Part shown: in pieces, positions 1 through 57,276 of the stretch | Layout: every line of letters starts with the position of its first letter | Position numbering within the stretch: the first letter of the stretch is position 1 | Source: Verrucomicrobiota bacterium | GTDB taxonomy: Bacteria; Verrucomicrobiota; Verrucomicrobiia; Verrucomicrobiales; Akkermansiaceae | NCBI GenBank assembly: GCA_027619375.1 | Contig: JAQCFL010000003.1 | Coordinates: 1-57,276, forward strand | Direction: 5' to 3' | DNA: 57,276 nt | Program-made: the position numbers and the translations under genes | The notes under the pieces: model-generated | Databases searched by the model: none | What the model was told of the DNA's origin: nothing | What the model saw: only the letters and a program-made list of their open reading frames with translations

Positions 1-344
1 GCCTTGTTTCACCAACTCGGGGACTTGCCAGAGCCGGAATTCACCCACAGATTCTGCTGAAGAGCCATTATTCAGGAGCGGAGGTAGATGAGACGACTGC
101 GTGTCGGAGGACCTCGATATTAAATGCTTTTACCCCCTTTCCGTTCGCGGCGTCTGGGCGGGTGGCGCCGAAGGAACGAAGTCGGGTTGACACCCTTTCA
201 ACGGCCAAAGGTGGTGAAGGATTACCGCAGTCCAAAAGCTCACCATCACGCTCTGCTTCCTTGGTGATTGCAGTCTCTCCAACCGGTTGAGCCGGGATCG
301 CCCCGCCGCCTCGTTGCCATCAGGATCACGCAACACCAAGGCTC
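1..344. other. Left edge, no supported gene
   Basis: I see no gene here that can be supported. One frame is open from base 1 to a TGA at 58-60 and could be the last 19 codons of a gene cut by the window edge, but the peptide is too short to judge. Short open frames on either strand show no recognisable domain. In the frame of the following gene, a stop lies at 288-290 and the codons between it and the first ATG encode no signal peptide. Confidence 0.4.
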
Positions 345-914
345 ATGGATCGAACGGTCTTTCAGAACTTCGCCAACATCCTGAGTTCGACCTTTCCGGC
401 GGGTGCGGGCTGGACCTTTCAATCGTCAGTGAATGAACTGTCTGACAGCAGTCTCGTCATCCACACCTACGACGTGCAAGGCACCGCCGCCCGGGTCGGC
501 GCCGACTTCCATGTGGAGTATGTTCCCCACGCCGGCGATCCCACGGTGGACGTCCACTGGATCCAGGTCGTGACCGACAATCACGCGCTTCCAGGAAACC
601 TTCACGGCACCCTCGAGAATGAAGTGGACAATCCCTTCAGCCCCGGGGGCCGTTCGCCGTACCATGACGATGGCGCCGCCGCGACGAGTCGGGAGTTCTA
701 CGATTTCCCCGGACGAACGGACACCAATCGCGCGCACGACTGGACCGCCGAATTGTTCCTCGTGACCGGACCCGCCGCCGAGGCAGGCCCCGGCAACATC
801 ATTTTTCATGGCGGCATCACCTGGGGATGGTCCAATATTCCCGAGCCTTCATTGGCGTACTTGCTTGCCATCCTCATCGTCTTCCATTCGATAGGGCGGA
901 AGCGGGTGGCGTGA
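345..914 (+). CDS. PEP-CTERM sorting-domain protein, probably 5'-truncated
   Basis: This 189-residue protein ends in a PEP-CTERM sorting signal: Ile-Pro-Glu-Pro, a hydrophobic segment (about LAYLLAILIVF) and a basic tail GRKRVA. Such tails are known to direct exported proteins to exosortase processing at the envelope of EPS-producing bacteria. The body is a generic beta-rich secreted domain with no enzymatic motif. The family normally starts with a signal peptide, yet neither the ATG at 345 nor the in-frame sequence back to the stop at 288 encodes one. The gene is therefore probably a remnant that lost its 5' end, or the frame is broken upstream. No operon partner is visible. Confidence 0.55.
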   Translation: MDRTVFQNFANILSSTFPAGAGWTFQSSVNELSDSSLVIHTYDVQGTAARVGADFHVEYVPHAGDPTVDVHWIQVVTDNHALPGNLHGTLENEVDNPFSPGGRSPYHDDGAAATSREFYDFPGRTDTNRAHDWTAELFLVTGPAAEAGPGNIIFHGGITWGWSNIPEPSLAYLLAILIVFHSIGRKRVA

Positions 915-1207
915 AGCCGCCGACCCCCTCCCCGAATCCGGCGACCAGCCCAAGGGTCACGCCTCCACCTTGATCTGCTTGCTCACCCGCATCGAACCGG
1001 TCTCGCCATTCTTGCTCCCTTTCTCTCCACCTTGCCCGGCTCACTTGGAGCGCCGTTCCCGGGGTGGTCGTCGCCCGCTGGAGCGGGTTCCTCGACCCCG
1101 CGCTAATGGCTTGGATCCCTTCGGGATGATGAGTTGCAGGCATGCCATCGTTTGTCTGGGGAATTGCCGCAAGCAGGGGACGAGGAGGGGCAAAAGACCA
1201 TCGCCAT
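915..1207. other. Intergenic, nothing recognised
   Basis: This stretch lies between two genes that converge on it. I see no domain-bearing frame, no RNA gene and no hairpin followed by a T-run. Confidence 0.4.
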
Positions 1208-2059
1208 TCACGCAACGAGCCGGGAGAGTTCGACCACTACCCCTCGGAGCCACTGCCAGTATTCCTCTTTCTGCAGGGTTTCCTCGACCGTCGCCGATGG
1301 CAGGAATCGGCGCATCTCATTCAGAAAGTCCACCCGAGCCTCATCGGTCTCCAGGTGCGCCAACCGATCGCCGAGGCTATTTCTGAACTCTTTGTCGTCC
1401 CTTCCATGATCGTGGACTTTCCTGGGGATGAGGGTTACCGGCAGTTCCACCCCGCGCTGCGTCAGCCAGGCGATGTCCCAAAGGTCGCGGTTTTTCAGCC
1501 GGTTCTCGCGGAAGGCGAGCGCAATCAATTTGTCGGCGAGGATCTCCTCCCGGCTCTCCGCTCTCAAGATCAATCCCGAGGTCCCCAGGTCCACCTCGTA
1601 GAGATTGCGCAGGGTCACCGGCCGCACGTCGTAACTCGGGAGCGCACAGATATCCAAATGGATCCGCTGCGCCGGAAGATGGCGCTGCTCCGGTCTGGTC
1701 TCGATGCGCAGCTTCCAGGTAGAAACCCGCCCCCCCGTCTGTTGCGGTTCGCTGACCCGCACCGGCAGTTCGTAGCGGGTGGACAGCCGTTCGGTCAGCA
1801 CCTCGGCGAGCCCGGCCAGATCCTCGCGGCGGAAATTGACCCCTCCGGTGAAATCCAGATCTTCACTCAGGCGCGGCGACCCGTAGCAGGCCCTCAGGCA
1901 GGTGCCGCCGATGAAGGTCAGGCCCGCCAACAAACCCGCCGCACTCATCTCGCGGAAGATGTCGTGATGCAGAAGCTCCTTCTCCACCACCGGGCGCAGC
2001 ACCGCATGATCGGTGCGTGACCGGATGGCCTCATCGACGAGTTGGTCAAACAAACTCAC
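1208..2059 (-). CDS. abiEii: AbiEii-type nucleotidyltransferase toxin
   Basis: This is the toxin half of an AbiE (type IV) toxin-antitoxin pair, a DNA polymerase beta-like nucleotidyltransferase. Characterised members are bacteriostatic and GTP-binding, and several act in abortive infection; some relatives modify tRNA. In the 283-residue protein the core motif is intact: GGT at residues 51-53 followed by YGSPRLSEDLDF, giving the metal-binding pair Asp67 and Asp69. Length is usual for the family. The start overlaps the end of the upstream antitoxin gene by 14 nt, as expected of a coupled operon. It is cytoplasmic, with no signal peptide. It lies next to the polysaccharide genes but has no functional link to them. 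Confidence 0.85.
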   Translation of the reverse strand: MSLFDQLVDEAIRSRTDHAVLRPVVEKELLHHDIFREMSAAGLLAGLTFIGGTCLRACYGSPRLSEDLDFTGGVNFRREDLAGLAEVLTERLSTRYELPVRVSEPQQTGGRVSTWKLRIETRPEQRHLPAQRIHLDICALPSYDVRPVTLRNLYEVDLGTSGLILRAESREEILADKLIALAFRENRLKNRDLWDIAWLTQRGVELPVTLIPRKVHDHGRDDKEFRNSLGDRLAHLETDEARVDFLNEMRRFLPSATVEETLQKEEYWQWLRGVVVELSRLVA

Positions 2060-2582
2060 GAAGCACCTCCTTGTCGATCAGATCCTGGCTCGGGCGGCGC
2101 GTCGTCCGCATGTCGCGCAGCGCCTGATTCACGGAAGCCCTCCAAAGATGTTTCTCGCGGTCCCAGCTCAGTTCATCCGCCACCCCGTTCGGACGCTGTG
2201 CGGTGTGCACGAACTCGATCCGCCCGTAGTCGCGGCAGTTCACCACGTGGCTCCGCCCGGAGCTCATCAGGGTGATCCAGTTGATCGGCACCTGGGAAAT
2301 CACCCCGGCCTCACTCAGGACGGTTTCCAAGCTGAGGTAATTGAACTCCCCGGCCCTCAGTCGCGCTGCGGCGTGATACAGTAAATGCTCCCGGGGATAG
2401 TCCGCCACTGGATACCAATAGACGCCCCGGCACACCCGCTTCAGCAAACCCGCCTTCGTGGCCCGGGACAGCAGGACTGCCAGCTGCCCGCAATCCGGCA
2501 CAGCCGCCGCCAAGTCCGAGGCCGAAAACACACAGTGCTCCCGATCTGCCAACCAACCGAGAACCTGCGTGAGCTGTTTCAT
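2046..2582 (-). CDS. abiEi: AbiEi-type antitoxin / autorepressor
   Basis: This is the antitoxin of the AbiE pair. Known AbiEi proteins have an N-terminal winged helix-turn-helix that represses the operon through promoter inverted repeats, and a C-terminal domain needed for antitoxicity. Here the first 60 residues read as a winged helix (DLAAAVPDCGQLAVLLSRATKAGLL), followed by the typical RGVYWYP strand. An ATG 36 nt upstream (2618) is in frame, but it sits in the centre of the palindromic operator and upstream of the predicted transcription start, so I chose the ATG at 2582 (178 aa). That leaves a leader of about 10 nt. The last 14 nt overlap the toxin gene. Confidence 0.82.
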   Translation of the reverse strand: MKQLTQVLGWLADREHCVFSASDLAAAVPDCGQLAVLLSRATKAGLLKRVCRGVYWYPVADYPREHLLYHAAARLRAGEFNYLSLETVLSEAGVISQVPINWITLMSSGRSHVVNCRDYGRIEFVHTAQRPNGVADELSWDREKHLWRASVNQALRDMRTTRRPSQDLIDKEVLREFV

Positions 2583-2596
2583 AGGCTGCACGGCCC

Positions 2597-2639
2597 AACT
2601 ATACAAAAGATTGCACATAATGCAAGATTTTGTAGAGTT
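2597..2639 (-). promoter_or_regulatory. abiE promoter overlapped by a 43-bp palindromic operator
   Basis: The 43 bp are an interrupted palindrome centred on 2618: 16 of 21 base pairs are symmetric, in arms AACT-N-TACAAAA and TTGCA-N5-TGCAA. On the minus strand, TTGCAT (2625-2620) and TATAGT (2603-2598), 16 bp apart, form a good sigma-70-type promoter inside the palindrome. Repression by AbiEi bound here would block polymerase directly, as described for other AbiE operons. That AbiEi is the protein that binds is inference. Confidence 0.75.
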
Positions 2640-2821
2640 TCATGGGTGATGTATTGGAGGTAGGGTCGGCAGGCTTCCCCTTCCTGTGGGGAGGCGAGGG
2701 GCCGGGAGAGGAACCAGATGGTTTTATTGCCATGCCGGCGGCTTGGTCGCGGAGGGATTTTTCGCTGTAGTCGGTGGCCTGGTGGTCCTCCCAGGTGCGG
2801 GGGTGGCGGACGAGGGGTTGG

Positions 2822-2855
2822 GAAGCGGGTTGCAAACCCGCTCTCCCCATTGGGG
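2822..2855 (-). terminator. Double hairpin after the sulfatase gene
   Basis: Two small hairpins abut the sulfatase stop codon (2858-2856): CCCC-ATT-GGGG at 2845-2855, then a perfect 8-bp stem AGCGGGTT/AACCCGCT with a 3-nt loop at 2824-2842. No T-run follows on the minus strand. It could be a weak terminator or a REP-like element. Confidence 0.35.
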
Positions 2856-4205
2856 CTACCGGGCGGCCTTCTTGAGTTCCTTGAAGCGGGTGCGCATTTC
2901 GGCGAGGCGGGTGGCCTGGGCGGGGTCCTTGACGAGGTCATTCTCCTCGTGGGGGTCTTTTTGGAGGTCGAAGAGTTGTTCGACCTTTTGCTCGGGCCAG
3001 TAGAAGTATTTGTAGTCCTTGCGGACGAGGGCCTCGGAGGCGGGGATGAAGGAGGCCTTGTTGAGGGTGGCGTGTTCGTAGAAGAACTCGGTGCGCCAAT
3101 CGGGGGTCTTTGCGGCGAGATAGAGGGGGGCGATGTCGCGGCCCTGCATGTTCTTGGGCTCGGGGATGCCGGCGGCGGCGAGGATGGTGGGGGCGAGGTC
3201 GACGTTGAGGGTGAAGTCGTCGTTGGTGGTGCCGTGTTTGTCCTTGGGCATGCGGGGGTCCTGGATGATGAGGGGGACGCGGATGCTTTCCTGGTGGGGA
3301 TACCACTTGTCGGCGAGGCCGTGTTCGGCGTGGTAGTATCCGTTGTCGGTGGTGAAGATGACGAGGGTGTTGTCGAGGACGCCCTGCTTCTCGAGTTCGG
3401 CGAGGACCTTGCCGCAGACCACATCGACCTCGCTGGCGAGGCGGTAGTAGTTTTTCATCATGGTCTGGAACTTTTCGGGGGTGTCGAAACGCCAGTGCCA
3501 GCGGTTGCGGCCCTCGTTCTTTTCGTCGAAGAAGTCCGGGAGGCGTTTCCAGGACTCCTCGGTGGCGTTCACGGGGACAGGGACGGTGGTGTCCTTGTAG
3601 AGGTTCATGCTCTGCGGCATGGGGAGAAACTGCAGGGGGTTGCCGTCCTCGGCGTGGGTGGCGAAGAAGGCCACGGTGAGGCAGAAGGGCTTGTCCTTCG
3701 GGCGGGTGTGGAGAAATTCGAGGGCGTCGTTCTCATTGCGCTGGGTGACGTGGATGGGCTTGCCGTTCTCGTCCTTGAACCAGTGCTTGCCGAAGTAGGA
3801 GCGGCTGTAGTCGAATTTTTCGGCGGGGATGTTGCCGTTGTGCCACTTGCCGACGTGGCCGAGGTAGTAGCCGTGGTCGCGGAGGAGGCCGGGGTAGGTT
3901 TCCTCCCAGGGGGTCTTCCAGGGCTGGAAGGCCTTGTTGCCGTGGCGCGCCATCCACTGGCCGGTGAAGAGGGAGGCGCGGCTGACGCCGCAGATGGCGG
4001 TCGTCACGCAGTTCTGGGTGAAGCGCACGGAGGATTCGGCGAGCTTGTCGAGGTGGGGGGTTTGCACGACGGGGTTTCCGGCCACCCCGAGGGTGTCGAA
4101 GCGCCAGTCGTCGGCGTAAAGGACGACGATGTTGAGGGGTTTCGCGGCGGAAGCCAGGGAGCAGAGACCGGAGAGCAGGAGGAGGTGGATGCTGAGAAGT
4201 TTCAT
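2856..4205 (-). CDS. Secreted sulfatase (Cys-type, CGVSR motif)
   Basis: This is a formylglycine-dependent sulfatase of the alkaline phosphatase superfamily that would remove sulfate esters from a glycan outside the cytoplasm. The 449-residue product starts with a signal peptide ([20 protein letters not shown]). It has the metal-binding [11 protein letters not shown] strand, the signature Cys72 in C-G-V-S-R-A-S, and the later FTTDNGYY metal motif. The third signature position is Val instead of the usual Pro or Ala. I chose ATG 4205 because the 44 upstream in-frame codons are not signal-peptide-like. The cysteine must be converted to formylglycine, and no maturase gene is in the window. It is the last gene of the strand block, 162 nt after the response regulator; substrate unknown. 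Confidence 0.85.
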
Positions 4206-4367
4206 GGGACGAGAAGGAGGATACGGGAGGGAGAGTCCTGTTAGAACGTCGAATTGGGCGTTCTTTCGCCGACGGAGCGGGAGAGGGAATCGGTCTTGAT
4301 CGGCCTGGCCGGGGGCGGGGAGGCGGAGTGGCTCCATGCTGGGAACGCGACCGAGTTCTCTCGCCCT

Positions 4368-5042
4368 TCAGATGATCCCCTCCCGTAACGCCTTGGCAAC
4401 GGCACCCGTGTTGGTGTTGACGTGGAGTTTGCAGTAGACCCTGCGCAGGTGGGTGGAGACGGTGTGGATGCTGATCTCCATATGCGCGGCGATCTCCTTT
4501 TTGAGCAGGCCGTCGGCCATGAGACGGAGGATCGCCAATTCGCGGTCGGTGAGATGGTAATCGTCGGGGCTCTCCTGGTTCTCGGAGATGGTCTCGATCC
4601 TGGCGAAGGCATCGAGGACCTTGCGGGCGACTTCCGGGGTCATCGGGGCGCCGCCGGCCATGACCTGCTTGATCGCTGCACCGATCTGGTCGATCCCGGC
4701 CGATTTCAGGACGTATCCGGAGGCCCCCGCGCAGACCGCCCGGAAGATCTTGTCGGCGTCGTCGAAGACGGTGAGGATGATGATGCGGGCGTCCGGGGCG
4801 AGCACCTTGAAGGATCCGAGCGCCTCGATGCCGTCCATCCCGGGCAGTTGCACATCGAGCAGGATCACGTCCGGGGCGGCAGTCCCCTCGAGCGCTGCGA
4901 AGGCCGCCTCGACCGAGGTGAAATTGCCGCCGCAGGTCATTCCCGCGAGGCTGTTGACGACGCGCTGGACGCCCAAGCCGAACATCACATTGTCCTCGAC
5001 GAGCCAGACATCGGTCGGTTTCTCGCTGCTTGTTGTCGTCAT
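4368..5042 (-). CDS. NarL/LuxR-family response regulator
   Basis: The 224-residue cytoplasmic protein has an N-terminal receiver domain (phosphoacceptor Asp63 in ILLDVQLPGMDG; acidic pocket in VWLVEDN) and a C-terminal LuxR helix-turn-helix (LTDRELAILRLMADGLLKKEIA through TVSTHLRRVYCKL). It is the obvious partner of the histidine kinase whose stop codon lies 4 nt upstream. An alternative ATG at 5087 would overlap the kinase gene; the start at 5042 directly precedes the receiver fold. Its position between a GH127 gene and a sulfatase gene suggests it controls the surrounding glycan genes. A candidate binding motif recurs in five intergenic regions, but that link is inference. Confidence 0.88.
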   Translation of the reverse strand: MTTTSSEKPTDVWLVEDNVMFGLGVQRVVNSLAGMTCGGNFTSVEAAFAALEGTAAPDVILLDVQLPGMDGIEALGSFKVLAPDARIIILTVFDDADKIFRAVCAGASGYVLKSAGIDQIGAAIKQVMAGGAPMTPEVARKVLDAFARIETISENQESPDDYHLTDRELAILRLMADGLLKKEIAAHMEISIHTVSTHLRRVYCKLHVNTNTGAVAKALREGII

Positions 5043-5046
5043 CAGG

Positions 5047-7062
5047 TCAGGAATTGAGGGAGGCGTCGAAGAAGACCGTCGTGCCATGGCCGGGCGCGCT
5101 TTCCAAGCGGCAAGTTCCCTTGAGGCGCTTGGCCCTCCGCTGCAGGTTGGTCAGTCCGTGGCCGGAAGTCCCGGTGGCCTGTGGATCGAAGCCCACCCCA
5201 TCGTCCCGGATCGTGAAGGCCAGACGGGTCGGGCTGATGGCGATGTGCACCTCGACTCTGGTGGCCATCGAGTGCCTCCGGATGTTGTTGAGAGCCTCCT
5301 TGAAGGCAAAGAACACGTGGCGGCGGAAGAGCAGGGACAACTGCCGGTTGCGGAATCCGGTTGGATCGATCGTCACGCTCACTTCGAGGGTCCCGACGAT
5401 CATCTCCACCGACTTGCGCAGTTTCACGACCAACTGTTGGAGTCCCAGGCTTCCCGGCTGGATCAGCCAGACGATATCCTGCATCGACTCCGCGGTCTCC
5501 TCCGCGGCCCTCTTGATGGCCTCGAAATCACTGCGCACCTGGTGGTCGATTCCGCTGTGACGGCTTCCCATCTCGCTCAACAGGACGATGCCCCCGAGGT
5601 TGCTGCCGATGTCGTCGTGCAGATCCCGCGCGATCTGCTCGCGCAACTCGGCCACGGCCCGGCGACGCACGGTTCTCTGCCTTGTCAGCATCCACACCCA
5701 GCCGAGCAGCGCCATGGCCCCCAGGCTCCCCCCGCCGACGGTCAGGGTGGTGGCGACCTGCCGCACCTTGTGGTCTCGTCGGTCCCTCAGGATGATCTGC
5801 TCCTTTTCCAGTGTTCCCCTGCGCGTGATGAGTTCGAGGTAGTCGGGAATTTCCGTCAGGCGGTGGCGGCTGGTGTAACCATCAACCACGAATTCCGGTG
5901 ACCAACGGTCCGACCCCGGCCTGTCGGTGGCATCCAAGACCCGCACCGGCTTGCCGAGCGCGACATTTTCGTCCCCGGCATAGGCCTGGACTTCAGCCAG
6001 CGCAAAGCTGTGTTGATCGACCCGCGCCCAGAGAATTTGGGCCTCGACCCTGAGGTAGCGGGCCAGCTTCCCCTCGCATTGCATCACGAACGGGCTTCCC
6101 CACGGATAGCCCAGCACGGTCGAGGTGTCCTCGCCGTGCCAAACCACGTTCTCGAACCCGGGATCGGCCGAAAGTTCTATTGCCAGTTTCTTGGGAAAGC
6201 CCCGCCCCCCCACCACCTCATCGTCGTCCGACTCCGCCTGAAGCAGCCGGATCTCGTCGATCCTGAACTCCCGACCGAGGTCGATTACCAGCCATTTGCC
6301 GCTCATCTCTTGCTCGGATAGCGCGCTCAGATAGCCGTTCGTTGGACTCGGCTCCACGGTGACCGGCATCCCCAAGGTGCTCTGACCATCATTGATTCGG
6401 TCGAGCGCCCAATTGGGATACAACTCCAGCTGGTTCGATGCCGTGACACCCGTGAAGGTGGCCCAGGTCGCCACGTTCCGGTTCCCCGACAGCACCATCA
6501 ACTCCTCCATCGCCCACATGAACCCCTCCTTCGAGGGGGCGTGCTTGGTGGTGGTGAACCGCACATAGCGCCCCGCCGTCCCGGCGAGTCGGAAGACCAT
6601 CGGGTAACGCCCCGGGTTGGCCACATCCGCGGCGGTGCGGTCCACCACCAGGACCGCATCTTTCATCCCGGCATTCTCGGCCACCTCGATCTTGAAACGC
6701 AGCGGAAACCCGTAACCCTCCCCGGCCGTTTCGATGGTCGGGATATGGACCGGCATCGCCACGATGCAGTCGATCGGGGAACTCGTCCCGAGGTCGATCT
6801 GCACCCAGTTTTCCTCCTGCTGGTCGAAAATGGTGCCGCTGTGAAACCCATAGCGGGACCCGCTCGGGCCGTTGCGCAGGACGGGCAGGCCCTCCAAGTC
6901 GCCGGCCAACCGCTCCAATCGCCGTTCAGTATCCCGCACCTCCCAGCTGAACAACCGCGCCAGGCGTTCCCCCACGCTCAGGTGGTCCGGGGCTTGCGCC
7001 GCGAGATCTCCGGCCGTCCCCACCGCCAAGACAGCCAGAAACAGTGTCCGTATCGCCGACAT
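5047..7062 (-). CDS. Histidine kinase with tandem discoidin-like extracytoplasmic sensor domains
   Basis: This membrane sensor kinase has 671 residues. In order: a signal peptide (MSAIRTLFLAVLAVG); two galactose-binding-like beta-sandwiches at about 65-190 and 195-360, each with the F5/8-type strand (VQIDLG, LVIDLG); a third partial repeat starting NVALGKPV; one transmembrane helix at about 437-458; and a HisKA_3 dimerisation domain with phosphoacceptor His482 in ARDLHDDIG. An HATPase_c domain follows (FKEALNNIRRHS, DDGVGFD, GHGLTNLQRRA). Discoidin folds commonly bind sugars, so the kinase may sense a glycan directly. It lies just downstream of a GH127 gene. An in-frame ATG at 7122 is possible, but the signal peptide fits ATG 7062 better. 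Confidence 0.85.
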   Translation of the reverse strand: MSAIRTLFLAVLAVGTAGDLAAQAPDHLSVGERLARLFSWEVRDTERRLERLAGDLEGLPVLRNGPSGSRYGFHSGTIFDQQEENWVQIDLGTSSPIDCIVAMPVHIPTIETAGEGYGFPLRFKIEVAENAGMKDAVLVVDRTAADVANPGRYPMVFRLAGTAGRYVRFTTTKHAPSKEGFMWAMEELMVLSGNRNVATWATFTGVTASNQLELYPNWALDRINDGQSTLGMPVTVEPSPTNGYLSALSEQEMSGKWLVIDLGREFRIDEIRLLQAESDDDEVVGGRGFPKKLAIELSADPGFENVVWHGEDTSTVLGYPWGSPFVMQCEGKLARYLRVEAQILWARVDQHSFALAEVQAYAGDENVALGKPVRVLDATDRPGSDRWSPEFVVDGYTSRHRLTEIPDYLELITRRGTLEKEQIILRDRRDHKVRQVATTLTVGGGSLGAMALLGWVWMLTRQRTVRRRAVAELREQIARDLHDDIGSNLGGIVLLSEMGSRHSGIDHQVRSDFEAIKRAAEETAESMQDIVWLIQPGSLGLQQLVVKLRKSVEMIVGTLEVSVTIDPTGFRNRQLSLLFRRHVFFAFKEALNNIRRHSMATRVEVHIAISPTRLAFTIRDDGVGFDPQATGTSGHGLTNLQRRAKRLKGTCRLESAPGHGTTVFFDASLNS

Positions 7063-7140
7063 GCGGCGAGAGACTGAGACCTCGCAGCATTCCCGGGAGT
7101 GGCAGCGGGCTTCTTGCTTCATGAGCCATGTGGCGGCCGG

Positions 7141-9183
7141 CTACTCCTTGATCCAGACCGTCATCGGGCCCTTCTCGCGGTTGCACCAGGCGTAATAGGG
7201 GATGGCGGTCAGCTTGAGGGGGGTGTTCTTCCCGTCTGTTCCGGTGGCGCGGATCACGTTGACGCCGCCGAGGAGGTTCGGTTTGAAGTCGGTGGTCAGT
7301 GCGCCCTTGGGGGGGAGGGAAATCTGGAAGAGGTCCAGGTCGGGGTTGTCCACCCCTTCCAGGCAGTAAACGAGCGGACCGCGCATGAGGGCGACTTTGC
7401 CCGCGTCCTCCTCGACGAGCTTGTGGGCGAGGACGCGGCGGACGGGCATGGGGAGTTCGAGTTCGAGGACATCGCCGGCCTTCCAGGTGCGCTTGAGATG
7501 CACGTATCCGTCGGCGGCGGGGGAGGCCTCGGTGGACTTGCCGTTGAGGGTCAGGGTGACGGGGGGCGTGGCGGCGTTCTCGAAGCGGTAGAGGTCGCTG
7601 GGGACGGGTTTGCCGGTGGCCCACCCGGGGATGCGGAGGTTGAGGGCGAAGGCGGGCTGGGATCCGGGAGTGACCTCGATGCGGACCTTGCCGGAGAGGG
7701 GGTAGTCGGTCTGCGTTCGGAGCACGACCGGGTCGCTGTCCGTCATTGGGATGTTAGAGGTCCCCTGGAGGTAAAGGTTCACGAAGACCTCGTCCTTCGT
7801 TTGGGCGTAGGCGAGTCCGCCGATTTGCGGAAAGATGCGGGCGATGTTGGTGGGGCAGCAGGACAGGCCGATCCACGAGCTGCGGTGTCCGCCGGATTTG
7901 CTGGCGAGGGGATTTTGATAGAAGAAGGCATCTCCCGCGAGGGACATTGTTGAGAGCATTGCGTTGTAGAGGGTGAGCTCCATCACGTCGGCGTATTTGG
8001 CCTGCGCGGTGAGGAGGGTCATGCGGTGCTGCCAGAGGACGTTCGCGATGGCGGCGCAGGATTCGCAGTAGGCGGACTGGTTGGGGAGCTTGTAGGGGAC
8101 GCCAAACCCCTCGTCGCCGAACTCGGCCGTGCCGATGCCGCCGGTCACGTACAGCTTGCTGGTCATGACATCCTTCGAGAGGGCCTCGGCGGCGGCGGCG
8201 TAGTCCGGGGCGTCGGAGAAGCGGGCCATGTCGGCCATGGCGGAATAGACGTAGCCGGCCCGCACGGCGTGTCCCTTGGCATCTCGCTGCTCGGTCAGCG
8301 GCAGGTGGTCCTGCATGCGGCCGTTGCGCATGCTGATGCGGGCGAGCCGGATCTGGCGGCGCTGCTCGTCGTCGAGCTTGCCCGGGGGGACGACCGGTGG
8401 GACCACGGTGGCGGGGTCGAACGGCTTGCGCTCGCTGCCGTGGGCATGTCCGCGCTCGTCGAGGAAGAACCGGGACAGCTGCAGGTAGCGTTTCTCGCCG
8501 GTTTCGCGGTAGAGCTTGACGAGGGCCAGCTCGATTTCCTCGTGACCGGGAACGTCGTAGCGTTTGTCCGGTCCGAAGGTGCGGTCGATATGGTCGGCGA
8601 AGCGCCGGGCCGAGTCGAGGACCTTGGTCTCCCCGGTGAGCTGGTGGTGGGCGACGGCCATTTCGAAGTAGTGACCCGCGTTGTAGAGCTCGTGCCGGAG
8701 GCGGAGGTTCCGCCACTTTTGATCCGGCTCCTTGACGATGAAATAGGTGACGAGGTATCCGTCCTCCTGCTGGGCGGCGAGGATGCGGTCGAGGATGTCG
8801 TCCACCCGCTTGCGCAGGGCGGGGTCCTCGAAGTGCTGAAGCGAGAGGAGGGCGCCCTCGAGGGCCTTGTAGAGATCGGAGTCGAAGGCGTGGTGCCCGC
8901 GCAGTTCGCCATCGAAGGTTCCGGCGGCCTTGTCGAAGTTGGTGATGTGGCCGTCCTTGTCGAGTTCGTCGAGGGCGTGGGGGATGGTCACCTGGTGCTG
9001 GGTCTTGAGACGGGGGCCCCAGAATCCGCCCTCCATCGCGACCTGCTCATGGGTCACCTCGGTGAGGCCGTGGGTCGGGGTGATCCAGGCCGAGGCGGGG
9101 GAGGGCAGGAAGCCGAGCGCGGCGGCGAGGGTCGCACCGACGCAGCGCCGACGGGCGGGGGTGGAGTGGGAGGTGGTCTTCAT
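7141..9183 (-). CDS. GH127 beta-L-arabinofuranosidase, secreted
   Basis: Family GH127 enzymes remove terminal beta-L-arabinofuranose with a zinc-bound cysteine nucleophile. The 680-residue protein has an export signal (RRRCVGATLAAALGFLPSPASA) and the (alpha/alpha)6 barrel. Residues aligning with the characterised Bifidobacterium HypBA1 are all present: acid/base Glu358 in GDEGFG, zinc ligands Glu374 and Cys376 in YCESC, and Cys442-Cys443 in SCCPTN, the first being the likely nucleophile. It ends with the usual beta domain (RGPLVYC) and, unlike the two other GH127 proteins in the window, has no extra C-terminal module. It lies 9 nt downstream of the DUF6288-type gene, so the two are probably co-transcribed. 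Confidence 0.9.
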   Translation of the reverse strand: MKTTSHSTPARRRCVGATLAAALGFLPSPASAWITPTHGLTEVTHEQVAMEGGFWGPRLKTQHQVTIPHALDELDKDGHITNFDKAAGTFDGELRGHHAFDSDLYKALEGALLSLQHFEDPALRKRVDDILDRILAAQQEDGYLVTYFIVKEPDQKWRNLRLRHELYNAGHYFEMAVAHHQLTGETKVLDSARRFADHIDRTFGPDKRYDVPGHEEIELALVKLYRETGEKRYLQLSRFFLDERGHAHGSERKPFDPATVVPPVVPPGKLDDEQRRQIRLARISMRNGRMQDHLPLTEQRDAKGHAVRAGYVYSAMADMARFSDAPDYAAAAEALSKDVMTSKLYVTGGIGTAEFGDEGFGVPYKLPNQSAYCESCAAIANVLWQHRMTLLTAQAKYADVMELTLYNAMLSTMSLAGDAFFYQNPLASKSGGHRSSWIGLSCCPTNIARIFPQIGGLAYAQTKDEVFVNLYLQGTSNIPMTDSDPVVLRTQTDYPLSGKVRIEVTPGSQPAFALNLRIPGWATGKPVPSDLYRFENAATPPVTLTLNGKSTEASPAADGYVHLKRTWKAGDVLELELPMPVRRVLAHKLVEEDAGKVALMRGPLVYCLEGVDNPDLDLFQISLPPKGALTTDFKPNLLGGVNVIRATGTDGKNTPLKLTAIPYYAWCNREKGPMTVWIKE

Positions 9184-9192
9184 GGATGATGG

Positions 9193-11643
9193 TCACTTGG
9201 GCAGGTTGAGGGTTCGCAGCGGACGGGTGTCCTCGGGAGCGCTCTCCAGTTGCTTGATGAGCGCGGCGACCCGGTCGGCGTGACCGGCCATGCTCTTTTC
9301 CTTCATGGTTCGGAGTTGCGTTTCGAGTTCCCGCAGTTGCGGCAGCACCTCCCGGGCGGCGGCGCCGTAGGACTCCAGGGTCTTGAGGCAGGCGGGGATG
9401 CGGGCGTTCTTGCCCCACTTGTCGATGTCCATCACCTCAATGCACAATGGCATGCCTTCCTTGATGCGGTAGTGGGCAAACAGGTCGAGGCCGCGCAGCC
9501 GAACGCCACTGGCGAACATCACGCCGCTCGGGGACTGGTGTTTGATCGACTCGTAGATGGCGGGCAGGAGGGGTTCGATCTCTTCGAAGCTCAGCTGCAT
9601 GTAAACCGAGGTGACCGTGCCACGGGCCCGGCCGTCGTCGTTCTTGAGCAGGCGATCGACGGCGGGAAAGAGCTTGTCGAGATCGACCCCGCTGGTGGAC
9701 TTGGCGAACATTCCGGCCTTGCCCATCGCGCCGCCCGGGTAGAACAGGGCGTAGCCGATGTAGCGCTGGGTGAACTCCCGCGGATCGTTGGGGTCGGAGG
9801 CCACCGCCAGGTCGAGCAGCTTGGCGGCGGACTGGCGGGCCGGATCGCCGATCGCGGAGAGGGCATAGGTGGCCTGGATCCGCAGCCAGACATCGTCGGA
9901 GGCCAGGGCCTCCGTGAGAGCTGGCACTGCGGCGGCAGCCTTCATTTCGCCGAGGGCCACACAGGCCCCGTAGCGGGTGTTGGCTTCCTTGGCGGAGAGC
10001 ATGGTGAGAACGGTTTGCACGGTGGCGTCATCCGCCTTCGGGGCGAGGGCTTCGGCGGCCCGCTGGCGAACCGCCGGGGACCAGCTGGTCAGGTCCTTCA
10101 CGAGCGCCTCCTTTGACTTGGCGAGGTAGGGGGTCATGCCCTTCCCGGGCACCGTGAAGCCGCGTCCGGCCTCGATGGTGTCAGCCAGGGCGGGGCCGGT
10201 CAGTTCGGCCTGCGGGTGGCGCCCCTTGCCGGCGATGTAGAGATTCTCGCGGGGCAGCAGGTAAGCCAGGAGGTAGGCGCCGGTGCAGTCCCAGTTGTTG
10301 TATTTGTCGCTCTTGTCGGCGCCCTGGTAGGAAAAGCTGCCGTCCCAGCGGCGGGCGAGGTCGTAATACCAGCGGAGTTCGTTGAGGAAGGCCGAGGTGG
10401 CCGCTGGTCCGGCCCGGCCGGCTCCCAGCGCACCCCACAGGTAGCTGAAATAGTTGCCGGTGTGGCCCATTTCGCGCTCGCCGTAGGAGGCGACGATCAT
10501 CCGGGAGAAAAACGCGGTGCCATCGACATGGTCCTGCACGTCGAACATGACGGCGGCGATGCCGTTTTTGCCGTTACCGGCATGGTTCGAGCCCGGGTTG
10601 TGGTCGCCGTAGGGAACCGTCCCCTTGTTGATGTAGAACTCGAAAAATTTCGTGCCCTTCGCGACCGCCTTGTCGACCTCCGCGTCCTTCACCCCGCACT
10701 TCTGGGCGAGGACCATCGACAGCTGGCAGACGAGGCCCGCCTGGTTCAGAGCGCCGTAGCCGCCGAGCGGCCCATGGTGTTCGCCGTGATTGTCCTCGGG
10801 CCAGGCCATGCCGTGGCCCCAGGAGCCCACCGCGCTCTGGCCGCGGGCGATGGCGTTGGAGTAGGCGCGGATTGCCGGCAGGACATCCTGGTCGCCGGTG
10901 GCCAGGCAGTATTCGGTCAGGAACAGATTGTGGTAGCCCCAGTGCCACGCCACCATGCCGCGGTCGGAGTCGTCGATCTTGAAATCCTTCGGGCCGACCT
11001 TGTGGGCCAGGGCGGCGATGAGCGGGAGGTACTGCTTGTCGCCGGTGGCGAGCAGGGCCAGCGCCCCGATCTCGTCGGGAATGCCGGGCCCGATGTTCCC
11101 GGCGAGGTGAGCGGCACCGAGCTCGATGATCCTGGCGGATTTTTCGCAGTTCCCGAACGGCCACTGTTCACCATAACTGCCCATGACCCGCAGCGGGACG
11201 GTGACGGCAAGTTCCTTGCCCCCGCGCCACAACAGCAGGGACAACCGACCGCCGGCCGCCTTGGCTTCGGCGGCGGTGATGGCGTTGGCGAACGCCACCC
11301 GGGCGTCGGAACTGAACTTTGCCCCACCGACTCCGAGGATCACGTCGTTGACCTGCACGATACCGTCAGCGGGCGAGCCCTTGTCCACCCTGGTGACGAG
11401 AATCTGGCGGGCCTCGGTAGTGACCATCGACCAGGCCCACGTCAGTCCGCGCAGGCCGGTGGGCCCGAGGTTCCAGTCGTGGTTGTTCTTCGCATCGAAC
11501 TTGCCGCCGCTGGTGAGGTCTGGAACGGCGGGCGTTTCCTTCGCGGCGGGACAGGCCGCCGGGAAGGCCAGCCCGAGGGTCATGGCCAAGGTCGCCAGCC
11601 ACCGGGCGGATCGGGGCTGTCTCAGTGATTTCATCGTCTTCAT
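9193..11643 (-). CDS. DUF6288-type exported protein with PDZ-like and HEAT-like regions
   Basis: The function is not known. The 816-residue product has a signal peptide (RWLATLAMTLGLAFPAACPA), a PDZ-like segment at about 75-155 (RQILVTRVDKGSPADGIVQV) and a long helical barrel-like region with several Trp/His-rich motifs (DRGMVAWHWGYHN, GSWGHGMAWPEDNHG). HEAT-like repeats follow (VRQRAAEAL, RYGACVALGEMKA, RIQATYALSAIG). The barrel region resembles an (alpha/alpha)n glycosidase or lyase fold, so an unrecognised carbohydrate-active role is possible. In-frame ATGs at 11676, 11643 and 11634 are all plausible starts; I used 11643. A broken paralogue lies at 30157. It sits between a sulfatase and a GH127 gene, which fits a part in the same pathway. 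Confidence 0.7.
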   Translation of the reverse strand: MKTMKSLRQPRSARWLATLAMTLGLAFPAACPAAKETPAVPDLTSGGKFDAKNNHDWNLGPTGLRGLTWAWSMVTTEARQILVTRVDKGSPADGIVQVNDVILGVGGAKFSSDARVAFANAITAAEAKAAGGRLSLLLWRGGKELAVTVPLRVMGSYGEQWPFGNCEKSARIIELGAAHLAGNIGPGIPDEIGALALLATGDKQYLPLIAALAHKVGPKDFKIDDSDRGMVAWHWGYHNLFLTEYCLATGDQDVLPAIRAYSNAIARGQSAVGSWGHGMAWPEDNHGEHHGPLGGYGALNQAGLVCQLSMVLAQKCGVKDAEVDKAVAKGTKFFEFYINKGTVPYGDHNPGSNHAGNGKNGIAAVMFDVQDHVDGTAFFSRMIVASYGEREMGHTGNYFSYLWGALGAGRAGPAATSAFLNELRWYYDLARRWDGSFSYQGADKSDKYNNWDCTGAYLLAYLLPRENLYIAGKGRHPQAELTGPALADTIEAGRGFTVPGKGMTPYLAKSKEALVKDLTSWSPAVRQRAAEALAPKADDATVQTVLTMLSAKEANTRYGACVALGEMKAAAAVPALTEALASDDVWLRIQATYALSAIGDPARQSAAKLLDLAVASDPNDPREFTQRYIGYALFYPGGAMGKAGMFAKSTSGVDLDKLFPAVDRLLKNDDGRARGTVTSVYMQLSFEEIEPLLPAIYESIKHQSPSGVMFASGVRLRGLDLFAHYRIKEGMPLCIEVMDIDKWGKNARIPACLKTLESYGAAAREVLPQLRELETQLRTMKEKSMAGHADRVAALIKQLESAPEDTRPLRTLNLPK

Positions 11644-11731
11644 GCCGTGGTTCTTCAAGCGTTCCTTGAGTTTCATTAGTTCTAGTTCTATCAGTGGCTC
11701 CCGGGATGGCCACGGGTAATTGGCGGACATT

Positions 11732-13177
11732 TCACTTTTCAGGTGGCGTCTTCCCGCTCTCCTTGCCCGCCCGGCCCTTGCCTCCCACCGGGTAGAGGGT
11801 GGTTGGCTTGGCTACTTCGCCGGCGGGCCGCCGCGCGGCAGGCTCCTTGCCGCCGATTTCGGCCTCCATCTTCGCGGCGAGCGCGGCGAGTTTGGTGACG
11901 ATTTCGGGATGGGCCGCCGCCACGTTGGTGCGTTCTCCGACCTCCTCATCGAGGTTGTAGAGGCGTGGCGCGGTGCCGCTGGCATCGGGCAGCACGCCCC
12001 GGCCCATCGTTTCGTTCTGGGGCACGACGGCGAGTTTCCACGGCCCCTGGCGCACGGCCTCAAGGTCGTAGGCCCGGAAGTAATAGTGTGTCCCGCGGGG
12101 CGATTGGGTCGTTTTTCCCAGCAGCAGGGGTGAAATGTCACGGCCATCGATGACCGGCCCATCCGGCAGGGTGCCCCCGGCAAGCGCGACGGCGGTTGGC
12201 AGGAGGTCGATGGTTCCGGCGACGGCGTCGCACACGCTGCCGGGGGCGATGGTGCCAGGCCAGAGGGCGATGGTTGGCTCGCGCACGCCGCCTTCCCAGG
12301 TGCTGCCCTTGCCGCCGCGCAGCGGTCCGGCGCTGCCGCCGTCGGTGCCCTTGATCAGCCACGGGCCGTTGTCGCTGGTGAAGATCACCAGAGTGCGGCT
12401 GTCGAGCTTCAGCTCGCGCAGGGTGTCGATGATGCGGCCCGTGCTCCAGTCGACCTCCTCCACCCAGTCGCCGAAGCGGCCGTTGGCGGACTTGCCGGCA
12501 AAGGCGGCGCCCGGACGAATCGGCGTGTGCACTGCGGTGTGGGCCATGTAGAGAAAGAACGGCTTGTCCCCGGCTCCACGGAGGAAATCGAGCGCCTCGT
12601 TGGTGTAGCGTTCCACGATGAGGCTCTGGGCCTCGTCGTCGAGCAACTCCTCGACCTTGTCATCGCGCAGCAGCGGCACCACCGGCTTTCCCGACTCGGC
12701 GGACCTTTTCTGCATGTCGTTGGAGTAGGGGATGCCGAAGTAGTGATCGAATCCCTGCCGGGTCGGCAGGAACTCCGGTTGATCCCCGACGTGCCACTTG
12801 CCGATGCACATGGTGGCATAGCCGTTCTCCTTCATGCGTTCCGCGATGGTGTGCTCGGCCGGGTTGAGGCCCTGCTTGCTGCCGGGCCCGTAAACGCCGG
12901 GCACCGAGATGCGGGGGCCGTAGCAACCGGTCAGGAGCTGCGCCCGGGACACCGAGCACACCGGGGCGGCATAGAAGCTGGTCAGCTTCATGCCCCCGAG
13001 CGCCATCCGGTCGAGGTTCGGGGTTTTCTGCGCGGTCGCGCCGAAAGGGCCGATGTCGCCGTAGCCCATGTCATCGATGAAGATGATGACGATGTTGGGT
13101 TTAGCGGCGGGGGCGGGCTCTGCGGCGTGCAGCGGGACCATGAGCAGGGGTGCGAACAGGAGCGGTTTGATTTTCAC
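11732..13177 (-). CDS. Secreted sulfatase (Cys-type, CSVSR motif, GTG start)
   Basis: This formylglycine-dependent sulfatase has 481 residues. I chose a GTG start at 13177 because translation from it gives a clean signal peptide (KIKPLLFAPLLMVPLHA) just ahead of the conserved NIVIIFIDDMGYGD strand; no ATG is better placed, since the upstream in-frame codons are not signal-like. The active-site cysteine is Cys74 in C-S-V-S-R-A-Q, with Val again in the usual Pro/Ala position. FTSDNGPW and GKWHVGD are typical metal- and sulfate-binding segments. The C-terminus is Lys/Pro-rich. It lies 88 nt upstream of the DUF6288-type gene and may be the first gene of that group. Substrate unknown. Confidence 0.83.
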   Translation of the reverse strand: MKIKPLLFAPLLMVPLHAAEPAPAAKPNIVIIFIDDMGYGDIGPFGATAQKTPNLDRMALGGMKLTSFYAAPVCSVSRAQLLTGCYGPRISVPGVYGPGSKQGLNPAEHTIAERMKENGYATMCIGKWHVGDQPEFLPTRQGFDHYFGIPYSNDMQKRSAESGKPVVPLLRDDKVEELLDDEAQSLIVERYTNEALDFLRGAGDKPFFLYMAHTAVHTPIRPGAAFAGKSANGRFGDWVEEVDWSTGRIIDTLRELKLDSRTLVIFTSDNGPWLIKGTDGGSAGPLRGGKGSTWEGGVREPTIALWPGTIAPGSVCDAVAGTIDLLPTAVALAGGTLPDGPVIDGRDISPLLLGKTTQSPRGTHYYFRAYDLEAVRQGPWKLAVVPQNETMGRGVLPDASGTAPRLYNLDEEVGERTNVAAAHPEIVTKLAALAAKMEAEIGGKEPAARRPAGEVAKPTTLYPVGGKGRAGKESGKTPPEK

Positions 13178-13369
13178 GGGTTCGGTTGTTTGGATTGAGT
13201 TTTCGGGTTGGGGTTCTCGACGAGCCTGCCGACCAGATTGTCCGGGTGGGCGACACCTTCCCATCCGTGGTCATCGGTCGATATGAAGTCAAGGAGGAGA
13301 TGTGCCATCGTCCGGCAACCTCCTGGGAGAGGCCGACGGGAGAATGGAATCAGCTTGGAAAGGGTGCGA

Positions 13370-13447
13370 TCAGGGCGCGGTCCGGGGAACCGCCACATGG
13401 TCGATGTCCCAGCCCCGGTATTCGGCGGTGGTTCCGCTCAGACACCA
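13370..13447 (-). pseudogene. Remnant of a C-terminal jelly-roll domain
   Basis: On the minus strand, 25 codons ending at a TGA (13372-13370) read WCLSGTTAEYRGWDIDHVAV and on to a stop. They match the last residues of the protein encoded at 14896-16695 (WCLSGTTAEYLGWYIDDVQV). The fragment begins 10 nt after the stop of the PEP-CTERM gene and has no start of its own. It looks like the tail of a former gene left after a recombination or insertion. Confidence 0.65.
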
Positions 13448-13457
13448 GGGAAGGACA

Positions 13458-14496
13458 TCACCCCGTGCGCCTGCGTCGACGAGCCATGAGGCCGAGACCA
13501 ACCAAGCCCAGCAGACTCATCGTTCCCGGTTCAGGGATGACCGACAACGACCCGGTACCCAAGAACCAGGTGGGGTTCGAACTGGCATTGTAGATTCCGG
13601 GTTCCTGTTCCACACCCTCCAAGAAAAGGCCGGCAACGATATTGGTGCCGGGGTTGTTCAGCTCAATGATCCCGGTGCCGGTGATGTAAACCGTGGTTGT
13701 ATCGGGCAGCGAGGTGTCGGTGGTGATCTGGAGCCTGCTGTCATCGAGCGTCGTGTTGCCCGTGTAGGCGTTGCCGGCGTTGGCGAGGGTCACTCCCATG
13801 CCCGCCCAACGGGCTGGTCATTGTGACGTTGGTGACGCCGCTGCCGATCACCCCGAGCACGTTGACATTCTTAATCCTGAAGGAATTCCCCTGGTCGACG
13901 ATGAACGAGCCCCCCTGGAGGTCCATGCTGCTGCTGGCGTCGGTTATCGTGGCGGTCCCGATATCCGCATAGATGAGGTCTATCGTGTTCGTGCTCGTGA
14001 TCGAACCATTGAGGGTGATGATGCTGTTGTTGCCGCCCTGATTGGCGAGGTAGACGGAGCTGCCGACGGTCGCCTCGAGAACGAGGTTTGGATTCACCGT
14101 CACTCTCAAGTCATTACCACCAGAGAACAGCGCATCGGCCAGATCCCCACCGCTTGCGTAGAGGTGGATGGTGCCGGGGCCATTGATGGTGGTGGTGAAC
14201 ACGGTCGGGATGCCAACAATGTTGTAGGCATGCACGTCGCCGGACACACCCATCTCGAAGCTGCCGTCGGCGTCGCTGTTGACCTGAACATTGTCGCCGG
14301 CCGTGGTGGTGGCGCTCCCACCGTCGGAGAACGCGCCGGTATCGTCCGCAGTCCAGAAGGCATCCGTGCCCCAGGTTCCACCGCTGCCGAAATCAGGGGT
14401 CGCGCCATTGGGGTCCCAATAAAGGCTCGCCGCCTGAGCAGCCCCGATCATCATCACCGCTGCCAGTCCGATTCCCAGAAGTTTGCGTCGCTTCAT
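13458..14496 (-). pseudogene. Frameshifted PEP-CTERM beta-rich secreted protein
   Basis: The gene reads from ATG 14496 (signal peptide MKRRKLLGIGLAAVMMIGAA) through a beta-rich passenger-like region to about 13800. There the frame is lost after SPLGGH and continues in another frame (GVTLANAGNAYTGN) to the stop at 13458. The paralogue at 14896-16695 reads through the same place as GPLGGHSNDKGRLVLANSG, which shows what is missing. The end is a PEP-CTERM signal: IPEPGTMSLLGLVGLGLMARRRRRTG. Both halves are well conserved, so either the break is recent or it is an assembly error. The protein would be an exported surface or matrix protein; no enzymatic motif is seen. Confidence 0.75.
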
Positions 14497-14595
14497 TGAT
14501 TTCAAATTTGCGTTACTTTCGCGTTGGGGCAATGTCACTGAGGAATACACGTCGGCAAGGCTATGGGGCAGCAGTGCACCTGCAAGGGATCTATT

Positions 14596-14614
14596 GTCAC
14601 ACGATGATGTGAGG
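14596..14614 (-). promoter_or_regulatory. Copy of the recurring CWTCGTGYGAY motif
   Basis: The minus strand reads CCTCACATCATCGTGTGAC, 100 nt upstream of the frameshifted PEP-CTERM gene start. It matches copies at 16810, 41857, 47878 and 54863. TCACA and TGTGA also form a local inverted repeat. It may be an operator or activator site; the binding protein is unknown. Confidence 0.5.
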
Positions 14615-14783
14615 TCGGCCCACCGCGCCGCAAGCAGGTGTTGTAGGGCCATTCAATTACTGGCCCTGGCCGCCGCAACCTGCGGCCATGAAGGCTTCCC
14701 GCCTCGTGCCTGCGGGGGCGTGGACCCTGCCGCCGACAAGCGAGCCGCCCCTCCGCTTCCTCCCGTCCGGAAGACCCCAAAGG

Positions 14784-14814
14784 AAACGGCGACTCCGGGT
14801 TGGAGCCGCCGTTT
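14784..14814 (-). terminator. Hairpin downstream of the 14896-16695 gene
   Basis: A 13-bp stem with one mismatch (AAACGGCGACTCC against GGAGCCGCCGTTT) and a 5-nt loop lies 81 nt after the stop codon. On the minus strand it is followed by a moderately T-rich stretch rather than a clean T-run. It probably terminates the upstream gene. Confidence 0.6.
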
Positions 14815-14895
14815 CGTTGGATTGCCTGCGAAAGGGATTTCCGGCCCGCCGTCCGCGGCACCGGGGAAGCCGGGCCGCGGGCAGGGGCGGAATCA

Positions 14896-16695
14896 TCATT
14901 CTGGTGCGGTCTCCGTGACTTGCACGTCGTCGATGTACCAACCCAGGTACTCGGCGGTGGTTCCGCTCAGACACCATTCGATGCGCACCATCTGGCCGAC
15001 GGCGGCGGTGATGTCGATCGCGGGGACGTCCTTCCAGTTGGCGAGGTTCACTTCACCGGAATCATCCGCAGTATAGACGGCGGCCACGATCACGTCATCG
15101 GTGGTAGCATTGATGATGTTGACCACCGCCGTGTCGTCGGCCTGGAGGTCGAGGGCCTCGGCAAAGGTCAGTTCGGCACCAGCCACGCCGGTCAGGTCGA
15201 TGACCGGCGAACGCAGGCAGGTCTCGGTGGGAACGATGTATTCCCCGGCATCGGCGAGGCCGAGGTTGGTGCCCCAGCAATTGGTGGAACCACCGTTACC
15301 GGTGAGGACGTCACCGCCGGGGCTGGTGGAGTCCGGGTCACCGTGCTCCCAGGAGCTGCCGGTCGCGCCTGCGACCTTGAGCGTATAGCCGCCGTCGTCA
15401 GCCTCGAAGTCCTCCTCATAAAACGGCAGCGGATCCTTCTCGACCACCGCGAAAAAGCGGGTCGGGTCACCCGGCGGCAGGGGAATGGTGAGCAGGTTGG
15501 TCCCGCTCCCCGAGGCCGGGATGTTCTCGTTGCTGTCCCAGACCGGCCAACCCGCGCGGGGGATCGAGAGATCGGTCTCACTAATCAGGTCGTAAACCTT
15601 CCCCACCTGGCTGTTCCAAGTGAGGTCAAGGTTTGCGCCGTCCTGGTCGATGGTCAGCACGAAGGTGGGCCCGCTGGACGAGACGACCTCCAATAGGCCG
15701 TTCCCAGTGAAAAGGGCGCTCTCGTTGTCAGCGCCGAGGTCTATGATCGATCCAACCCTGCCCCATTTGCCTCCGGCCTGCTCCAAGCCTTCGATATACA
15801 GGCCGGCAATCGTGTCGGTGCCGGTGAAATTCAACTCAAAGGTCCCGTTGTTGGTGATGTAGATCTTGGTTGTATCAGGCAGCGAGGAGGCGGTCGTGAG
15901 CCGGATAATGCTCGTGTCGAGAATCGTGTTGCCCGTGTAGGCGTTGCCCGAGTTGGCGAGGACCAGCCTCCCCTTGTCATTTGAATGGCCGCCCAGCGGG
16001 CCGGACCTCTGGACATGGTGGACGCCGCTGCCGAGCACCCCGCTCACCGTGTGGAGCTTGGGCCTGAAAGTGCCCCCTGATTCGGAGAGGAATGATCCCC
16101 CCTGGAGGTCAATGTCGCCGTTCAAGGTGAGGCCCCCAGGGCGTCCAAAAAGAAGGTCTACGGTGTTCGTACTCGTGATTGAACCATTGTACGTGGCGTT
16201 GGCGTTGTTTCCGCCACTTGTCCCGAGGGTCACGGTGCTTCCGCCGGCCGCCTCGAGAACGAGGTTTGGATCCATCACAAATCTCTGGTCGCCACCCGTG
16301 GAAACCACCGCGTTGGCGTCACCCAAACCGCTTGTGTGCACGTGGATGGTACTGGCGAGGCCATTGACGTTGGCGAAGGGGCTGGCAGTCGATGGGATTA
16401 CCATCCTGCTGACCTGCACACTACCGGACACATTCATCGCAAAGCTGGCAATGTTTAGGTGGTTGATGTAAACAACGTCGTCGGACGCTGTGGTGGCAGT
16501 TCCTCCATCGGAGAAACCGCCCGAGTTGTCCGTGGTCCAAAAGGCATCCGTACCCCAGGTTCCACCGTTGCCAAACCCCGGGTCGGTACCGTTCTGGTCC
16601 CAGTAATAGTCCGCCGCCTGGGCGGAGCCCGCAGCCACCGCCACGATCAAGCCGGCCAGCAGCGCCTTTATTGTCTTCAGGTAATCTTTCATCAT
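14896..16695 (-). CDS. Secreted beta-rich protein with C-terminal MAM/jelly-roll-like domain
   Basis: The 599-residue protein has a signal peptide (LKTIKALLAGLIVAVAAGSAQA). A beta-helix-like passenger region follows, with the repeat-type motifs YYWDQNGTDPGFGNGGTWGT and AYTGNTILD seen in autotransporter-like proteins. Next is a short domain of the kind common in Verrucomicrobiota secreted proteins (LTWNSQVGKVYDLISETDL), and then a C-terminal sandwich starting FYEEDFEADDGGYT and ending WCLSGTTAEYLGWYIDDVQV. Unlike its paralogue at 13458-14496 it has no PEP-CTERM tail, so its anchoring is unclear. ATG codons at 16695 and 16692 are equivalent choices. It is probably a cell-surface adhesin or glycan-binding protein; no catalytic motif was recognised. 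Confidence 0.75.
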   Translation of the reverse strand: MMKDYLKTIKALLAGLIVAVAAGSAQAADYYWDQNGTDPGFGNGGTWGTDAFWTTDNSGGFSDGGTATTASDDVVYINHLNIASFAMNVSGSVQVSRMVIPSTASPFANVNGLASTIHVHTSGLGDANAVVSTGGDQRFVMDPNLVLEAAGGSTVTLGTSGGNNANATYNGSITSTNTVDLLFGRPGGLTLNGDIDLQGGSFLSESGGTFRPKLHTVSGVLGSGVHHVQRSGPLGGHSNDKGRLVLANSGNAYTGNTILDTSIIRLTTASSLPDTTKIYITNNGTFELNFTGTDTIAGLYIEGLEQAGGKWGRVGSIIDLGADNESALFTGNGLLEVVSSSGPTFVLTIDQDGANLDLTWNSQVGKVYDLISETDLSIPRAGWPVWDSNENIPASGSGTNLLTIPLPPGDPTRFFAVVEKDPLPFYEEDFEADDGGYTLKVAGATGSSWEHGDPDSTSPGGDVLTGNGGSTNCWGTNLGLADAGEYIVPTETCLRSPVIDLTGVAGAELTFAEALDLQADDTAVVNIINATTDDVIVAAVYTADDSGEVNLANWKDVPAIDITAAVGQMVRIEWCLSGTTAEYLGWYIDDVQVTETAPE

Positions 16696-16773
16696 TTTAA
16701 TTTGTTTTTCCGGAGTTCTAACTTCACGAGTCATTCGACCTGGAAACTGACACTAGTTTGATTGAAACAGGGC

Positions 16774-16829
16774 ATATCGTGCGAGGGCAAGGGGAATCAA
16801 ATTTTGCCTATCGCACGATGATGGGATGG
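16774..16829 (-). promoter_or_regulatory. Recurring motif plus inverted copy upstream of the secreted-protein gene
   Basis: The minus strand at 16829-16810 reads CCATCCCATCATCGTGCGAT, 115 nt upstream of the gene start. A second, oppositely oriented copy (ATCGTGCGA on the plus strand, 16776-16784) makes a 9-bp inverted repeat with it, 26 nt apart. A looser variant lies at 16846-16862. Paired sites would suit a dimeric regulator. Confidence 0.5.
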
Positions 16830-16929
16830 CAGCGCTCTTATCAGGTCTCGTGCGAAGACGAGCCCTCCTTTGCGATCATTCCATACCGATTGTCGGTTCC
16901 GCCTCCCGGGTTGCTCGGGGAGGTCAATC

Positions 16930-18510
16930 TCAGAGGATCCGGATGATCGACAGCGAATGGGGTGGCAGACTGACCTTCCCCTGGCTGACCTTGATCTGGG
17001 ACCTCACGGGCACCACCCGGTCGGGATGCTCCGCATCGTTGAAGGCGTCGGGCGAATCACCGGCAAGGGTCGCGATGTCGAAGGTGCCGTCGAGCAGTTG
17101 GTCGCCGAGTTTGATGGTGCAGACGACGTTGGCTTCAGGATCGCGGTTCGTCAGGGCGATGGCCCAGCGCTTGCCCGATTCGTCGGTGGTGGCAATCCCG
17201 TCGAGTTGTTCGTTGCGCTGCCCCGCCTCCAGATTCATGGGGACGACCCGCGCTTCCAGGTCATTGGCATACATCGCCAGGGTGTGGAAGGTGGTGCGTC
17301 TCACGATGCCCTTGGGGTGGACGCGGAGGGGGCCGCGGGTGTTGACGATCGGGGCGATGTTGGCCATCCCCACATCGTCGCAGTGCCGCAGGCAGGCATT
17401 GAGGAACGCGGATGTGAACACGGCATCGGCCATGGTGTAGGTGCTGTCGATGGCATTGTCCTCGCGTCTCTTGATGAACTCCGCAGCCTTCTCGTCGTCC
17501 GCCCGCACCACGCCCTTGCGCGGGAAGCCCGGATGGAACCAATGGCGGAGGTTCCATTCGTCGTAGGCGATCTTGATCTTGCCACGGAACCCGGCCTCCT
17601 CGATGTTCTTGACGACGCCGATGATCGTCTTCTCCGGTCCGCCACAGAATTTCATGCACTCCTTGTAGGTGATGGGCTTTTCCTTGTTGTGCCAGTAGGA
17701 ATGCACCGCCATATAGCTGAGGTCCGCGCCGGCAGCCTTGAGCAGGGGCAGATTCCATTCGCGTTTGTCCAGCCAGGCCGCGGCGGCCAGCTCGATGTCC
17801 GGGTCGGCGGCCTGCATCAGTCCGGCGCACTGGTGGACGAGCGGCCCCCATGTTTCCGGCGTCTTGCGGCCGATCTCCCAGTATCCGTAGTTTTCGTTGC
17901 CGATGCTCCAATACTTCACCTTGTACGGTTGCTCGTGGCCGTTGGCCTTGCGCAGTTCGGCGTATTCGCCGGTGGTTCCGTTGCAGTATTCCACCCATTG
18001 CCTCATCTCCTCGGGGGTGCCGTTGCCGGCGTTGGTGCAAATGTAGGGCTCGCAGCCGACCAGGCGGCACCATTCGACAAACTCGTCGGTGCCGAAGGTG
18101 TTGGGGTCGGTCGCGCCCCAGACCGGATCCGGCACGGGCTGGCGTTCCTTGCCCACGCCGTCCTTCCAATGATAGCCGCTGACGAAGCATCCGCCGGGCC
18201 AGCGCACCACCGAAAGTTTCAGCTCCTTCATTGCGGCGATGACGTCCTTGCGGAAGCCGCGCTCGTCCGCCCGCGGTGAGCCGGGCTCAAACAGGCCGCC
18301 GTAGATCTGATCGTCGAAATGCTCGATGAAGCCCCCGAACAGCATCGGGCTATACGGCCTTGACGGGGCGGTGGTGTCGATGGTGACGAGCCCTTGCGCC
18401 TCCGGCGCGGAATCGGCGCCAGTCTTGTCTTTCGCCGCGGCGGAATCGGGGACGCTGAGTCCCGCCATCAGTATTGCCAAGGCCAGGATCGGGGTGTTTC
18501 GCATGTTCAT
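16930..18510 (-). CDS. GH51 alpha-L-arabinofuranosidase, secreted
   Basis: This retaining alpha-L-arabinofuranosidase releases alpha-linked arabinofuranose from arabinans, arabinoxylan or arabinogalactan side chains. The 526-residue protein has a signal peptide (PILALAILMAGLSVPDSAAA), a (beta/alpha)8 barrel with acid/base Glu206 in WSIGNENYGY and nucleophile Glu318 in IAYDEWNLRHW, and the usual C-terminal beta domain. FGGFIEH and VVRWPGGCF are typical GH51 strands. ATG 18510 and ATG 18504 are equivalent starts. It is the last gene of the large minus-strand cluster that begins at 29571, separated from the GH29-like gene by 150 nt that contain no recognised site. Most GH51 enzymes are cytoplasmic; export is consistent with the rest of this locus. 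Confidence 0.9.
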   Translation of the reverse strand: MNMRNTPILALAILMAGLSVPDSAAAKDKTGADSAPEAQGLVTIDTTAPSRPYSPMLFGGFIEHFDDQIYGGLFEPGSPRADERGFRKDVIAAMKELKLSVVRWPGGCFVSGYHWKDGVGKERQPVPDPVWGATDPNTFGTDEFVEWCRLVGCEPYICTNAGNGTPEEMRQWVEYCNGTTGEYAELRKANGHEQPYKVKYWSIGNENYGYWEIGRKTPETWGPLVHQCAGLMQAADPDIELAAAAWLDKREWNLPLLKAAGADLSYMAVHSYWHNKEKPITYKECMKFCGGPEKTIIGVVKNIEEAGFRGKIKIAYDEWNLRHWFHPGFPRKGVVRADDEKAAEFIKRREDNAIDSTYTMADAVFTSAFLNACLRHCDDVGMANIAPIVNTRGPLRVHPKGIVRRTTFHTLAMYANDLEARVVPMNLEAGQRNEQLDGIATTDESGKRWAIALTNRDPEANVVCTIKLGDQLLDGTFDIATLAGDSPDAFNDAEHPDRVVPVRSQIKVSQGKVSLPPHSLSIIRIL

Positions 18511-18660
18511 AAGGTGTGTTTTGTTGGTGATTTGGATGTGAATTCTCCGGTTCCCGGGTCGGCCGCTACGGCAAGGGCCGCGCCGCCGTTCGCCGGGCGA
18601 GGCCTTGAAGCCTGGCAGGCGAATCGACTCCCGTTGATGGTCGGTGCGTTTGCCATATCA

Positions 18661-19701
18661 TCAGGATCCCACCTTGTCATTAACCCGATGCAGCTGCTCG
18701 ACCGACCCGGGTGCCATCGTTCCTTCCTGATGGATGCCCACATTGAAGGTCATCGGGGCCATGTTGCGGTTGCAGGTACGGATGTAATCGCTCACCTGTT
18801 GGTCGCCATACAGCGGCGGCCGGATCGGCGTGTCGGGCTTGGTCTGGACCCAGTTCTTGTCTTCCAGAGGGGTCCAGCCAAACCACTGCAGGCCGTTGTC
18901 CAGATAGCGGCTCGTGGCCGGGGTTTTGAGGTTGCCCATTTCCCCGGCCCAGTAATCCTGGTGGGTGGTGAACAGGAATTTCTGGTTGAAGCCGCCGTTG
19001 TAGGTGACCAAGCGGCCCGGATGCCCCTTCTTGGCGGCCACCGTGAATTGCTCCCACGGAAACTGGAAGCCGGCCATGTCCGTGGTCACGCTCTTGAACG
19101 GACCACGGGCATCGAGCGAATAGGGACTGTCAAACCACCACGCACTGACCTTGTCGCCATATCGTTCACTCATCAGGGTGATGATCTCCATCAGGTTCCG
19201 GGCGAGCACGTTCTTGTCCTGACCGTCGTAGCCCACCGCCTTGCGCCATTCGGGATCGTTCTGGTTGTTGCAGGAATGATTGTAGTAGACCAACAGGCGC
19301 CTGCCCCTGGCCGCCAGCCCATCCGCCAATTCTCCGAGCAGATCGCGTTCGCAGGTCCGGCCCGGCAGGATGTCGTCGATCACGGGATGCGGGGCGGGCA
19401 GCATTTGCAGGGCGTGGGTCGCGGTGAACAAGACGTAGTCGGCTCCGATGTGTTCGACGGCGGCGAGAAAACCCTTCAGGTCAAAGCCGGCCACGGCCTC
19501 CTGGAATGGCTTCGGTTTGCCGGTGCTCGGAGCGGTTTGTGCCGTCCAATGGACGCCCACTCCAAAGCGGCACTTGGCCAGCCAGTCGGTGTTGGCCCGC
19601 GCATATTCCGGTGCTGGTTTGCCCGTATCCGCGTTTCCCGGTCCGGGCTGAAGCGTCAATGCCGCCGCTCCGGCGGTCTTGATGAATGCGCGTCGTTTCA
19701 T
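18661..19701 (-). CDS. GH29-like putative glycosidase with Tat signal
   Basis: This 346-residue protein has a twin-arginine export signal (MKRRAFIKTAGAAALTL) and a barrel that resembles alpha-L-fucosidases of GH29. CRFGVGVHWT corresponds to the family's FGIFIHWG strand, GADYVLFTATHALQM to the strand ending in the substrate-binding histidine, and WWFDSPYS carries Asp191 at the place of the nucleophile. It is shorter than typical GH29 proteins and lacks their C-terminal beta domain, so the assignment is to the fold rather than to a proven activity. ATG 19701 was chosen because the Tat motif starts there. It lies 32 nt after the GH95-like gene in the same direction and is probably co-transcribed. 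Confidence 0.65.
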   Translation of the reverse strand: MKRRAFIKTAGAAALTLQPGPGNADTGKPAPEYARANTDWLAKCRFGVGVHWTAQTAPSTGKPKPFQEAVAGFDLKGFLAAVEHIGADYVLFTATHALQMLPAPHPVIDDILPGRTCERDLLGELADGLAARGRRLLVYYNHSCNNQNDPEWRKAVGYDGQDKNVLARNLMEIITLMSERYGDKVSAWWFDSPYSLDARGPFKSVTTDMAGFQFPWEQFTVAAKKGHPGRLVTYNGGFNQKFLFTTHQDYWAGEMGNLKTPATSRYLDNGLQWFGWTPLEDKNWVQTKPDTPIRPPLYGDQQVSDYIRTCNRNMAPMTFNVGIHQEGTMAPGSVEQLHRVNDKVGS

Positions 19702-19733
19702 GACTAAGTGGAATCTGCCCGTGCGGTCTGCCG

Positions 19734-21983
19734 CTATTTCGGTTGCGGTGCCAGGCTCAAGTTCTCGTTGACCCGGGTGTCGAGGGTGAAGCGTGCTCCG
19801 GAGACCGTTTCGGTCCTGCCGTCGCCCCGTTTGACCGTCACTTGGCGGTCCGGCCACGGGTTCACCAGCGTGCAGGGCCGGCCTTTCTCGCTGAGGATCC
19901 TCACATACCGCACTTCGCCGTTCTCGAACGCGCTGGTCACCAGGAAGGCACCGAACTGGCGCAAATTGGCGAAGCGTGCATCGACCGCCTTCGGCCAGGC
20001 CGGGAACAGTCGCATGACATCATGGTGCACCGAGCAAAGCATCAGGTTCACGGTGTTGGGGATGGTGGCCACTTTCTCCATGCCGTGCTTGTTGTTGCGC
20101 ATGCCGTTCGGGCGGTACTGGGTGGCCACGAATTCGTGCAGCTTCGCATAGATCACCTCGGGGTGGTATCCGAGCCAGGCCGCTGCGGGGAAGAAGCTGG
20201 TGTCGCCGTTGTTGTCGAACCAGCGTTGCATGTAATCGAGGGTGTTGATCGAGGTCCGGATCAGTTCCGGACTGCTCTCCAGGCCGATCCCCAGGGCTGG
20301 ATAAATGTGCTGGATTCCAAGGGTATTGCCCTTCCAATACTCGGTTCCGACCTCCGAGTAGCGGAAGATGGTCTTCCCATCCACCTCCCGCGTGGGGTAG
20401 GTGCTGAGATGGGTGAGGATGTGTTCCCACTTTTCATGCTTGTCCTGGTCCACGGCCAGCGTCGCGCTCATTTCCAGCGCCGTGCCAAACACCGCACGGA
20501 CCAGGGCGAGCGAGACGATCGGGTTGAAGTCATCCCCGCTCTGCTCATGGATCGAGTCATTGGCGATCACATAACGGTCCTTGTCCTTCTCGAAGGTCAT
20601 GTATGCCTCCCAGAATGCGGTCAACTCCTTGAAATACGGGTACACCTTCCTAGCATAGTCCGGATCATAGGTGGTCTTCCATCGGAAGATCATGTTGACC
20701 GCGCCGTATGCGCCGTTGCTCTTCTGGTTGAAGGTATTGCCACCGCCCTGCCCCTTCGGCGTGATTCCCACAGGATAGAGGATGCCCGGCATGTTGATGC
20801 TTGCCGCCAACTTGCGGGCACTGGGCATGAAATCGAGCAGTGGTTGGTCCTGCACCTCTCCGAGGGCAACATGGTTGGAGCCATAGAGGCTGTAGAATGC
20901 CGCCTGATAGTTGTAGTTCAGGTGATAATCGTTGCCCCACCCGGGGCCATCGGTGCAGAACCACGACCCCAGAATTCCGGGGGGGAAATCCTTGTCCCGA
21001 CAACTGCTGGCGAAAAGGTAGTTGGCCAGATAATACTGGCGCTCGATGACCTTGTCTGGAATCTCGACGAAGCTCTCGGCCCAGAAGTCGGCCCACCACT
21101 TCTTGTGCGCCTCTAGCTGCACGGGCATGGAGGCGATGTCGAATGCCGACATCTTTTTTTCGACAGCGGCGGCAAAGTTCGGGTTTTTGATCCGGCTATC
21201 GACGGCGAACACGAGCACCTGCCGGTTCTGGTCCAGTTCCCCGCGCCTTCCCGCACCGAATCTCCGCATGCAAAGGCTCGCTGCGGCCTGGGATTCCTTC
21301 TCCAGTTCGCGCCGCAGATAGATTCCGTCGAAGCCCTTGGGATCCCGCACTTCAGCCACGCCGCTCTCGACTTTGGTGCGCCGGTTGAGCTCCTTCATGA
21401 CCTGCGGGTGGAGCGTGTAGGGGATCGTTCCGTTCTCCGCCTCGAACTCCATGAAGATCATGTTGTCGACGGCACTGACCCAGATCCTGAAGTGGACGGT
21501 GACCCCGCCCTCCTGCGCGACAGTGCCGGAGGTGATCGCGGGGTAAAGATCGGTTGCGGCGGTGAATTTCGGCTCCGGTTTCGCCGGATCGAAGGCAAAA
21601 GCGGCATCGATCAGCGCCACTGAACGGGCCCCACGGCCCCACATGTCATTTTTGTGGAACCAGAAGCGGATCCTGCCCGGTTGCTGTTTCCTCGGGGTGG
21701 CCCCCTTCTCCGGAGGGCTGGCGCTGATCGACATGGCGATGTCGCCGTTGCCGAGGAGGATGGCATCCGTGGAATAGGGCGCCAAGCCGGTCGGCAACTT
21801 GGTGAAGACCGCCTTGTGCTGCGAAACGATCCGGTGGGACCCGGCCCGCAGGTCCTGCTCCGCCGGCGCGGCATCCGTCCGTCCGAACACAAGCGGTCCC
21901 ATGCCGAACACAAGCAGTCCCAGGACGAGGCGGGTAATGACCGAGGGCCCGAAGATCGCTTGTCCTGTGACCACTCCTTTCAT
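19734..21983 (-). CDS. GH95-like (alpha/alpha)6 protein, paralogue B
   Basis: The 749-residue exported protein has the layout of GH95 (alpha-L-fucosidase or galactosidase). It has an N-terminal beta domain with LLGNGDIAMS, a linker (WWADFWAESFVEI), and a helical barrel carrying WGNDYHLNYNYQ, in which Asn356 and Asn358 match the paired active-site asparagines of GH95. The usual MNYWPA that follows is replaced by AAFYSLYGSNH, so this is at best a distant member, perhaps an unassigned family. The C-terminus is a beta domain (GRPCTLVNPWP). Its ATG overlaps the TGA of the upstream paralogue (ATGA), which implies translational coupling. It has a hydrophobic N-terminus (about residues 14-34). Substrate is unknown; a terminal fucose or galactose is a guess. 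Confidence 0.65.
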   Translation of the reverse strand: MKGVVTGQAIFGPSVITRLVLGLLVFGMGPLVFGRTDAAPAEQDLRAGSHRIVSQHKAVFTKLPTGLAPYSTDAILLGNGDIAMSISASPPEKGATPRKQQPGRIRFWFHKNDMWGRGARSVALIDAAFAFDPAKPEPKFTAATDLYPAITSGTVAQEGGVTVHFRIWVSAVDNMIFMEFEAENGTIPYTLHPQVMKELNRRTKVESGVAEVRDPKGFDGIYLRRELEKESQAAASLCMRRFGAGRRGELDQNRQVLVFAVDSRIKNPNFAAAVEKKMSAFDIASMPVQLEAHKKWWADFWAESFVEIPDKVIERQYYLANYLFASSCRDKDFPPGILGSWFCTDGPGWGNDYHLNYNYQAAFYSLYGSNHVALGEVQDQPLLDFMPSARKLAASINMPGILYPVGITPKGQGGGNTFNQKSNGAYGAVNMIFRWKTTYDPDYARKVYPYFKELTAFWEAYMTFEKDKDRYVIANDSIHEQSGDDFNPIVSLALVRAVFGTALEMSATLAVDQDKHEKWEHILTHLSTYPTREVDGKTIFRYSEVGTEYWKGNTLGIQHIYPALGIGLESSPELIRTSINTLDYMQRWFDNNGDTSFFPAAAWLGYHPEVIYAKLHEFVATQYRPNGMRNNKHGMEKVATIPNTVNLMLCSVHHDVMRLFPAWPKAVDARFANLRQFGAFLVTSAFENGEVRYVRILSEKGRPCTLVNPWPDRQVTVKRGDGRTETVSGARFTLDTRVNENLSLAPQPK

Positions 21984-24280
21984 GACTCGCTGCTGACCAG
22001 GGAGAATGTTGCGCCGGCCTCCGTCTTCAAGACGACCCTGTCGCCCTGCAGCGAATCCACCTTTTTGCCGTCCCGATAGACGTCGATCGACTTGCCGGGC
22101 CACGGGTTCACCAGCGTGCAGGGTCGGCCCCGTTCGCTATGGATGCTGACCTGCCCCACCATGCCCCCTTTGAGTTCGCTGGAAACCAGGAAGGCCCCCC
22201 AGACCCGGAGGTTCGCGAAGCGGGCGTCCTTGTCCTGCGGCCAGTTTGGAAAGAGGCGCAGGACGCCCTTGTGGCCCATGCACAACATCTCGTTGATGGT
22301 GTTCGGAACGATGCTGCAGTTCTCCACGCCGTGCGGGTTGCCCCTGATGAAGCCGTTCGTCGCGGCCTTCGTCCGGATCATCTCGCGCAGCTTGGCGAGG
22401 ATGACCTCCGGGTCGTATCCGACCCGCACCGCGGCCGGGTAGAAGCTGTTCATGCCGTTGCCGTCGAACCAGCCGTTCCGGACATCGATGGTGTTGCGGG
22501 CGACCTCGAGTTCCTCCGGCGGGCTGTCGGGTCCGATCGCCCCGGCCGGGTAGATGTGCTGGATGGCAAGGGTATTGTTGCGCCACCAGTTGGTGCCCTT
22601 TTCGGTGTAGCGGAAAACCTTCACCTTGGGTTTCTCGATGCTGCGGTCCTCGTCCGGGAGTCGCGGGAGGGCGAGCTCCTGGTAGGTCCAGCCGCTGAGG
22701 TGGTCGAGGATGTGATGCCACTTCGCGTGGCGATCAGTGTCGATTCCCAGCTCCTTGCTCATGTCGAGGGCCAGTTCGAGGGCGTTGCGGACGAGCGCGA
22801 GTGAGACCATGGAGTTGAAATCGTGGCCGTTGAATGAGCGCTCATGGATGGAATCCCGGTAGATGACATAGCGCCCGTCCTCGAACTTGAGGTAGTCCTC
22901 CCAGAAATCCGCGATGTCGCGGACCAGCGGGTAGAGCTGCTTCGCATACTCGGTGTCGTAGGTGGCATGCCAGCGCATGGCGATGTTCACGAGGCAGTAG
23001 GCCCCGTTGCTCCGTTGAAAATAGAAGAGCCCCTCCTTCTCGAAATGCGGCGGCTTCGCGTAGCCGTCGTCCGGATAGTTCCGCGTGGTTTCGATCCCCT
23101 TGGGACCGATCCCGACGGGGTAGTAGGCCCCGCGGATGCCCTGCGCGTTTTTCGCATACCACCGGGCGCGGGTCAGGAAATCGAGGATCGGGGCGTGATA
23201 GGGGTCGGCCTGCTCGATGTGGTTGGAGGAATAGAGCCCGTAGAACGGCGCCATGTGGTTGTAATTGAGGTGATAGTCCCCCTCCCAGCCGGGGGCGTCG
23301 GTGGTGTTCCAACTCCCGAAGAGGGGAGGGGGGAATTCCGGGTCGCGACTGGCGCAGGCCATGACGTAGTTCGACAAGTAATAACGCTGCTCGAGGACCG
23401 GGTCGCCGATTTCCACGTAGGACTTCGCCCAGTAATCCCGCCACCAGGCGGCGTGTGCCTGCCTCAACGCGGCGAGGGCGGCCGGGTCCATTCCGGCGAT
23501 CCTTTTTTGGACGTCGTCCAGGGGTGCCGGGCTTTTGAACCGGCTTTGCATCGCGGCGAGAATCGTCACGGGCTCGCCGACCTTGAGCGTGAACTTGGAC
23601 GTTCCGGTTCCGAGCATCGTCATGGCGCAGGCCACCTCGGTCGCGATCTCGACATCTTTTTCGAATTTCCGGGTCACCCACCGTGTCGCCCCGTCGCCGC
23701 CCTGGGCGACCTCCGAGCCGTTACCCTCCTGCACCCACAGATTTACCTCCGCCTCGACGTCCTTGCTTGTGGCCTTCAGCTCCACCACCAGCATGTTCTC
23801 ACTGGCGGCCACCCAGGAACGGACCTCCACGCCCGCCCCGCTCTTGCCACCGGCCCAGTTCGATACGGTCACCGCTTCATACAGGCTCTGTTCGGTGTCC
23901 GACCCGCCTTCCAAGCCGGGAAAGGTCACGTCGATCCCGCCGAAGACCCGCGGACCACTCGGGCCGGTCTTGTAGTCGTGCGCCAGCTTCCAGAAATCAT
24001 TCTTGCAGAGCCAGAACCGCGGTCCGTTGGCCACTTGGCGAACCCTCCGGTTCTCCCCGATCTCCGTGATCTCCGAGAGACAAACGGCCATGTCGCCGTT
24101 GCCCAGCAGCGGACCGTCGACGATTGTTTTGCTGGGAGTGGCCTTGGAGAGGCCACGAAAATCCGCCGTGTAGGGCGACACCACCCGCTTTGACCCTTCC
24201 ACCAGCGTCTCTTCGCCTCCAAATGAAACGGCGCAGGTCGCAAGCAGCAGAACGAGCAGGTCGGGGGGGCGGATGTTCAC
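21980..24280 (-). CDS. GH95-like (alpha/alpha)6 protein, paralogue A (GTG start)
   Basis: The 766-residue paralogue of the next gene has the same domain order: signal peptide (PPDLLVLLLATCAVSFGG), PLLGNGDMAV, WWRDYWAKSYVEI, GWEGDYHLNYNHM with Asn339 and Asn341, and GRPCTLVNPWPG near the end. A GTG at 24280 is the best start. It overlaps the sulfatase TGA as GTGA and puts the signal peptide at the N-terminus, whereas the 80 in-frame codons upstream lie inside the sulfatase gene. Two GH95-like enzymes coupled in tandem suggest related but distinct linkages. The active-site asparagines are kept, but the family's MNYWPA motif is not. Confidence 0.65.
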   Translation of the reverse strand: MNIRPPDLLVLLLATCAVSFGGEETLVEGSKRVVSPYTADFRGLSKATPSKTIVDGPLLGNGDMAVCLSEITEIGENRRVRQVANGPRFWLCKNDFWKLAHDYKTGPSGPRVFGGIDVTFPGLEGGSDTEQSLYEAVTVSNWAGGKSGAGVEVRSWVAASENMLVVELKATSKDVEAEVNLWVQEGNGSEVAQGGDGATRWVTRKFEKDVEIATEVACAMTMLGTGTSKFTLKVGEPVTILAAMQSRFKSPAPLDDVQKRIAGMDPAALAALRQAHAAWWRDYWAKSYVEIGDPVLEQRYYLSNYVMACASRDPEFPPPLFGSWNTTDAPGWEGDYHLNYNHMAPFYGLYSSNHIEQADPYHAPILDFLTRARWYAKNAQGIRGAYYPVGIGPKGIETTRNYPDDGYAKPPHFEKEGLFYFQRSNGAYCLVNIAMRWHATYDTEYAKQLYPLVRDIADFWEDYLKFEDGRYVIYRDSIHERSFNGHDFNSMVSLALVRNALELALDMSKELGIDTDRHAKWHHILDHLSGWTYQELALPRLPDEDRSIEKPKVKVFRYTEKGTNWWRNNTLAIQHIYPAGAIGPDSPPEELEVARNTIDVRNGWFDGNGMNSFYPAAVRVGYDPEVILAKLREMIRTKAATNGFIRGNPHGVENCSIVPNTINEMLCMGHKGVLRLFPNWPQDKDARFANLRVWGAFLVSSELKGGMVGQVSIHSERGRPCTLVNPWPGKSIDVYRDGKKVDSLQGDRVVLKTEAGATFSLVSSES

Positions 24281-25647
24281 GGCGTGGTGGGTAAGGTTGA
24301 TTTTTTTCCGCGCCCCGGCTTCACCCCGGGCACCGGTTTCTTTCCGCTGGGCGCCTCCTGCGCCATGGCGAGGAGACGCGCAACGATCTCGGGATGATCG
24401 GCGGCGACATCCTTCGATTCGCCGATGTCGTCCTTCAAGTTGTAAAGTTCCGCCGCCACATAGGGAGCGGCCTGCCCGCCACCATTTCCCTTGCCCCTTT
24501 TGTTGAACCACAACTTCCATTCCTTCCAGCGGAGCGCCCGGGGCTCCGGGCCGATGTGGTAAACAAAATGATCCCGTGCGCTTTCAGGGGCCTTGCCGAG
24601 GAGGTAGGCGGACTGGTCGACACCATCCAGCACGCGATCCTGCGGGAGGTCGGCGCCCGCCAGCGCCGCGAAGGTCGGGAGCACGTCCAGGGTCGCGAGG
24701 ATGCCGTCCCGGGACTCCCCAACCGGCACCCCCGGGCCGCGCAGGATGGTCGGCTCCCGGAATCCCCCCTCGTAGGCGGAGCTCTTCCCGCCGCGCAGCG
24801 GGAGGGCCGAACCGGTCGCCTGGTGCCCCCCGTGGGACTTCCTGAACTGCTCCTCCTTGGAATTCCACGGGCCGTTGTCGCTGGTGAACAGCACGAAGGT
24901 GTTCTCCTCGAATCCGAGTTCGCGGACCGCGTCGAGGAGTCGGCCCGCATTCCAGTCGGCCTCCTCCATGACGTCCCCGTAGAGATCGCCGCCCGACTTC
25001 CCCTTGAACTGCTCGGAGGCGTCGATCATGACATGCGCCATGGTGTGGGCGAGGTAGAGAAAGAACGGCTTCTCCTTCTTCTGCTCCCCGAGAAACTTGA
25101 TGGCCTCGTCGGTGTAGCGGCGCGTCAACGAGGACATGTCCGAGGTGGTCTCGAGTTTTTCGCCGTCGCGATGAAGGGTGACCTTGCCGCTGTCGTTCGC
25201 GCCCCACGTTCCGAAATAATGTTCGAAGCCCTGGTCGTTGGGCATGAGGCCCTCCTGGTAGCGCCGGTTCGACATGTCCCACTTGCCGATGCAGCAGGTC
25301 ACATAACCGGCCCCTTTCAACACCTCCGCCACCGTGACTTCGTCTCCGTTGGTCCGCCATCCCCCGCCGACCCGGACCGGATAGCGACCGGTCATGAGCG
25401 CCCCGCGCGACGGACCACACACCGCCTGCGCATAGAAGTCGGTGAGCCGCACGCCCTCCCCCGCGAAGCGGTCGAGCCTGGGCGTCTGGAAGTTTTTCGC
25501 CCCGAAGCAGCCGACATCCGCGTAGCCGACGTCATCCATGAAGATGATGATGAAGTTCGGCCTCTCCGAGGCGGAGAGGGCCGTGAGCGTCAGGGCAAGG
25601 GCCGGGCATAGCACCCGGAAGGTTCTCCAAATGAAATGTGCGTTCAT
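24277..25647 (-). CDS. Secreted sulfatase (Cys-type, CGPSR motif)
   Basis: This 456-residue sulfatase has the canonical signature: Cys77 in C-G-P-S-R-G-A-L. It has a signal peptide (FRVLCPALALTLTALSA) followed directly by NFIIIFMDDVGYADVG, and later FTSDNGPW and GKWDMSNRRY. The start at ATG 25647 was chosen because the 112 upstream in-frame codons run into the esterase gene and are not signal-like. A Lys/Arg-rich C-terminal tail resembles those of many PVC sulfatases. Its TGA overlaps the GTG of the GH95-like gene. It lies 37 nt after the esterase gene. No substrate can be assigned from sequence. Confidence 0.87.
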   Translation of the reverse strand: MNAHFIWRTFRVLCPALALTLTALSASERPNFIIIFMDDVGYADVGCFGAKNFQTPRLDRFAGEGVRLTDFYAQAVCGPSRGALMTGRYPVRVGGGWRTNGDEVTVAEVLKGAGYVTCCIGKWDMSNRRYQEGLMPNDQGFEHYFGTWGANDSGKVTLHRDGEKLETTSDMSSLTRRYTDEAIKFLGEQKKEKPFFLYLAHTMAHVMIDASEQFKGKSGGDLYGDVMEEADWNAGRLLDAVRELGFEENTFVLFTSDNGPWNSKEEQFRKSHGGHQATGSALPLRGGKSSAYEGGFREPTILRGPGVPVGESRDGILATLDVLPTFAALAGADLPQDRVLDGVDQSAYLLGKAPESARDHFVYHIGPEPRALRWKEWKLWFNKRGKGNGGGQAAPYVAAELYNLKDDIGESKDVAADHPEIVARLLAMAQEAPSGKKPVPGVKPGRGKKSTLPTTP

Positions 25648-25684
25648 GATCGTTGCTGTGTTCCGCGCGGGGGGGCTTCCGCGT

Positions 25685-27454
25685 TCACTTCCTGGCCGGC
25701 TTTTGCTTGCTCCGCCATGCCTCGTCTTCTTCCAGAACCGTTCTGGCGGCCGCAGCCTTGCGATCCCATGCCTGGGCCTCGGCCGTTTCGCGGGTCGGCA
25801 CCTCCGGATTCTGAATTTCGGGGCTGGCCGTGCGGTCGATCGGCGCATCGTTCCACGCCGGCCAGTCATCGGTCCGGAACGGCAGGGCCGGGCCGGCCCT
25901 GTTGCTGAAGTTGGCGACCGGATGCACGCCCCAGGCATACCGCACCGCCTCGGGCTCCGGCACAAACTCGCTCGAGATGGCAAAGGTGTCGGCCTTCACG
26001 TTTTCCAGCTTGGCCGGATAAAAATGGCGGTCCTTTCCCGCGATCACGAACCCCTTTGGCGGCACGCGCATGCCGTAGGGCGAACTCGCGTTGCTCCCCT
26101 TCGTGAAAGTCAGGACGATGCGCGCCCCGTCCTTTTCCCATTGCTCCATGATCGGGGCGTCGTAGGTGATGCCCTTGACCTGGTAAACCTCGTCGAGGGC
26201 CCAGCGGGCGGCGCGTTCCCCGATGGGGCGTTTGAACGGCGAATGCATCTGGACGTGGCCGAGATCATAGGTCGCCACGATCCCCGTATGCGGGTGCTTG
26301 AGATGGGCCTTCAACTGCGCCTCGCGCACCCCGGAGGCCTTGTGGAGCATGTTCCGCTCCGGTTCGTTCTCGTCGTCCGGCGGACCGAAGGAGGTCATTT
26401 GGACGACGCAGAACGGCATCTCCGCATCGGCAAAGGCCTTGCGCCAGTCCGGGATCAGCGCGGGAAAGGTATCCATGTAGAGGTTGGGCCGTCCCTGGCT
26501 CGCGACGCAGTTGTTGATGCCTTGGTAGAAGAGAACCCCCTTGATGCCGAACTGCCGGATCGGTGCGATCAGGCCGTTGAAGCAGCCCCCCGGAAAACTT
26601 TGCCGGTAGGTGTAGGTGGTCGGCACCTCCGGCTTGGGTGGGGCGGCCCGCCCGGCCGCCTCGGCTTTCGCGGTCTGCTGCTTCCAGCCCGCCATCTTGC
26701 GCTCCAGCTCCCCCTTGTAGTCATAGGCGGCGGCCTCGGCGTCAAAATAGTTGATGAGCGGCAGGGCGGCGGGAACTTTCTCCAGCGACTCGCGGGACAC
26801 CCAGGTCTCCACCACGCTGCCGCCCCAGGAATTGTCGATCAGGCCGATCGGCACGCCGGTGATGGCATTCACGAGGCGGGCGAAGTGATAGCCCACCGCC
26901 GGAAAGTCCGGCGCCGTCTCCGGCGAACTCACCCGCCACACACCCTTCAGTTCCACGTAAAACGGATTGCGTTCCTCAATCGGGAAATTTTCCAGCGGGG
27001 TGGGGCTTGAGTGCAACGGAAGAGTGAGGCAGCGGATGGCGGGGATCCCGGCCTGCGGCATGTCGAGGTCGGAGTCGATGATCCCTCCCGCCGCCGACTC
27101 CATGTTGCTCTGTCCGCTGCAGAGCCACACGTCGCCGATCAGGACATTCTCGAAAGTCAGGGTGTCCTGCCCTCCCTTCACGGTCAGCGCCTGTGGCTTC
27201 GCATTGGCCGGCATGGGATCCAGCGTCAGTAGCCATTTCCCGTCGTCGCCGACGGTGGTCTTCCCGGTCTGCCCGTTGAACTCGACCGAGACCGCATCGC
27301 CCTTGTCGCCCCAGCCCCAGAGGTGCGCGGGCTTTTCACGCTGCACCACCATGCCATCACCAAACACGCGCGGCAGCTCCAGCTTCCCCGCGTCCGAGGT
27401 CAGCGGGAAGACGCACCCCGCCATCACCATCATCATCCATTGCACGTTCTTCAT
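25685..27454 (-). CDS. Sialate-O-acetylesterase-like SGNH esterase
   Basis: This exported 589-residue esterase belongs to the SASA type. Known members remove O-acetyl groups from sialic acids, xylan or pectin, so this one probably deacetylates the glycan handled by the cluster. An N-terminal signal peptide and a beta domain precede the catalytic domain. The serine is Ser116 in WLCSGQSNME; GVLFYQGINN is the conserved substrate strand, and the C-terminal block reads YDLGHVQMHSPFK. The usual Asp two residues before the catalytic His (D-x-H) is Gln here, which may alter the triad or mean another acid serves. It lies 20 nt after the MGH1-like gene in the same direction. Confidence 0.8.
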   Translation of the reverse strand: MKNVQWMMMVMAGCVFPLTSDAGKLELPRVFGDGMVVQREKPAHLWGWGDKGDAVSVEFNGQTGKTTVGDDGKWLLTLDPMPANAKPQALTVKGGQDTLTFENVLIGDVWLCSGQSNMESAAGGIIDSDLDMPQAGIPAIRCLTLPLHSSPTPLENFPIEERNPFYVELKGVWRVSSPETAPDFPAVGYHFARLVNAITGVPIGLIDNSWGGSVVETWVSRESLEKVPAALPLINYFDAEAAAYDYKGELERKMAGWKQQTAKAEAAGRAAPPKPEVPTTYTYRQSFPGGCFNGLIAPIRQFGIKGVLFYQGINNCVASQGRPNLYMDTFPALIPDWRKAFADAEMPFCVVQMTSFGPPDDENEPERNMLHKASGVREAQLKAHLKHPHTGIVATYDLGHVQMHSPFKRPIGERAARWALDEVYQVKGITYDAPIMEQWEKDGARIVLTFTKGSNASSPYGMRVPPKGFVIAGKDRHFYPAKLENVKADTFAISSEFVPEPEAVRYAWGVHPVANFSNRAGPALPFRTDDWPAWNDAPIDRTASPEIQNPEVPTRETAEAQAWDRKAAAARTVLEEDEAWRSKQKPARK

Positions 27455-27474
27455 GTTCTTATCGAGTTGTCCTG

Positions 27475-29571
27475 TTATTCTGAAAGCGTTCCGGTGACCC
27501 GGCCGAGCGTCTCGGAGTGCGCGATTTCCCGTCCATCTGCGAAGACGCGGAGGCCTTTGCCCCGACCGTATTTTTCACCAGTCTTGTCCCACACGATCGT
27601 GAGGGTCCGGCCGTGGTAGGAGATCCGGTCCAGGCAGAACCAATCCCACTTTCCTTCGGGCACGAGCGGGTTGACCTCCACCACCTTGTCCGCCCGCGGC
27701 CGCAGCCCGACAAGGCCGGTGATGACGAGGTCGCAGAAGCTCGAGTGGTTGTAGTCCTTGCCACGCTCGCGCAGCACCTTGTCGGGCTCGCCCTTCGCGA
27801 CCAGTTGCGCGTTGCGCTCCTCGCAACGTTTCCTCGCGATCCATTCGCCAGTGAAGGGGTCGATGTTCTCGTCGATCCACCACACGACCCGCCCGTCGGC
27901 GAGCTTCCGGTGGTGGGACCCGACGTAAATCTTGAGGGTCTTGAGGTAATCCTCCCGGCTGATGGCATCCTGCTTGTAATTATTCAACACGTTGGCCATG
28001 GCGGTCAAGGTCTGGGCGGTGGCGAACGGCCAACTCGGCCCGTTCCACTGGCATCCATGGCCTTCATAGGAAATCTTGAAGCCCTCGTGCCGCTGTTCGG
28101 CGGTGGTCGGTCCGAACGGCGCGAGAAAGCCCTTGGGGTCCATCAGGTGCTTCCACGCGACCTCGAACCCCTTGCCCGCCTCGGGCAGATTGAAATACCA
28201 CGGCGTGAAACCGTGCAGTTCGCGCACATCAACCAGCCCGGCCTCCTTGCTCGCACCTTCGCCGTCGTTCAGGGAGCCGACCACGTTGTTGCGGCCCATC
28301 CGGATGTCGTAGGACTTGCTGATCTTCCCCTCCGGCGCATGGTTCGTCCCGCCGCCGAGGGCGCGCCATTCGAGGATGCCGCCCGACTTGCCCTTCGCCG
28401 ACTGCACCTCCAGGCGGATGGCGTCAGTCTCGACCGGATCGAAGGCGGTCTTGTTGAATGCATCGAGCGCCAGCCCATAGTCGCCGCGGTTCTTGACCGG
28501 AACCCATTCCTCCCCCCTGCGCGCCAGGATCCGCCACGAAGCCGGCTTCCCGATCACCCCATTATCGTCGAACCAATAGACCTCCGCCGCGTCAAAGCTC
28601 CTCGGCTTCTCGAACGAATATTGGACCCACTCCAACGTCCCCCGGTGGTCCTTGTCCATCCAGTGCAGTTTCGGCACCGAACCGTCCCGCGAGCTCTTGG
28701 GAACGACCAGCTCATGAGGGCTGCGCTGAAGGGTCTTGAAAAATTGCGCTTCCGGATCCCAGAGCTTCGTCTCGACGAGTTCCTTGAGCCGGGTCGCCTT
28801 GCTCCGGTATTCCTCCGCCAGGTCCTTTCGCCCCGCCAGCTCCGCGATCCGGGCGATCGCGAGCGCATCGCCGAACATGTAACTGTTGATGGTGGCGCGC
28901 TTGCCACTCTTGCCGATCGAGACCTCCATCCCGTCGCGGTCGTCGATCTGCCAGAACAACCCGTCCGGGGTGAGGCGATCCTTTTCCCATCCCTCATAGT
29001 TCCTGACGAGATCGTCCAGCAGGTCCACCACGAGCGCCTTGTTATCCTTCACGAGATTGAAGGCATTGATCGCGTCGGCCGCCCAGAAGCTGTAGAGGCG
29101 CGGACTGCCGCCCTTGCGGAACCAGAAGGCGGCGTAGTTGTCGAGATACCTCGAATCTGCGAGCCAGCGGCCCTCGTAAAAGTGGTGCCCGGCCGGACAC
29201 GAGATCGTATTATGCTTCCCGGACCAGGTGACCTGCGGCAAAAACTCGGTGACCACCCAGCCGTCCGGAGTCTCCTTGAGGTGCTTCCGGAACGTCCACC
29301 AGCGGAAATAGTAGGCCTGCTCGATCTCCCTGTCCGGGCACTCGAAGAACGGGATGTTCGCCTCGAGAAACTCCCACGCCCGGGCATTCGGAATGGCGTT
29401 CGCGTAGAGCTCCTCGTCGTCCGTGTTGAACCCGTCGATGTAGTGTTTGAACTGATCTGGCTTCAGGACCGGTGCGCCGGGGTCGGCTTGCAGCGGCCCG
29501 GCAAGCAGCATTGCGAGGACCGTGACAAGCGCCGGGTAGAAGGGGGCGGAAATGGGCTGGAGCGTTTTCAT
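27475..29571 (-). CDS. MGH1-like (alpha/alpha)6 glycoside hydrolase with inserted discoidin-like module
   Basis: The 698-residue secreted protein has a signal peptide (PALVTVLAMLLAGPLQA) and a helical barrel of the MGH1/GH63/GH37-like type. FWAADAINAF lies in the first half and WNGPSWPFATAQTL in the second. At about residues 300-405 the barrel is interrupted by a beta module (VEVYWFDD-like, PASWRILAR, GGILEWRAL). The same module is found at the C-terminus of two GH127 proteins here. GH family and substrate cannot be assigned from sequence. ATG 29571 fits the signal peptide; it is the first gene of the large minus-strand cluster and is preceded by a small perfect inverted repeat. Confidence 0.7.
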   Translation of the reverse strand: MKTLQPISAPFYPALVTVLAMLLAGPLQADPGAPVLKPDQFKHYIDGFNTDDEELYANAIPNARAWEFLEANIPFFECPDREIEQAYYFRWWTFRKHLKETPDGWVVTEFLPQVTWSGKHNTISCPAGHHFYEGRWLADSRYLDNYAAFWFRKGGSPRLYSFWAADAINAFNLVKDNKALVVDLLDDLVRNYEGWEKDRLTPDGLFWQIDDRDGMEVSIGKSGKRATINSYMFGDALAIARIAELAGRKDLAEEYRSKATRLKELVETKLWDPEAQFFKTLQRSPHELVVPKSSRDGSVPKLHWMDKDHRGTLEWVQYSFEKPRSFDAAEVYWFDDNGVIGKPASWRILARRGEEWVPVKNRGDYGLALDAFNKTAFDPVETDAIRLEVQSAKGKSGGILEWRALGGGTNHAPEGKISKSYDIRMGRNNVVGSLNDGEGASKEAGLVDVRELHGFTPWYFNLPEAGKGFEVAWKHLMDPKGFLAPFGPTTAEQRHEGFKISYEGHGCQWNGPSWPFATAQTLTAMANVLNNYKQDAISREDYLKTLKIYVGSHHRKLADGRVVWWIDENIDPFTGEWIARKRCEERNAQLVAKGEPDKVLRERGKDYNHSSFCDLVITGLVGLRPRADKVVEVNPLVPEGKWDWFCLDRISYHGRTLTIVWDKTGEKYGRGKGLRVFADGREIAHSETLGRVTGTLSE

Positions 29572-29620
29572 GAGGCTGGTATCCTGAACACTTTCCCTAC
29601 GTGCGCCCAGCCTCCGGTAT

Positions 29621-29633
29621 TGCGATGATCGCA
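29621..29633 (-). promoter_or_regulatory. Small palindrome TGCGA-TGA-TCGCA
   Basis: A perfect 5-bp-arm palindrome with 3-bp centre lies 50 nt upstream of the MGH1-like gene, the first of its cluster. It shares the elements TCATCG and GTGCGA with the motif found in five other upstream regions, but not in the same order. It could be a diverged site of the same regulator. Confidence 0.35.
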
Positions 29634-29697
29634 CATGGCCCGGGATTACCCTGTTCCGACCGGGTCTCCTGGCCGGGGATGGCGTGGTTTGCACCCG

Positions 29698-29907
29698 TCA
29701 TCCCGCAGGCCGTTCCAAGACCTCCATCTCCGAGACGCCACGGTCCCGGGAGAGGGTTTCCGTCTTGCCCGGACGGGAGGGTGGTTGCGGTGCGGGACTG
29801 GCGACCTCGACGATGTCGATGTCCCAGCTCAAATAGTCGAAGGAGGTTCCTCCGTTGTCGGCGAAACGCCACTCGATGCGGATCTTCTGGTCGATGGACG
29901 TCATTGA
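29698..29907 (-). pseudogene. Remnant of a secreted protein's C-terminal domain
   Basis: The minus-strand frame contains KIRIEWRFADNGG and SFDYLSWDIDIVEVA, the same pattern as the last strands of the jelly-roll domain encoded at 14896-16695 (MVRIEWCLSGTT, YLGWYIDDVQV). The frame has no signal peptide and no upstream domain, so only the tail of a gene remains. Its last codons run to 29698, close to the start region of the MGH1-like gene. Confidence 0.5.
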
Positions 29908-30156
29908 AGGTGGTGCCATCCCGGATCTGGTTGGAGCATCCGATTTTTCCCTAGCACTCCCCGGAATCGCCGCTAGCTTGACCCTCAAGCATTTAGAGTG
30001 CTCAAGACGGGCCGCGCCGACAGCTCAGGAGCGCCGCCGGGATCCCCATGGAACCCTTCTCCCCGCAACAGCCCCTTTACCCGGCCATCGTCCCGCCCCC
30101 CATCTGTGAATATCACGTCTCCCCATTCCGCTCTGCCCTCTCCGCAGTCCCGGCGC

Positions 30157-31230
30157 GTGGCAAACCTACCCACGATCCTCAGGAAGCGCACCCTCGCGGC
30201 GTTCCTTGTGGCGACGTTCCTTGTCGACACCGCGCCGCTTCGGGCCGCCCCGCCGGATCTGACCACGATTCCCATGCCAGTCGTGGACACCTCCGCGACC
30301 TACAACCTCGGGTCCACCGGAGCGCGCGGGTGGATCTATGAAAACAACAATCTCCTCACCAGCGAGAGCCGCCAGATCCTCGTCACGCAAGTCGATCCGG
30401 GTTCACCCGCCGCCGGGATTCTCGCGGTGAACGATGTGATCCTCGGTGCCAGCGGGACCGCTGCGGCCCCCGTGGCCTTCCAGGCCGACGCCCGCAAGGG
30501 CCTCGCCAACGCCATCACTGCGGCGGAGGAAACCGCCAACGGAGGCGCGCTCAAGATCCTCCGCTGGCGCGGCGGAACCACCACCACGCGGACCCTTGCG
30601 CTGGAAGTGATGGGAACCTACAGCGCCACCGCCCCCTACGACTGCCCCAAGTCGGCCAAGATCCTGCAGCAGGCCGCCGCCCATGTCGCCGCCAACTCCG
30701 AATTCGGGCGCTATTCGGCGGGCGGGCTGGCGCTCCTGGCCTCCGGTAATCCGGCGTGTCCTCGGTGGCCACGACGGTATCATTACCGGCGCCGGCGGCA
30801 CCAGCAGCACCTCGGACGGCGTGTTGGACGACGCCACCCAGACGATGCCATGGACGGGCGGGGACATCGGTGTTGATTATGGCGTGCCCAATATTGTGGT
30901 CGGCAAGATCGAATGGGATGCGGACACCGGCGGCGAGGACATCATCACGGTGGTGAGCTTCCTTCAGACCGATGTCATGGACCTGGCCGCTTTCAACGCA
31001 CTGGTCGCCGCCAAGCCCGCTCTCTCCAGCGCCAATTGGGCCTCCAACAAGCCGAACCTCGACCAAACTGCTTTCGACACGCTTACCCTCGCAGGCGGCA
31101 AGTTCTTCGTCGACGAGATCCGTCTTGCCACGACTTTCGGCGAGGCGGTCCCGTATGTCCCCGAGCCCGGCGCGCTCTCGTTGCTGGCTCTCGGTGGAAT
31201 GGCACTCCTGCGCCGCCGCCGGGCCGCTTG
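30157..31230 (+). pseudogene. Chimeric remnant: DUF6288-type 5' end joined out of frame to a PEP-CTERM gene
   Basis: From a GTG at 30157 the frame encodes a signal peptide (KRTLAAFLVATFLVDTAPLRA) and then a segment closely matching the PDZ-like part of the DUF6288-type protein at 9193-11643 (SRQILVTQVDPGSPAAGIL, AVNDVILG). The homology stops at LALLASGNPA, near 30752. After that, another frame encodes a secreted domain (VLGGHDGIITGAGG, VGKIEWDADTGGEDI) ending in a PEP-CTERM signal (PEPGALSLLALGGMALLRRRRAA) at 31230. Two unrelated genes were evidently fused by a deletion. A strong terminator follows, probably inherited from the PEP-CTERM gene. Confidence 0.75.
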
Positions 31231-31260
31231 ACCTTGCAGGCCGCCTTCGTCAATCATCAC

Positions 31261-31297
31261 GGGGACCCACCTTTCGCGAGGTGGGTCCCCTTTTTTT
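31261..31297 (+). terminator. Strong intrinsic terminator
   Basis: A perfect 12-bp stem (GGGGACCCACCT against AGGTGGGTCCCC) with a 6-nt loop is followed by seven T's. It lies 30 nt after the PEP-CTERM stop and insulates the GH38 operon from upstream transcription. Confidence 0.93.
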
Positions 31298-31450
31298 GGC
31301 GCTTGCCGCAGGCCTGTTCGGATTGAAGCCGGCTTAGGCGATGCGGGGGCTGGAATGACATCGATGAAGGACCGCCGAGAGGTAATTCTGGCGGCATCAC
31401 GGCGAATATGCTGGATAGGGTCCTTGCGCACCAATGGTGGCGAAGAACAC

Positions 31451-34126
31451 ATGAATTCCGCGACGACTGTTCCCATCAAGGAGATTCTGGTCCTGCACCA
31501 CAGCCATCTGGACATGGGCTACACCCACGCGCAGCCGGTGCTGAAGGCGATGCAGGTGGAGTACATTGATCTGGCCCTCGATTTCCTGGAGCAGACCGCA
31601 AGCTGGCCGGAACCCAGTCGGCCCAAGTGGACCTGCGAGGTGACCGAGCCGGTCATGTGGTGGCTGGCCGACGCTTCGGAGGATGCGGTGGCGCGCTTCG
31701 GGCGTCATCTGAAGGAGGGCCGCCTGGGGATCTCCGGCCTGGCCTTCAATGGGACGCCCCTTTCGGATGTGGCGACGATGAGCGCCCAGCTTGCGAACAA
31801 GCGGGTCATTGAAGAGCGCTTCGGGATCTCGATCAGGACCGCCAACATCCATGACGTGAACGGCATTCCGTGGACCATGGTGGATCTTCTCTTGGACGGG
31901 GGAATCGAATTGCTGACGATGGCGATCAACCTCCATCTGGGAGGGGTGGTGGAGGGGCGCCCGGGAGTGTTCCTCTGGGAGGGGCCGTCGGGCCGGACGA
32001 TTCGCGTGATGAACGGGGCGCACTACACCATGTTCGATCAGCTTCTCTATTCATGGGAGGACAGTATCCCGCGCATGGAGGAAGGTTGGGCGGCCTATCG
32101 GGCGCGATTGGAGTCGATCGGGTATCCCCACGACTTCTGTTACCTGACCACCACCTGTTCGCCCCAGCTGTGGGACAATGCGCCTGCCAATCCCTTTGTG
32201 GCGGAACTGATCAAGGACTGGAATCAGGACGACGCGCATCCGCCAATCCGCTACATCACCCCGGCGGACCTGCTGGAGCGGATCAAGCGGATTCCGGCCG
32301 GGTTGACCCCGGTCCGGCGGGGCGACTGGACCGACTTCTGGGTCTTCGGGGTGGGGGCGCGGGCGCATGAGGTCAAGCTTTGCCGCGAGGCGCGGCGCTA
32401 TTTGTCGACCGCTCACCGCATCAATGCCATGGCGACCCGAAACCCCTCTGCCCGCCATGCGAGGCACCGCGACGAGGCGATGGAGAACGTTGTCCTCTAC
32501 GAGGAGCACACCTGCAGCCACTACATCACGGAACCGGCGAATGAAATGGCCCGGATCCTTGACGGGATCAAGAGCAGCTTCGCCTATCAGGCGCACTCCT
32601 TGGCGTTTCTGGCGATGATCGAGGAGCTCGACGAGCTGGCCTTGAACGAGGGCTGTGCAAGCCGCCTGCAGAGCGTGGCCTTCTACAACCCGTCCGGTGT
32701 CGAGCAGGAGATTCAGGTGAGGGTTCCGGCGGCGTGGCGCAAGGACGGGCGTTTCTTCCGCGCCAACCGGTTTCAGGCGGAGAACATCCTGAACGGGGTG
32801 GGGGGCGACTGGTGCGGGCCGGTCACGATCGCCCCGTATAGTCACCAGCGCGTGGCGATGGACGCCCTGACTCCTGCGGAGAAGCATCCGGACCTGCACC
32901 ATTCGGTGATTGAGAAGGATCTTTCGCGCAAGTCGTTGAATGCGGACTTTGAGAACGCCCTGCAATTCAAGGGAAGCGCCAGAATCCACCGCATTGAAAC
33001 TCCGTGGTATCGATTGGAGTTTGATTCGGGAAAGGGCAGGGTGCTTTCGCTGGTGGATGTGCGGAGGGATTGGGAAGTGTTTGCCGATGGCGCGGAGGGC
33101 TTTTTCGACTATGTGCGCGAGCGGCCGGATGGCTTGATCGACGAGACCCGGGCGGCCTTCTTCAAGCGCAATCTGGACCGGGAAAAGATGGACCAGGACA
33201 ACTGGCAGGACTGGCATGCGATCCGTGAGCGGGCCACTGCGGTGACCCGGGTGGAGGTGGAGGAACGGGTCGATGAGATTCGGTTGATCACGGAATTTGA
33301 AGCGCCCGGAGTCCGTGACCTCACGCGGACGATCATCGTGCGGGCTAATTCTCCGATGATCGGCATCGAGGTCTCCATGGAGAAATTGGCCCACGCCGGG
33401 CCGGAAGCGGTGTATTTCACGATCCCGCTGCGGATGGCGTCCGGGTGGGATTGTCATTTTGACACGGCCGGGGTTCCGGTTGCCCTGGATCGCGACCAGC
33501 TGCCGGGCAGTTGTCGCAACTGGATGTGCGTGGACAATTACCTCTCGATTCACCGGGAGGGGAGGGGGGCGACGCTATTCTGTCCGGACGCCCCGCTTGT
33601 GATGGCCGGCGATTTTCATTTCGGGCGACCGTTGGCGCAAGTGCCGCGTGCGGCGAACCCGAAGTTGGTGGCCTGGCCGATGAACAACTACTGGGACACC
33701 AATTTTTCGCGGGTGCAGCCGGGCCATACCTCGTTCCGCTATGAATTCATGTGTCACGGATCCCATGATGCGGTGGAGTTGGCGCGCCACGCCGAGCGCA
33801 TCAACCATCCGGTGGTGTGGCTTCCCTCCGCGGCCATGGCCTGCGAATCGGAAACGCTGCTGCGGTGCGATTGCGACTCGGTGCACATTCTCGATATTTG
33901 CAGGGACCGTTTCAGCGAGGCCCTGATCCTGCGCTTGCTCAATGTCTCCGGAGAGCCGGTTTCGGCCACGCTGGAGTTCAAACACGCCGTGGCCCGTGTG
34001 GAGCGATGTTCCGTCCAGGGTCAGAGCCTGGGCGACGGTGCCCGGCTGATCCAAGCCAATCCCTTCCGGGTTGACTTGAAACCGCTCGAGCTGGTTCACT
34101 TCAAAGTGGAGATGTCCTCATCATGA
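31451..34126 (+). CDS. GH38-like alpha-mannosidase, cytoplasmic
   Basis: The 891-residue protein resembles alpha-mannosidases of GH38: LHHSHLDMGYT corresponds to the zinc-binding HxHxDxGW start of the family, and ANIHDVNGIPW contains the likely nucleophile Asp. A large C-terminal beta region follows (RIETPWYRLEFDSGKGRV). It has no signal peptide, so it should act in the cytoplasm, unlike nearly every other enzyme here. ATG 31451 was chosen because the 32 upstream codons lead straight out of the intergenic region and are not conserved-looking. The stop overlaps the symporter ATG (ATGA), so import and cleavage are probably coupled. The substrate may be another alpha-linked sugar than mannose. 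Confidence 0.75.
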   Translation: MNSATTVPIKEILVLHHSHLDMGYTHAQPVLKAMQVEYIDLALDFLEQTASWPEPSRPKWTCEVTEPVMWWLADASEDAVARFGRHLKEGRLGISGLAFNGTPLSDVATMSAQLANKRVIEERFGISIRTANIHDVNGIPWTMVDLLLDGGIELLTMAINLHLGGVVEGRPGVFLWEGPSGRTIRVMNGAHYTMFDQLLYSWEDSIPRMEEGWAAYRARLESIGYPHDFCYLTTTCSPQLWDNAPANPFVAELIKDWNQDDAHPPIRYITPADLLERIKRIPAGLTPVRRGDWTDFWVFGVGARAHEVKLCREARRYLSTAHRINAMATRNPSARHARHRDEAMENVVLYEEHTCSHYITEPANEMARILDGIKSSFAYQAHSLAFLAMIEELDELALNEGCASRLQSVAFYNPSGVEQEIQVRVPAAWRKDGRFFRANRFQAENILNGVGGDWCGPVTIAPYSHQRVAMDALTPAEKHPDLHHSVIEKDLSRKSLNADFENALQFKGSARIHRIETPWYRLEFDSGKGRVLSLVDVRRDWEVFADGAEGFFDYVRERPDGLIDETRAAFFKRNLDREKMDQDNWQDWHAIRERATAVTRVEVEERVDEIRLITEFEAPGVRDLTRTIIVRANSPMIGIEVSMEKLAHAGPEAVYFTIPLRMASGWDCHFDTAGVPVALDRDQLPGSCRNWMCVDNYLSIHREGRGATLFCPDAPLVMAGDFHFGRPLAQVPRAANPKLVAWPMNNYWDTNFSRVQPGHTSFRYEFMCHGSHDAVELARHAERINHPVVWLPSAAMACESETLLRCDCDSVHILDICRDRFSEALILRLLNVSGEPVSATLEFKHAVARVERCSVQGQSLGDGARLIQANPFRVDLKPLELVHFKVEMSSS

Positions 34127-35958
34127 GCTGGATCGACCCGTCCATTATCGCCTTGTATCTGATCGGCATGCTGGTGATCGGGATCCGGTGTTCGCGGCAG
34201 GCGTCGCAGGGCATGGAGTCCTACTTCCTTGGGGGAAACAAGACCCGGTGGTGGGTCCTGGCGGCCTCCGGGTCGGCGTCGAACTACGATGTCACCGGAA
34301 CCATGTTTTTGGTGTCGGTTTTTTATCTCATGGGCCTGAAGAGCCTTTACCTGTGGTGGAGCTGGCAGTTTTTCGGCGCGGCGTTTCTGGCGGCCTACAT
34401 GGGGCTGTGGGTTTACCGGACGAAGGCCATGACCGCAGTCGAGCTCCTGCACATCCGTTTCGGTGACGGTCGCGGGGGTCGCTTTGCCCGGAGTGCCGGG
34501 GCCATCCTGATGATTGTCTTTCTGCTCTTCAGTCTGGGCTATTCGTTTGTCGGGATTTCGAAGTTTCTCCCGATGATCCTTCCCGCTGACCTGCCCCATC
34601 ACGACAACGGGAAACTGTGGGCGGTGGTCATCATGCTGACCACCATGGTCTATGTGACGGCGGGCGGATTCAAAGGGGTGGTCCTGACGGACATGATCCA
34701 GGCGATCCTGATGAGCGTGGCCGGCCTGGTGGTCGCGGGAGTCGTGTATATGAAACTTGATGCGGAGGCCATCGGGGTGATCAGGGAGAATTTCGCCACC
34801 TCCCTTGCCCCGGTGGAGGTCCTGGATCCGGCCAAGGGTGCGGAAGGCTGGAACCAGTTCGGGAAATTCCTGCCCTACTGGTTGGCGATGGGCTTCCTGA
34901 TCCACATGAATGGCGCGGGCGGACACTACCAGGAGCAGCGATTCCTTGCCTGCCGGTCGGAGCGGGACAGCCTCAAGGTCGGATTGGGGTGGGGGTTGTT
35001 TCTGGTGCCACGGTGGATGTTGATCGCGGGAATCACTTTTGTGGCTGTGGCGGGCGTGGTGAAGGTGACCGATCCCGAACTGATTCTGCCGCTGGTGATC
35101 AATGAGATGCTTCCGGTTGGCCTGCGCGGGCTGGTGCTGGCAGGCCTGGCGGCGGCCTTCATGAGCACGCTGAGTTCCGTCCTGAATGCGGCGAGCGGGA
35201 TGGTGGTGCGGGATCTGGTGCAGCCCGCCATGCCACAACTGGCGGACAAGACCCTGGTGCGCATCAGCTATGTCGTGACGATTGTGGCCTTGCTGCTGGG
35301 CTTTGCGATCGGTTCCCAGGCGGACTCGATTTCAGGGATCTGGTCGTGGATGCTTTCGGGTCTGATCGGCGGGATGCTCATTCCCAACATTCTGCGTTGG
35401 CACTGGTGGCGGCTGAACGGGACCGGCTATGCCCTGGGGTTGCTGGTTGCCATGGCGGTTGCCGCAGTCACCGGATTCGGCGGGTTTTTATCGGGCCTGC
35501 CAGGAAGCGAGAAGGCCGCCCTGTGGCCGTCGTGGATGGTCGGGTTTGCGAGCCGGAACCCATGGATTGCGTTACCAGAATATGTTTCTGCGCCAGTCAT
35601 TTGGTTTGCCTCCGTCGTCGGAGCGGTGGGGGGATCCCTGCTGAGCAAACCGACCGAAATGGATGATCTGGTGCGCTTCTATTCCCGGGTTCGTCCCTTC
35701 GGCCTTTGGGGTCCGGTGAAGAAGGCTGCCGAACAAGCCGGGCTGGAGCCGCTGGTTGGCCCGGCCCGTTCTCCGGGTCGCATCGTGCTGAACGTCTGCC
35801 TGTTCATGGTGTTGTTGGTGGGGCTCTATTATGGCGCGTTCCTGTTGATCGGACATTTCTTCGCCCAGGGGCTGCTCTGGCTGGGCGCTGCGTCCGCTGC
35901 GGGGATCACCCTGTTCTTTTCCTGGTTCAAACCACTCGGGGAGTTGAGTAACGAATAG
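34123..35958 (+). CDS. Sodium:solute symporter (SSS family)
   Basis: This inner-membrane transporter of 611 residues has the many hydrophobic helices of the SSS family. The family's first segments are clear (DPSIIALYLIGMLVIGI, MESYFLGGNKTRWW, ASGSASNYDVTGTMF), as is the conserved helix LAGLAAAFMSTLSSVLNAASG. SSS proteins carry sugars, sugar acids or small solutes with sodium. It is translationally coupled to the GH38-like gene upstream and followed after 40 nt by a secreted GH2 gene, so it is the best candidate for uptake of products of this locus. The specific solute cannot be read from sequence. Confidence 0.9.
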   Translation: MSWIDPSIIALYLIGMLVIGIRCSRQASQGMESYFLGGNKTRWWVLAASGSASNYDVTGTMFLVSVFYLMGLKSLYLWWSWQFFGAAFLAAYMGLWVYRTKAMTAVELLHIRFGDGRGGRFARSAGAILMIVFLLFSLGYSFVGISKFLPMILPADLPHHDNGKLWAVVIMLTTMVYVTAGGFKGVVLTDMIQAILMSVAGLVVAGVVYMKLDAEAIGVIRENFATSLAPVEVLDPAKGAEGWNQFGKFLPYWLAMGFLIHMNGAGGHYQEQRFLACRSERDSLKVGLGWGLFLVPRWMLIAGITFVAVAGVVKVTDPELILPLVINEMLPVGLRGLVLAGLAAAFMSTLSSVLNAASGMVVRDLVQPAMPQLADKTLVRISYVVTIVALLLGFAIGSQADSISGIWSWMLSGLIGGMLIPNILRWHWWRLNGTGYALGLLVAMAVAAVTGFGGFLSGLPGSEKAALWPSWMVGFASRNPWIALPEYVSAPVIWFASVVGAVGGSLLSKPTEMDDLVRFYSRVRPFGLWGPVKKAAEQAGLEPLVGPARSPGRIVLNVCLFMVLLVGLYYGAFLLIGHFFAQGLLWLGAASAAGITLFFSWFKPLGELSNE

Positions 35959-35998
35959 CCCGTCACCCGCTTCGCGAATCCGCTCCACCAATTGATCC

Positions 35999-37774
35999 AT
36001 GTCCCGATCCCCGCAATTATCCCTGGCCGCCTCATTGTTTTTGGCGGGGCTTGCCGTTCATGAATCCGCCACGGCGGAAGACCAGCCGGCCGCCGGCTGG
36101 GCACCCGCCAAGGGAGCGCTGGTCACCCGCTGGGCGAAGGACGTTTCGCCCGGGAACGCCCACCCTGAATATCCCCGACCGCAAATGGTCCGCGACGAGT
36201 GGATGAACCTGAACGGACTTTGGCAACTGGAGTTCGGCAAGGAGGATGATGCGGTTCCCGCGGGAACAGACTTGCCGATGCGGATTCTCGTTCCGTTTCC
36301 GGTCGAGTCGATACTCTCCGGCGTGGCGAAACGCGCCGACCGTTTGTGGTATCGCCGCAACTTCCAGGTGCCGGAGAATTGGCAGGGCCGGCGGATCCTG
36401 CTTCACTTCCAGGCGGTCGATTGGGAAAGCGCGGTGTATGTCAACGGCAAGCTCCAGGGCGGACATCGCGGCGGATATGACGCGTTCTCGTTTGACATCA
36501 CCGATGCCTTGAAGCCATCGGGCGATCAGGAGGTGATCGTCCGGGTATTTGATCCGACCAGTGACGGGAAGCAGCCCCGCGGCAAGCAGGCCAACAGGGC
36601 GAAGGGAATCTGGTACACGCCGACCACCGGGATCTGGCAGACGACGTGGCTGGAGCCGGTTCCGGAGGCCGGCATCGGGAGCCTGCTGATGACGCCCGAT
36701 CTGGACGGCTCCTTTCTCAAGCTCACGGTGGAGGGCGGTGACGCCGCCGGCTGCACCATCCAGGCGGTGGCGCACGATGGAAAAGCGGAGGTGGCGCGGG
36801 CGACCGGTGGTGTAGGAAGCGAGATCCGACTGGAAATCCCGAAGGACCGGCTGAAGACCTGGTCGCCCGACGCGCCGTTCCTCTACGACCTGACGGTGAC
36901 CCTCAAGCGGGGTGACCGGGTCGTCGATCAGGTTCAGAGTTACTTCGGGATGCGGAAGATCGACCTGGGCAAGGACGGCGAGGGCAGGGTGCGGATCAGG
37001 CTGAACAACGAGGTCCTCTTCCAGGTGGGGCCCTTGGACCAGGGCTACTGGCCGGATGGTCTGTACACCGCACCGACTGACGAAGCGCTCCGCTACGACA
37101 TCGAGGTGACCAAGCGGCTGGGGTTCAACATGACGCGCAAGCACGTCAAGATCGAGCCCGCGCGGTGGTATTACTGGTGCGACAAGCTGGGTCTTCTGGT
37201 CTGGCAGGACATGCCCAGCGGAGACAATTGGACGACGCCCAAGTCGGAAAAGTTGCTTGCACCCGAAGAGAAGGCGCAGTTCGAGGTGGAACTGCGCCGG
37301 ATGGTGGAAGGGCGCCGCAACCATCCCTCGATCGTCATGTGGATCCTGTTCAACGAGGGCTGGGGACAGCATGATACGCCGCGCTACGTCGAGATGGTCC
37401 GCAAACTGGATCCCTCGCGGCTGATCGACAACGCCAGCGGCTGGGAGGACGCGAAGGTTGGCGACGTGTTCGACATCCACATGTACCGGCACCCCATGCC
37501 GCCCGCGCCGCAGCCCGACAGGGCGGGTGTTCTCGGCGAGTGTGGCGCGTTTCGTTTTGGCGACGCCAGCAATGCGGATTTCGTCAAAGGCACCGGGCTC
37601 TACACCGAGCTGCTCGGGAAGTTCCATCGCTACCACAACGAGCAGGGGATGTCCGGCGTGGTTTACACACAGCTTGTCGACGTCGAGGGCGAGCGTAACG
37701 GCTTGATGACCTATGATCGATCCGTGATTCAGGTCAACGTGGAGAAAGTGGCGGACGCCAACCGCGGGCGGTAG
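35999..37774 (+). CDS. GH2 family glycosidase, secreted (paralogue 1)
   Basis: This secreted 591-residue GH2 enzyme has a signal peptide (LSLAASLFLAGLAVHESATA), a sugar-binding jelly roll (about residues 60-220), an immunoglobulin-like domain and a short (beta/alpha)8 barrel. The catalytic residues are present: acid/base Glu453 in WILFNEGWGQ and nucleophile Glu514 in VLGECGAF. Activities in GH2 include beta-galactosidase, beta-glucuronidase, beta-mannosidase and arabinopyranosidase; the sequence does not decide among them. It is the third gene of the GH38/symporter operon and closely resembles the GH2 at 41902-43686. A perfect hairpin follows its stop codon. Confidence 0.87.
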   Translation: MSRSPQLSLAASLFLAGLAVHESATAEDQPAAGWAPAKGALVTRWAKDVSPGNAHPEYPRPQMVRDEWMNLNGLWQLEFGKEDDAVPAGTDLPMRILVPFPVESILSGVAKRADRLWYRRNFQVPENWQGRRILLHFQAVDWESAVYVNGKLQGGHRGGYDAFSFDITDALKPSGDQEVIVRVFDPTSDGKQPRGKQANRAKGIWYTPTTGIWQTTWLEPVPEAGIGSLLMTPDLDGSFLKLTVEGGDAAGCTIQAVAHDGKAEVARATGGVGSEIRLEIPKDRLKTWSPDAPFLYDLTVTLKRGDRVVDQVQSYFGMRKIDLGKDGEGRVRIRLNNEVLFQVGPLDQGYWPDGLYTAPTDEALRYDIEVTKRLGFNMTRKHVKIEPARWYYWCDKLGLLVWQDMPSGDNWTTPKSEKLLAPEEKAQFEVELRRMVEGRRNHPSIVMWILFNEGWGQHDTPRYVEMVRKLDPSRLIDNASGWEDAKVGDVFDIHMYRHPMPPAPQPDRAGVLGECGAFRFGDASNADFVKGTGLYTELLGKFHRYHNEQGMSGVVYTQLVDVEGERNGLMTYDRSVIQVNVEKVADANRGR

Positions 37775-37777
37775 GAA

Positions 37778-37802
37778 ATCCGGCCGGAGATCCCGGCCGG
37801 AT
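37778..37802. terminator. Bidirectional hairpin between convergent genes
   Basis: A perfect 10-bp stem (ATCCGGCCGG/CCGGCCGGAT) with loop AGATC starts 3 nt after the GH2 stop. There is no T-run on either strand, and half of the stem recurs at about 37823. Its place between convergent genes suggests a terminator. Confidence 0.5.
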
Positions 37803-37853
37803 CAACGTTTGACAAGAAACGGGAATCCGGCCGGGAAGTCGCTGCGTGTGGTG

Positions 37854-39260
37854 TCAACCGACCTTTGGCGGGGCGAATCCATCGCGGTAGTCGCGGCTGA
37901 CGATCGTGTCGGTGGCCTTTTTGTTGTTGGTGAAGGTGAGCTTGGCCTTGTCCCAGAGGAGGGTTTCGCCGGGAAAGCGGGTGGCTTTGACGGCGAGGAG
38001 GCACGGCTCGGTGATGCGGACCGCGTCCTTGAAGGGGCTGCGCAGCTCGGTTTTTATGCCGAGGCAGTTGTCGACCCAGGCGTGCCAGTGGTTGAGGCGC
38101 GGGAAGGGGGGCAGGCCGGGTTCGCTGAGGCCGGGGGTCATCTTGCCATCGCGCCAGATTTCGAGTTTGCCGTCGCCCTCCAGGACGAGGGTGCCCTTCT
38201 CGCAGATGATGGCGGTCCGGTTGCCGCCATTGATTTGTTCTCCGATGCGGAGTTGGTCGGGGCTGGGGACCTGGCCGGCGTCCCAGTAGTGGACCGGGAA
38301 GGTCTTGTCGGTGAACTTGTCCGAAGCCACATTGTACATGATGGTCGACTTGCAGGGAGTGACGTGGAAATGTTCGCTGGCGGGTTCCTTGCAGTCGGTC
38401 TTCACGGAGAAGGGGTCCTTTAGTTCGTCGTAGCCGAACATGAGGACGTCGAGGATGTGGCATCCCCAGTCGCCGAGACCATTGGTGCCGTAGTCCCACC
38501 AGGAGCGCCATTTGACGGGGGCGAGGAGCCCGCGGTAAGGGGCCTCCGCGACGGGTCCCTGCCAGAGGTTCCAGTCGAGATTGGCGGGTGGGGTCTGGGG
38601 TTCGGTGAAGACCTTTTCGTAGTTGAAATACTTCCCGGGATTGGGCGAGCCGGTCCAGTTGTAGGATTCGATGGCCTTGCCGAGGGTTCCGGCGCGGAGG
38701 ATCTCGACCGCCGCGCGGCGTCCGGGTAGTGCCATGCGCTGGTCGCCGAGCTGGGTGACGAGGTGGGGTTTGGCGGCCACCGCCCTTTCCATCATGCCGA
38801 TCTCGGCGAGTTGGTGGACGAGGGGCTTCTGTCCATAGACGTGTTTGTCATGGCCCAGGGCGGTGAGCATGATGGGGGCATGGCTGTGGTCGGGGACCGA
38901 GACGATGACGGCGTCGAACTTGTCGGCGTGCTTGGCGAAGGCCTCGCGGTAGTCGGCGCAGGTGAAGGCGTCCGGATGGTCCTTGGCGGCCCGGGCGAGC
39001 TGGTTGGAGTCGACATCGCAGAGGCCCACGATCTCGGCCATGGGGTGGGAGGCGACCGCCTTGCGGTCGGTGCCCCCGATGGTGCCGATGACGCCGATCG
39101 AGAGGACGCGCAGCTTGCTGTTGGCGGGGGCGGCGCGGAGGCCGGAGAGCCCGAGGGTGCTCACGCCGATGCCGGCAAAAGCCGAGGAGCGGAGAAACTG
39201 GCGACGGCTGGAAGTCCCCGAGGGGAGTGGGGTCGTGGTGCTGGAATCTGGTTGTTTCAT
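37854..39260 (-). CDS. Gfo/Idh/MocA-family oxidoreductase with Tat signal
   Basis: This 468-residue NAD(P)-dependent oxidoreductase-like protein is exported by the Tat route (SSRRQFLRSSAFAGIGVSTLG), consistent with folding around its nucleotide before export. The Rossmann start (VLSIGVIGTIGGTDRKAVA) is atypical in its glycine spacing. The family's EKP motif reads QKP in YGQKPLVHQ, so the catalytic lysine is kept but the Glu is not. Many PVC genomes hold large sets of such Tat-exported proteins near glycan genes. Some family members act in glycoside cleavage by transient oxidation; whether this one does is open. It lies 56 nt after a GH127 gene in the same direction. Confidence 0.8.
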   Translation of the reverse strand: MKQPDSSTTTPLPSGTSSRRQFLRSSAFAGIGVSTLGLSGLRAAPANSKLRVLSIGVIGTIGGTDRKAVASHPMAEIVGLCDVDSNQLARAAKDHPDAFTCADYREAFAKHADKFDAVIVSVPDHSHAPIMLTALGHDKHVYGQKPLVHQLAEIGMMERAVAAKPHLVTQLGDQRMALPGRRAAVEILRAGTLGKAIESYNWTGSPNPGKYFNYEKVFTEPQTPPANLDWNLWQGPVAEAPYRGLLAPVKWRSWWDYGTNGLGDWGCHILDVLMFGYDELKDPFSVKTDCKEPASEHFHVTPCKSTIMYNVASDKFTDKTFPVHYWDAGQVPSPDQLRIGEQINGGNRTAIICEKGTLVLEGDGKLEIWRDGKMTPGLSEPGLPPFPRLNHWHAWVDNCLGIKTELRSPFKDAVRITEPCLLAVKATRFPGETLLWDKAKLTFTNNKKATDTIVSRDYRDGFAPPKVG

Positions 39261-39316
39261 GGTTGTGGTATTTGGTGAGAGTTAGGTTGAGGGAATTTAG
39301 GGGGAGCCGGGGGGGC

Positions 39317-41776
39317 TCAATTGACCGACCATTCCTGAAGGGCGCAGGGGGTGTCGGAGGTCTCGATTTTCAGCCGCACGGCAGTGGTCTTGATCGGAGT
39401 GAAGAGGACTTCATTGGCTGCGTCGGGCTGCAGTGCGTATGCGCTCCCGGTATTGACCGGTTGCCAGGCATCTCCGTCCTTGTAGAGCAGCTGCCAGGAT
39501 TTCGGGAGGACAAGGAGGGTGCCGAGGACTCGATCATTCCAGTAAATTGTCTCGGGTTGATCGACCGCCCAATAAACGGAGGTCTGGCTGAGTTCCCGGG
39601 CTTCGTCCCATTCGTATTGGATCCATTGGGTGCCATCCGGATCCTCCTTCGGAATGAATCGGGGGACTGATTTCAATGCAGACCTGGGGCCGGCCCTCCG
39701 GTCGTTCAGTGCGGCCAGTTGCCCGGCGGGTTGTTTGCCGGAGGCGGAGACCATGGCGACCGCGCCGGCAGTCGGAGCGGGCAGGGGAGTGGCCGTCGGG
39801 ATCGACCGCGGAAGCCAGACATCCATGTATCCTTCGCCGCGGTTGGCCCAGGCAGAGTAGGGGATGGCAACGAAGGGATGCGGCCGGAGCTTGGCGGGCC
39901 GGCCCGGTTCCGGTTCGAAGGCGATCCCGGCCTCGGCGGTGATCAGGACGACGTCGCCGAGAAGCTCCTTGCGTCGTTCGGCTTTCAAGGCGGCCCCGTC
40001 CGGCAGCACGATGGCATCGGTGCGCAGGCCGCCGTTGTCGATGGCCTCGACACAATAGACGAGGGGGCCGCGTTGCAAGGCGACGCGGTCGCGGTCGGCC
40101 TCAATTTTGTCATGGGCCAGGACGCGGCGCACCGGCATGGGGAGGTTCAGCTCGATTACCTCGCCTTTCTTCCAGGTGCGCGTCAGGGGGAGGTAGCCCT
40201 TGTCGCCCGGCGCGTCGGCATCAAGCGCGACGGGTTGGCCGGCCACGGTGAGGGTCGGGCGTGCGGGGTCGGGTGCGGCGAATCGATAGAGGTCGCTTGG
40301 CACGGGCGTCTCCCTTGCCCATCCCGGGATCCGGAGGGCGACCGTGAACGGCTGGTCGGGGCCGGAGGCGACGATGATCCTGACCCGCCCGTCGTTCGGA
40401 TAGTCGGTTTCCAGCCTGAGGTGGACGGGACCGTTTTCGAGGTCGAGGGTGGCTTCGCCGGCGACGAAGAGGTTGATGTAGATGGTCTCGGCCTTGGTGG
40501 CATAGGCCATCGCGCCGACCTGGGGGATGATGCGGACCAGATTCGACTGGCAGCAGGCCGGGTCGAAGCTCCCGTGGCGACGATCGTTGCCGCGGCTTGC
40601 CAGAGGATTGGTGTAGAAAAACCTGTCGCCGGTCAGCGAGATGCCCGAGAGCACGCCATTGTAGAGGGCGCGCTCGAGCACATCGATGTATTGGGCATCC
40701 TCATGGAGCAGGGCCATGCGGTGGCTCCACAACACCGTTGCGGCGGTTCCGCAGGTCTCGCAATAGGCGGTGTCGTTTGGGAGGGAATAGGGGTCGCCGA
40801 AGCCTTCGTCATGGTACTGTCCGGTTGCGGAGCCGCCGGTGATGTATAATTTCCGCCCGACGACATCGTCCCAAATGCGGTCGAGGGCGCGGGCGTACTT
40901 CTGGTCGCCGCAGAGCGCCGCGACATCGGTCATGGCGGCGTAGGTATAACCGGCCCGGACGGCATGTCCGACGGCATGGTTCTCCTCGATGAGGGGGACG
41001 CGGTCCTGATTGTAGTCGGCCGAGCGTGGCTTTTCGGCTCCCACCTGTTCCGATTCCCCGGGCCTGCGGCCCCGCTGGTCGAGGAAGAACTTGCAGAGGT
41101 CGAGGTACCGTTGCTCGCCGGTGGCCCGGTAGAGCTTGACCAGCGCGAGTTCGATTTCCTGGTGTCCGGGGACCTCGTAAACCTTGTCAGGGCCGAATCG
41201 CGCGTCGATCAGGTCCGCGTAACGGCACGAGGCGTCCAGCAGATCGCGCTGGCCGGTGGCGACGTAGTGGGCGACGCCCGCCTCGAGGAGGTGGCCTGCG
41301 CTGTAGAGGATGTGTGACTTGTGGATTTCGTGCCAGCGGGAGTCCTGTTCCTGGAGGATGAATCGTGTGCAGAGAAACCCGTCCTTCTGCTGGGCCGCGA
41401 TGACGCGCCCCACCAGTCCCGCGAGGGCTTCCGCGGCGGCCGGGGCGGGTCGCGTTTGCAGCGAGTAGGCCGCTCCCTCGATGATCTTGAACACGTCCGA
41501 GTCGTAGGCGGCGTTGCCGGCGAAGGGTTTCGGGTCGATCCCGGCGGCCCGGTCGAAATTCGCCATGCGCGGGGTCCGCCCGATAAAGTCAATATTGTGC
41601 GGCACCGTGACGGTGGCATTGGTGGTTACCCGAGGCCCCCAGAATCCACCGGCAATCGTCACGTTGCCCACCGATGCGGGGCGCAGCGGGTAGTCTGCCG
41701 CGAGGGCCGGGAGGGACAGGGCCGCCACGGTGAGAAGGCTGAGCGCTGGCAGAGGATGAGTGGATGATCGTTTCAT
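39317..41776 (-). CDS. GH127 beta-L-arabinofuranosidase with C-terminal discoidin-like module
   Basis: The 819-residue secreted GH127 has a signal peptide (PALSLLTVAALSLPALAA). Catalytic residues by alignment with HypBA1 are acid/base Glu324 in HDEGFG, zinc ligands Glu340 and Cys342 in CETC, and Cys408-Cys409 in ACCQSN. After the normal end of the family, at about residues 700-819, it has an extra beta module (SVYWAVDQPETI, PKSWQLLYKDG, ALQEWSVN). The same module occurs at the C-terminus of the GH127 at 48044 and inside the MGH1-like protein. It is likely a carbohydrate-binding accessory. The gene has its own upstream region with a copy of the recurring motif. Confidence 0.9.
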   Translation of the reverse strand: MKRSSTHPLPALSLLTVAALSLPALAADYPLRPASVGNVTIAGGFWGPRVTTNATVTVPHNIDFIGRTPRMANFDRAAGIDPKPFAGNAAYDSDVFKIIEGAAYSLQTRPAPAAAEALAGLVGRVIAAQQKDGFLCTRFILQEQDSRWHEIHKSHILYSAGHLLEAGVAHYVATGQRDLLDASCRYADLIDARFGPDKVYEVPGHQEIELALVKLYRATGEQRYLDLCKFFLDQRGRRPGESEQVGAEKPRSADYNQDRVPLIEENHAVGHAVRAGYTYAAMTDVAALCGDQKYARALDRIWDDVVGRKLYITGGSATGQYHDEGFGDPYSLPNDTAYCETCGTAATVLWSHRMALLHEDAQYIDVLERALYNGVLSGISLTGDRFFYTNPLASRGNDRRHGSFDPACCQSNLVRIIPQVGAMAYATKAETIYINLFVAGEATLDLENGPVHLRLETDYPNDGRVRIIVASGPDQPFTVALRIPGWARETPVPSDLYRFAAPDPARPTLTVAGQPVALDADAPGDKGYLPLTRTWKKGEVIELNLPMPVRRVLAHDKIEADRDRVALQRGPLVYCVEAIDNGGLRTDAIVLPDGAALKAERRKELLGDVVLITAEAGIAFEPEPGRPAKLRPHPFVAIPYSAWANRGEGYMDVWLPRSIPTATPLPAPTAGAVAMVSASGKQPAGQLAALNDRRAGPRSALKSVPRFIPKEDPDGTQWIQYEWDEARELSQTSVYWAVDQPETIYWNDRVLGTLLVLPKSWQLLYKDGDAWQPVNTGSAYALQPDAANEVLFTPIKTTAVRLKIETSDTPCALQEWSVN

Positions 41777-41815
41777 GGGTGAAAGTCCCCCGGCAGGCGG
41801 AACCGGGCAAAGTCT

Positions 41816-41877
41816 ACAATAGCGGGCGGGCAGTCGCTGCCGTCAAGGGGAGGCGGGTCGCACGAAGAGGGGACTGC
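41816..41877 (-). promoter_or_regulatory. Promoter-like elements and recurring motif ahead of GH127
   Basis: On the minus strand the recurring motif (GCAGTCCCCTCTTCGTGCG, ending 41857) is followed 10 bp later by TTGACG (41846-41841) and then by TATTGT (41821-41816). The spacing of 19 bp between the last two is longer than ideal. The motif ends about 10 bp ahead of the -35-like element, a position typical of activator sites. Confidence 0.5.
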
Positions 41878-41901
41878 GAAGCCCGGTGTTTCACGAACGG
41901 C

Positions 41902-43686
41902 TCAGTGCCGCATGTGTTTCTTGAAGTGCTTTTCATTCTGTGCGGCCAGCTTCTCGATGTCTGAGTTCGCCTTGCTTCTGTCATAGGTCAACATCCCGTT
42001 GAGTTCGTTCTCGACGTCGGTGGTCTGGGTCCACACGAAGCCGCTGACTCCGGGGTCGTCGACGAAGGGCGCATACCTGGCGAGTTGTGACATGAATCGC
42101 TTGACGCCCGGGCCGTATTCTCCGATCACGCCGGCCCGGTTTTCTTCCGGGACCGGGGCGGTGAAGTTGTTGTAGCAGTGGAAATCGATGATGTCGCCCG
42201 CACCCACGTCGTATTGGTTCTTGCCCTGTGCCCCGCTGCCTCCGGCGCCGCTCTCGTGGTTGAGGAGGCGGGTGGCATCCATCTTCGCGGCCTCCGCCGA
42301 GACCGCCTTCAAGTCGAAGCTTGTCAGGCCCATGCCTTCGTTGAAGAGGACCCAGGAGATGATCGAAGGATGGTTGAACCTGCCTTCCACCATCCGGCGG
42401 TACTCGTGCATGAATTTTCTCTGGTCATCCTCCGAGGTCACCCCGCGGGTGATACTCGGCATGTCCTGCCAGACAAGCAGTCCGAGCTTGTCGGCCCAAT
42501 AATACCAGCGGGCGGGTTCGACCTTGAGGTGCTTGCGAGCCATGTTGAAGCCCAGTCGCTTGGTCATCTCGATGTCATGGCGGAGCGCTTCGTCGGTGGG
42601 GGCGGTGTAGATGCCGCCCGGCCAGAATCCCTGGTCGAGGAGGCCGTTCTGCAGGATGAACCTGTTGTTGAGCATCATGCGGGTGATTCCCTTTTCATCC
42701 TTGCCCAGGGAGCTCTTGCGCATGCCGAAATAGCCGGTCACCGTGTCCGCAGGAGGAGCAGATCGCTGGCCGCTGGCGCTTGCTTTCAGATCGTAGAGGA
42801 AAGGCGTATCGGGCGACCAGAGTTTGGCATCGGGAATCTTTACGACGCATTCCTCCCCTGCCCGGCCGCGGGCCGTGCCGATCTTGGTCTGGCCGTCATA
42901 GACCTCGACCATCGCTTGCAGATCGCCGTCGTCCTTGCCTGCAACGGCCATCACCGTGATCCGCACCGCCCCTTGGTCCACATCCGGGACTATCTTCAAC
43001 GATTCGATGTAGGTGTCGGCGACCGGTTCGAGCCAGACGGTCTGCCAGATGCCGGTGCAGGGGGTGTAGAAGATACCGCCGGGTTCGCAGCTCTGCTTGC
43101 CGCAGGGATGACGGCCCTCGGAGGTGGGGTCCCAGACGGCGAGGACTAGTTCGTTGGGGCCCGCAGGTTTGAGGAGGTCGGTGACATCGAACGAGAACCC
43201 GTCGTAACCGCCCTGGTGCACGCCCAGCTTGTGGCCGTTGAGATGGACGGTCGCCTCCCAGTCGACCGCGCCGAAATGGAGCAGGACGCGCTGCATCTTC
43301 CATGCGGCCGGCACCTCGAAGGAGCGCCGGTACCAAAGCAGGCTGTTCGAGTAGCTTCGATCCGGAATGGCGTTGAGCATCTTGCCAACTCCGGACAGGG
43401 GTGCCTCGATTGGAAACGGGACCAGGATTTTTCCGTCATACGAGTCGGGCGTTTCGGATTCCCGGTCCGTGACACGATAGTCCCACAACCCGTTGAGATT
43501 CATCCAATCCCTGCGGACCATCTGCGGCCGCGGATATTCGGGGAGCACGTTTTCCGGGCTCACCTCGGCGGCCCATTTGGACATGCCGAAGGTGCCTGGG
43601 ACCGGGTGATAGGGTTCGGCATCGGCCAGCATCCCCCCTACGAGGGAGACCAACAAGAGGTGGAGGAGTGGGGTGGATGGAGACAT
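41902..43686 (-). CDS. GH2 family glycosidase, secreted (paralogue 2)
   Basis: This 594-residue secreted GH2 closely resembles the one at 35999-37774, sharing long stretches such as EYPRPQMVR, WMNLNGLW, YFGMRK and ARWYYW. Signal peptide: LLHLLLVSLVGGMLADA. Catalytic residues are acid/base Glu450 in WVLFNEGMG and nucleophile Glu523 in VIGEYGPG. It differs mainly around the barrel loops (SITRGVTSEDD, and the insert near AGGSGAQGKNQ), so the two paralogues probably cut different linkages or positions. It lies 21 nt after the GH36 gene, in a sulfatase-GH36-GH2 transcription unit; the GH127 downstream has its own promoter region. Confidence 0.88.
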   Translation of the reverse strand: MSPSTPLLHLLLVSLVGGMLADAEPYHPVPGTFGMSKWAAEVSPENVLPEYPRPQMVRRDWMNLNGLWDYRVTDRESETPDSYDGKILVPFPIEAPLSGVGKMLNAIPDRSYSNSLLWYRRSFEVPAAWKMQRVLLHFGAVDWEATVHLNGHKLGVHQGGYDGFSFDVTDLLKPAGPNELVLAVWDPTSEGRHPCGKQSCEPGGIFYTPCTGIWQTVWLEPVADTYIESLKIVPDVDQGAVRITVMAVAGKDDGDLQAMVEVYDGQTKIGTARGRAGEECVVKIPDAKLWSPDTPFLYDLKASASGQRSAPPADTVTGYFGMRKSSLGKDEKGITRMMLNNRFILQNGLLDQGFWPGGIYTAPTDEALRHDIEMTKRLGFNMARKHLKVEPARWYYWADKLGLLVWQDMPSITRGVTSEDDQRKFMHEYRRMVEGRFNHPSIISWVLFNEGMGLTSFDLKAVSAEAAKMDATRLLNHESGAGGSGAQGKNQYDVGAGDIIDFHCYNNFTAPVPEENRAGVIGEYGPGVKRFMSQLARYAPFVDDPGVSGFVWTQTTDVENELNGMLTYDRSKANSDIEKLAAQNEKHFKKHMRH

Positions 43687-43707
43687 GGTTTCTATCAGAA
43701 CAGGGGG

Positions 43708-46083
43708 TTACTTGAAAGTGGCCGTCCATTGCAGGGGGCCGGTTTGCGGGGAGAGGGTCGTGACCCGGGCGCGGCGGGATTCCTGATGTTCGATGGCAAT
43801 CGTGGCGTCACCGCCATTTGCGAGAGCGACGCTTTCCAGCGTGCGGCCGGCCGGGAAGACGACCCGGATCTGATAGGGATCGTCGGCAACGACCTTGCTG
43901 GTTGCCCCGAGGGTCATTCGGGCCGGATCCCAAGTTTCATTCTCCAGATCGACCGCGCCCTGGCTGACGTGGCGGGACGTGCCAAGGACCCGGGGAACGT
44001 CGTCGGCCGGGACCAGGGCGATGTTGGCGCAGCCATAAGGAGGCAGTACCGCCTCGATTTTTCCGCTGACCGGATCGAGGAAGCGGTCGCTCCAGTAGTC
44101 GTATCCGTGGTAGGTGGCCTTGGGGTCGAGCCCGAGTCTGGTGCAATCGACCGAGACGGTGGCCTCCTTGTTGCTCCAGTTGAAGAGGTCCACGACATCC
44201 CGATGCCGCGATCCGCGGTGGTCGGCGAGGTGCCACACCCGGGCGAGCGGTTCATCCAACAGATCAACCGGACGGGCATCCAGACCGTGGTTGGGCATGG
44301 TGCGGCGCACGATGTCGAGTTTCTCCGCGGACAAGTCCGGCAACCATTCGCTGACGATGTTGAGCTGGCCGGACAAGCCGATCCAGGTCCCCCAGGTGCG
44401 GGCCTGGACGAGGGTGAGGGGATCGCGCAGCATCAGGCAGTCGGCGTCATTGTGCCAAACCCGGTTGTGGAGGAAATAGAGCCGGGTGCCGAGGGTTGCG
44501 CAGTTGAGGATCTGGTTCCATTTGACCCCGATGTCCTGTCCGACGCGCATCCCGTCGACGAGTCCGAAGGATGCCCCGAGGGTGCGGTAGTTCTGCGCGG
44601 TGTTGCAGCCGAGAATGTAAACATCCTTCCCTGCGGCCTCGCGCACCAGACGCAGGCCGCTGCGGTAGCTTTCGAGATTGGTCTGGTCCGGGTCGTGAAA
44701 GACCGCGTCGCCGAGTCCGTCATCGCGGTAGGCGGGGTCCGCGTAGAGGATCTTCACCGCCATCCCGGTCCAGAGGCCGTCGATCTTGATGTATTTGTAT
44801 CCCCAGGTCCGGCAGATCTGGTTGACCGACCGGCTGACCAGGTCGCGGGCTCCGGGGTGGGTCATGTCCAGGCAGGTGCCGCCCCAGGTGACCGTGTAGA
44901 GATCGCCGCTGTCCTTGCGGTGCACGAACCAGTCCTGATGCTCCTTGAAAATATCCCGCTTGGGATCCCAGCCGAAGGGGATGAGCCAGAGGCCGGCCCG
45001 CATGCCCGCGCCGGTGATGGTGGCAGCCGTCTTGTCCATGCCGGCCGCGTAGCCCCCGCCCCGCTGCCCGCTGAAATCGCGACCGCTTCGCTGCCAGCCG
45101 TCATCGATTTGCATCAATCCAAAGCCGTAATCAACGAGTCCCTTCTCCTTCACGAAATCCACCAACTCGGACATCTTTTCCTGATTGGACGCCTTGGCGT
45201 GATACCAAGTGCAATATCCCGCAGGTGACGGCGGAAGTTTGACCTCGTTGGCGTTGGCGGCGGCGTCGGCGTAGGCCTCAAGGCCGGCCAGGGCATTGTC
45301 GAAACGGCCAAGAACAAACACCTCTCCCGTGGCGCTTGCACCCGGTGCCAGGCGCAGCGCCCCGTATTCGCTGCGCGCCTGCAACTCGACCGTGCCGCCA
45401 CCCGGATGGGACAAGACGATCCCGCTGGCGCGGTGGTGCGTGATCCAGCCGCCGACCACCCCGGCCTGCGAGGTCGGATCGGCCACCGCCAGAAACGAAT
45501 AGCTGACCCGTTCCAGGGAAGCATCCGTCAATCCGTCGCAGCCCAGCACCCGCAGCTTGGCGGGGTCGGGTCCGGCCACAAGGGGCACCCCGGCCGTGAG
45601 GAGGCGATCCACCACGATCGCTTCACCGGTCGGATTTGCGAGATCCTGCCGGATGCAGAGGAAGGGAAGCTCCGGGTAGAGGGCGAGGCGGCAGCTGCGG
45701 CCGGCGCCCTGGTCGATCACGATGGCGCGGCCCTTGCCGAGCAGGTCGTCCGTCTCGATCAGGGAAGCCTTGCCCGCGCCTTGCAGCAGTCGCCCGTCCT
45801 CGACGAAAGCCACCCCGGCCGAGGCCAGTTGGAAGCTGCCCTTCTGTGTGTCATAAGCGACGGTCAATCGCCCGTTGCCGAGGTGCAGGATCGCGCCCTC
45901 GCGGTCCGCGGTCACTGCGGCCGACCCATGCCCGGCGGTCCATAAAGCGGCCATGGCCAGAAGAACCGGAAAAAGGTTCGGAGCGCACGTCCCGGTGGGG
46001 TGTGAACCGCCCGGCGGGAACCGGGCGGAGAGCGCGGCCAAGAATGAGTATCCGCAGCGGAGGAGCGGCCTGTGGGTGTTCAT
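43708..46083 (-). CDS. GH36-like alpha-galactosidase-type glycosidase, secreted
   Basis: The 791-residue protein belongs to the clan GH-D type (GH27/GH36). The barrel contains LMQIDDGWQ, the nucleophile Asp435 in YIKIDGLW and the probable acid/base Asp517 in GMRVGQDIG. An N-terminal beta domain (about residues 60-280) and a C-terminal beta domain flank it. Its likely activity is cleavage of terminal alpha-galactosides, but beta-L-arabinopyranosidases and other activities occur in this clan and cannot be excluded. The N-terminus from ATG 46083 is long, with a hydrophobic stretch only at residues 37-55, so the true start may be further in. It lies 30 nt after a sulfatase gene. Confidence 0.8.
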   Translation of the reverse strand: MNTHRPLLRCGYSFLAALSARFPPGGSHPTGTCAPNLFPVLLAMAALWTAGHGSAAVTADREGAILHLGNGRLTVAYDTQKGSFQLASAGVAFVEDGRLLQGAGKASLIETDDLLGKGRAIVIDQGAGRSCRLALYPELPFLCIRQDLANPTGEAIVVDRLLTAGVPLVAGPDPAKLRVLGCDGLTDASLERVSYSFLAVADPTSQAGVVGGWITHHRASGIVLSHPGGGTVELQARSEYGALRLAPGASATGEVFVLGRFDNALAGLEAYADAAANANEVKLPPSPAGYCTWYHAKASNQEKMSELVDFVKEKGLVDYGFGLMQIDDGWQRSGRDFSGQRGGGYAAGMDKTAATITGAGMRAGLWLIPFGWDPKRDIFKEHQDWFVHRKDSGDLYTVTWGGTCLDMTHPGARDLVSRSVNQICRTWGYKYIKIDGLWTGMAVKILYADPAYRDDGLGDAVFHDPDQTNLESYRSGLRLVREAAGKDVYILGCNTAQNYRTLGASFGLVDGMRVGQDIGVKWNQILNCATLGTRLYFLHNRVWHNDADCLMLRDPLTLVQARTWGTWIGLSGQLNIVSEWLPDLSAEKLDIVRRTMPNHGLDARPVDLLDEPLARVWHLADHRGSRHRDVVDLFNWSNKEATVSVDCTRLGLDPKATYHGYDYWSDRFLDPVSGKIEAVLPPYGCANIALVPADDVPRVLGTSRHVSQGAVDLENETWDPARMTLGATSKVVADDPYQIRVVFPAGRTLESVALANGGDATIAIEHQESRRARVTTLSPQTGPLQWTATFK

Positions 46084-46113
46084 CGGGACGTTCGTTCGGT
46101 TGGAGGAGCACTT

Positions 46114-47694
46114 TCAGCGGGCCGGGCGATTCGATTTCGTGTCGGGGCAGGGGATCAGGGCATCGACGCCCCGCAGGTAGTCCATGAGGTGGTCGTGCAA
46201 CTCGGCGGCTTTCTCCGGCATTGTTGCGAGCAGGTTCTTCTGTTCGCCGATATCGCTGTCGAGGTCGAAGAGCATCCTCTCGTCGTTGTCCCAATACTTG
46301 ATCAACTTGTAGTTTCCGACCCGGATCGCCGATTGCGGGCGTTCGCCGTAGGCTTTTCCGCGTTTCGGTTCGCCGAAAAAATTCGGGTAGTGGAAGATCA
46401 GGGCGGGGTCCTTGCGGGTGATGGTGCCCTGGTTCCCGTGCTCCAGCAGCGGCTTGAAGGAATTGCCATCCAGGCCGTCGGGGAGTTGCAGGCCCTCGCC
46501 GGCCAGTGCGCAGAAGGTTGGCAGGAAATCCATGCCGGTGACCGGCACGTCGCAGAAGGAGCCCTTGGCGATCCCCGGTCCGCGCACGACCAGGGGCACG
46601 CGGAGGCCGCCTTCCCACAGGTAAAATTTCCCCTTGCTGAGCGGATAGTTGTGATCGCCGTATGCGCCGTTGTCGGAGGTGTAGAACACGTAGGTGTTGT
46701 CCGCGATCCCCAGTTCCTCGATCTTGTCGAGCAGCAGGCCGAGCCCGCTGTCGAGATCCTCGGTCATGGCGGCGAAATCGGCGCGATCGTGGTGCTCGCC
46801 CTTGGGCAGTTTCTGATATTTGGCGAGGGTCTCCTTCCGGGCCATGGTTTTGATGTGCACGGCGTAGTGGGAAACCTGGAGAAAGAACGGCTTGTGCGCG
46901 GCGACCTGTCGTTCCATGAAATCCGCGGATCGCCGGGTCACCTCGAAGATGCGCTTCGGATTGTCGGGCGTGAAGGGGATCGGGGCGATCTTGTCCGTCG
47001 GAAGCGCCCGTAGCGCGCTGGCCACTTTCGCGTCGTCCGGCGCGAGAAACTCCGCCAACTTGATCTGTGCGTTCGCATCGACTTTTCGACTGGTCAAATC
47101 GGCTACCGCGGGGTCGGTCTTCCGCTCCCCGGCCGCGCGGTCCACCTCTGCCTGAAGGGCTTTCCATTTCCTGCTGTAGTCGAGGTCGCCCTTGAGATTG
47201 CCGTCGTCATTTCCAGTTCGTCCGTCGCTTTCATCGAATCCCGCCTCGGACGGATGCAGCTTGATGTGCCATTTGCCGAAATGGCCGGTCGCGTAGTTGG
47301 GGTCCACGCGTTTCAGCAGCTGCGCGATGGCGGGGGAACCATTGGTGCGGGGCGTTTTGCCGGTGTTGAAGGTGATTCCGAGCCGGGCTGGCGACTTGCC
47401 CCATTGGATGGCATGCCGCGTCGGGGAGCAGACTGCGGCGGGAGCGTAGGCGTTGGAAAACCGCATGCCGTCCCCCGCGAGCTTCTCAAGATTCGGGGTG
47501 CGGTGGTAGTCGCTGCGCGAGTCCTCGCGCTGGGCCGCCATCTGCACGGAGGATCCGGTCCAGCCCTGATCGTCGCTGAGGATGAGGATGATATTGGGGC
47601 GCCGGACAGGGGCGGGCTCCGCGGCCAGGCAAGGGAATAAGCCGGCGGCGGCCGCCAGGCCGAGGAGCGGAAGGAGGTTTTTGGAAATTGGCAT
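46114..47694 (-). CDS. Secreted sulfatase (Cys-type, CSPTR motif)
   Basis: This 526-residue sulfatase has Cys89 in the canonical C-S-P-T-R motif, a signal peptide (MPISKNLLPLLGLAAAAGLFP) and the metal strand NIILILSDDQGW. It differs clearly from the three others in the window: an insert at about residues 48-66 (SVQMAAQREDSRSDYH) and another long insert near residues 140-230 rich in charged residues. It is probably from a different sulfatase subfamily. ATG 47694 was chosen because the upstream in-frame codons are not signal-like. It is the first gene of the sulfatase-GH36-GH2 unit. Formylglycine maturation would be needed, by an enzyme outside the window. Confidence 0.86.
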   Translation of the reverse strand: MPISKNLLPLLGLAAAAGLFPCLAAEPAPVRRPNIILILSDDQGWTGSSVQMAAQREDSRSDYHRTPNLEKLAGDGMRFSNAYAPAAVCSPTRHAIQWGKSPARLGITFNTGKTPRTNGSPAIAQLLKRVDPNYATGHFGKWHIKLHPSEAGFDESDGRTGNDDGNLKGDLDYSRKWKALQAEVDRAAGERKTDPAVADLTSRKVDANAQIKLAEFLAPDDAKVASALRALPTDKIAPIPFTPDNPKRIFEVTRRSADFMERQVAAHKPFFLQVSHYAVHIKTMARKETLAKYQKLPKGEHHDRADFAAMTEDLDSGLGLLLDKIEELGIADNTYVFYTSDNGAYGDHNYPLSKGKFYLWEGGLRVPLVVRGPGIAKGSFCDVPVTGMDFLPTFCALAGEGLQLPDGLDGNSFKPLLEHGNQGTITRKDPALIFHYPNFFGEPKRGKAYGERPQSAIRVGNYKLIKYWDNDERMLFDLDSDIGEQKNLLATMPEKAAELHDHLMDYLRGVDALIPCPDTKSNRPAR

Positions 47695-47877
47695 CGGGTG
47701 GTTCACGAGGGGCAGGCGTCTGCTACGCAGTGTTGAGGAATCATATTGCGGATTCCGGGTGGCGGTCCGAAGCAACACTCATGGGGAATGACCTTGTCAT
47801 CAACCATGTTCACCCGAGCCGGGGAATCTATGCACCCTTCCGCTTCACTGGGGAAGGCAATTGCTTTGCGTCAGGAG

Positions 47878-47899
47878 GTCGCACGAAGGGGTGACTGCC
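47878..47899 (-). promoter_or_regulatory. Copy of the recurring CWTCGTGYGAY motif
   Basis: The minus strand reads GGCAGTCACCCCTTCGTGCG and continues to GAC at 47878. The copy shares GCAGTC as well as the core with the one at 41857. It lies 184 nt upstream of the sulfatase start and 145 nt upstream of the divergent GH127 start, so it may serve either or both. Confidence 0.5.
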
Positions 47900-47957
47900 G
47901 GGATAATCGGTCGGACGTGAGCATGTTTTGCCAAATGGAGGAACTGCTCAATGGCAG

Positions 47958-47986
47958 TTGCGGCCCGCCGATCCCGCTGATAAAAT
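47958..47986 (+). promoter_or_regulatory. Promoter-like pair ahead of GH127
   Basis: TTGCGG (47958-47963) and TAAAAT (47981-47986) are 17 bp apart, 57 nt upstream of the GH127 start codon. The -10 matches five of six consensus bases and the -35 three of six. It is plausible but not proven. Confidence 0.4.
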
Positions 47987-48043
47987 ACCAGCCCAAACCG
48001 AAACCCATGCTGATTTCAACGTCACCCTGCAACCCTTGAACTA

Positions 48044-50437
48044 ATGCGCCGCCACAATTTCACCATTGAATACAAGGCCGTCGGCTTGCTGCTGGCGGGC
48101 CTCATGGCTTCCGCCGTTGTGCCAGCCGAACCGGTGGCGACCGTCGAGCCGGTGCCCTTCTGGAACGTGCGCCCCGACGAGGGGTTCTGGGCCGATCGGA
48201 TCGGGGCTTCCCGTGAGGTCACAATCCCGCACTGCCTCATGCAATGCGAGGAGACCGGACGGATTGACAATTTTTCGATCGCGGCGGGACTGAAGGAGGG
48301 GAAGCACGTTGGGGCCCCATACAATGACTCGGACGTTTACAAGGTGCTCGAGGGGGTGATCTACCATCTCAAGACGCATCCTGATCCTGAACTTGAGAAG
48401 CAGCTCGACGGGGTGATCGCCAAGATAGCCGCCGCCCAGCAGGCCGACGGCTATCTGTTCACCTACTTTACCGACAGCCCCGACCAACGGTTCGAGCACA
48501 TCTCCCCCGGGCCGAAGCACGAGCTGTATAGCATGGGTCACTTTGTCGAGGCCGCCGTGGCCCACTTTCAGACGACCGGCAAGCGCACCATGTTGGATGT
48601 GGCCATCAAGCTCGCCGATCACATCGATTCGGTCTTTGGTCCCGGCAAGCGCAACAACGTGCCCCATCATGAGGAACTCGAGGCGGCCTTGGTCCGGCTC
48701 TACCGGGTCACGAACGAAAAACGCTACCTGGATTTGGCGGGATTTTTCATCGATCAGCGCGGACATCATGAAGGTCGGGCCTCGGTCACCTTCCTCGGGC
48801 AGGACCATATTCCGGTCCGCCAGCAAAGTGAGATTGTCGGCCACGCGGTGCGGGCGATGTATGGCTGCGTCAACATGACCGAACTCTACCGGGAGACCGG
48901 TGACCCGGAGCTCCTGACGGCGGCGAGGCGCTTGTGGGAGAGCGCCACGCAGCGCAAAATGTACGTGACCGGCGGAATCGGCTCGATTGGGGGCGGCGAG
49001 TCCTTCGGTAATGACTATCAGCTGCCGAACGGAGCCGCCTATGCCGAAACCTGTGCGGGAATCGGACTGTGTTTCTTTGCGCACCAGATGTGGGGGATCG
49101 ATCCCGACGCGGAGTATATCGATGTCCTGGAGCGCGCGCTTTACAACGAGGTGCTCGGCGGGGTGCAGATCGCGGGCGACAAGTTTTTCTATCCCAACAA
49201 GCTCCTGATGACGGGCGAGTCGGGTTGGGGGTCCGAGCGGCAGAGTTGGTACAACTGCGCCTGCTGTCCGTCCAACATCTGCCGCATCATTCCCGCCGTG
49301 CCTGGCTACGTTTACGGAACCCGCAGCGACGATCTCTACGTCAACCTCTTCATGTCGGGGAGCGCCAAGGTCAAGATCGGCGATCAGTCGCTGTCGCTGA
49401 CCCAGAAGACGAATTACCCGTGGGACGGGGCGGTGAAGATCATGGTTGATCCGACCGAGGCGGCCGAATTCACGGTGAGGGTGCGGATTCCGGGTTGGGC
49501 GGGGAGCAAGCCGTCGCCGGGCGATCTGTACCACTACGCCGATCCCGCGCTCGATGCGCCGGTCCGCCTTCAGGTGAATGGCGGGGACGCGGAGATGAAG
49601 ATCGAACGGGGCTATGTGGTGCTCAAGCGGAAGTGGAGTCGCGGCGACGTGATCACCCTCGATCTGCCGATGCCCGTCCGCCGGGTGCTGGCCAACGAGA
49701 AGGTCATCAATGACGCCGGACGGACCGCGCTCCAGCGCGGGCCGCTCGTTTACTGCGCGGAATGGCCCGATTACGATGGTGATGTGCTGGGCCTGATCCT
49801 GGATGACGAGGTCGTGCTGAAGTCTGAACACCGGAAGGACCTGCTGGGCGGGGTGACGGTGCTTGTTGGGACGCTGAAGGATGGCAAGGCGTTCACTGCG
49901 ATTCCGTTCTATGCCCGGGCGAACCGGGGCGAGGGAAAGATGAATGTCTGGCTGGCCCGCGACGGGGAGGTCGCCGGCCGGATCGCGGCGCCGCCCTTGC
50001 CGAAGGATTGGCTGTCATGGGGGGCGCTCAGGGCCTCCCACGTTTACCCGCCGATGCAACTGGAAGCCCTGGTCGATGGGAAAATTCCCAGGAGCTCGGA
50101 CGACTCCGAGGTGCCACGTTTCACCTGGCTCTATCATCTCGGGGGACGGGAGACGGTTGAACAAAGCTTCCCCGAACCGAGATCCGTTTCATCGATCGAG
50201 GTTTACTGGCTCGACGAGGGCGAGGCCGGTCCGTGCCGCGTTCCGAAGTCCTGGCGCGTCCTTTACCGGGATGGCAAGGACTGGAAGCCGGTGGAAACCA
50301 CCGGGACCTATGGCACCGAGACAGACACCTTCAACAAGGTGGCCTTCAGGAAAATCACGACCACCGCCATTCGCCTGGAAGCCATTTTGCAGGATGCTTT
50401 CTCGGCGGGAATCCTGGAATGGCGCATCAATGATTGA
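48044..50437 (+). CDS. GH127 beta-L-arabinofuranosidase with C-terminal discoidin-like module (paralogue 3)
   Basis: The 797-residue secreted GH127 has a signal peptide (AVGLLLAGLMASAVVPA). Catalytic residues are acid/base Glu319 in GGGESFG, zinc ligands Glu335 and Cys337 in AETC, and Cys407-Cys408 in CACCPSN; an extra Cys405 precedes them. At about residues 680-797 it carries the beta module also found in the GH127 at 39317 and the MGH1-like protein (SIEVYWLDEGE, PKSWRVLYRDG, GILEWRIND). It is the most divergent of the three in its barrel loops, suggesting another linkage. It is transcribed alone from a divergent region and converges with the DUF1592 gene, 20 nt away. Confidence 0.9.
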   Translation: MRRHNFTIEYKAVGLLLAGLMASAVVPAEPVATVEPVPFWNVRPDEGFWADRIGASREVTIPHCLMQCEETGRIDNFSIAAGLKEGKHVGAPYNDSDVYKVLEGVIYHLKTHPDPELEKQLDGVIAKIAAAQQADGYLFTYFTDSPDQRFEHISPGPKHELYSMGHFVEAAVAHFQTTGKRTMLDVAIKLADHIDSVFGPGKRNNVPHHEELEAALVRLYRVTNEKRYLDLAGFFIDQRGHHEGRASVTFLGQDHIPVRQQSEIVGHAVRAMYGCVNMTELYRETGDPELLTAARRLWESATQRKMYVTGGIGSIGGGESFGNDYQLPNGAAYAETCAGIGLCFFAHQMWGIDPDAEYIDVLERALYNEVLGGVQIAGDKFFYPNKLLMTGESGWGSERQSWYNCACCPSNICRIIPAVPGYVYGTRSDDLYVNLFMSGSAKVKIGDQSLSLTQKTNYPWDGAVKIMVDPTEAAEFTVRVRIPGWAGSKPSPGDLYHYADPALDAPVRLQVNGGDAEMKIERGYVVLKRKWSRGDVITLDLPMPVRRVLANEKVINDAGRTALQRGPLVYCAEWPDYDGDVLGLILDDEVVLKSEHRKDLLGGVTVLVGTLKDGKAFTAIPFYARANRGEGKMNVWLARDGEVAGRIAAPPLPKDWLSWGALRASHVYPPMQLEALVDGKIPRSSDDSEVPRFTWLYHLGGRETVEQSFPEPRSVSSIEVYWLDEGEAGPCRVPKSWRVLYRDGKDWKPVETTGTYGTETDTFNKVAFRKITTTAIRLEAILQDAFSAGILEWRIND

Positions 50438-50457
50438 TGGGCCGGTGAGGGAATGGA

Positions 50458-53415
50458 TCAATTCGAATGAATGAAGCCGTCGCTCCGGATGACTTCCCTG
50501 ATGAGTGACTGCAGTTTGAAATCATCCTTTTCGGCCTTGTCGACGATCGCCTCGACGGTGAGGGAATCGGCGGGACCAAGCTCCCGCGAGAGGGCGAATC
50601 GCAGGAGGTGGGCGGTGAAGGCCTTCGCAAACCGCCGGTCCTCCCGGAGAATGGCCTCCTTGAAGCGCACGATGCCGTCGAACTCGTATTTCTTCATCAG
50701 GGTGCCGCTGGGATCGACTTTTCGGCCGTTGTCGTACTGATCCCGCCACCGCCCGGTGATGTCGAAATTTTCGAGGGCGAATCCGAGGGGGTCGAGCCGG
50801 GAGTGGCAACCCGCGCAGTCCGGGTTCTCGCGGTGCTGGGCGAATTTTTCGCGGATGGTGAGATTTTTCACGCTTTCGTCATCCTCGTTCAGTGGGGGAA
50901 CATCGTTCGGCGGCGGGGCGGGAGGGTCGTTGAAGATCACCTCGATGACCCAAACCCCGCGCGCAATGGGGTGGGTCCGGGTCGGGCCGGAGGTCATGCT
51001 CAGCATTGCGGCATTGGTGATCACGCCGCCGTAACGCGGGTCCGATGCCGCCACCCGATCGAAGGTCGGCGAACGCATTTTCTTGCGCATCTCGTCGTCG
51101 AAACGACGCACGGTGTCCCTGCGGGCGTTTTTCAGATCCTGGTTTCTGGGAACCTTTTTCAAGGCGGCCTCGGACTGCTCCAGGGTGAGGTGCAGGGCCT
51201 CCTGCCGCTCCTTCGCCGCAGGGCTCATGGCGCGCAGGAGATCGTCTCCGGAAATGAAATTGTCGCCGCTGCCGGAGGCGGCCACTTCGCCGGGCTCCAG
51301 GGCGCGATCGTAGAGGCGGGCCCGGCCGAGGCTTACGGTGAGGTATTTGTTGCCCCCGGGCGGCAGATGACGCAGGCCGAAAAGAAGGGAGGACTGGTTG
51401 GCGGGAAAGGTCATGGCGTCCTTGCGGTACGGTTTGCCGTAGGGCTCGCCGTTTCGGTAGAGGGTGGTGGTCCCGTCTGCCCGGTAAACCATGACCAGGT
51501 GCAGCTCCTGGCCGGGTTTGGTTTCCGGGGTGGCGTCCCGGAAGTCCTCGGTGCGGGCGAATCCGTTGCTCCCGGAAATCCAATGCTGCGGCTTGCGTTC
51601 CCCGAGCACGATCGCGTCGAAGACCTCGCCGGGCCCATGGATTCCCATCAGACCGCCGCCGCTCTGATTGAGGTCGTGCACCTTGCACCAGATCTCGAGG
51701 GTCTTCGCCTTCAACTCAATGGGCAGCATCGCGCTCTGCAGGTAGGCCTTGTCGAGGACAAGCATGTCGTCCTCGTAACGGATGTTGCCGTGGGCCTGCA
51801 AGTTCAGCGAACCGACCGAATCCTTCAGGTCGCCATCGAATTCCCAGGCCGCAATGGGTTTGAGGTCCGGCGGCTTGTTCGCGTCCGGATTCTTCCTTCG
51901 GGCGGCCAGGACCCCGGCCCGTGCCGATTCCACCAGCGATTCCAATTCGGCGCGGGTGGTCTTGATCGTCTCCTGCAGGGAAACCCGCTGCTCGTCATTG
52001 GCCCGGTTCTTGGCGGCGAGCTGTTCGGAATCGACCTGCGGAGGGCTCAAGTCGGAGGTGTACCATTCCTTGAGGAACTCGCTCTGGTAGGCAAAGGAGG
52101 GTGCGATGAGTTCGGTGATGGGCCGGTCCTCGACAAACACCGCATCGAACAGGAGGAGTGGCTCGAGGACCATCTGGAGGCTGGCCGGGTTTTCCTGATC
52201 CAGGCTGAAGATCCTTGCCAGGTTGGGGTCCGGGGTCGCGGCGAGGACGTTCTCGAGCTGCATCCATTGCGCGGGGAAGGAGTCGAGGAAGCGCTCGATC
52301 TTCGGATCCCGGAGCATCCGGGTGACGGTTTGGTCGAAGACCGCGGGCCGGGCCAGTTCGCCGCTTGCGGCCAGTCGCAGAAGCTCCTGGTCCGGGATGC
52401 TGCCCCAGAGAAAGAAGGAAAGGTTGGAGGCGATCACATGGAGATCCTCCCCGTCGCTGGTCTCCCCGGGACGGAAGAGGAACCGGGGGGACGAGAGGAT
52501 CGCGGAAGCCGCCTTCTTCATGCCTTCGGTGAACGACATTCCCTGCTGCATTCGGGACAAGGTGTAGGCGGTGTAGCGATCCAGTGTTTCGGGATCGATC
52601 GGGGCGCGAAAGGCCTGTGTCAGGAAGCGTTCGAGGCGCGTTCGGACTTCCTGCTCCCGATCCGTCCCGGCGCGTGGCTCCCCGAAGAACTGGTTCCAAA
52701 TCCCCACCGTCTCCCGGTTGAAATCCGGGCTGTTGAGAATGGAGAGACTGAGCTTCAGGAAGGTGTCCAGCAACAGGGGGGAAAGGGTCAGCTGGTTCGC
52801 CTGGTTGTCGAATCCATGCGCGGCCCGCAAGTCCTTCGGAAAGGCGCGCACCTCCGCGAGGCCGCCGGTGGTCCGGAGGGACTGGCAGCTCACCGTGACC
52901 TGGTCCGGCATCCTGCCATCCGCCGGCTTGAGGTGGTTCCCTTGGCGCGTCATCAGCTTTTCGGGCAGCGCGAAGACGTCCCGGTTCATCTGGAAGAGAT
53001 CCCGGACCGCGTAGTTGTACTGGAACCGGTTCAAGCGCCGCAGCGGCGCGGCCGTCACCTCTCCGGCGGACACCGATTCCCGCAGCATGGTCCTGAGGCC
53101 GGCGAGCAGTCTGGCGCGCTCCGGATCCTCCGGTTGCGGCTCGTCCTCGGGCGGCATGTCGCGAGCCTCGATTGCCTCGATCATGTCGTTGATCAGGTCC
53201 GGCTTCGCCAGCAGTTGCTCAACGGTCTTGACCTCGACGAGGTTGACCTTTCCCTTCACCTTTTTTTCGCCATGGCACTTCGTGCAATGCCCGGCGAAGA
53301 GCGGCTGCATGAAGGTGTCGAATTCGGCGGCCGCCGGCGCTTCCGCCAGAAGACGGAGCGGAAGCAGGAGGCAACAGCCGAAAATGATGTGGGGGAGGGA
53401 CATGGATCGGGGCAT
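50458..53415 (-). CDS. DUF1592-type exported protein with c-type heme motif and LamG-like insert
   Basis: The role is unknown. The 985-residue protein has a hydrophobic N-terminal signal and a heme c attachment motif C-x-x-C-H at Cys44-His48 (HCTKCHGEKKVKGK, the PSCyt type). DUF1587 (RLNRFQYNYAVRDLFQ), DUF1595 (QAFRAPIDPETLDRY) and DUF1592 (RPGETSDGEDLH through FFLWGSIPDQEL) follow, then a LamG-like sandwich inserted at about residues 545-720. DUF1588 (SMTSGPTRTHPIARGVW) and DUF1585 (ALSRELGPADSLTVEAI) end the protein. A second C-x-x-C-H (CAGCHSRLDPLG) lies in DUF1588. Such proteins are hallmarks of planctomycetes and verrucomicrobia and always pair with DUF1552 proteins. The start at 53415 leaves 1 nt after the DUF1552 stop. 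Confidence 0.85.
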   Translation of the reverse strand: MPRSMSLPHIIFGCCLLLPLRLLAEAPAAAEFDTFMQPLFAGHCTKCHGEKKVKGKVNLVEVKTVEQLLAKPDLINDMIEAIEARDMPPEDEPQPEDPERARLLAGLRTMLRESVSAGEVTAAPLRRLNRFQYNYAVRDLFQMNRDVFALPEKLMTRQGNHLKPADGRMPDQVTVSCQSLRTTGGLAEVRAFPKDLRAAHGFDNQANQLTLSPLLLDTFLKLSLSILNSPDFNRETVGIWNQFFGEPRAGTDREQEVRTRLERFLTQAFRAPIDPETLDRYTAYTLSRMQQGMSFTEGMKKAASAILSSPRFLFRPGETSDGEDLHVIASNLSFFLWGSIPDQELLRLAASGELARPAVFDQTVTRMLRDPKIERFLDSFPAQWMQLENVLAATPDPNLARIFSLDQENPASLQMVLEPLLLFDAVFVEDRPITELIAPSFAYQSEFLKEWYTSDLSPPQVDSEQLAAKNRANDEQRVSLQETIKTTRAELESLVESARAGVLAARRKNPDANKPPDLKPIAAWEFDGDLKDSVGSLNLQAHGNIRYEDDMLVLDKAYLQSAMLPIELKAKTLEIWCKVHDLNQSGGGLMGIHGPGEVFDAIVLGERKPQHWISGSNGFARTEDFRDATPETKPGQELHLVMVYRADGTTTLYRNGEPYGKPYRKDAMTFPANQSSLLFGLRHLPPGGNKYLTVSLGRARLYDRALEPGEVAASGSGDNFISGDDLLRAMSPAAKERQEALHLTLEQSEAALKKVPRNQDLKNARRDTVRRFDDEMRKKMRSPTFDRVAASDPRYGGVITNAAMLSMTSGPTRTHPIARGVWVIEVIFNDPPAPPPNDVPPLNEDDESVKNLTIREKFAQHRENPDCAGCHSRLDPLGFALENFDITGRWRDQYDNGRKVDPSGTLMKKYEFDGIVRFKEAILREDRRFAKAFTAHLLRFALSRELGPADSLTVEAIVDKAEKDDFKLQSLIREVIRSDGFIHSN

Positions 53416-53416
53416 C

Positions 53417-54775
53417 TCAGGTCCAGAGGTCGGAGATGACCCCGGAGCTGTCCGCATACTGGTCGATTTCCAGCCCCATCAGCTTGGCGAGGGTCAGCCA
53501 CATGTTGGAGTTCAGGGTGCCGCTCTTGCACTGGATGAAGCGCCCCTGCTTGATCTGGCCCTGGCCTTTGCCCGCGACGATCAGCGGCAGATCGAAGTAT
53601 TGGTGGGTGGCTCCGTCGCCCAGGCCGGCCCCGTAGGTCACGAGGGAGTTGTCGAGAAGGGAACTGCCGTCCGCCTCCTTGATCGCCTTCATCCGCTCGA
53701 GCAGGTAAACGTATTGGTCCATGTGGAAGCTGTCGATCTTCTGCACGCCTTTGTAGCCGTCGCCCTTCTGATTGTGGGTCATGGTGTGGTGCTGAACCGG
53801 CTTGTCGAAGACCCCTTCGTAGAGCAGGGGGGCGTCCCATCGCTCCGGGCCGACCATGAAGGTGGCGACATTGGTGATTCCCATCTGCAGGCCGAGCAAC
53901 ATCAGGTCCATCTGCAGTTTGATATACTCGCCCCGGGGGAGAATTTCGTTCTTCGGGACATCGACATCGACTCCCTTGAGGAGGGTCCCCATCTTGGCGA
54001 TCCGGATTTCGACCTCACGGATCATCCCCATGAATTCGTCGAGGGTCTCCCGGTCGTCGCGCCCGAGTTTCTTGGCGAGGGTTTTGGCGTCGGCCAGCAT
54101 CAGGTCGGTGACGTCGTCGAGGTGATCCCGGTAGTTGTCGGCCATGAAGAGCCGTTCGTAGAGCTTTTGCGGTTCCTTGATGGAGGGGGCGATGCGGTCC
54201 GGCCCGTACCACGAGATGTTGTCAAAGTAGATGTCCTCCTTGCCGGCCTTGTAGCCGTTGCAGCTGATCTCGAGGGTGTTGAAGGGGGTGGCCTGGCCGA
54301 CGTGATCGCCGACGATCTGGTCGAGGCTCCGGCCGTTCGGATGGCGCATGCCCTTGGCCGTTGCTTGTTCGGGTGAAACACTCGTCAAGTAACAGGAGGC
54401 GCCCTGCGCATGGACGTCCTGGCCATCCTTGTAGGTGCGGTCGAGACCCGTCACGAGGGTGAAATCGTTGGTGAGGCCCGACAAGGGCTGCATGGTCGGG
54501 GTCAGATCGAGCGGGTAGATCCCCGGGGTGTTCAGAATCCGCTTCTGGTCCTTGACCTTGTCGGCATTGAAGCCCCCGACAAAGCCGGGGAGCTCCGAGC
54601 GCTCTTCGCCCGGGAAAAAGCAGCGTCGCACCAAGCCATTGGGGACATACATCATGACCAGCTTCTTGGAAGGGAGGGCAGGGAGGGCTGACTTGGCTGG
54701 CGCCGCCCCGAGGGACGGGAGGAACGGCAGGGTCAGCAGGGCACCCTGTGCTCGCAGAAATTGACGCCGGTTCAT
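53417..54775 (-). CDS. DUF1552-type protein with Tat signal
   Basis: The 452-residue protein has a twin-arginine signal (MNRRQFLRAQGALLTLPFLPS) and a sulfatase-like metal-enzyme fold pattern (KKLVMMYVPNGLV, SLVTYGAGLGDGATH). This is the DUF1552 family, whose activity is not established. It is the first gene of a two-gene unit with the DUF1592 protein, one nucleotide apart; the pairing is conserved in PVC bacteria and suggests a shared exported redox or cleavage system. ATG 54775 fits the Tat signal better than the upstream ATG. A copy of the recurring motif lies 88 nt upstream, which ties the pair to the same presumed regulon as the glycan genes. Confidence 0.85.
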   Translation of the reverse strand: MNRRQFLRAQGALLTLPFLPSLGAAPAKSALPALPSKKLVMMYVPNGLVRRCFFPGEERSELPGFVGGFNADKVKDQKRILNTPGIYPLDLTPTMQPLSGLTNDFTLVTGLDRTYKDGQDVHAQGASCYLTSVSPEQATAKGMRHPNGRSLDQIVGDHVGQATPFNTLEISCNGYKAGKEDIYFDNISWYGPDRIAPSIKEPQKLYERLFMADNYRDHLDDVTDLMLADAKTLAKKLGRDDRETLDEFMGMIREVEIRIAKMGTLLKGVDVDVPKNEILPRGEYIKLQMDLMLLGLQMGITNVATFMVGPERWDAPLLYEGVFDKPVQHHTMTHNQKGDGYKGVQKIDSFHMDQYVYLLERMKAIKEADGSSLLDNSLVTYGAGLGDGATHQYFDLPLIVAGKGQGQIKQGRFIQCKSGTLNSNMWLTLAKLMGLEIDQYADSSGVISDLWT

Positions 54776-54862
54776 GTTCACGGTGATGGGACGGTTCGGG
54801 ATCCCTATTTGTATCACGAAAATGCCACTTCCTGAAGCAGCGATGCATCACGGGCAGGCCGG

Positions 54863-54880
54863 GTCGCACGAAGATGTGAG
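54863..54880 (-). promoter_or_regulatory. Copy of the recurring CWTCGTGYGAY motif
   Basis: The minus strand reads CTCACATCTTCGTGCGAC, 88 nt upstream of the DUF1552 gene. It has the exact CTTCGTGCGAC core of the copies at 41857 and 47878 and the CTCACAT flank of the copy at 14596. Confidence 0.5.
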
Positions 54881-55068
54881 GGGAGGCGGTCGATCCTGCC
54901 GCAGTCCCGCCCGTGTCGCAGACGGGGATTTTTTCAGCGGTGTGTCCTTTCTGCTTCTTTTTTAAGGATTTGTCCCTGAAATCCCCCTCACGCCCCGTGG
55001 ACTGGGTCTGGAGGGGGCCACCGGGCCGTTTCTGTTTCTGCCGGCCCCAATCGCAACGCATCAAGCTC

Positions 55069-56019
55069 ATGAAAAAAACGACCGACATCTTCCTCCTTCT
55101 TCTGCTCTTCGTCTGCGGGGCGGCCTCCGCCGCGGAACCCGCCGCACGTCCCCGCATCCTCTATGTCACCTGCCTGCCGGGAACGCACCACGACTACGTC
55201 AAGCAGCGCGAGCTCTTCCTCGAAACGGCCAAACGGGCGAACTGGGAGGTCACCGTGATGACGGGCAGCTACCGGAGCCTGACCAAGACGGGTGAGCCCA
55301 CCACCAAGGCTGACAAGCCGGTCGCCAAGGGCGACGACGCGGCGTCCGTCGAGCGCTACAACCGGATCATGGAGGAAATCGCGGCGCAAAAGCCCCTCCT
55401 TGAACGATTGAAGGAAAAGGATTTCGCCAAGGGCCAGGACGCCATCGTCTACAACTTCTGTCTGGCCCACATCACCGACCTCGAAGCCACCGCCAACGTC
55501 ATCGACCAGACCCGGGAGTTGGGTGTCCCCGCCTTCCTCATCCACTGCTCCATGCACTCGTTCTGGCCGACCTTCCGCTTCAAGGACCAGCAGAAGGTGC
55601 TCATGACGGAGTGGGCAAAAACCCATCCCGAGCGCCCCTTCCCCAACTGGGGCGAGTTCACCGGGGTGGCCTCGACCGGACACGGAAACAACTATCCCAT
55701 CAAGACCGCCCGCCTCGTCGAGCACCCCGCCACGGTGGGGGTCGCCGATGGTTACACCACGCCGCCCACCGAACTCTACAACAACGCCTTCATCACCCCG
55801 GGGACGGTCCCCCTCCTGGAGGGGGTGCAGAGCGTGAAGCGGCGACAGGCCGACGGCACCACCAAGACCATCGAGTCGAAAAGCGTGATCATGTGGGTTT
55901 CCCCGCAGGGCAAGTCCCAGGTCATGGGATTGACCATCGGCCATGGCGATGACGACTTCCGTTCGGAGGGCTTCCAGCGCCTCCTCATCGACGGGGTCCA
56001 CTGGATGATCAATCCGTAA
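55069..56019 (+). CDS. ThuA-domain exported protein
   Basis: This 316-residue protein has a signal peptide (DIFLLLLLFVCGAASAAEP) followed by one ThuA domain, a class I glutamine amidotransferase-like fold. Recognisable segments are RILYVTCLPGTHHDY, QDAIVYNFCLAHITDLE, VPAFLIHCSMHSFW and VMGLTIGHGDDDF near the end. ThuA was named for trehalose utilisation in rhizobia, but its biochemical role is unsettled; exported ThuA proteins are abundant in PVC bacteria near glycan and Gfo/Idh genes. ATG 55069 fits the signal peptide. It is divergent from the DUF1552/1592 pair, with 293 nt between the starts. Confidence 0.82.
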   Translation: MKKTTDIFLLLLLFVCGAASAAEPAARPRILYVTCLPGTHHDYVKQRELFLETAKRANWEVTVMTGSYRSLTKTGEPTTKADKPVAKGDDAASVERYNRIMEEIAAQKPLLERLKEKDFAKGQDAIVYNFCLAHITDLEATANVIDQTRELGVPAFLIHCSMHSFWPTFRFKDQQKVLMTEWAKTHPERPFPNWGEFTGVASTGHGNNYPIKTARLVEHPATVGVADGYTTPPTELYNNAFITPGTVPLLEGVQSVKRRQADGTTKTIESKSVIMWVSPQGKSQVMGLTIGHGDDDFRSEGFQRLLIDGVHWMINP

Positions 56020-56136
56020 TCCCGGCCCCTGCCGCAGCCACCGGAACTCCTCTCGTCCCATCAAGTGCCGCGTTAGCCCGACTTTCGCTATTGGGCGCAG
56101 TAGTGGGCTGTGAACGTTGATGTAGCGTTGTTTTGG

Positions 56137-56866
56137 TCAAAAAGTCTCCACCACAGGGCCGCCGGGTGACCGGATCTCGGGTGGGGGTTGGTCGGGGAGG
56201 GTGAGCTTGAACTGGTTGAGTAGGAGTTGGTGGAGTTTCTCGGGCTTGGTGTAGCGCTTCATGTGGTGTTCCCGGCCGTCGGTGGTGGGGATGGTGACGT
56301 CGAGCATCTGGATCTCGGCGAAGCGGGCGAGCATGCTCCGGGCACTCAGTCCGGTCGCATTGGCCTTGTTGTATCGCTCCAGGGTGATGTAGAGGCAGTA
56401 GCTCAGGAAGCTGATGAAGATGTGGGCTTCAATCCTGCGGTCGAGCTGATGATGGATGGGGCGCAGGCCGAGGTCGCTCTTGAGGGTGCGGAAGCTTTCA
56501 TCGATGCGCACAAGGTTCATGTAGTTCTTCCACAAGACGGCGGGGTCTTCGCCGGTGAGGTTGCTGCGCAACAGGTACTGACCTTCGCGCAGCCGGGTTT
56601 GCTTGAGCTTTTTGCGATCAAGGATGAAGCGGAAGGTGTCCGGTTTGACGGGATTTTTGGCGGAGGGGAGGACGAGGGTGACGTGACGATGGGCGTTGCG
56701 GCCGGCTTTCTGCTTGGCGGCACCCAGGGCGATGAGGAGTTCGTCCCGCTCGATGGTGGTGCGGCTCTGGAGTTCCTTGAGTCGCTTCCAGTAGGCTTTG
56801 AGTTTCTTCTGGCGCATGGCGCGCTCTTTGGCGCGGCGCGGGAGGCTCCGAGCGAGGACGTAGCAT
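56137..56866 (-). pseudogene. IS1634-type transposase, N-terminally truncated
   Basis: The reading frame encodes the C-terminal part of an IS4-superfamily (IS1634-like) DDE transposase: YVLARSLPRRAKERA at its start, REGQYLLRSNL, and the block with the catalytic Glu, LVRIDESFRTLKSDLGLRP. The N-terminal half with the first two catalytic aspartates is missing. Homology ends at about 56866, exactly where a short tandem repeat begins, so the element was cut there by a rearrangement. The remaining frame could be translated but cannot transpose by itself. No terminal inverted repeats were identified in the window. Confidence 0.75.
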
Positions 56867-56914
56867 GGAAATACCTTCCCAGACCGGAAATAACTTCCCC
56901 GGAAATAACTTCCC
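56867..56914. repeat. Three copies of GGAAATAACTTCCC
   Basis: Units at 56867 (one mismatch), 56886 and 56901 are spaced 19 and 15 bp. Each unit is a rough palindrome (GGAA...TTCC). They abut the truncated transposase. Confidence 0.8.
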
Positions 56915-56975
56915 AGACAACTAATAAAAAAGCGCATTGCAACCCTTTGCGTTCCGTGCTTTGCTCCATCCCGTC

Positions 56976-57131
56976 ATGCCGAAAGCTCGTTACCTCGCAC
57001 CCTGGCACCAGGTGGATCTCATCGAGGCCGCGATGGCTGCCGGTGAGGAAGCCGCAGGGTTCACCCTCAAGGAATTGGAGGTGCTCCAGGGCAATCTGGC
57101 AATCTACCACCGAATTGATTTCCCAAATTGA
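56976..57131 (+). CDS. Small hypothetical ORF, MPKARYLAPWHQ type
   Basis: A 51-residue frame starts MPKARYLAPWHQVDLIEAA and ends in tandem-repeat sequence. Codons differ synonymously from the second copy at 57212 (for example TAC/TAT, CTC/CTC, GCA/GCC), which suggests that the protein sequence has been under selection. No family recognised; it might be the start of a longer gene cut by the repeat. Confidence 0.35.
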   Translation: MPKARYLAPWHQVDLIEAAMAAGEEAAGFTLKELEVLQGNLAIYHRIDFPN

Positions 57132-57150
57132 TTCCCACAAATTGATTCCC
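57112..57150. repeat. Three copies of AATTGATT(T)CCC
   Basis: The core AATTGATT occurs at 57113, 57126 and 57140, spaced 13 and 14 bp. The array lies at the end of the small ORF, as the GGAAATAACTTCCC array lies before it. Confidence 0.75.
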
Positions 57151-57211
57151 AGGCAATCAATAAAGAAAGGCCTTGCAATCCCTTTCGTTCCGTGTTTTGC
57201 TCACTCTCGTC

Positions 57212-57276
57212 ATGCCGAAAGCTCGTTATCTCGCCCCTTGGCATCAGGTGGATCTCATCGAGGCGGCCAAGGCGAA
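57212..57276 (+). CDS. Second MPKARYLAPWHQ-type ORF, cut by the window end
   Basis: The frame from ATG 57212 encodes MPKARYLAPWHQVDLIEAA and continues past the right edge. It may be the intact member of the pair, perhaps the N-terminus of a transposase or other larger protein. Confidence 0.35.
   Translation, partial: MPKARYLAPWHQVDLIEAAKA

Follow-up and report, generated by a model that had tools for sequence, protein, structure and literature searches.

Response regulators of the NarL/FixJ type, such as VraR, NarL, DevR and DesR, combine a receiver with a LuxR-type GerE domain, have a HisKA_3 kinase as partner and use dyad operators upstream of promoters. A two-component system of another kind, PrsK/PrsR, was recognised by comparative genomics together with a common upstream site of proteobacterial PEP-CTERM genes, and the table of that study holds no PrsK/PrsR entry for Verrucomicrobium spinosum (Haft et al. 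2006, PMC1569441). In this system PrsR is an NtrC-like sigma-54 activator. Control by an outward-facing sensor and a regulator encoded inside a cluster of CAZyme and sulfatase genes is also known from polysaccharide utilization loci; in Bacteroidetes this is exemplified by the HTCS, hybrid proteins whose output domain is of the AraC type. In Pontiella, HisKA_3 kinases and response regulators lie near sulfatases, and the part of that report considered here names no operator for these genes (PMC10880615).

The window, that is the whole stretch of 57,276 nucleotides analysed here, contains a locus that shares features with each of these systems. It encodes a NarL-type regulator with receiver and GerE domains and a HisKA_3 partner, and predicted dyad operators lie ahead of its genes; differently from VraR, NarL, DevR and DesR, the sensor bears discoidin domains, and the predicted operator, TCRYRYGATCRYRYGA, and the targets (PEP-CTERM and other secreted proteins, sulfatase, GH127) are undescribed for those regulators. 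With PrsK/PrsR it has in common the two-component nature, a common upstream site for PEP-CTERM genes and the discovery by comparative genomics, while the output domain is of the GerE and not of the NtrC-like kind. As in the polysaccharide utilization loci of Bacteroidetes and Pontiella, a sensor predicted to face outwards and a regulator are placed inside a CAZyme/sulfatase cluster; unlike the Bacteroidetes HTCS, the kinase and the regulator are separate proteins. A literature search of partial coverage found no description of the operator TCRYRYGATCRYRYGA, nor of a PEP-CTERM regulator or of an operator of CAZyme/sulfatase clusters for such bacteria. The predicted regulon is new, its kind, a NarL-type two-component system, is known, and its putative operator is defined; a candidate regulator, an operator and a target list are now named together, and secreted proteins of unknown role become linked to glycan sensing.

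The two-component pair and its gene cluster

The genes considered are the following.

4368-5087, minus strand: NarL-type response regulator, receiver and GerE domains (Pfam), proposed binder of the boxes
5047-7122, minus strand: partner sensor kinase with signal peptide, two discoidin (F5/8 type C) stretches, HisKA_3 and HATPase
13366-14496, minus strand: secreted gene 1, PEP-CTERM motif at the end, frameshifted near 13790
14896-16734, minus strand: secreted gene 2, paralogue of secreted gene 1
39317-41776, minus strand: GH127, predicted target of box 3
46114-47778, minus strand: sulfatase, predicted target of box 4
50458-53457, minus strand: DUF1587/1588/1592/1595 protein, predicted target of box 5 with the DUF1552 gene
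53417-54817, minus strand: DUF1552 protein, predicted target of box 5

Both domains of the regulator, PF00072 and PF00196, score above the cut-off, the nearest solved relatives are VraR and NarL, and no sigma-54 domain is detected by Pfam. A second close regulator was not found in the same genome, the next best one having 23-28% identity. The kinase gene overlaps the regulator gene and its product has PF07730 and PF02518 above the cut-off; a probable membrane segment was spotted by eye and lies under the hydropathy cut-off used. The box 1 gene heads a run of minus-strand genes, and the pair is among the last of them. No box lies directly ahead of the window's own kinase; for autoregulation, box 1 would have to act across a long operon.

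The remaining genes form a glycan cluster with three GH127, GH2, GH36-like, GH38 and GH95-like enzymes, an alpha-L-fucosidase, an arabinofuranosidase, sulfatases, a sodium:solute symporter, DUF6288 and DUF1552/1592 proteins. In secreted gene 1, the frame ending at 13741 resumes in another frame up to a clear PEP-CTERM end (IPEPGTMSLLGLVGLGLMARRRRR); the frameshift near 13790 may be genuine or an assembly error. On the plus strand, a shortened DUF6288 frame at 29998-30876 matches the family over its N-terminal third only and is possibly a gene remnant; it is followed by an ORF (30683-31231) with a borderline PEP-CTERM match.

Boxes in the window and in their own genome

A sequence-only reading of this DNA had reported five copies of the core CWTCGTGYGAY upstream of minus-strand genes, and exactly five are present, on the minus strand only and at the coordinates given there; three of them are the exact 11-mer CTTCGTGCGAC. 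The chance level of 0.03 proposed in that reading is too low, since dinucleotide shuffling gives 0.28 expected copies; five copies were reached in 0 of 100 shuffles. Hand alignment of the flanks extends the core to a 17-mer, TCMCMYCWTCGTGYGAY, here called the box.

14596-14612, minus strand: box 1, TCACATCATCGTGTGAC, 100 nt from the likely start of secreted gene 1 (14596 to ATG 14496); rank 1 with the relatives-only matrix (see below)
16810-16826, minus strand: box 2, TCCCATCATCGTGCGAT, ahead of secreted gene 2, 76 nt from the likely start (16810 to ATG 16734) or about 115 nt from ATG 16695; rank 2
16777-16784, plus strand: half-site TCGTGCGA, reverse orientation, adjoining box 2
16848-16855, plus strand: half-site TCGTGCGA, reverse orientation, adjoining box 2
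41857-41873, minus strand: box 3, TCCCCTCTTCGTGCGAC, ahead of GH127, 81 nt from the likely start (from 41857); weak matrix score
47878-47894, minus strand: box 4, TCACCCCTTCGTGCGAC, ahead of the sulfatase unit, 100 nt from the likely start (47878 to GTG 47778) or 184 nt from ATG 47694; rank 5
54863-54879, minus strand: box 5, TCACATCTTCGTGCGAC, ahead of DUF1552/DUF1592, 88 nt from the likely start (54863 to ATG 54775); rank 3

With the likely start codons, the distances (76-115 nt, and 184 nt) agree with the 81-184 nt first proposed. Of the two flanking motifs described as shared, CTCACAT corresponds to the box's own left arm, and GCAGTC lies outside it and is present at two sites only. The right arm, TCGTGYGA, is kept in 5/5 boxes and the left one, TC[AC]C[AC], in part; the left arm of the predicted dyad is described here as decayed. 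Octamers TCGTGCGA/TCGCACGA, counted on both strands, are non-coding in six cases out of six in a window whose called coding fraction is about 88%; those at 16777 and 16848 had escaped the first reading and flank box 2 in reverse orientation.

Pattern scans of the 4.08-Mb genome find six exact copies of TCMCMYCWTCGTGYGAY, namely the five of the window and one on contig C263 (position 2207), with no one-mismatch copy genome-wide and no exact copy of the controls; as the 17-mer was defined after the sites had been seen, these counts measure specificity and give no independent P value. The 11-mer occurs nine times in 4.08 Mb, five of them within the 57-kb window; among the other four, three are inside ORFs (L006, L007, L009) and the C263 copy is intergenic. 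The 9-mer core alone has no genome-wide enrichment (45 copies vs 41 in the control), and 12 of the 16 two-mismatch 17-mer sites fall within called genes; of the four that remain, two belong to an unrelated repeat of contig C52. This repeat, CGTAGCCTCGCGCGAAGGGGGGAGC, has two copies with common flanks (C52:5816 and C52:9609; L080, L081) and bears no relation to the box. An exact 18-mer searched in a collection of genome contigs gave nine single matches in unrelated phyla, taken as chance.

The C263 box (L070, 2207-2223) has a small secreted ORF on one side and a GH127 gene on the other, its orientation relative to the latter being ambiguous. It shares an identical 23-mer with box 5 and the flanks are alike over about 45 bp beside unrelated neighbouring genes, suggesting that a promoter segment was copied recently. 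This pair is what would favour an origin of the motif as a dispersed repeat, or as a promoter fragment that was copied, instead of an operator; such an origin is highly improbable for the motif as a whole, since the remaining copies have only the 17-mer in common, decayed one-mismatch copies are absent among 4 Mb that hold six copies, and relatives carry the same dyad within unrelated flanks. Indeed, a dispersed repeat would have many copies and long common flanks independently of promoters, and six copies with one flank-sharing pair do not fit this description. For the full box, neither an equal frequency in coding sequence nor membership of a repeat family, the two findings named beforehand as contrary to a regulon, is observed.

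The palindrome in relatives

Kinase orthologues were sought in the family and their surroundings compared. Just ahead of the orthologues in other genera lies a 16-bp palindrome, TCRYRYGATCRYRYGA; TCGCACGATCGTGCGA or a close variant immediately precedes the kinase in G053, G044, G123, G111 and both copies of G114, and it can be aligned base for base over its full length with the window site (e.g. TCGCACGATCGTGCGA vs TCACATCATCGTGTGA). Genome G114 has two diverged kinase/regulator copies (L158/L181 and L159) with one box each.

When the RY-degenerate palindrome is counted over 117 family genomes, 13 of the 25 occurrences fall in the five genomes with close orthologues and 12 in the remaining 112. 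By ORF context, 13/13 of the former are promoter-proximal, four of them (L144, L179:9842, L180:8490, L185) only after shifting an over-long automatic start; among the 12 latter, 11 of which were inspected, at least seven are within coding sequence and the other four lie at an edge, are ambiguous or are intergenic. The contrast between promoter and coding placement corresponds to a one-sided Fisher value of about 0.002 (conservative, by hand). A search for the same sites in related genomes, proposed as a check in the sequence-only reading, finds the matching palindrome at promoters in five family genomes. Boxes are absent from a genome of the same genus that lacks the kinase. Conservation of the motif across the family independently of the kinase was considered and set aside: other family genomes have scattered one-mismatch 17-mers and no exact one.

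The relatives' boxes stand before genes for the kinase and for PEP-CTERM proteins, for Ig-like proteins bearing an esterase domain, for a secreted protein of 3481 aa and for pilin-like proteins whose N-terminus resembles Verru_Chthon_A, as well as before a PEP-CTERM/sulfatase run. In the window the genes behind the boxes are the two secreted paralogues, one of them PEP-CTERM-ended, GH127, the sulfatase unit and DUF1552/1592; the two sets overlap in kind (surface proteins, sulfatases), which supports one function.

Further kinase orthologues came from a wider search, after the motif had been fixed. Four of them have boxes, two being exact palindromes (G348, G317) and two degenerate (G138, G031). 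In G138, a member of another family with a regulator 73% identical, GGACACGATCGTGCGA is found ahead of the kinase and TGGCACGATCGTGCGA ahead of the regulator and of a secreted gene; all three boxes have a strong right arm and a weak left one, like those of the window. The G031 box reads TCGTACGATGAGATGA. In the set of more divergent orthologues inspected (kinase identity of at most about 42%; G378, with an incomplete kinase, excluded), no box is present within two mismatches. Conversely, a symmetric matrix built from the relatives alone and run on the window gives 14597, 16811 and 54864 as the first three distinct matches, a third-best site this high being found in 0/20 shuffles; 47879 has one coding site ahead of it and takes the fifth rank, with 41858 further down, so that boxes 3 and 4 rest mainly on their likeness to the other three.

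The dyad is therefore conserved together with the kinase and regulator across genera, and its placement at promoters is evident from the sequence. Since relatives carry a matching palindrome before their own genes and regulator, the window sites are very probable docking sites, and the boxes are most probably operators of the NarL-type regulator at 4368-5087; the idea of a single regulator, possibly the local NarL-type one, is well supported by comparison, as the predicted operator tracks the pair in relatives. Further support comes from the regulator tree and from the hexamer beside the relatives' boxes (both below), from the lack of another close regulator in the genome and from the boxless same-genus genome that has no kinase. 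Points against this assignment are the decayed left arm of the window boxes and their missing hexamer, the lower matrix scores of boxes 3 and 4, the lack of a box just ahead of the window's own kinase, the ambiguous orientation of the C263 box and the boxless kinase orthologue of G040. Another factor encoded elsewhere, e.g. a LacI-, MarR- or CRP-like dimer, might co-regulate both the cluster and the pair, as 16-bp palindromes are bound by many dimeric regulators and sequence alone leaves the identity of the binder undecided. It is an unlikely candidate, because the box follows the kinase and regulator across genera and families, later-found orthologues included, and this is the gene pair common to the box-bearing loci in the relatives' stretches compared.

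In the mechanism proposed for the NarL-type regulator, the kinase (5047-7122) would face outwards with its two discoidin-type domains, probably carbohydrate-binding, and upon ligand binding would phosphorylate the regulator. The phosphorylated dimer would then bind the 16-bp imperfect palindrome TCRCAYSWTCGTGYGA and activate the secreted surface protein, GH127, sulfatase and DUF1552/1592 units, and possibly its own operon via box 1. Four elements of this model are inferences: that the regulator binds directly, that it activates and does not repress, the nature of the ligand, and that autoregulation takes place in this genome.

Promoter geometry and possible operator drift

A hexamer, [CT][AT][AG]G[AG][CT], abuts 13/15 of the relatives' boxes on one side only, vs 1% at random, the pattern having been picked after looking; examples are CTGGACGGCAGCG and CTAGGCAGATC...TATAAT. 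If read as a -35-like element, it would put the relatives' box at the position of a class II activator. No such abutting hexamer is present at the window boxes, where a TTG-type hexamer lies 10-11 nt past the box, one helical turn further, at 3/5. The idea that all window boxes are followed by the same -35/-10 layout was discarded, TTG-type hexamers being found at these three only.

The hexamer adjoining the relatives' boxes, together with a short TCACA/TGTGA stem that could form at box 1, might also indicate an RNA element or a special promoter read by an alternative sigma factor, and not a site for a protein dimer. This has very little probability: Rfam has no match in the window, the stem is lost at 41857 and 16810, and in relatives the dyad is symmetric and lies between divergent genes.

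In a tree of the regulators, that of the window groups with all the box-bearing ones (92/90), and genus g16 forms a separate clade (100/99). The recognition helix reads NTVSTH in the g16 regulators and HTVSTH in most of the box clade. In place of the palindrome, the interval from DUF6288 to the kinase in g16 holds a conserved block resembling TACTACGTTCGWATTA, with 12/16 positions like TCATACGATCGTATGA; its 14-base core occurs once per genome in 8/12 g16 genomes (G040 excluded) and is absent from the non-g16 genomes searched. In its strongly conserved form, CTACGTTYGWATTAGC, the block lies where the genes of DUF6288 and the kinase diverge (L152-L157 and further loci of g16), and it is probably the operator of g16's own regulator orthologue. 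A direct repeat, TTCACATC, was rejected as a g16 motif, being present in some members only.

It can tentatively be proposed, with some doubt, that a lineage-wide system of NarL-type regulator and discoidin sensor controls PEP-CTERM surface proteins and sulfated-glycan degradation, filling the role of PrsK/PrsR in proteobacteria, and that its operator drifts with the recognition helix: a palindrome in the mostly HTVSTH clade, the TACTACGTTCGWATTA-like block with NTVSTH in g16 and one strong arm in the lineage of the window. The G040 orthologue (kinase identity about 45%), labelled g16, falls outside both clades and reads H, and no box is present within two mismatches. The link between helix and box is loose, as G031 reads N and one of the G114 copies (G114a) reads A, and both are box-bearing.

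Follow-up and report, generated by a model that had tools for sequence, protein, structure and literature searches.

Locus and Genes

The window, meaning the whole 57,276-nucleotide stretch of an Akkermansiaceae (Verrucomicrobiota) contig that was analyzed, is a carbohydrate locus. Its principal features are summarized in Table 1. It also holds a GH38-like gene, two GH2 genes, a melibiase-like gene and a two-component system, and the F5/8 type C domain of the locus sensor kinase is possibly its sugar-sensing part. The best solved relative of the GH29-like protein is 9pnj at 78 bits, with others at about 25 bits. Two neighboring reverse-strand frames (13741–14652 and 14896–16734) have a similar YWDxNGxxPxFGxGGTWGTDAFWT start and no Pfam match; they resemble secreted repeat proteins that are paralogous to each other.

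TABLE 1. Features of the locus by position in the window. Coordinates of P1 residues 336–355 were computed from the GTG start at 24280.
Feature	Position	Strand	Evidence or remark
Sensor kinase with F5/8 type C (discoidin-like) domain	5047–7122		
GH127 gene	7141–9183	(-)	PF07944
Sulfatase	11732–13264		
GH51-type alpha-L-arabinofuranosidase-like gene	16930–18510	(-)	PF06964, 96.7 bits
GH29-like gene, divergent	18661–19701	(-)	Directly downstream of P2; PF01120, 35.6 bits (cut-off 25.2)
P2, secreted P1 paralog	19734–21983	(-)	749 aa, ATG start
P1, secreted GH95-like enzyme	21980–24280	(-)	766 aa, GTG start
P1 E653 codon	22322–22324	(-)	At AfcA D766 / XacAfc95 D690 position
P1 residues 568–578, NNTLAIQHIYP	22547–22579	(-)	At core GH95 HRHxSHLxxxxP position
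P1 E480 codon, general-acid Glu	22841–22843	(-)	Invariant in all groups compared
P1 residues 336–355, YHLNYNHMAPFYGLYSSNHI	23216–23275	(-)	Asn pair N339/N341 and segment replacing QMNYWPA
Sulfatase open frame	24277–25983	(-)	CGPSR formylglycine-type site; likely start MNAHFIWRT; PF00884, 176.2 bits
SASA-domain carbohydrate esterase-like gene	25685–27454	(-)	Conserved neighbor (synteny); PF03629, 55.4 bits
MGH1-like glycoside hydrolase gene	27475–29694	(-)	Conserved neighbor (synteny); PF22422, 251.4 bits
GH127 gene	39317–41776	(-)	PF07944
Sulfatase	46114–47778		
GH127 gene	48044–50437	(+)	PF07944

P1 and P2 align over 761 columns at 41% identity and are therefore paralogs. Read directly in the DNA, the end of P1 and the start of P2 overlap in ATGA (within ...gagtcATGAaag...), and the end of the sulfatase and the start of P1 overlap in GTGA (within ...acgccGTGAaca...). 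Together with the coordinates, this confirms the two joined GH95-like paralogs, and both junctions, described by an earlier sequence-only reading. The start of P1 is backed by the ortholog at locus L006, which has an ATG within an ATGA overlap at the matching position. Both are real genes, because orthologs occur in other genomes at 76–82% identity and dN/dS was 0.08–0.15 in all five pairs compared, i.e., under purifying selection. Overlaps of four bases are common in bacterial operons; translation of the sulfatase, P1 and P2 may be coupled. In the alignment, P1 has a loop of about 18 residues upstream of the QxSN segment that P2 lacks; the P1 structural model has low confidence at residues 403–410, in the region of this loop. 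Its presence in P1 only would fit differing substrates for the two proteins.

Homologs of P1 and P2

A scan of named genomes matched 37 distinct loci; because it was built on only two peptide patterns, the clade is undersampled. Full-length or partial relatives with at least 33% identity are found at 15 of the 37 (L006–L019 and L032), and the other 22 have 20–29% identity, or up to 38% over pieces of roughly 70–110 residues. The clade set consists of 22 proteins: P1, P2, the relatives from the 15 loci, a second tandem pair from the same genome as the window, and one protein from a relative at family level. Trees and residue counts use 20 clade rows, after exclusion of the short L015 and L019. 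Locus L018 is retained among them although incomplete: its P2 ortholog (L018:5393–7210) is shortened, with the region beyond NTLGIQHIYPA absent, and is either a pseudogene or an assembly fault. Named clade loci span five phyla (Verrucomicrobiota, Lentisphaerota, Bacteroidota, Bacillota, and Planctomycetota). In a search of the phylum with up to three candidates scored per genome, matches that reached at least E 1e-100 came from 8 of 288 genomes.

Profile Matches and Predicted Fold

Both proteins exceed the cut-off of 27 bits for the Pfam GH95 catalytic domain (GH95_cat, PF22124), with 73.7 bits for P1 and 66.4 bits for P2; the Pfam model GH95_C is below its cut-off for both. In NCBIfam, P2 had no match and P1 had one, at 12.4 bits, far under the cut-off. 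A true GH95 encoded in the genome of the window reaches 520 bits with GH95_cat and 252–532 bits against solved GH95 enzymes, for which the P1 score is 42.8 bits at most. In a profile comparison with solved structures, GH95 7kmq scored 116.4 bits, and GH139 structures scored 53.0 and 34.6 bits. A GH95_cat match is no proof of family, because one of four GH139 proteins tested is also above the cut-off, at 28.7 bits.

The AlphaFold2 model of P1 (pLDDT 91.6, pTM 0.93) has the three-domain layout of GH95, i.e., an N-terminal beta-sandwich, an (alpha/alpha)6 barrel and a C-terminal beta-sandwich. In the PDB, GH95 chains match it best (Z 29.8–34.1, 638–673 residues aligned), and the GH95 layout that the sequence-only reading had proposed is thereby borne out for P1 by the modeled fold. 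Next come GH139 (Z 27.8–28.4) and then GH65 (Z 22–27). The GH65 matches, with 22.0 bits for P1 on the GH65-type model PF03632, are what would speak for GH65-kind phosphorylases or alpha-glucosidases. We consider this extremely improbable: the PF03632 score is under the cut-off of 27 (P2 has no listed match), GH95 ranks above GH65 in the fold matches, and both GH95-type asparagines are present in all 20 clade rows. GH65 membership was set aside on the profile scores.

The sequence-only reading had named DUF5703-type families as another possible home for the pair. DUF5703 is GH139 and no rival family of its own: the PDB lists the solved GH139 members as DUF5703 proteins, and two GH139 structures, 9hyq and 9hmb, gave 688 and 259 bits with a DUF5703 protein. 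In the profile search, P1 and P2 fall below the DUF5703_N cut-off of 26.7 (20.0 and 18.5 bits), and this alternative did not hold up.

Active-Site Residues

Published background was taken from excerpts of PMC10154630, PMC4491172, PMC12282258, PMC8245568, PMC13174399, PMC8857213, and PMC8406133. Active-site positions come from alignment columns rather than superposition; the columns were anchored on residues named in those excerpts for AfcA (N421/N423/E566/D766), XacAfc95 (T395/N397/N399/D690) and BACOVA_03438. At the position of NxNxQMNYWPA in core GH95, P1 has DYHLNYNHMAPFYGLYSSNH and P2 has DYHLNYNYQAAFYSLYGSNH. The paired asparagines of HLNYN, already recognized from the sequence, are kept in both proteins and across the clade, where N339, N341, E480, and E653 (P1 numbering) each occur in 20 of 20 rows. 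The segment that follows is AxFYxLYxSNH and not QMNYWPA. This replacement of MNYWPA was the difference put forward by the sequence-only reading; it is true of P1 and P2, but it is only part of what separates them from GH95, and two other changes are stronger.

The first is loss of HRHxSH, a motif defined from 33 core GH95 rows with five solved enzymes included. Its first and second His are present in 33/33 core rows vs. 0/20 clade rows, which mostly have NTLxIQH instead; in two other GH95-like sets they are kept in 12/12 and 10/10 rows. The second is exchange of Asp for Glu in the E653 column (Glu in 20/20 clade rows vs. Asp in 32/33 core rows), although Glu here is not unique to the clade, being shared with further GH95-like groups (11/11 and 7/10). 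The E480 column is Glu in all 33 core rows as well. Asn at P1 N608 is found in 19/20 clade rows and lies within an insert absent from every other group, and the column of P1 W604 is Trp in 18/20; W604 is possibly the stacking Trp. In the excerpted text of PMC12282258, two conserved His residues flank a stacking Trp in GH95 and the motif is not named; the lost HRHxSH histidines may contact the sugar in GH95.

These residues also bear on the idea that one of the pair is a non-catalytic binding protein. A GH139 homolog without the acid has no detected activity, according to PMC12282258, and so loss of function does occur in the GH95/GH139 superfamily. However, equivalents of N339, N341, E480, and E653 are present in both P1 and P2, and both are under purifying selection, which makes a non-catalytic role for either highly improbable.

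Another, uncharacterized GH95-like group carries DYH[NH]DLNTQ (L014:3676–5844, L021–L023, L025–L027, L029–L031, L046, and L047). In this group Asp replaces the first catalytic Asn in 12/12 rows, and all 11 rows with a residue at the D766 position have Glu there.

Phylogenetic Placement

In a 90-row catalytic-domain tree, the 20 clade proteins are monophyletic (SH-aLRT 100, stem 1.09 changes/site) and stand apart from GH95 and from GH139, which is separately supported at 100. A 93-row tree with five solved GH95 enzymes and without the long-branched rows L071 and L024 again supported the clade at 100, with a stem of 1.22. All five solved enzymes fall within core GH95 (33 rows, support 99), with the clade outside. 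These trees are quick searches with SH-aLRT as the only support, at low identity (about 20–25% to outgroups); comparison rows were 30 GH95-type, 9 GH139, and the 5 solved GH95 enzymes. The 33-row core is counted without L112 and L093 (labeled GH95) and two intermediate rows, all of which the tree sets beside it.

Topology tests rejected a grouping of the clade with core GH95 alone (p-AU 0.0005), and the clade therefore lies outside the characterized enzymes. A grouping with all 37 rows of the broad GH95 group was not rejected (p-AU 0.385), so that the clade may be a sister of GH95 and be classed with it as a deep subfamily. The sequence-only reading had suggested a new glycosidase family, contingent on the pair not falling inside a characterized GH95 subfamily. 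Because the clade lies outside the core that contains all five solved enzymes, the suggestion survives as a family-level branch outside the characterized GH95 groups; its claim to be separate from GH95 altogether is weakened by the possible sister or subfamily placement. P1 and P2 belong to a deep, uncharacterized clade of the GH95/GH139 superfamily, for which family rank is plausible.

The unconstrained 90-row tree places the clade beside GH139 (support 88). This position, the weak DUF5703_N similarity, and the rank of GH139 structures directly after GH95 in the fold comparison would all suit GH139 2-O-methyl-fucosidases. That P1 and P2 are such enzymes is nevertheless very doubtful, since their DUF5703_N scores are under the cut-off, the 20 clade rows have N-Y-N and not the adjacent Q-N of GH139, the clade and GH139 are separate groups each supported at 100, and the profile score is far lower for GH139 structures than for 7kmq. 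GH139 membership was set aside on the profile scores and the tree.

Gene Neighborhoods

The set of MGH1-like, SASA, sulfatase, P1, P2, and GH51 genes recurs at L006, L007, L008, and L032, with differing orders and missing parts. In L008, P2 precedes P1; in L006 and L007, P1 comes directly after the SASA esterase and is joined to it by ATGA; and in L032, the GH51 gene separates P2 from a P1-like gene. The view that three proteins are made in fixed order, which the sequence-only reading drew from the overlaps, thus fails across relatives. Between the P2 and P1 orthologs of L008, a stretch at 8670–8930 resembles the C-terminal end of the MGH1-like protein (DKWDWFCLD..., read by eye), as if P1 there had been inserted through recombination between copies of the module.

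The genome of the window carries another two clade genes in tandem (L123:4463–9370, contig C263), with a GH127 gene on one side and a sulfatase gene on the other. Elsewhere the neighbors are GH120, GH3, and GH2 (Sphingobacterium, L010), GH3 (L013), or GH78 (L012). No sulfatase was found among the neighbors examined in L009, L010, L012, and L013, and substrate sulfation may therefore not be general for the clade.

Three bacterial microcompartment (BMC) shell genes lie on contig C424 (13034–15067) of the same genome, which also encodes a fucose-isomerase-like protein (weak match); this genome, which is 84% complete, yielded no arabinose isomerase C-domain. The shell proteins and the weak isomerase match are in line with the use of fucose-rich sulfated polysaccharides by Akkermansiaceae, as described in excerpts of PMC13174399 and PMC8857213. 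This fucose and sulfatase specialization of aquatic members is one reason to consider P1 and P2 as simply divergent members of GH95, alpha-L-fucosidases or L-galactosidases whose substrate is a sulfated polysaccharide that contains fucose; the glycone would then be unchanged, and the aglycone site alone would differ. The PF22124 scores, the fold, and the Asn/Asn/Glu set all agree with that view, and P1 H337 stands where AfcA has H419, a residue that lines the C6-methyl pocket (PMC4491172). Three results count against it: HRHxSH is missing and Asp is replaced by Glu in every clade row, the tree sets the clade outside core GH95, and the His/Thr position is no determinant of specificity in XacAfc95, as far as the excerpts describe that enzyme. 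On balance we regard an ordinary fucosidase or L-galactosidase as rather unlikely. Taking His337 as proof of fucose specificity was considered separately and discarded, being contradicted by XacAfc95, where specificity is not decided at this position.

Proposed Activity

We favor, at a probability of roughly one half (about 0.52), the reading that P1 and P2 are secreted inverting exo-glycosidases of a separate clade in the GH95/GH139 superfamily, with an Asn base, an altered glycone pocket, and a sulfated polysaccharide as substrate. Hydrolysis would proceed with inversion, following the proposal for GH95 and GH139 in which Asn is the base and Glu the acid; the two are among the few glycosidase families in which the catalytic base is proposed to be an amide side chain (PMC12282258). 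In P1 numbering, E480 would be the general acid, N339 would position it, and N341 would activate water, made basic by E653 instead of the usual Asp. The glycone pocket appears rebuilt, in that HRHxSH is missing and three elements are new: NTLxIQH, the W-x-D-x-N insert, and the segment AxxYxLYxSNH. The glycone is for this reason probably not the plain terminal L-fucose or L-galactose of core GH95, and may be something related or modified, e.g., a modified L-fucose, another deoxy sugar, or a pentose. The upstream sulfatase would first clear sulfate esters, after which P1 and P2 may take different linkages in a single sulfated polysaccharide of plant or algal origin that contains arabinose and methylpentose.

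A stronger version, to which we give somewhat less than even odds, is that the clade represents a new family of glycoside hydrolases, a sister of GH95 and GH139, with a Glu-activated Asn base and a glycone that neither of them takes. P1 and P2 would then be linked partners that trim the same sulfated polysaccharide once the coupled sulfatase has acted. A literature search, mostly outside subscription journals, found no title describing the clade. A third branch in which the Asn is kept, the activating acid changed, and the His motif shed would offer a natural experiment on the requirements of the base and of the glycone pocket, and the clade may contribute a so far unread step in the way aquatic Verrucomicrobiota break down sulfated polysaccharides.

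Comparison With Known Families

GH65 glycosidases and phosphorylases have an overall fold in common with the P1 model. They differ in the sub-threshold PF03632 score, and only GH95 and GH139 exceed GH65 in sequence match. The GH139/DUF5703 proteins BT0984 and SDT91673.1 share with the clade the fold, the Asn base and Glu acid columns, and the absence of HRHxSH. GH139 differs in the adjacent Gln-Asn that it carries (PMC12282258), an N-terminal domain model of its own, and its separate, fully supported branch.

The uncharacterized GH95-like groups of the DYH[NH]DLNTQ and NLNxQ types resemble the clade in having GH95_cat matches and mostly Glu at the D766 position. Unlike the clade, they keep HRH in 22/22 rows, and the DYH[NH]DLNTQ group further differs in its Asp for the first Asn. 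With characterized GH95 enzymes (AfcA, BACOVA_03438, XacAfc95, FucOB, BH0842, and 8zbv), the clade has in common the three-domain layout and fold, Asn-x-Asn, the general-acid Glu, the His/Thr position, and an invariant Trp column. In contrast to them, its members have QMNYWPA replaced, no HRHxSH, Glu instead of Asp at the position of D766, Tyr for Trp in the W428 column (15/20 rows), and the extra W-x-D-x-N insert, and they form a clade of their own.
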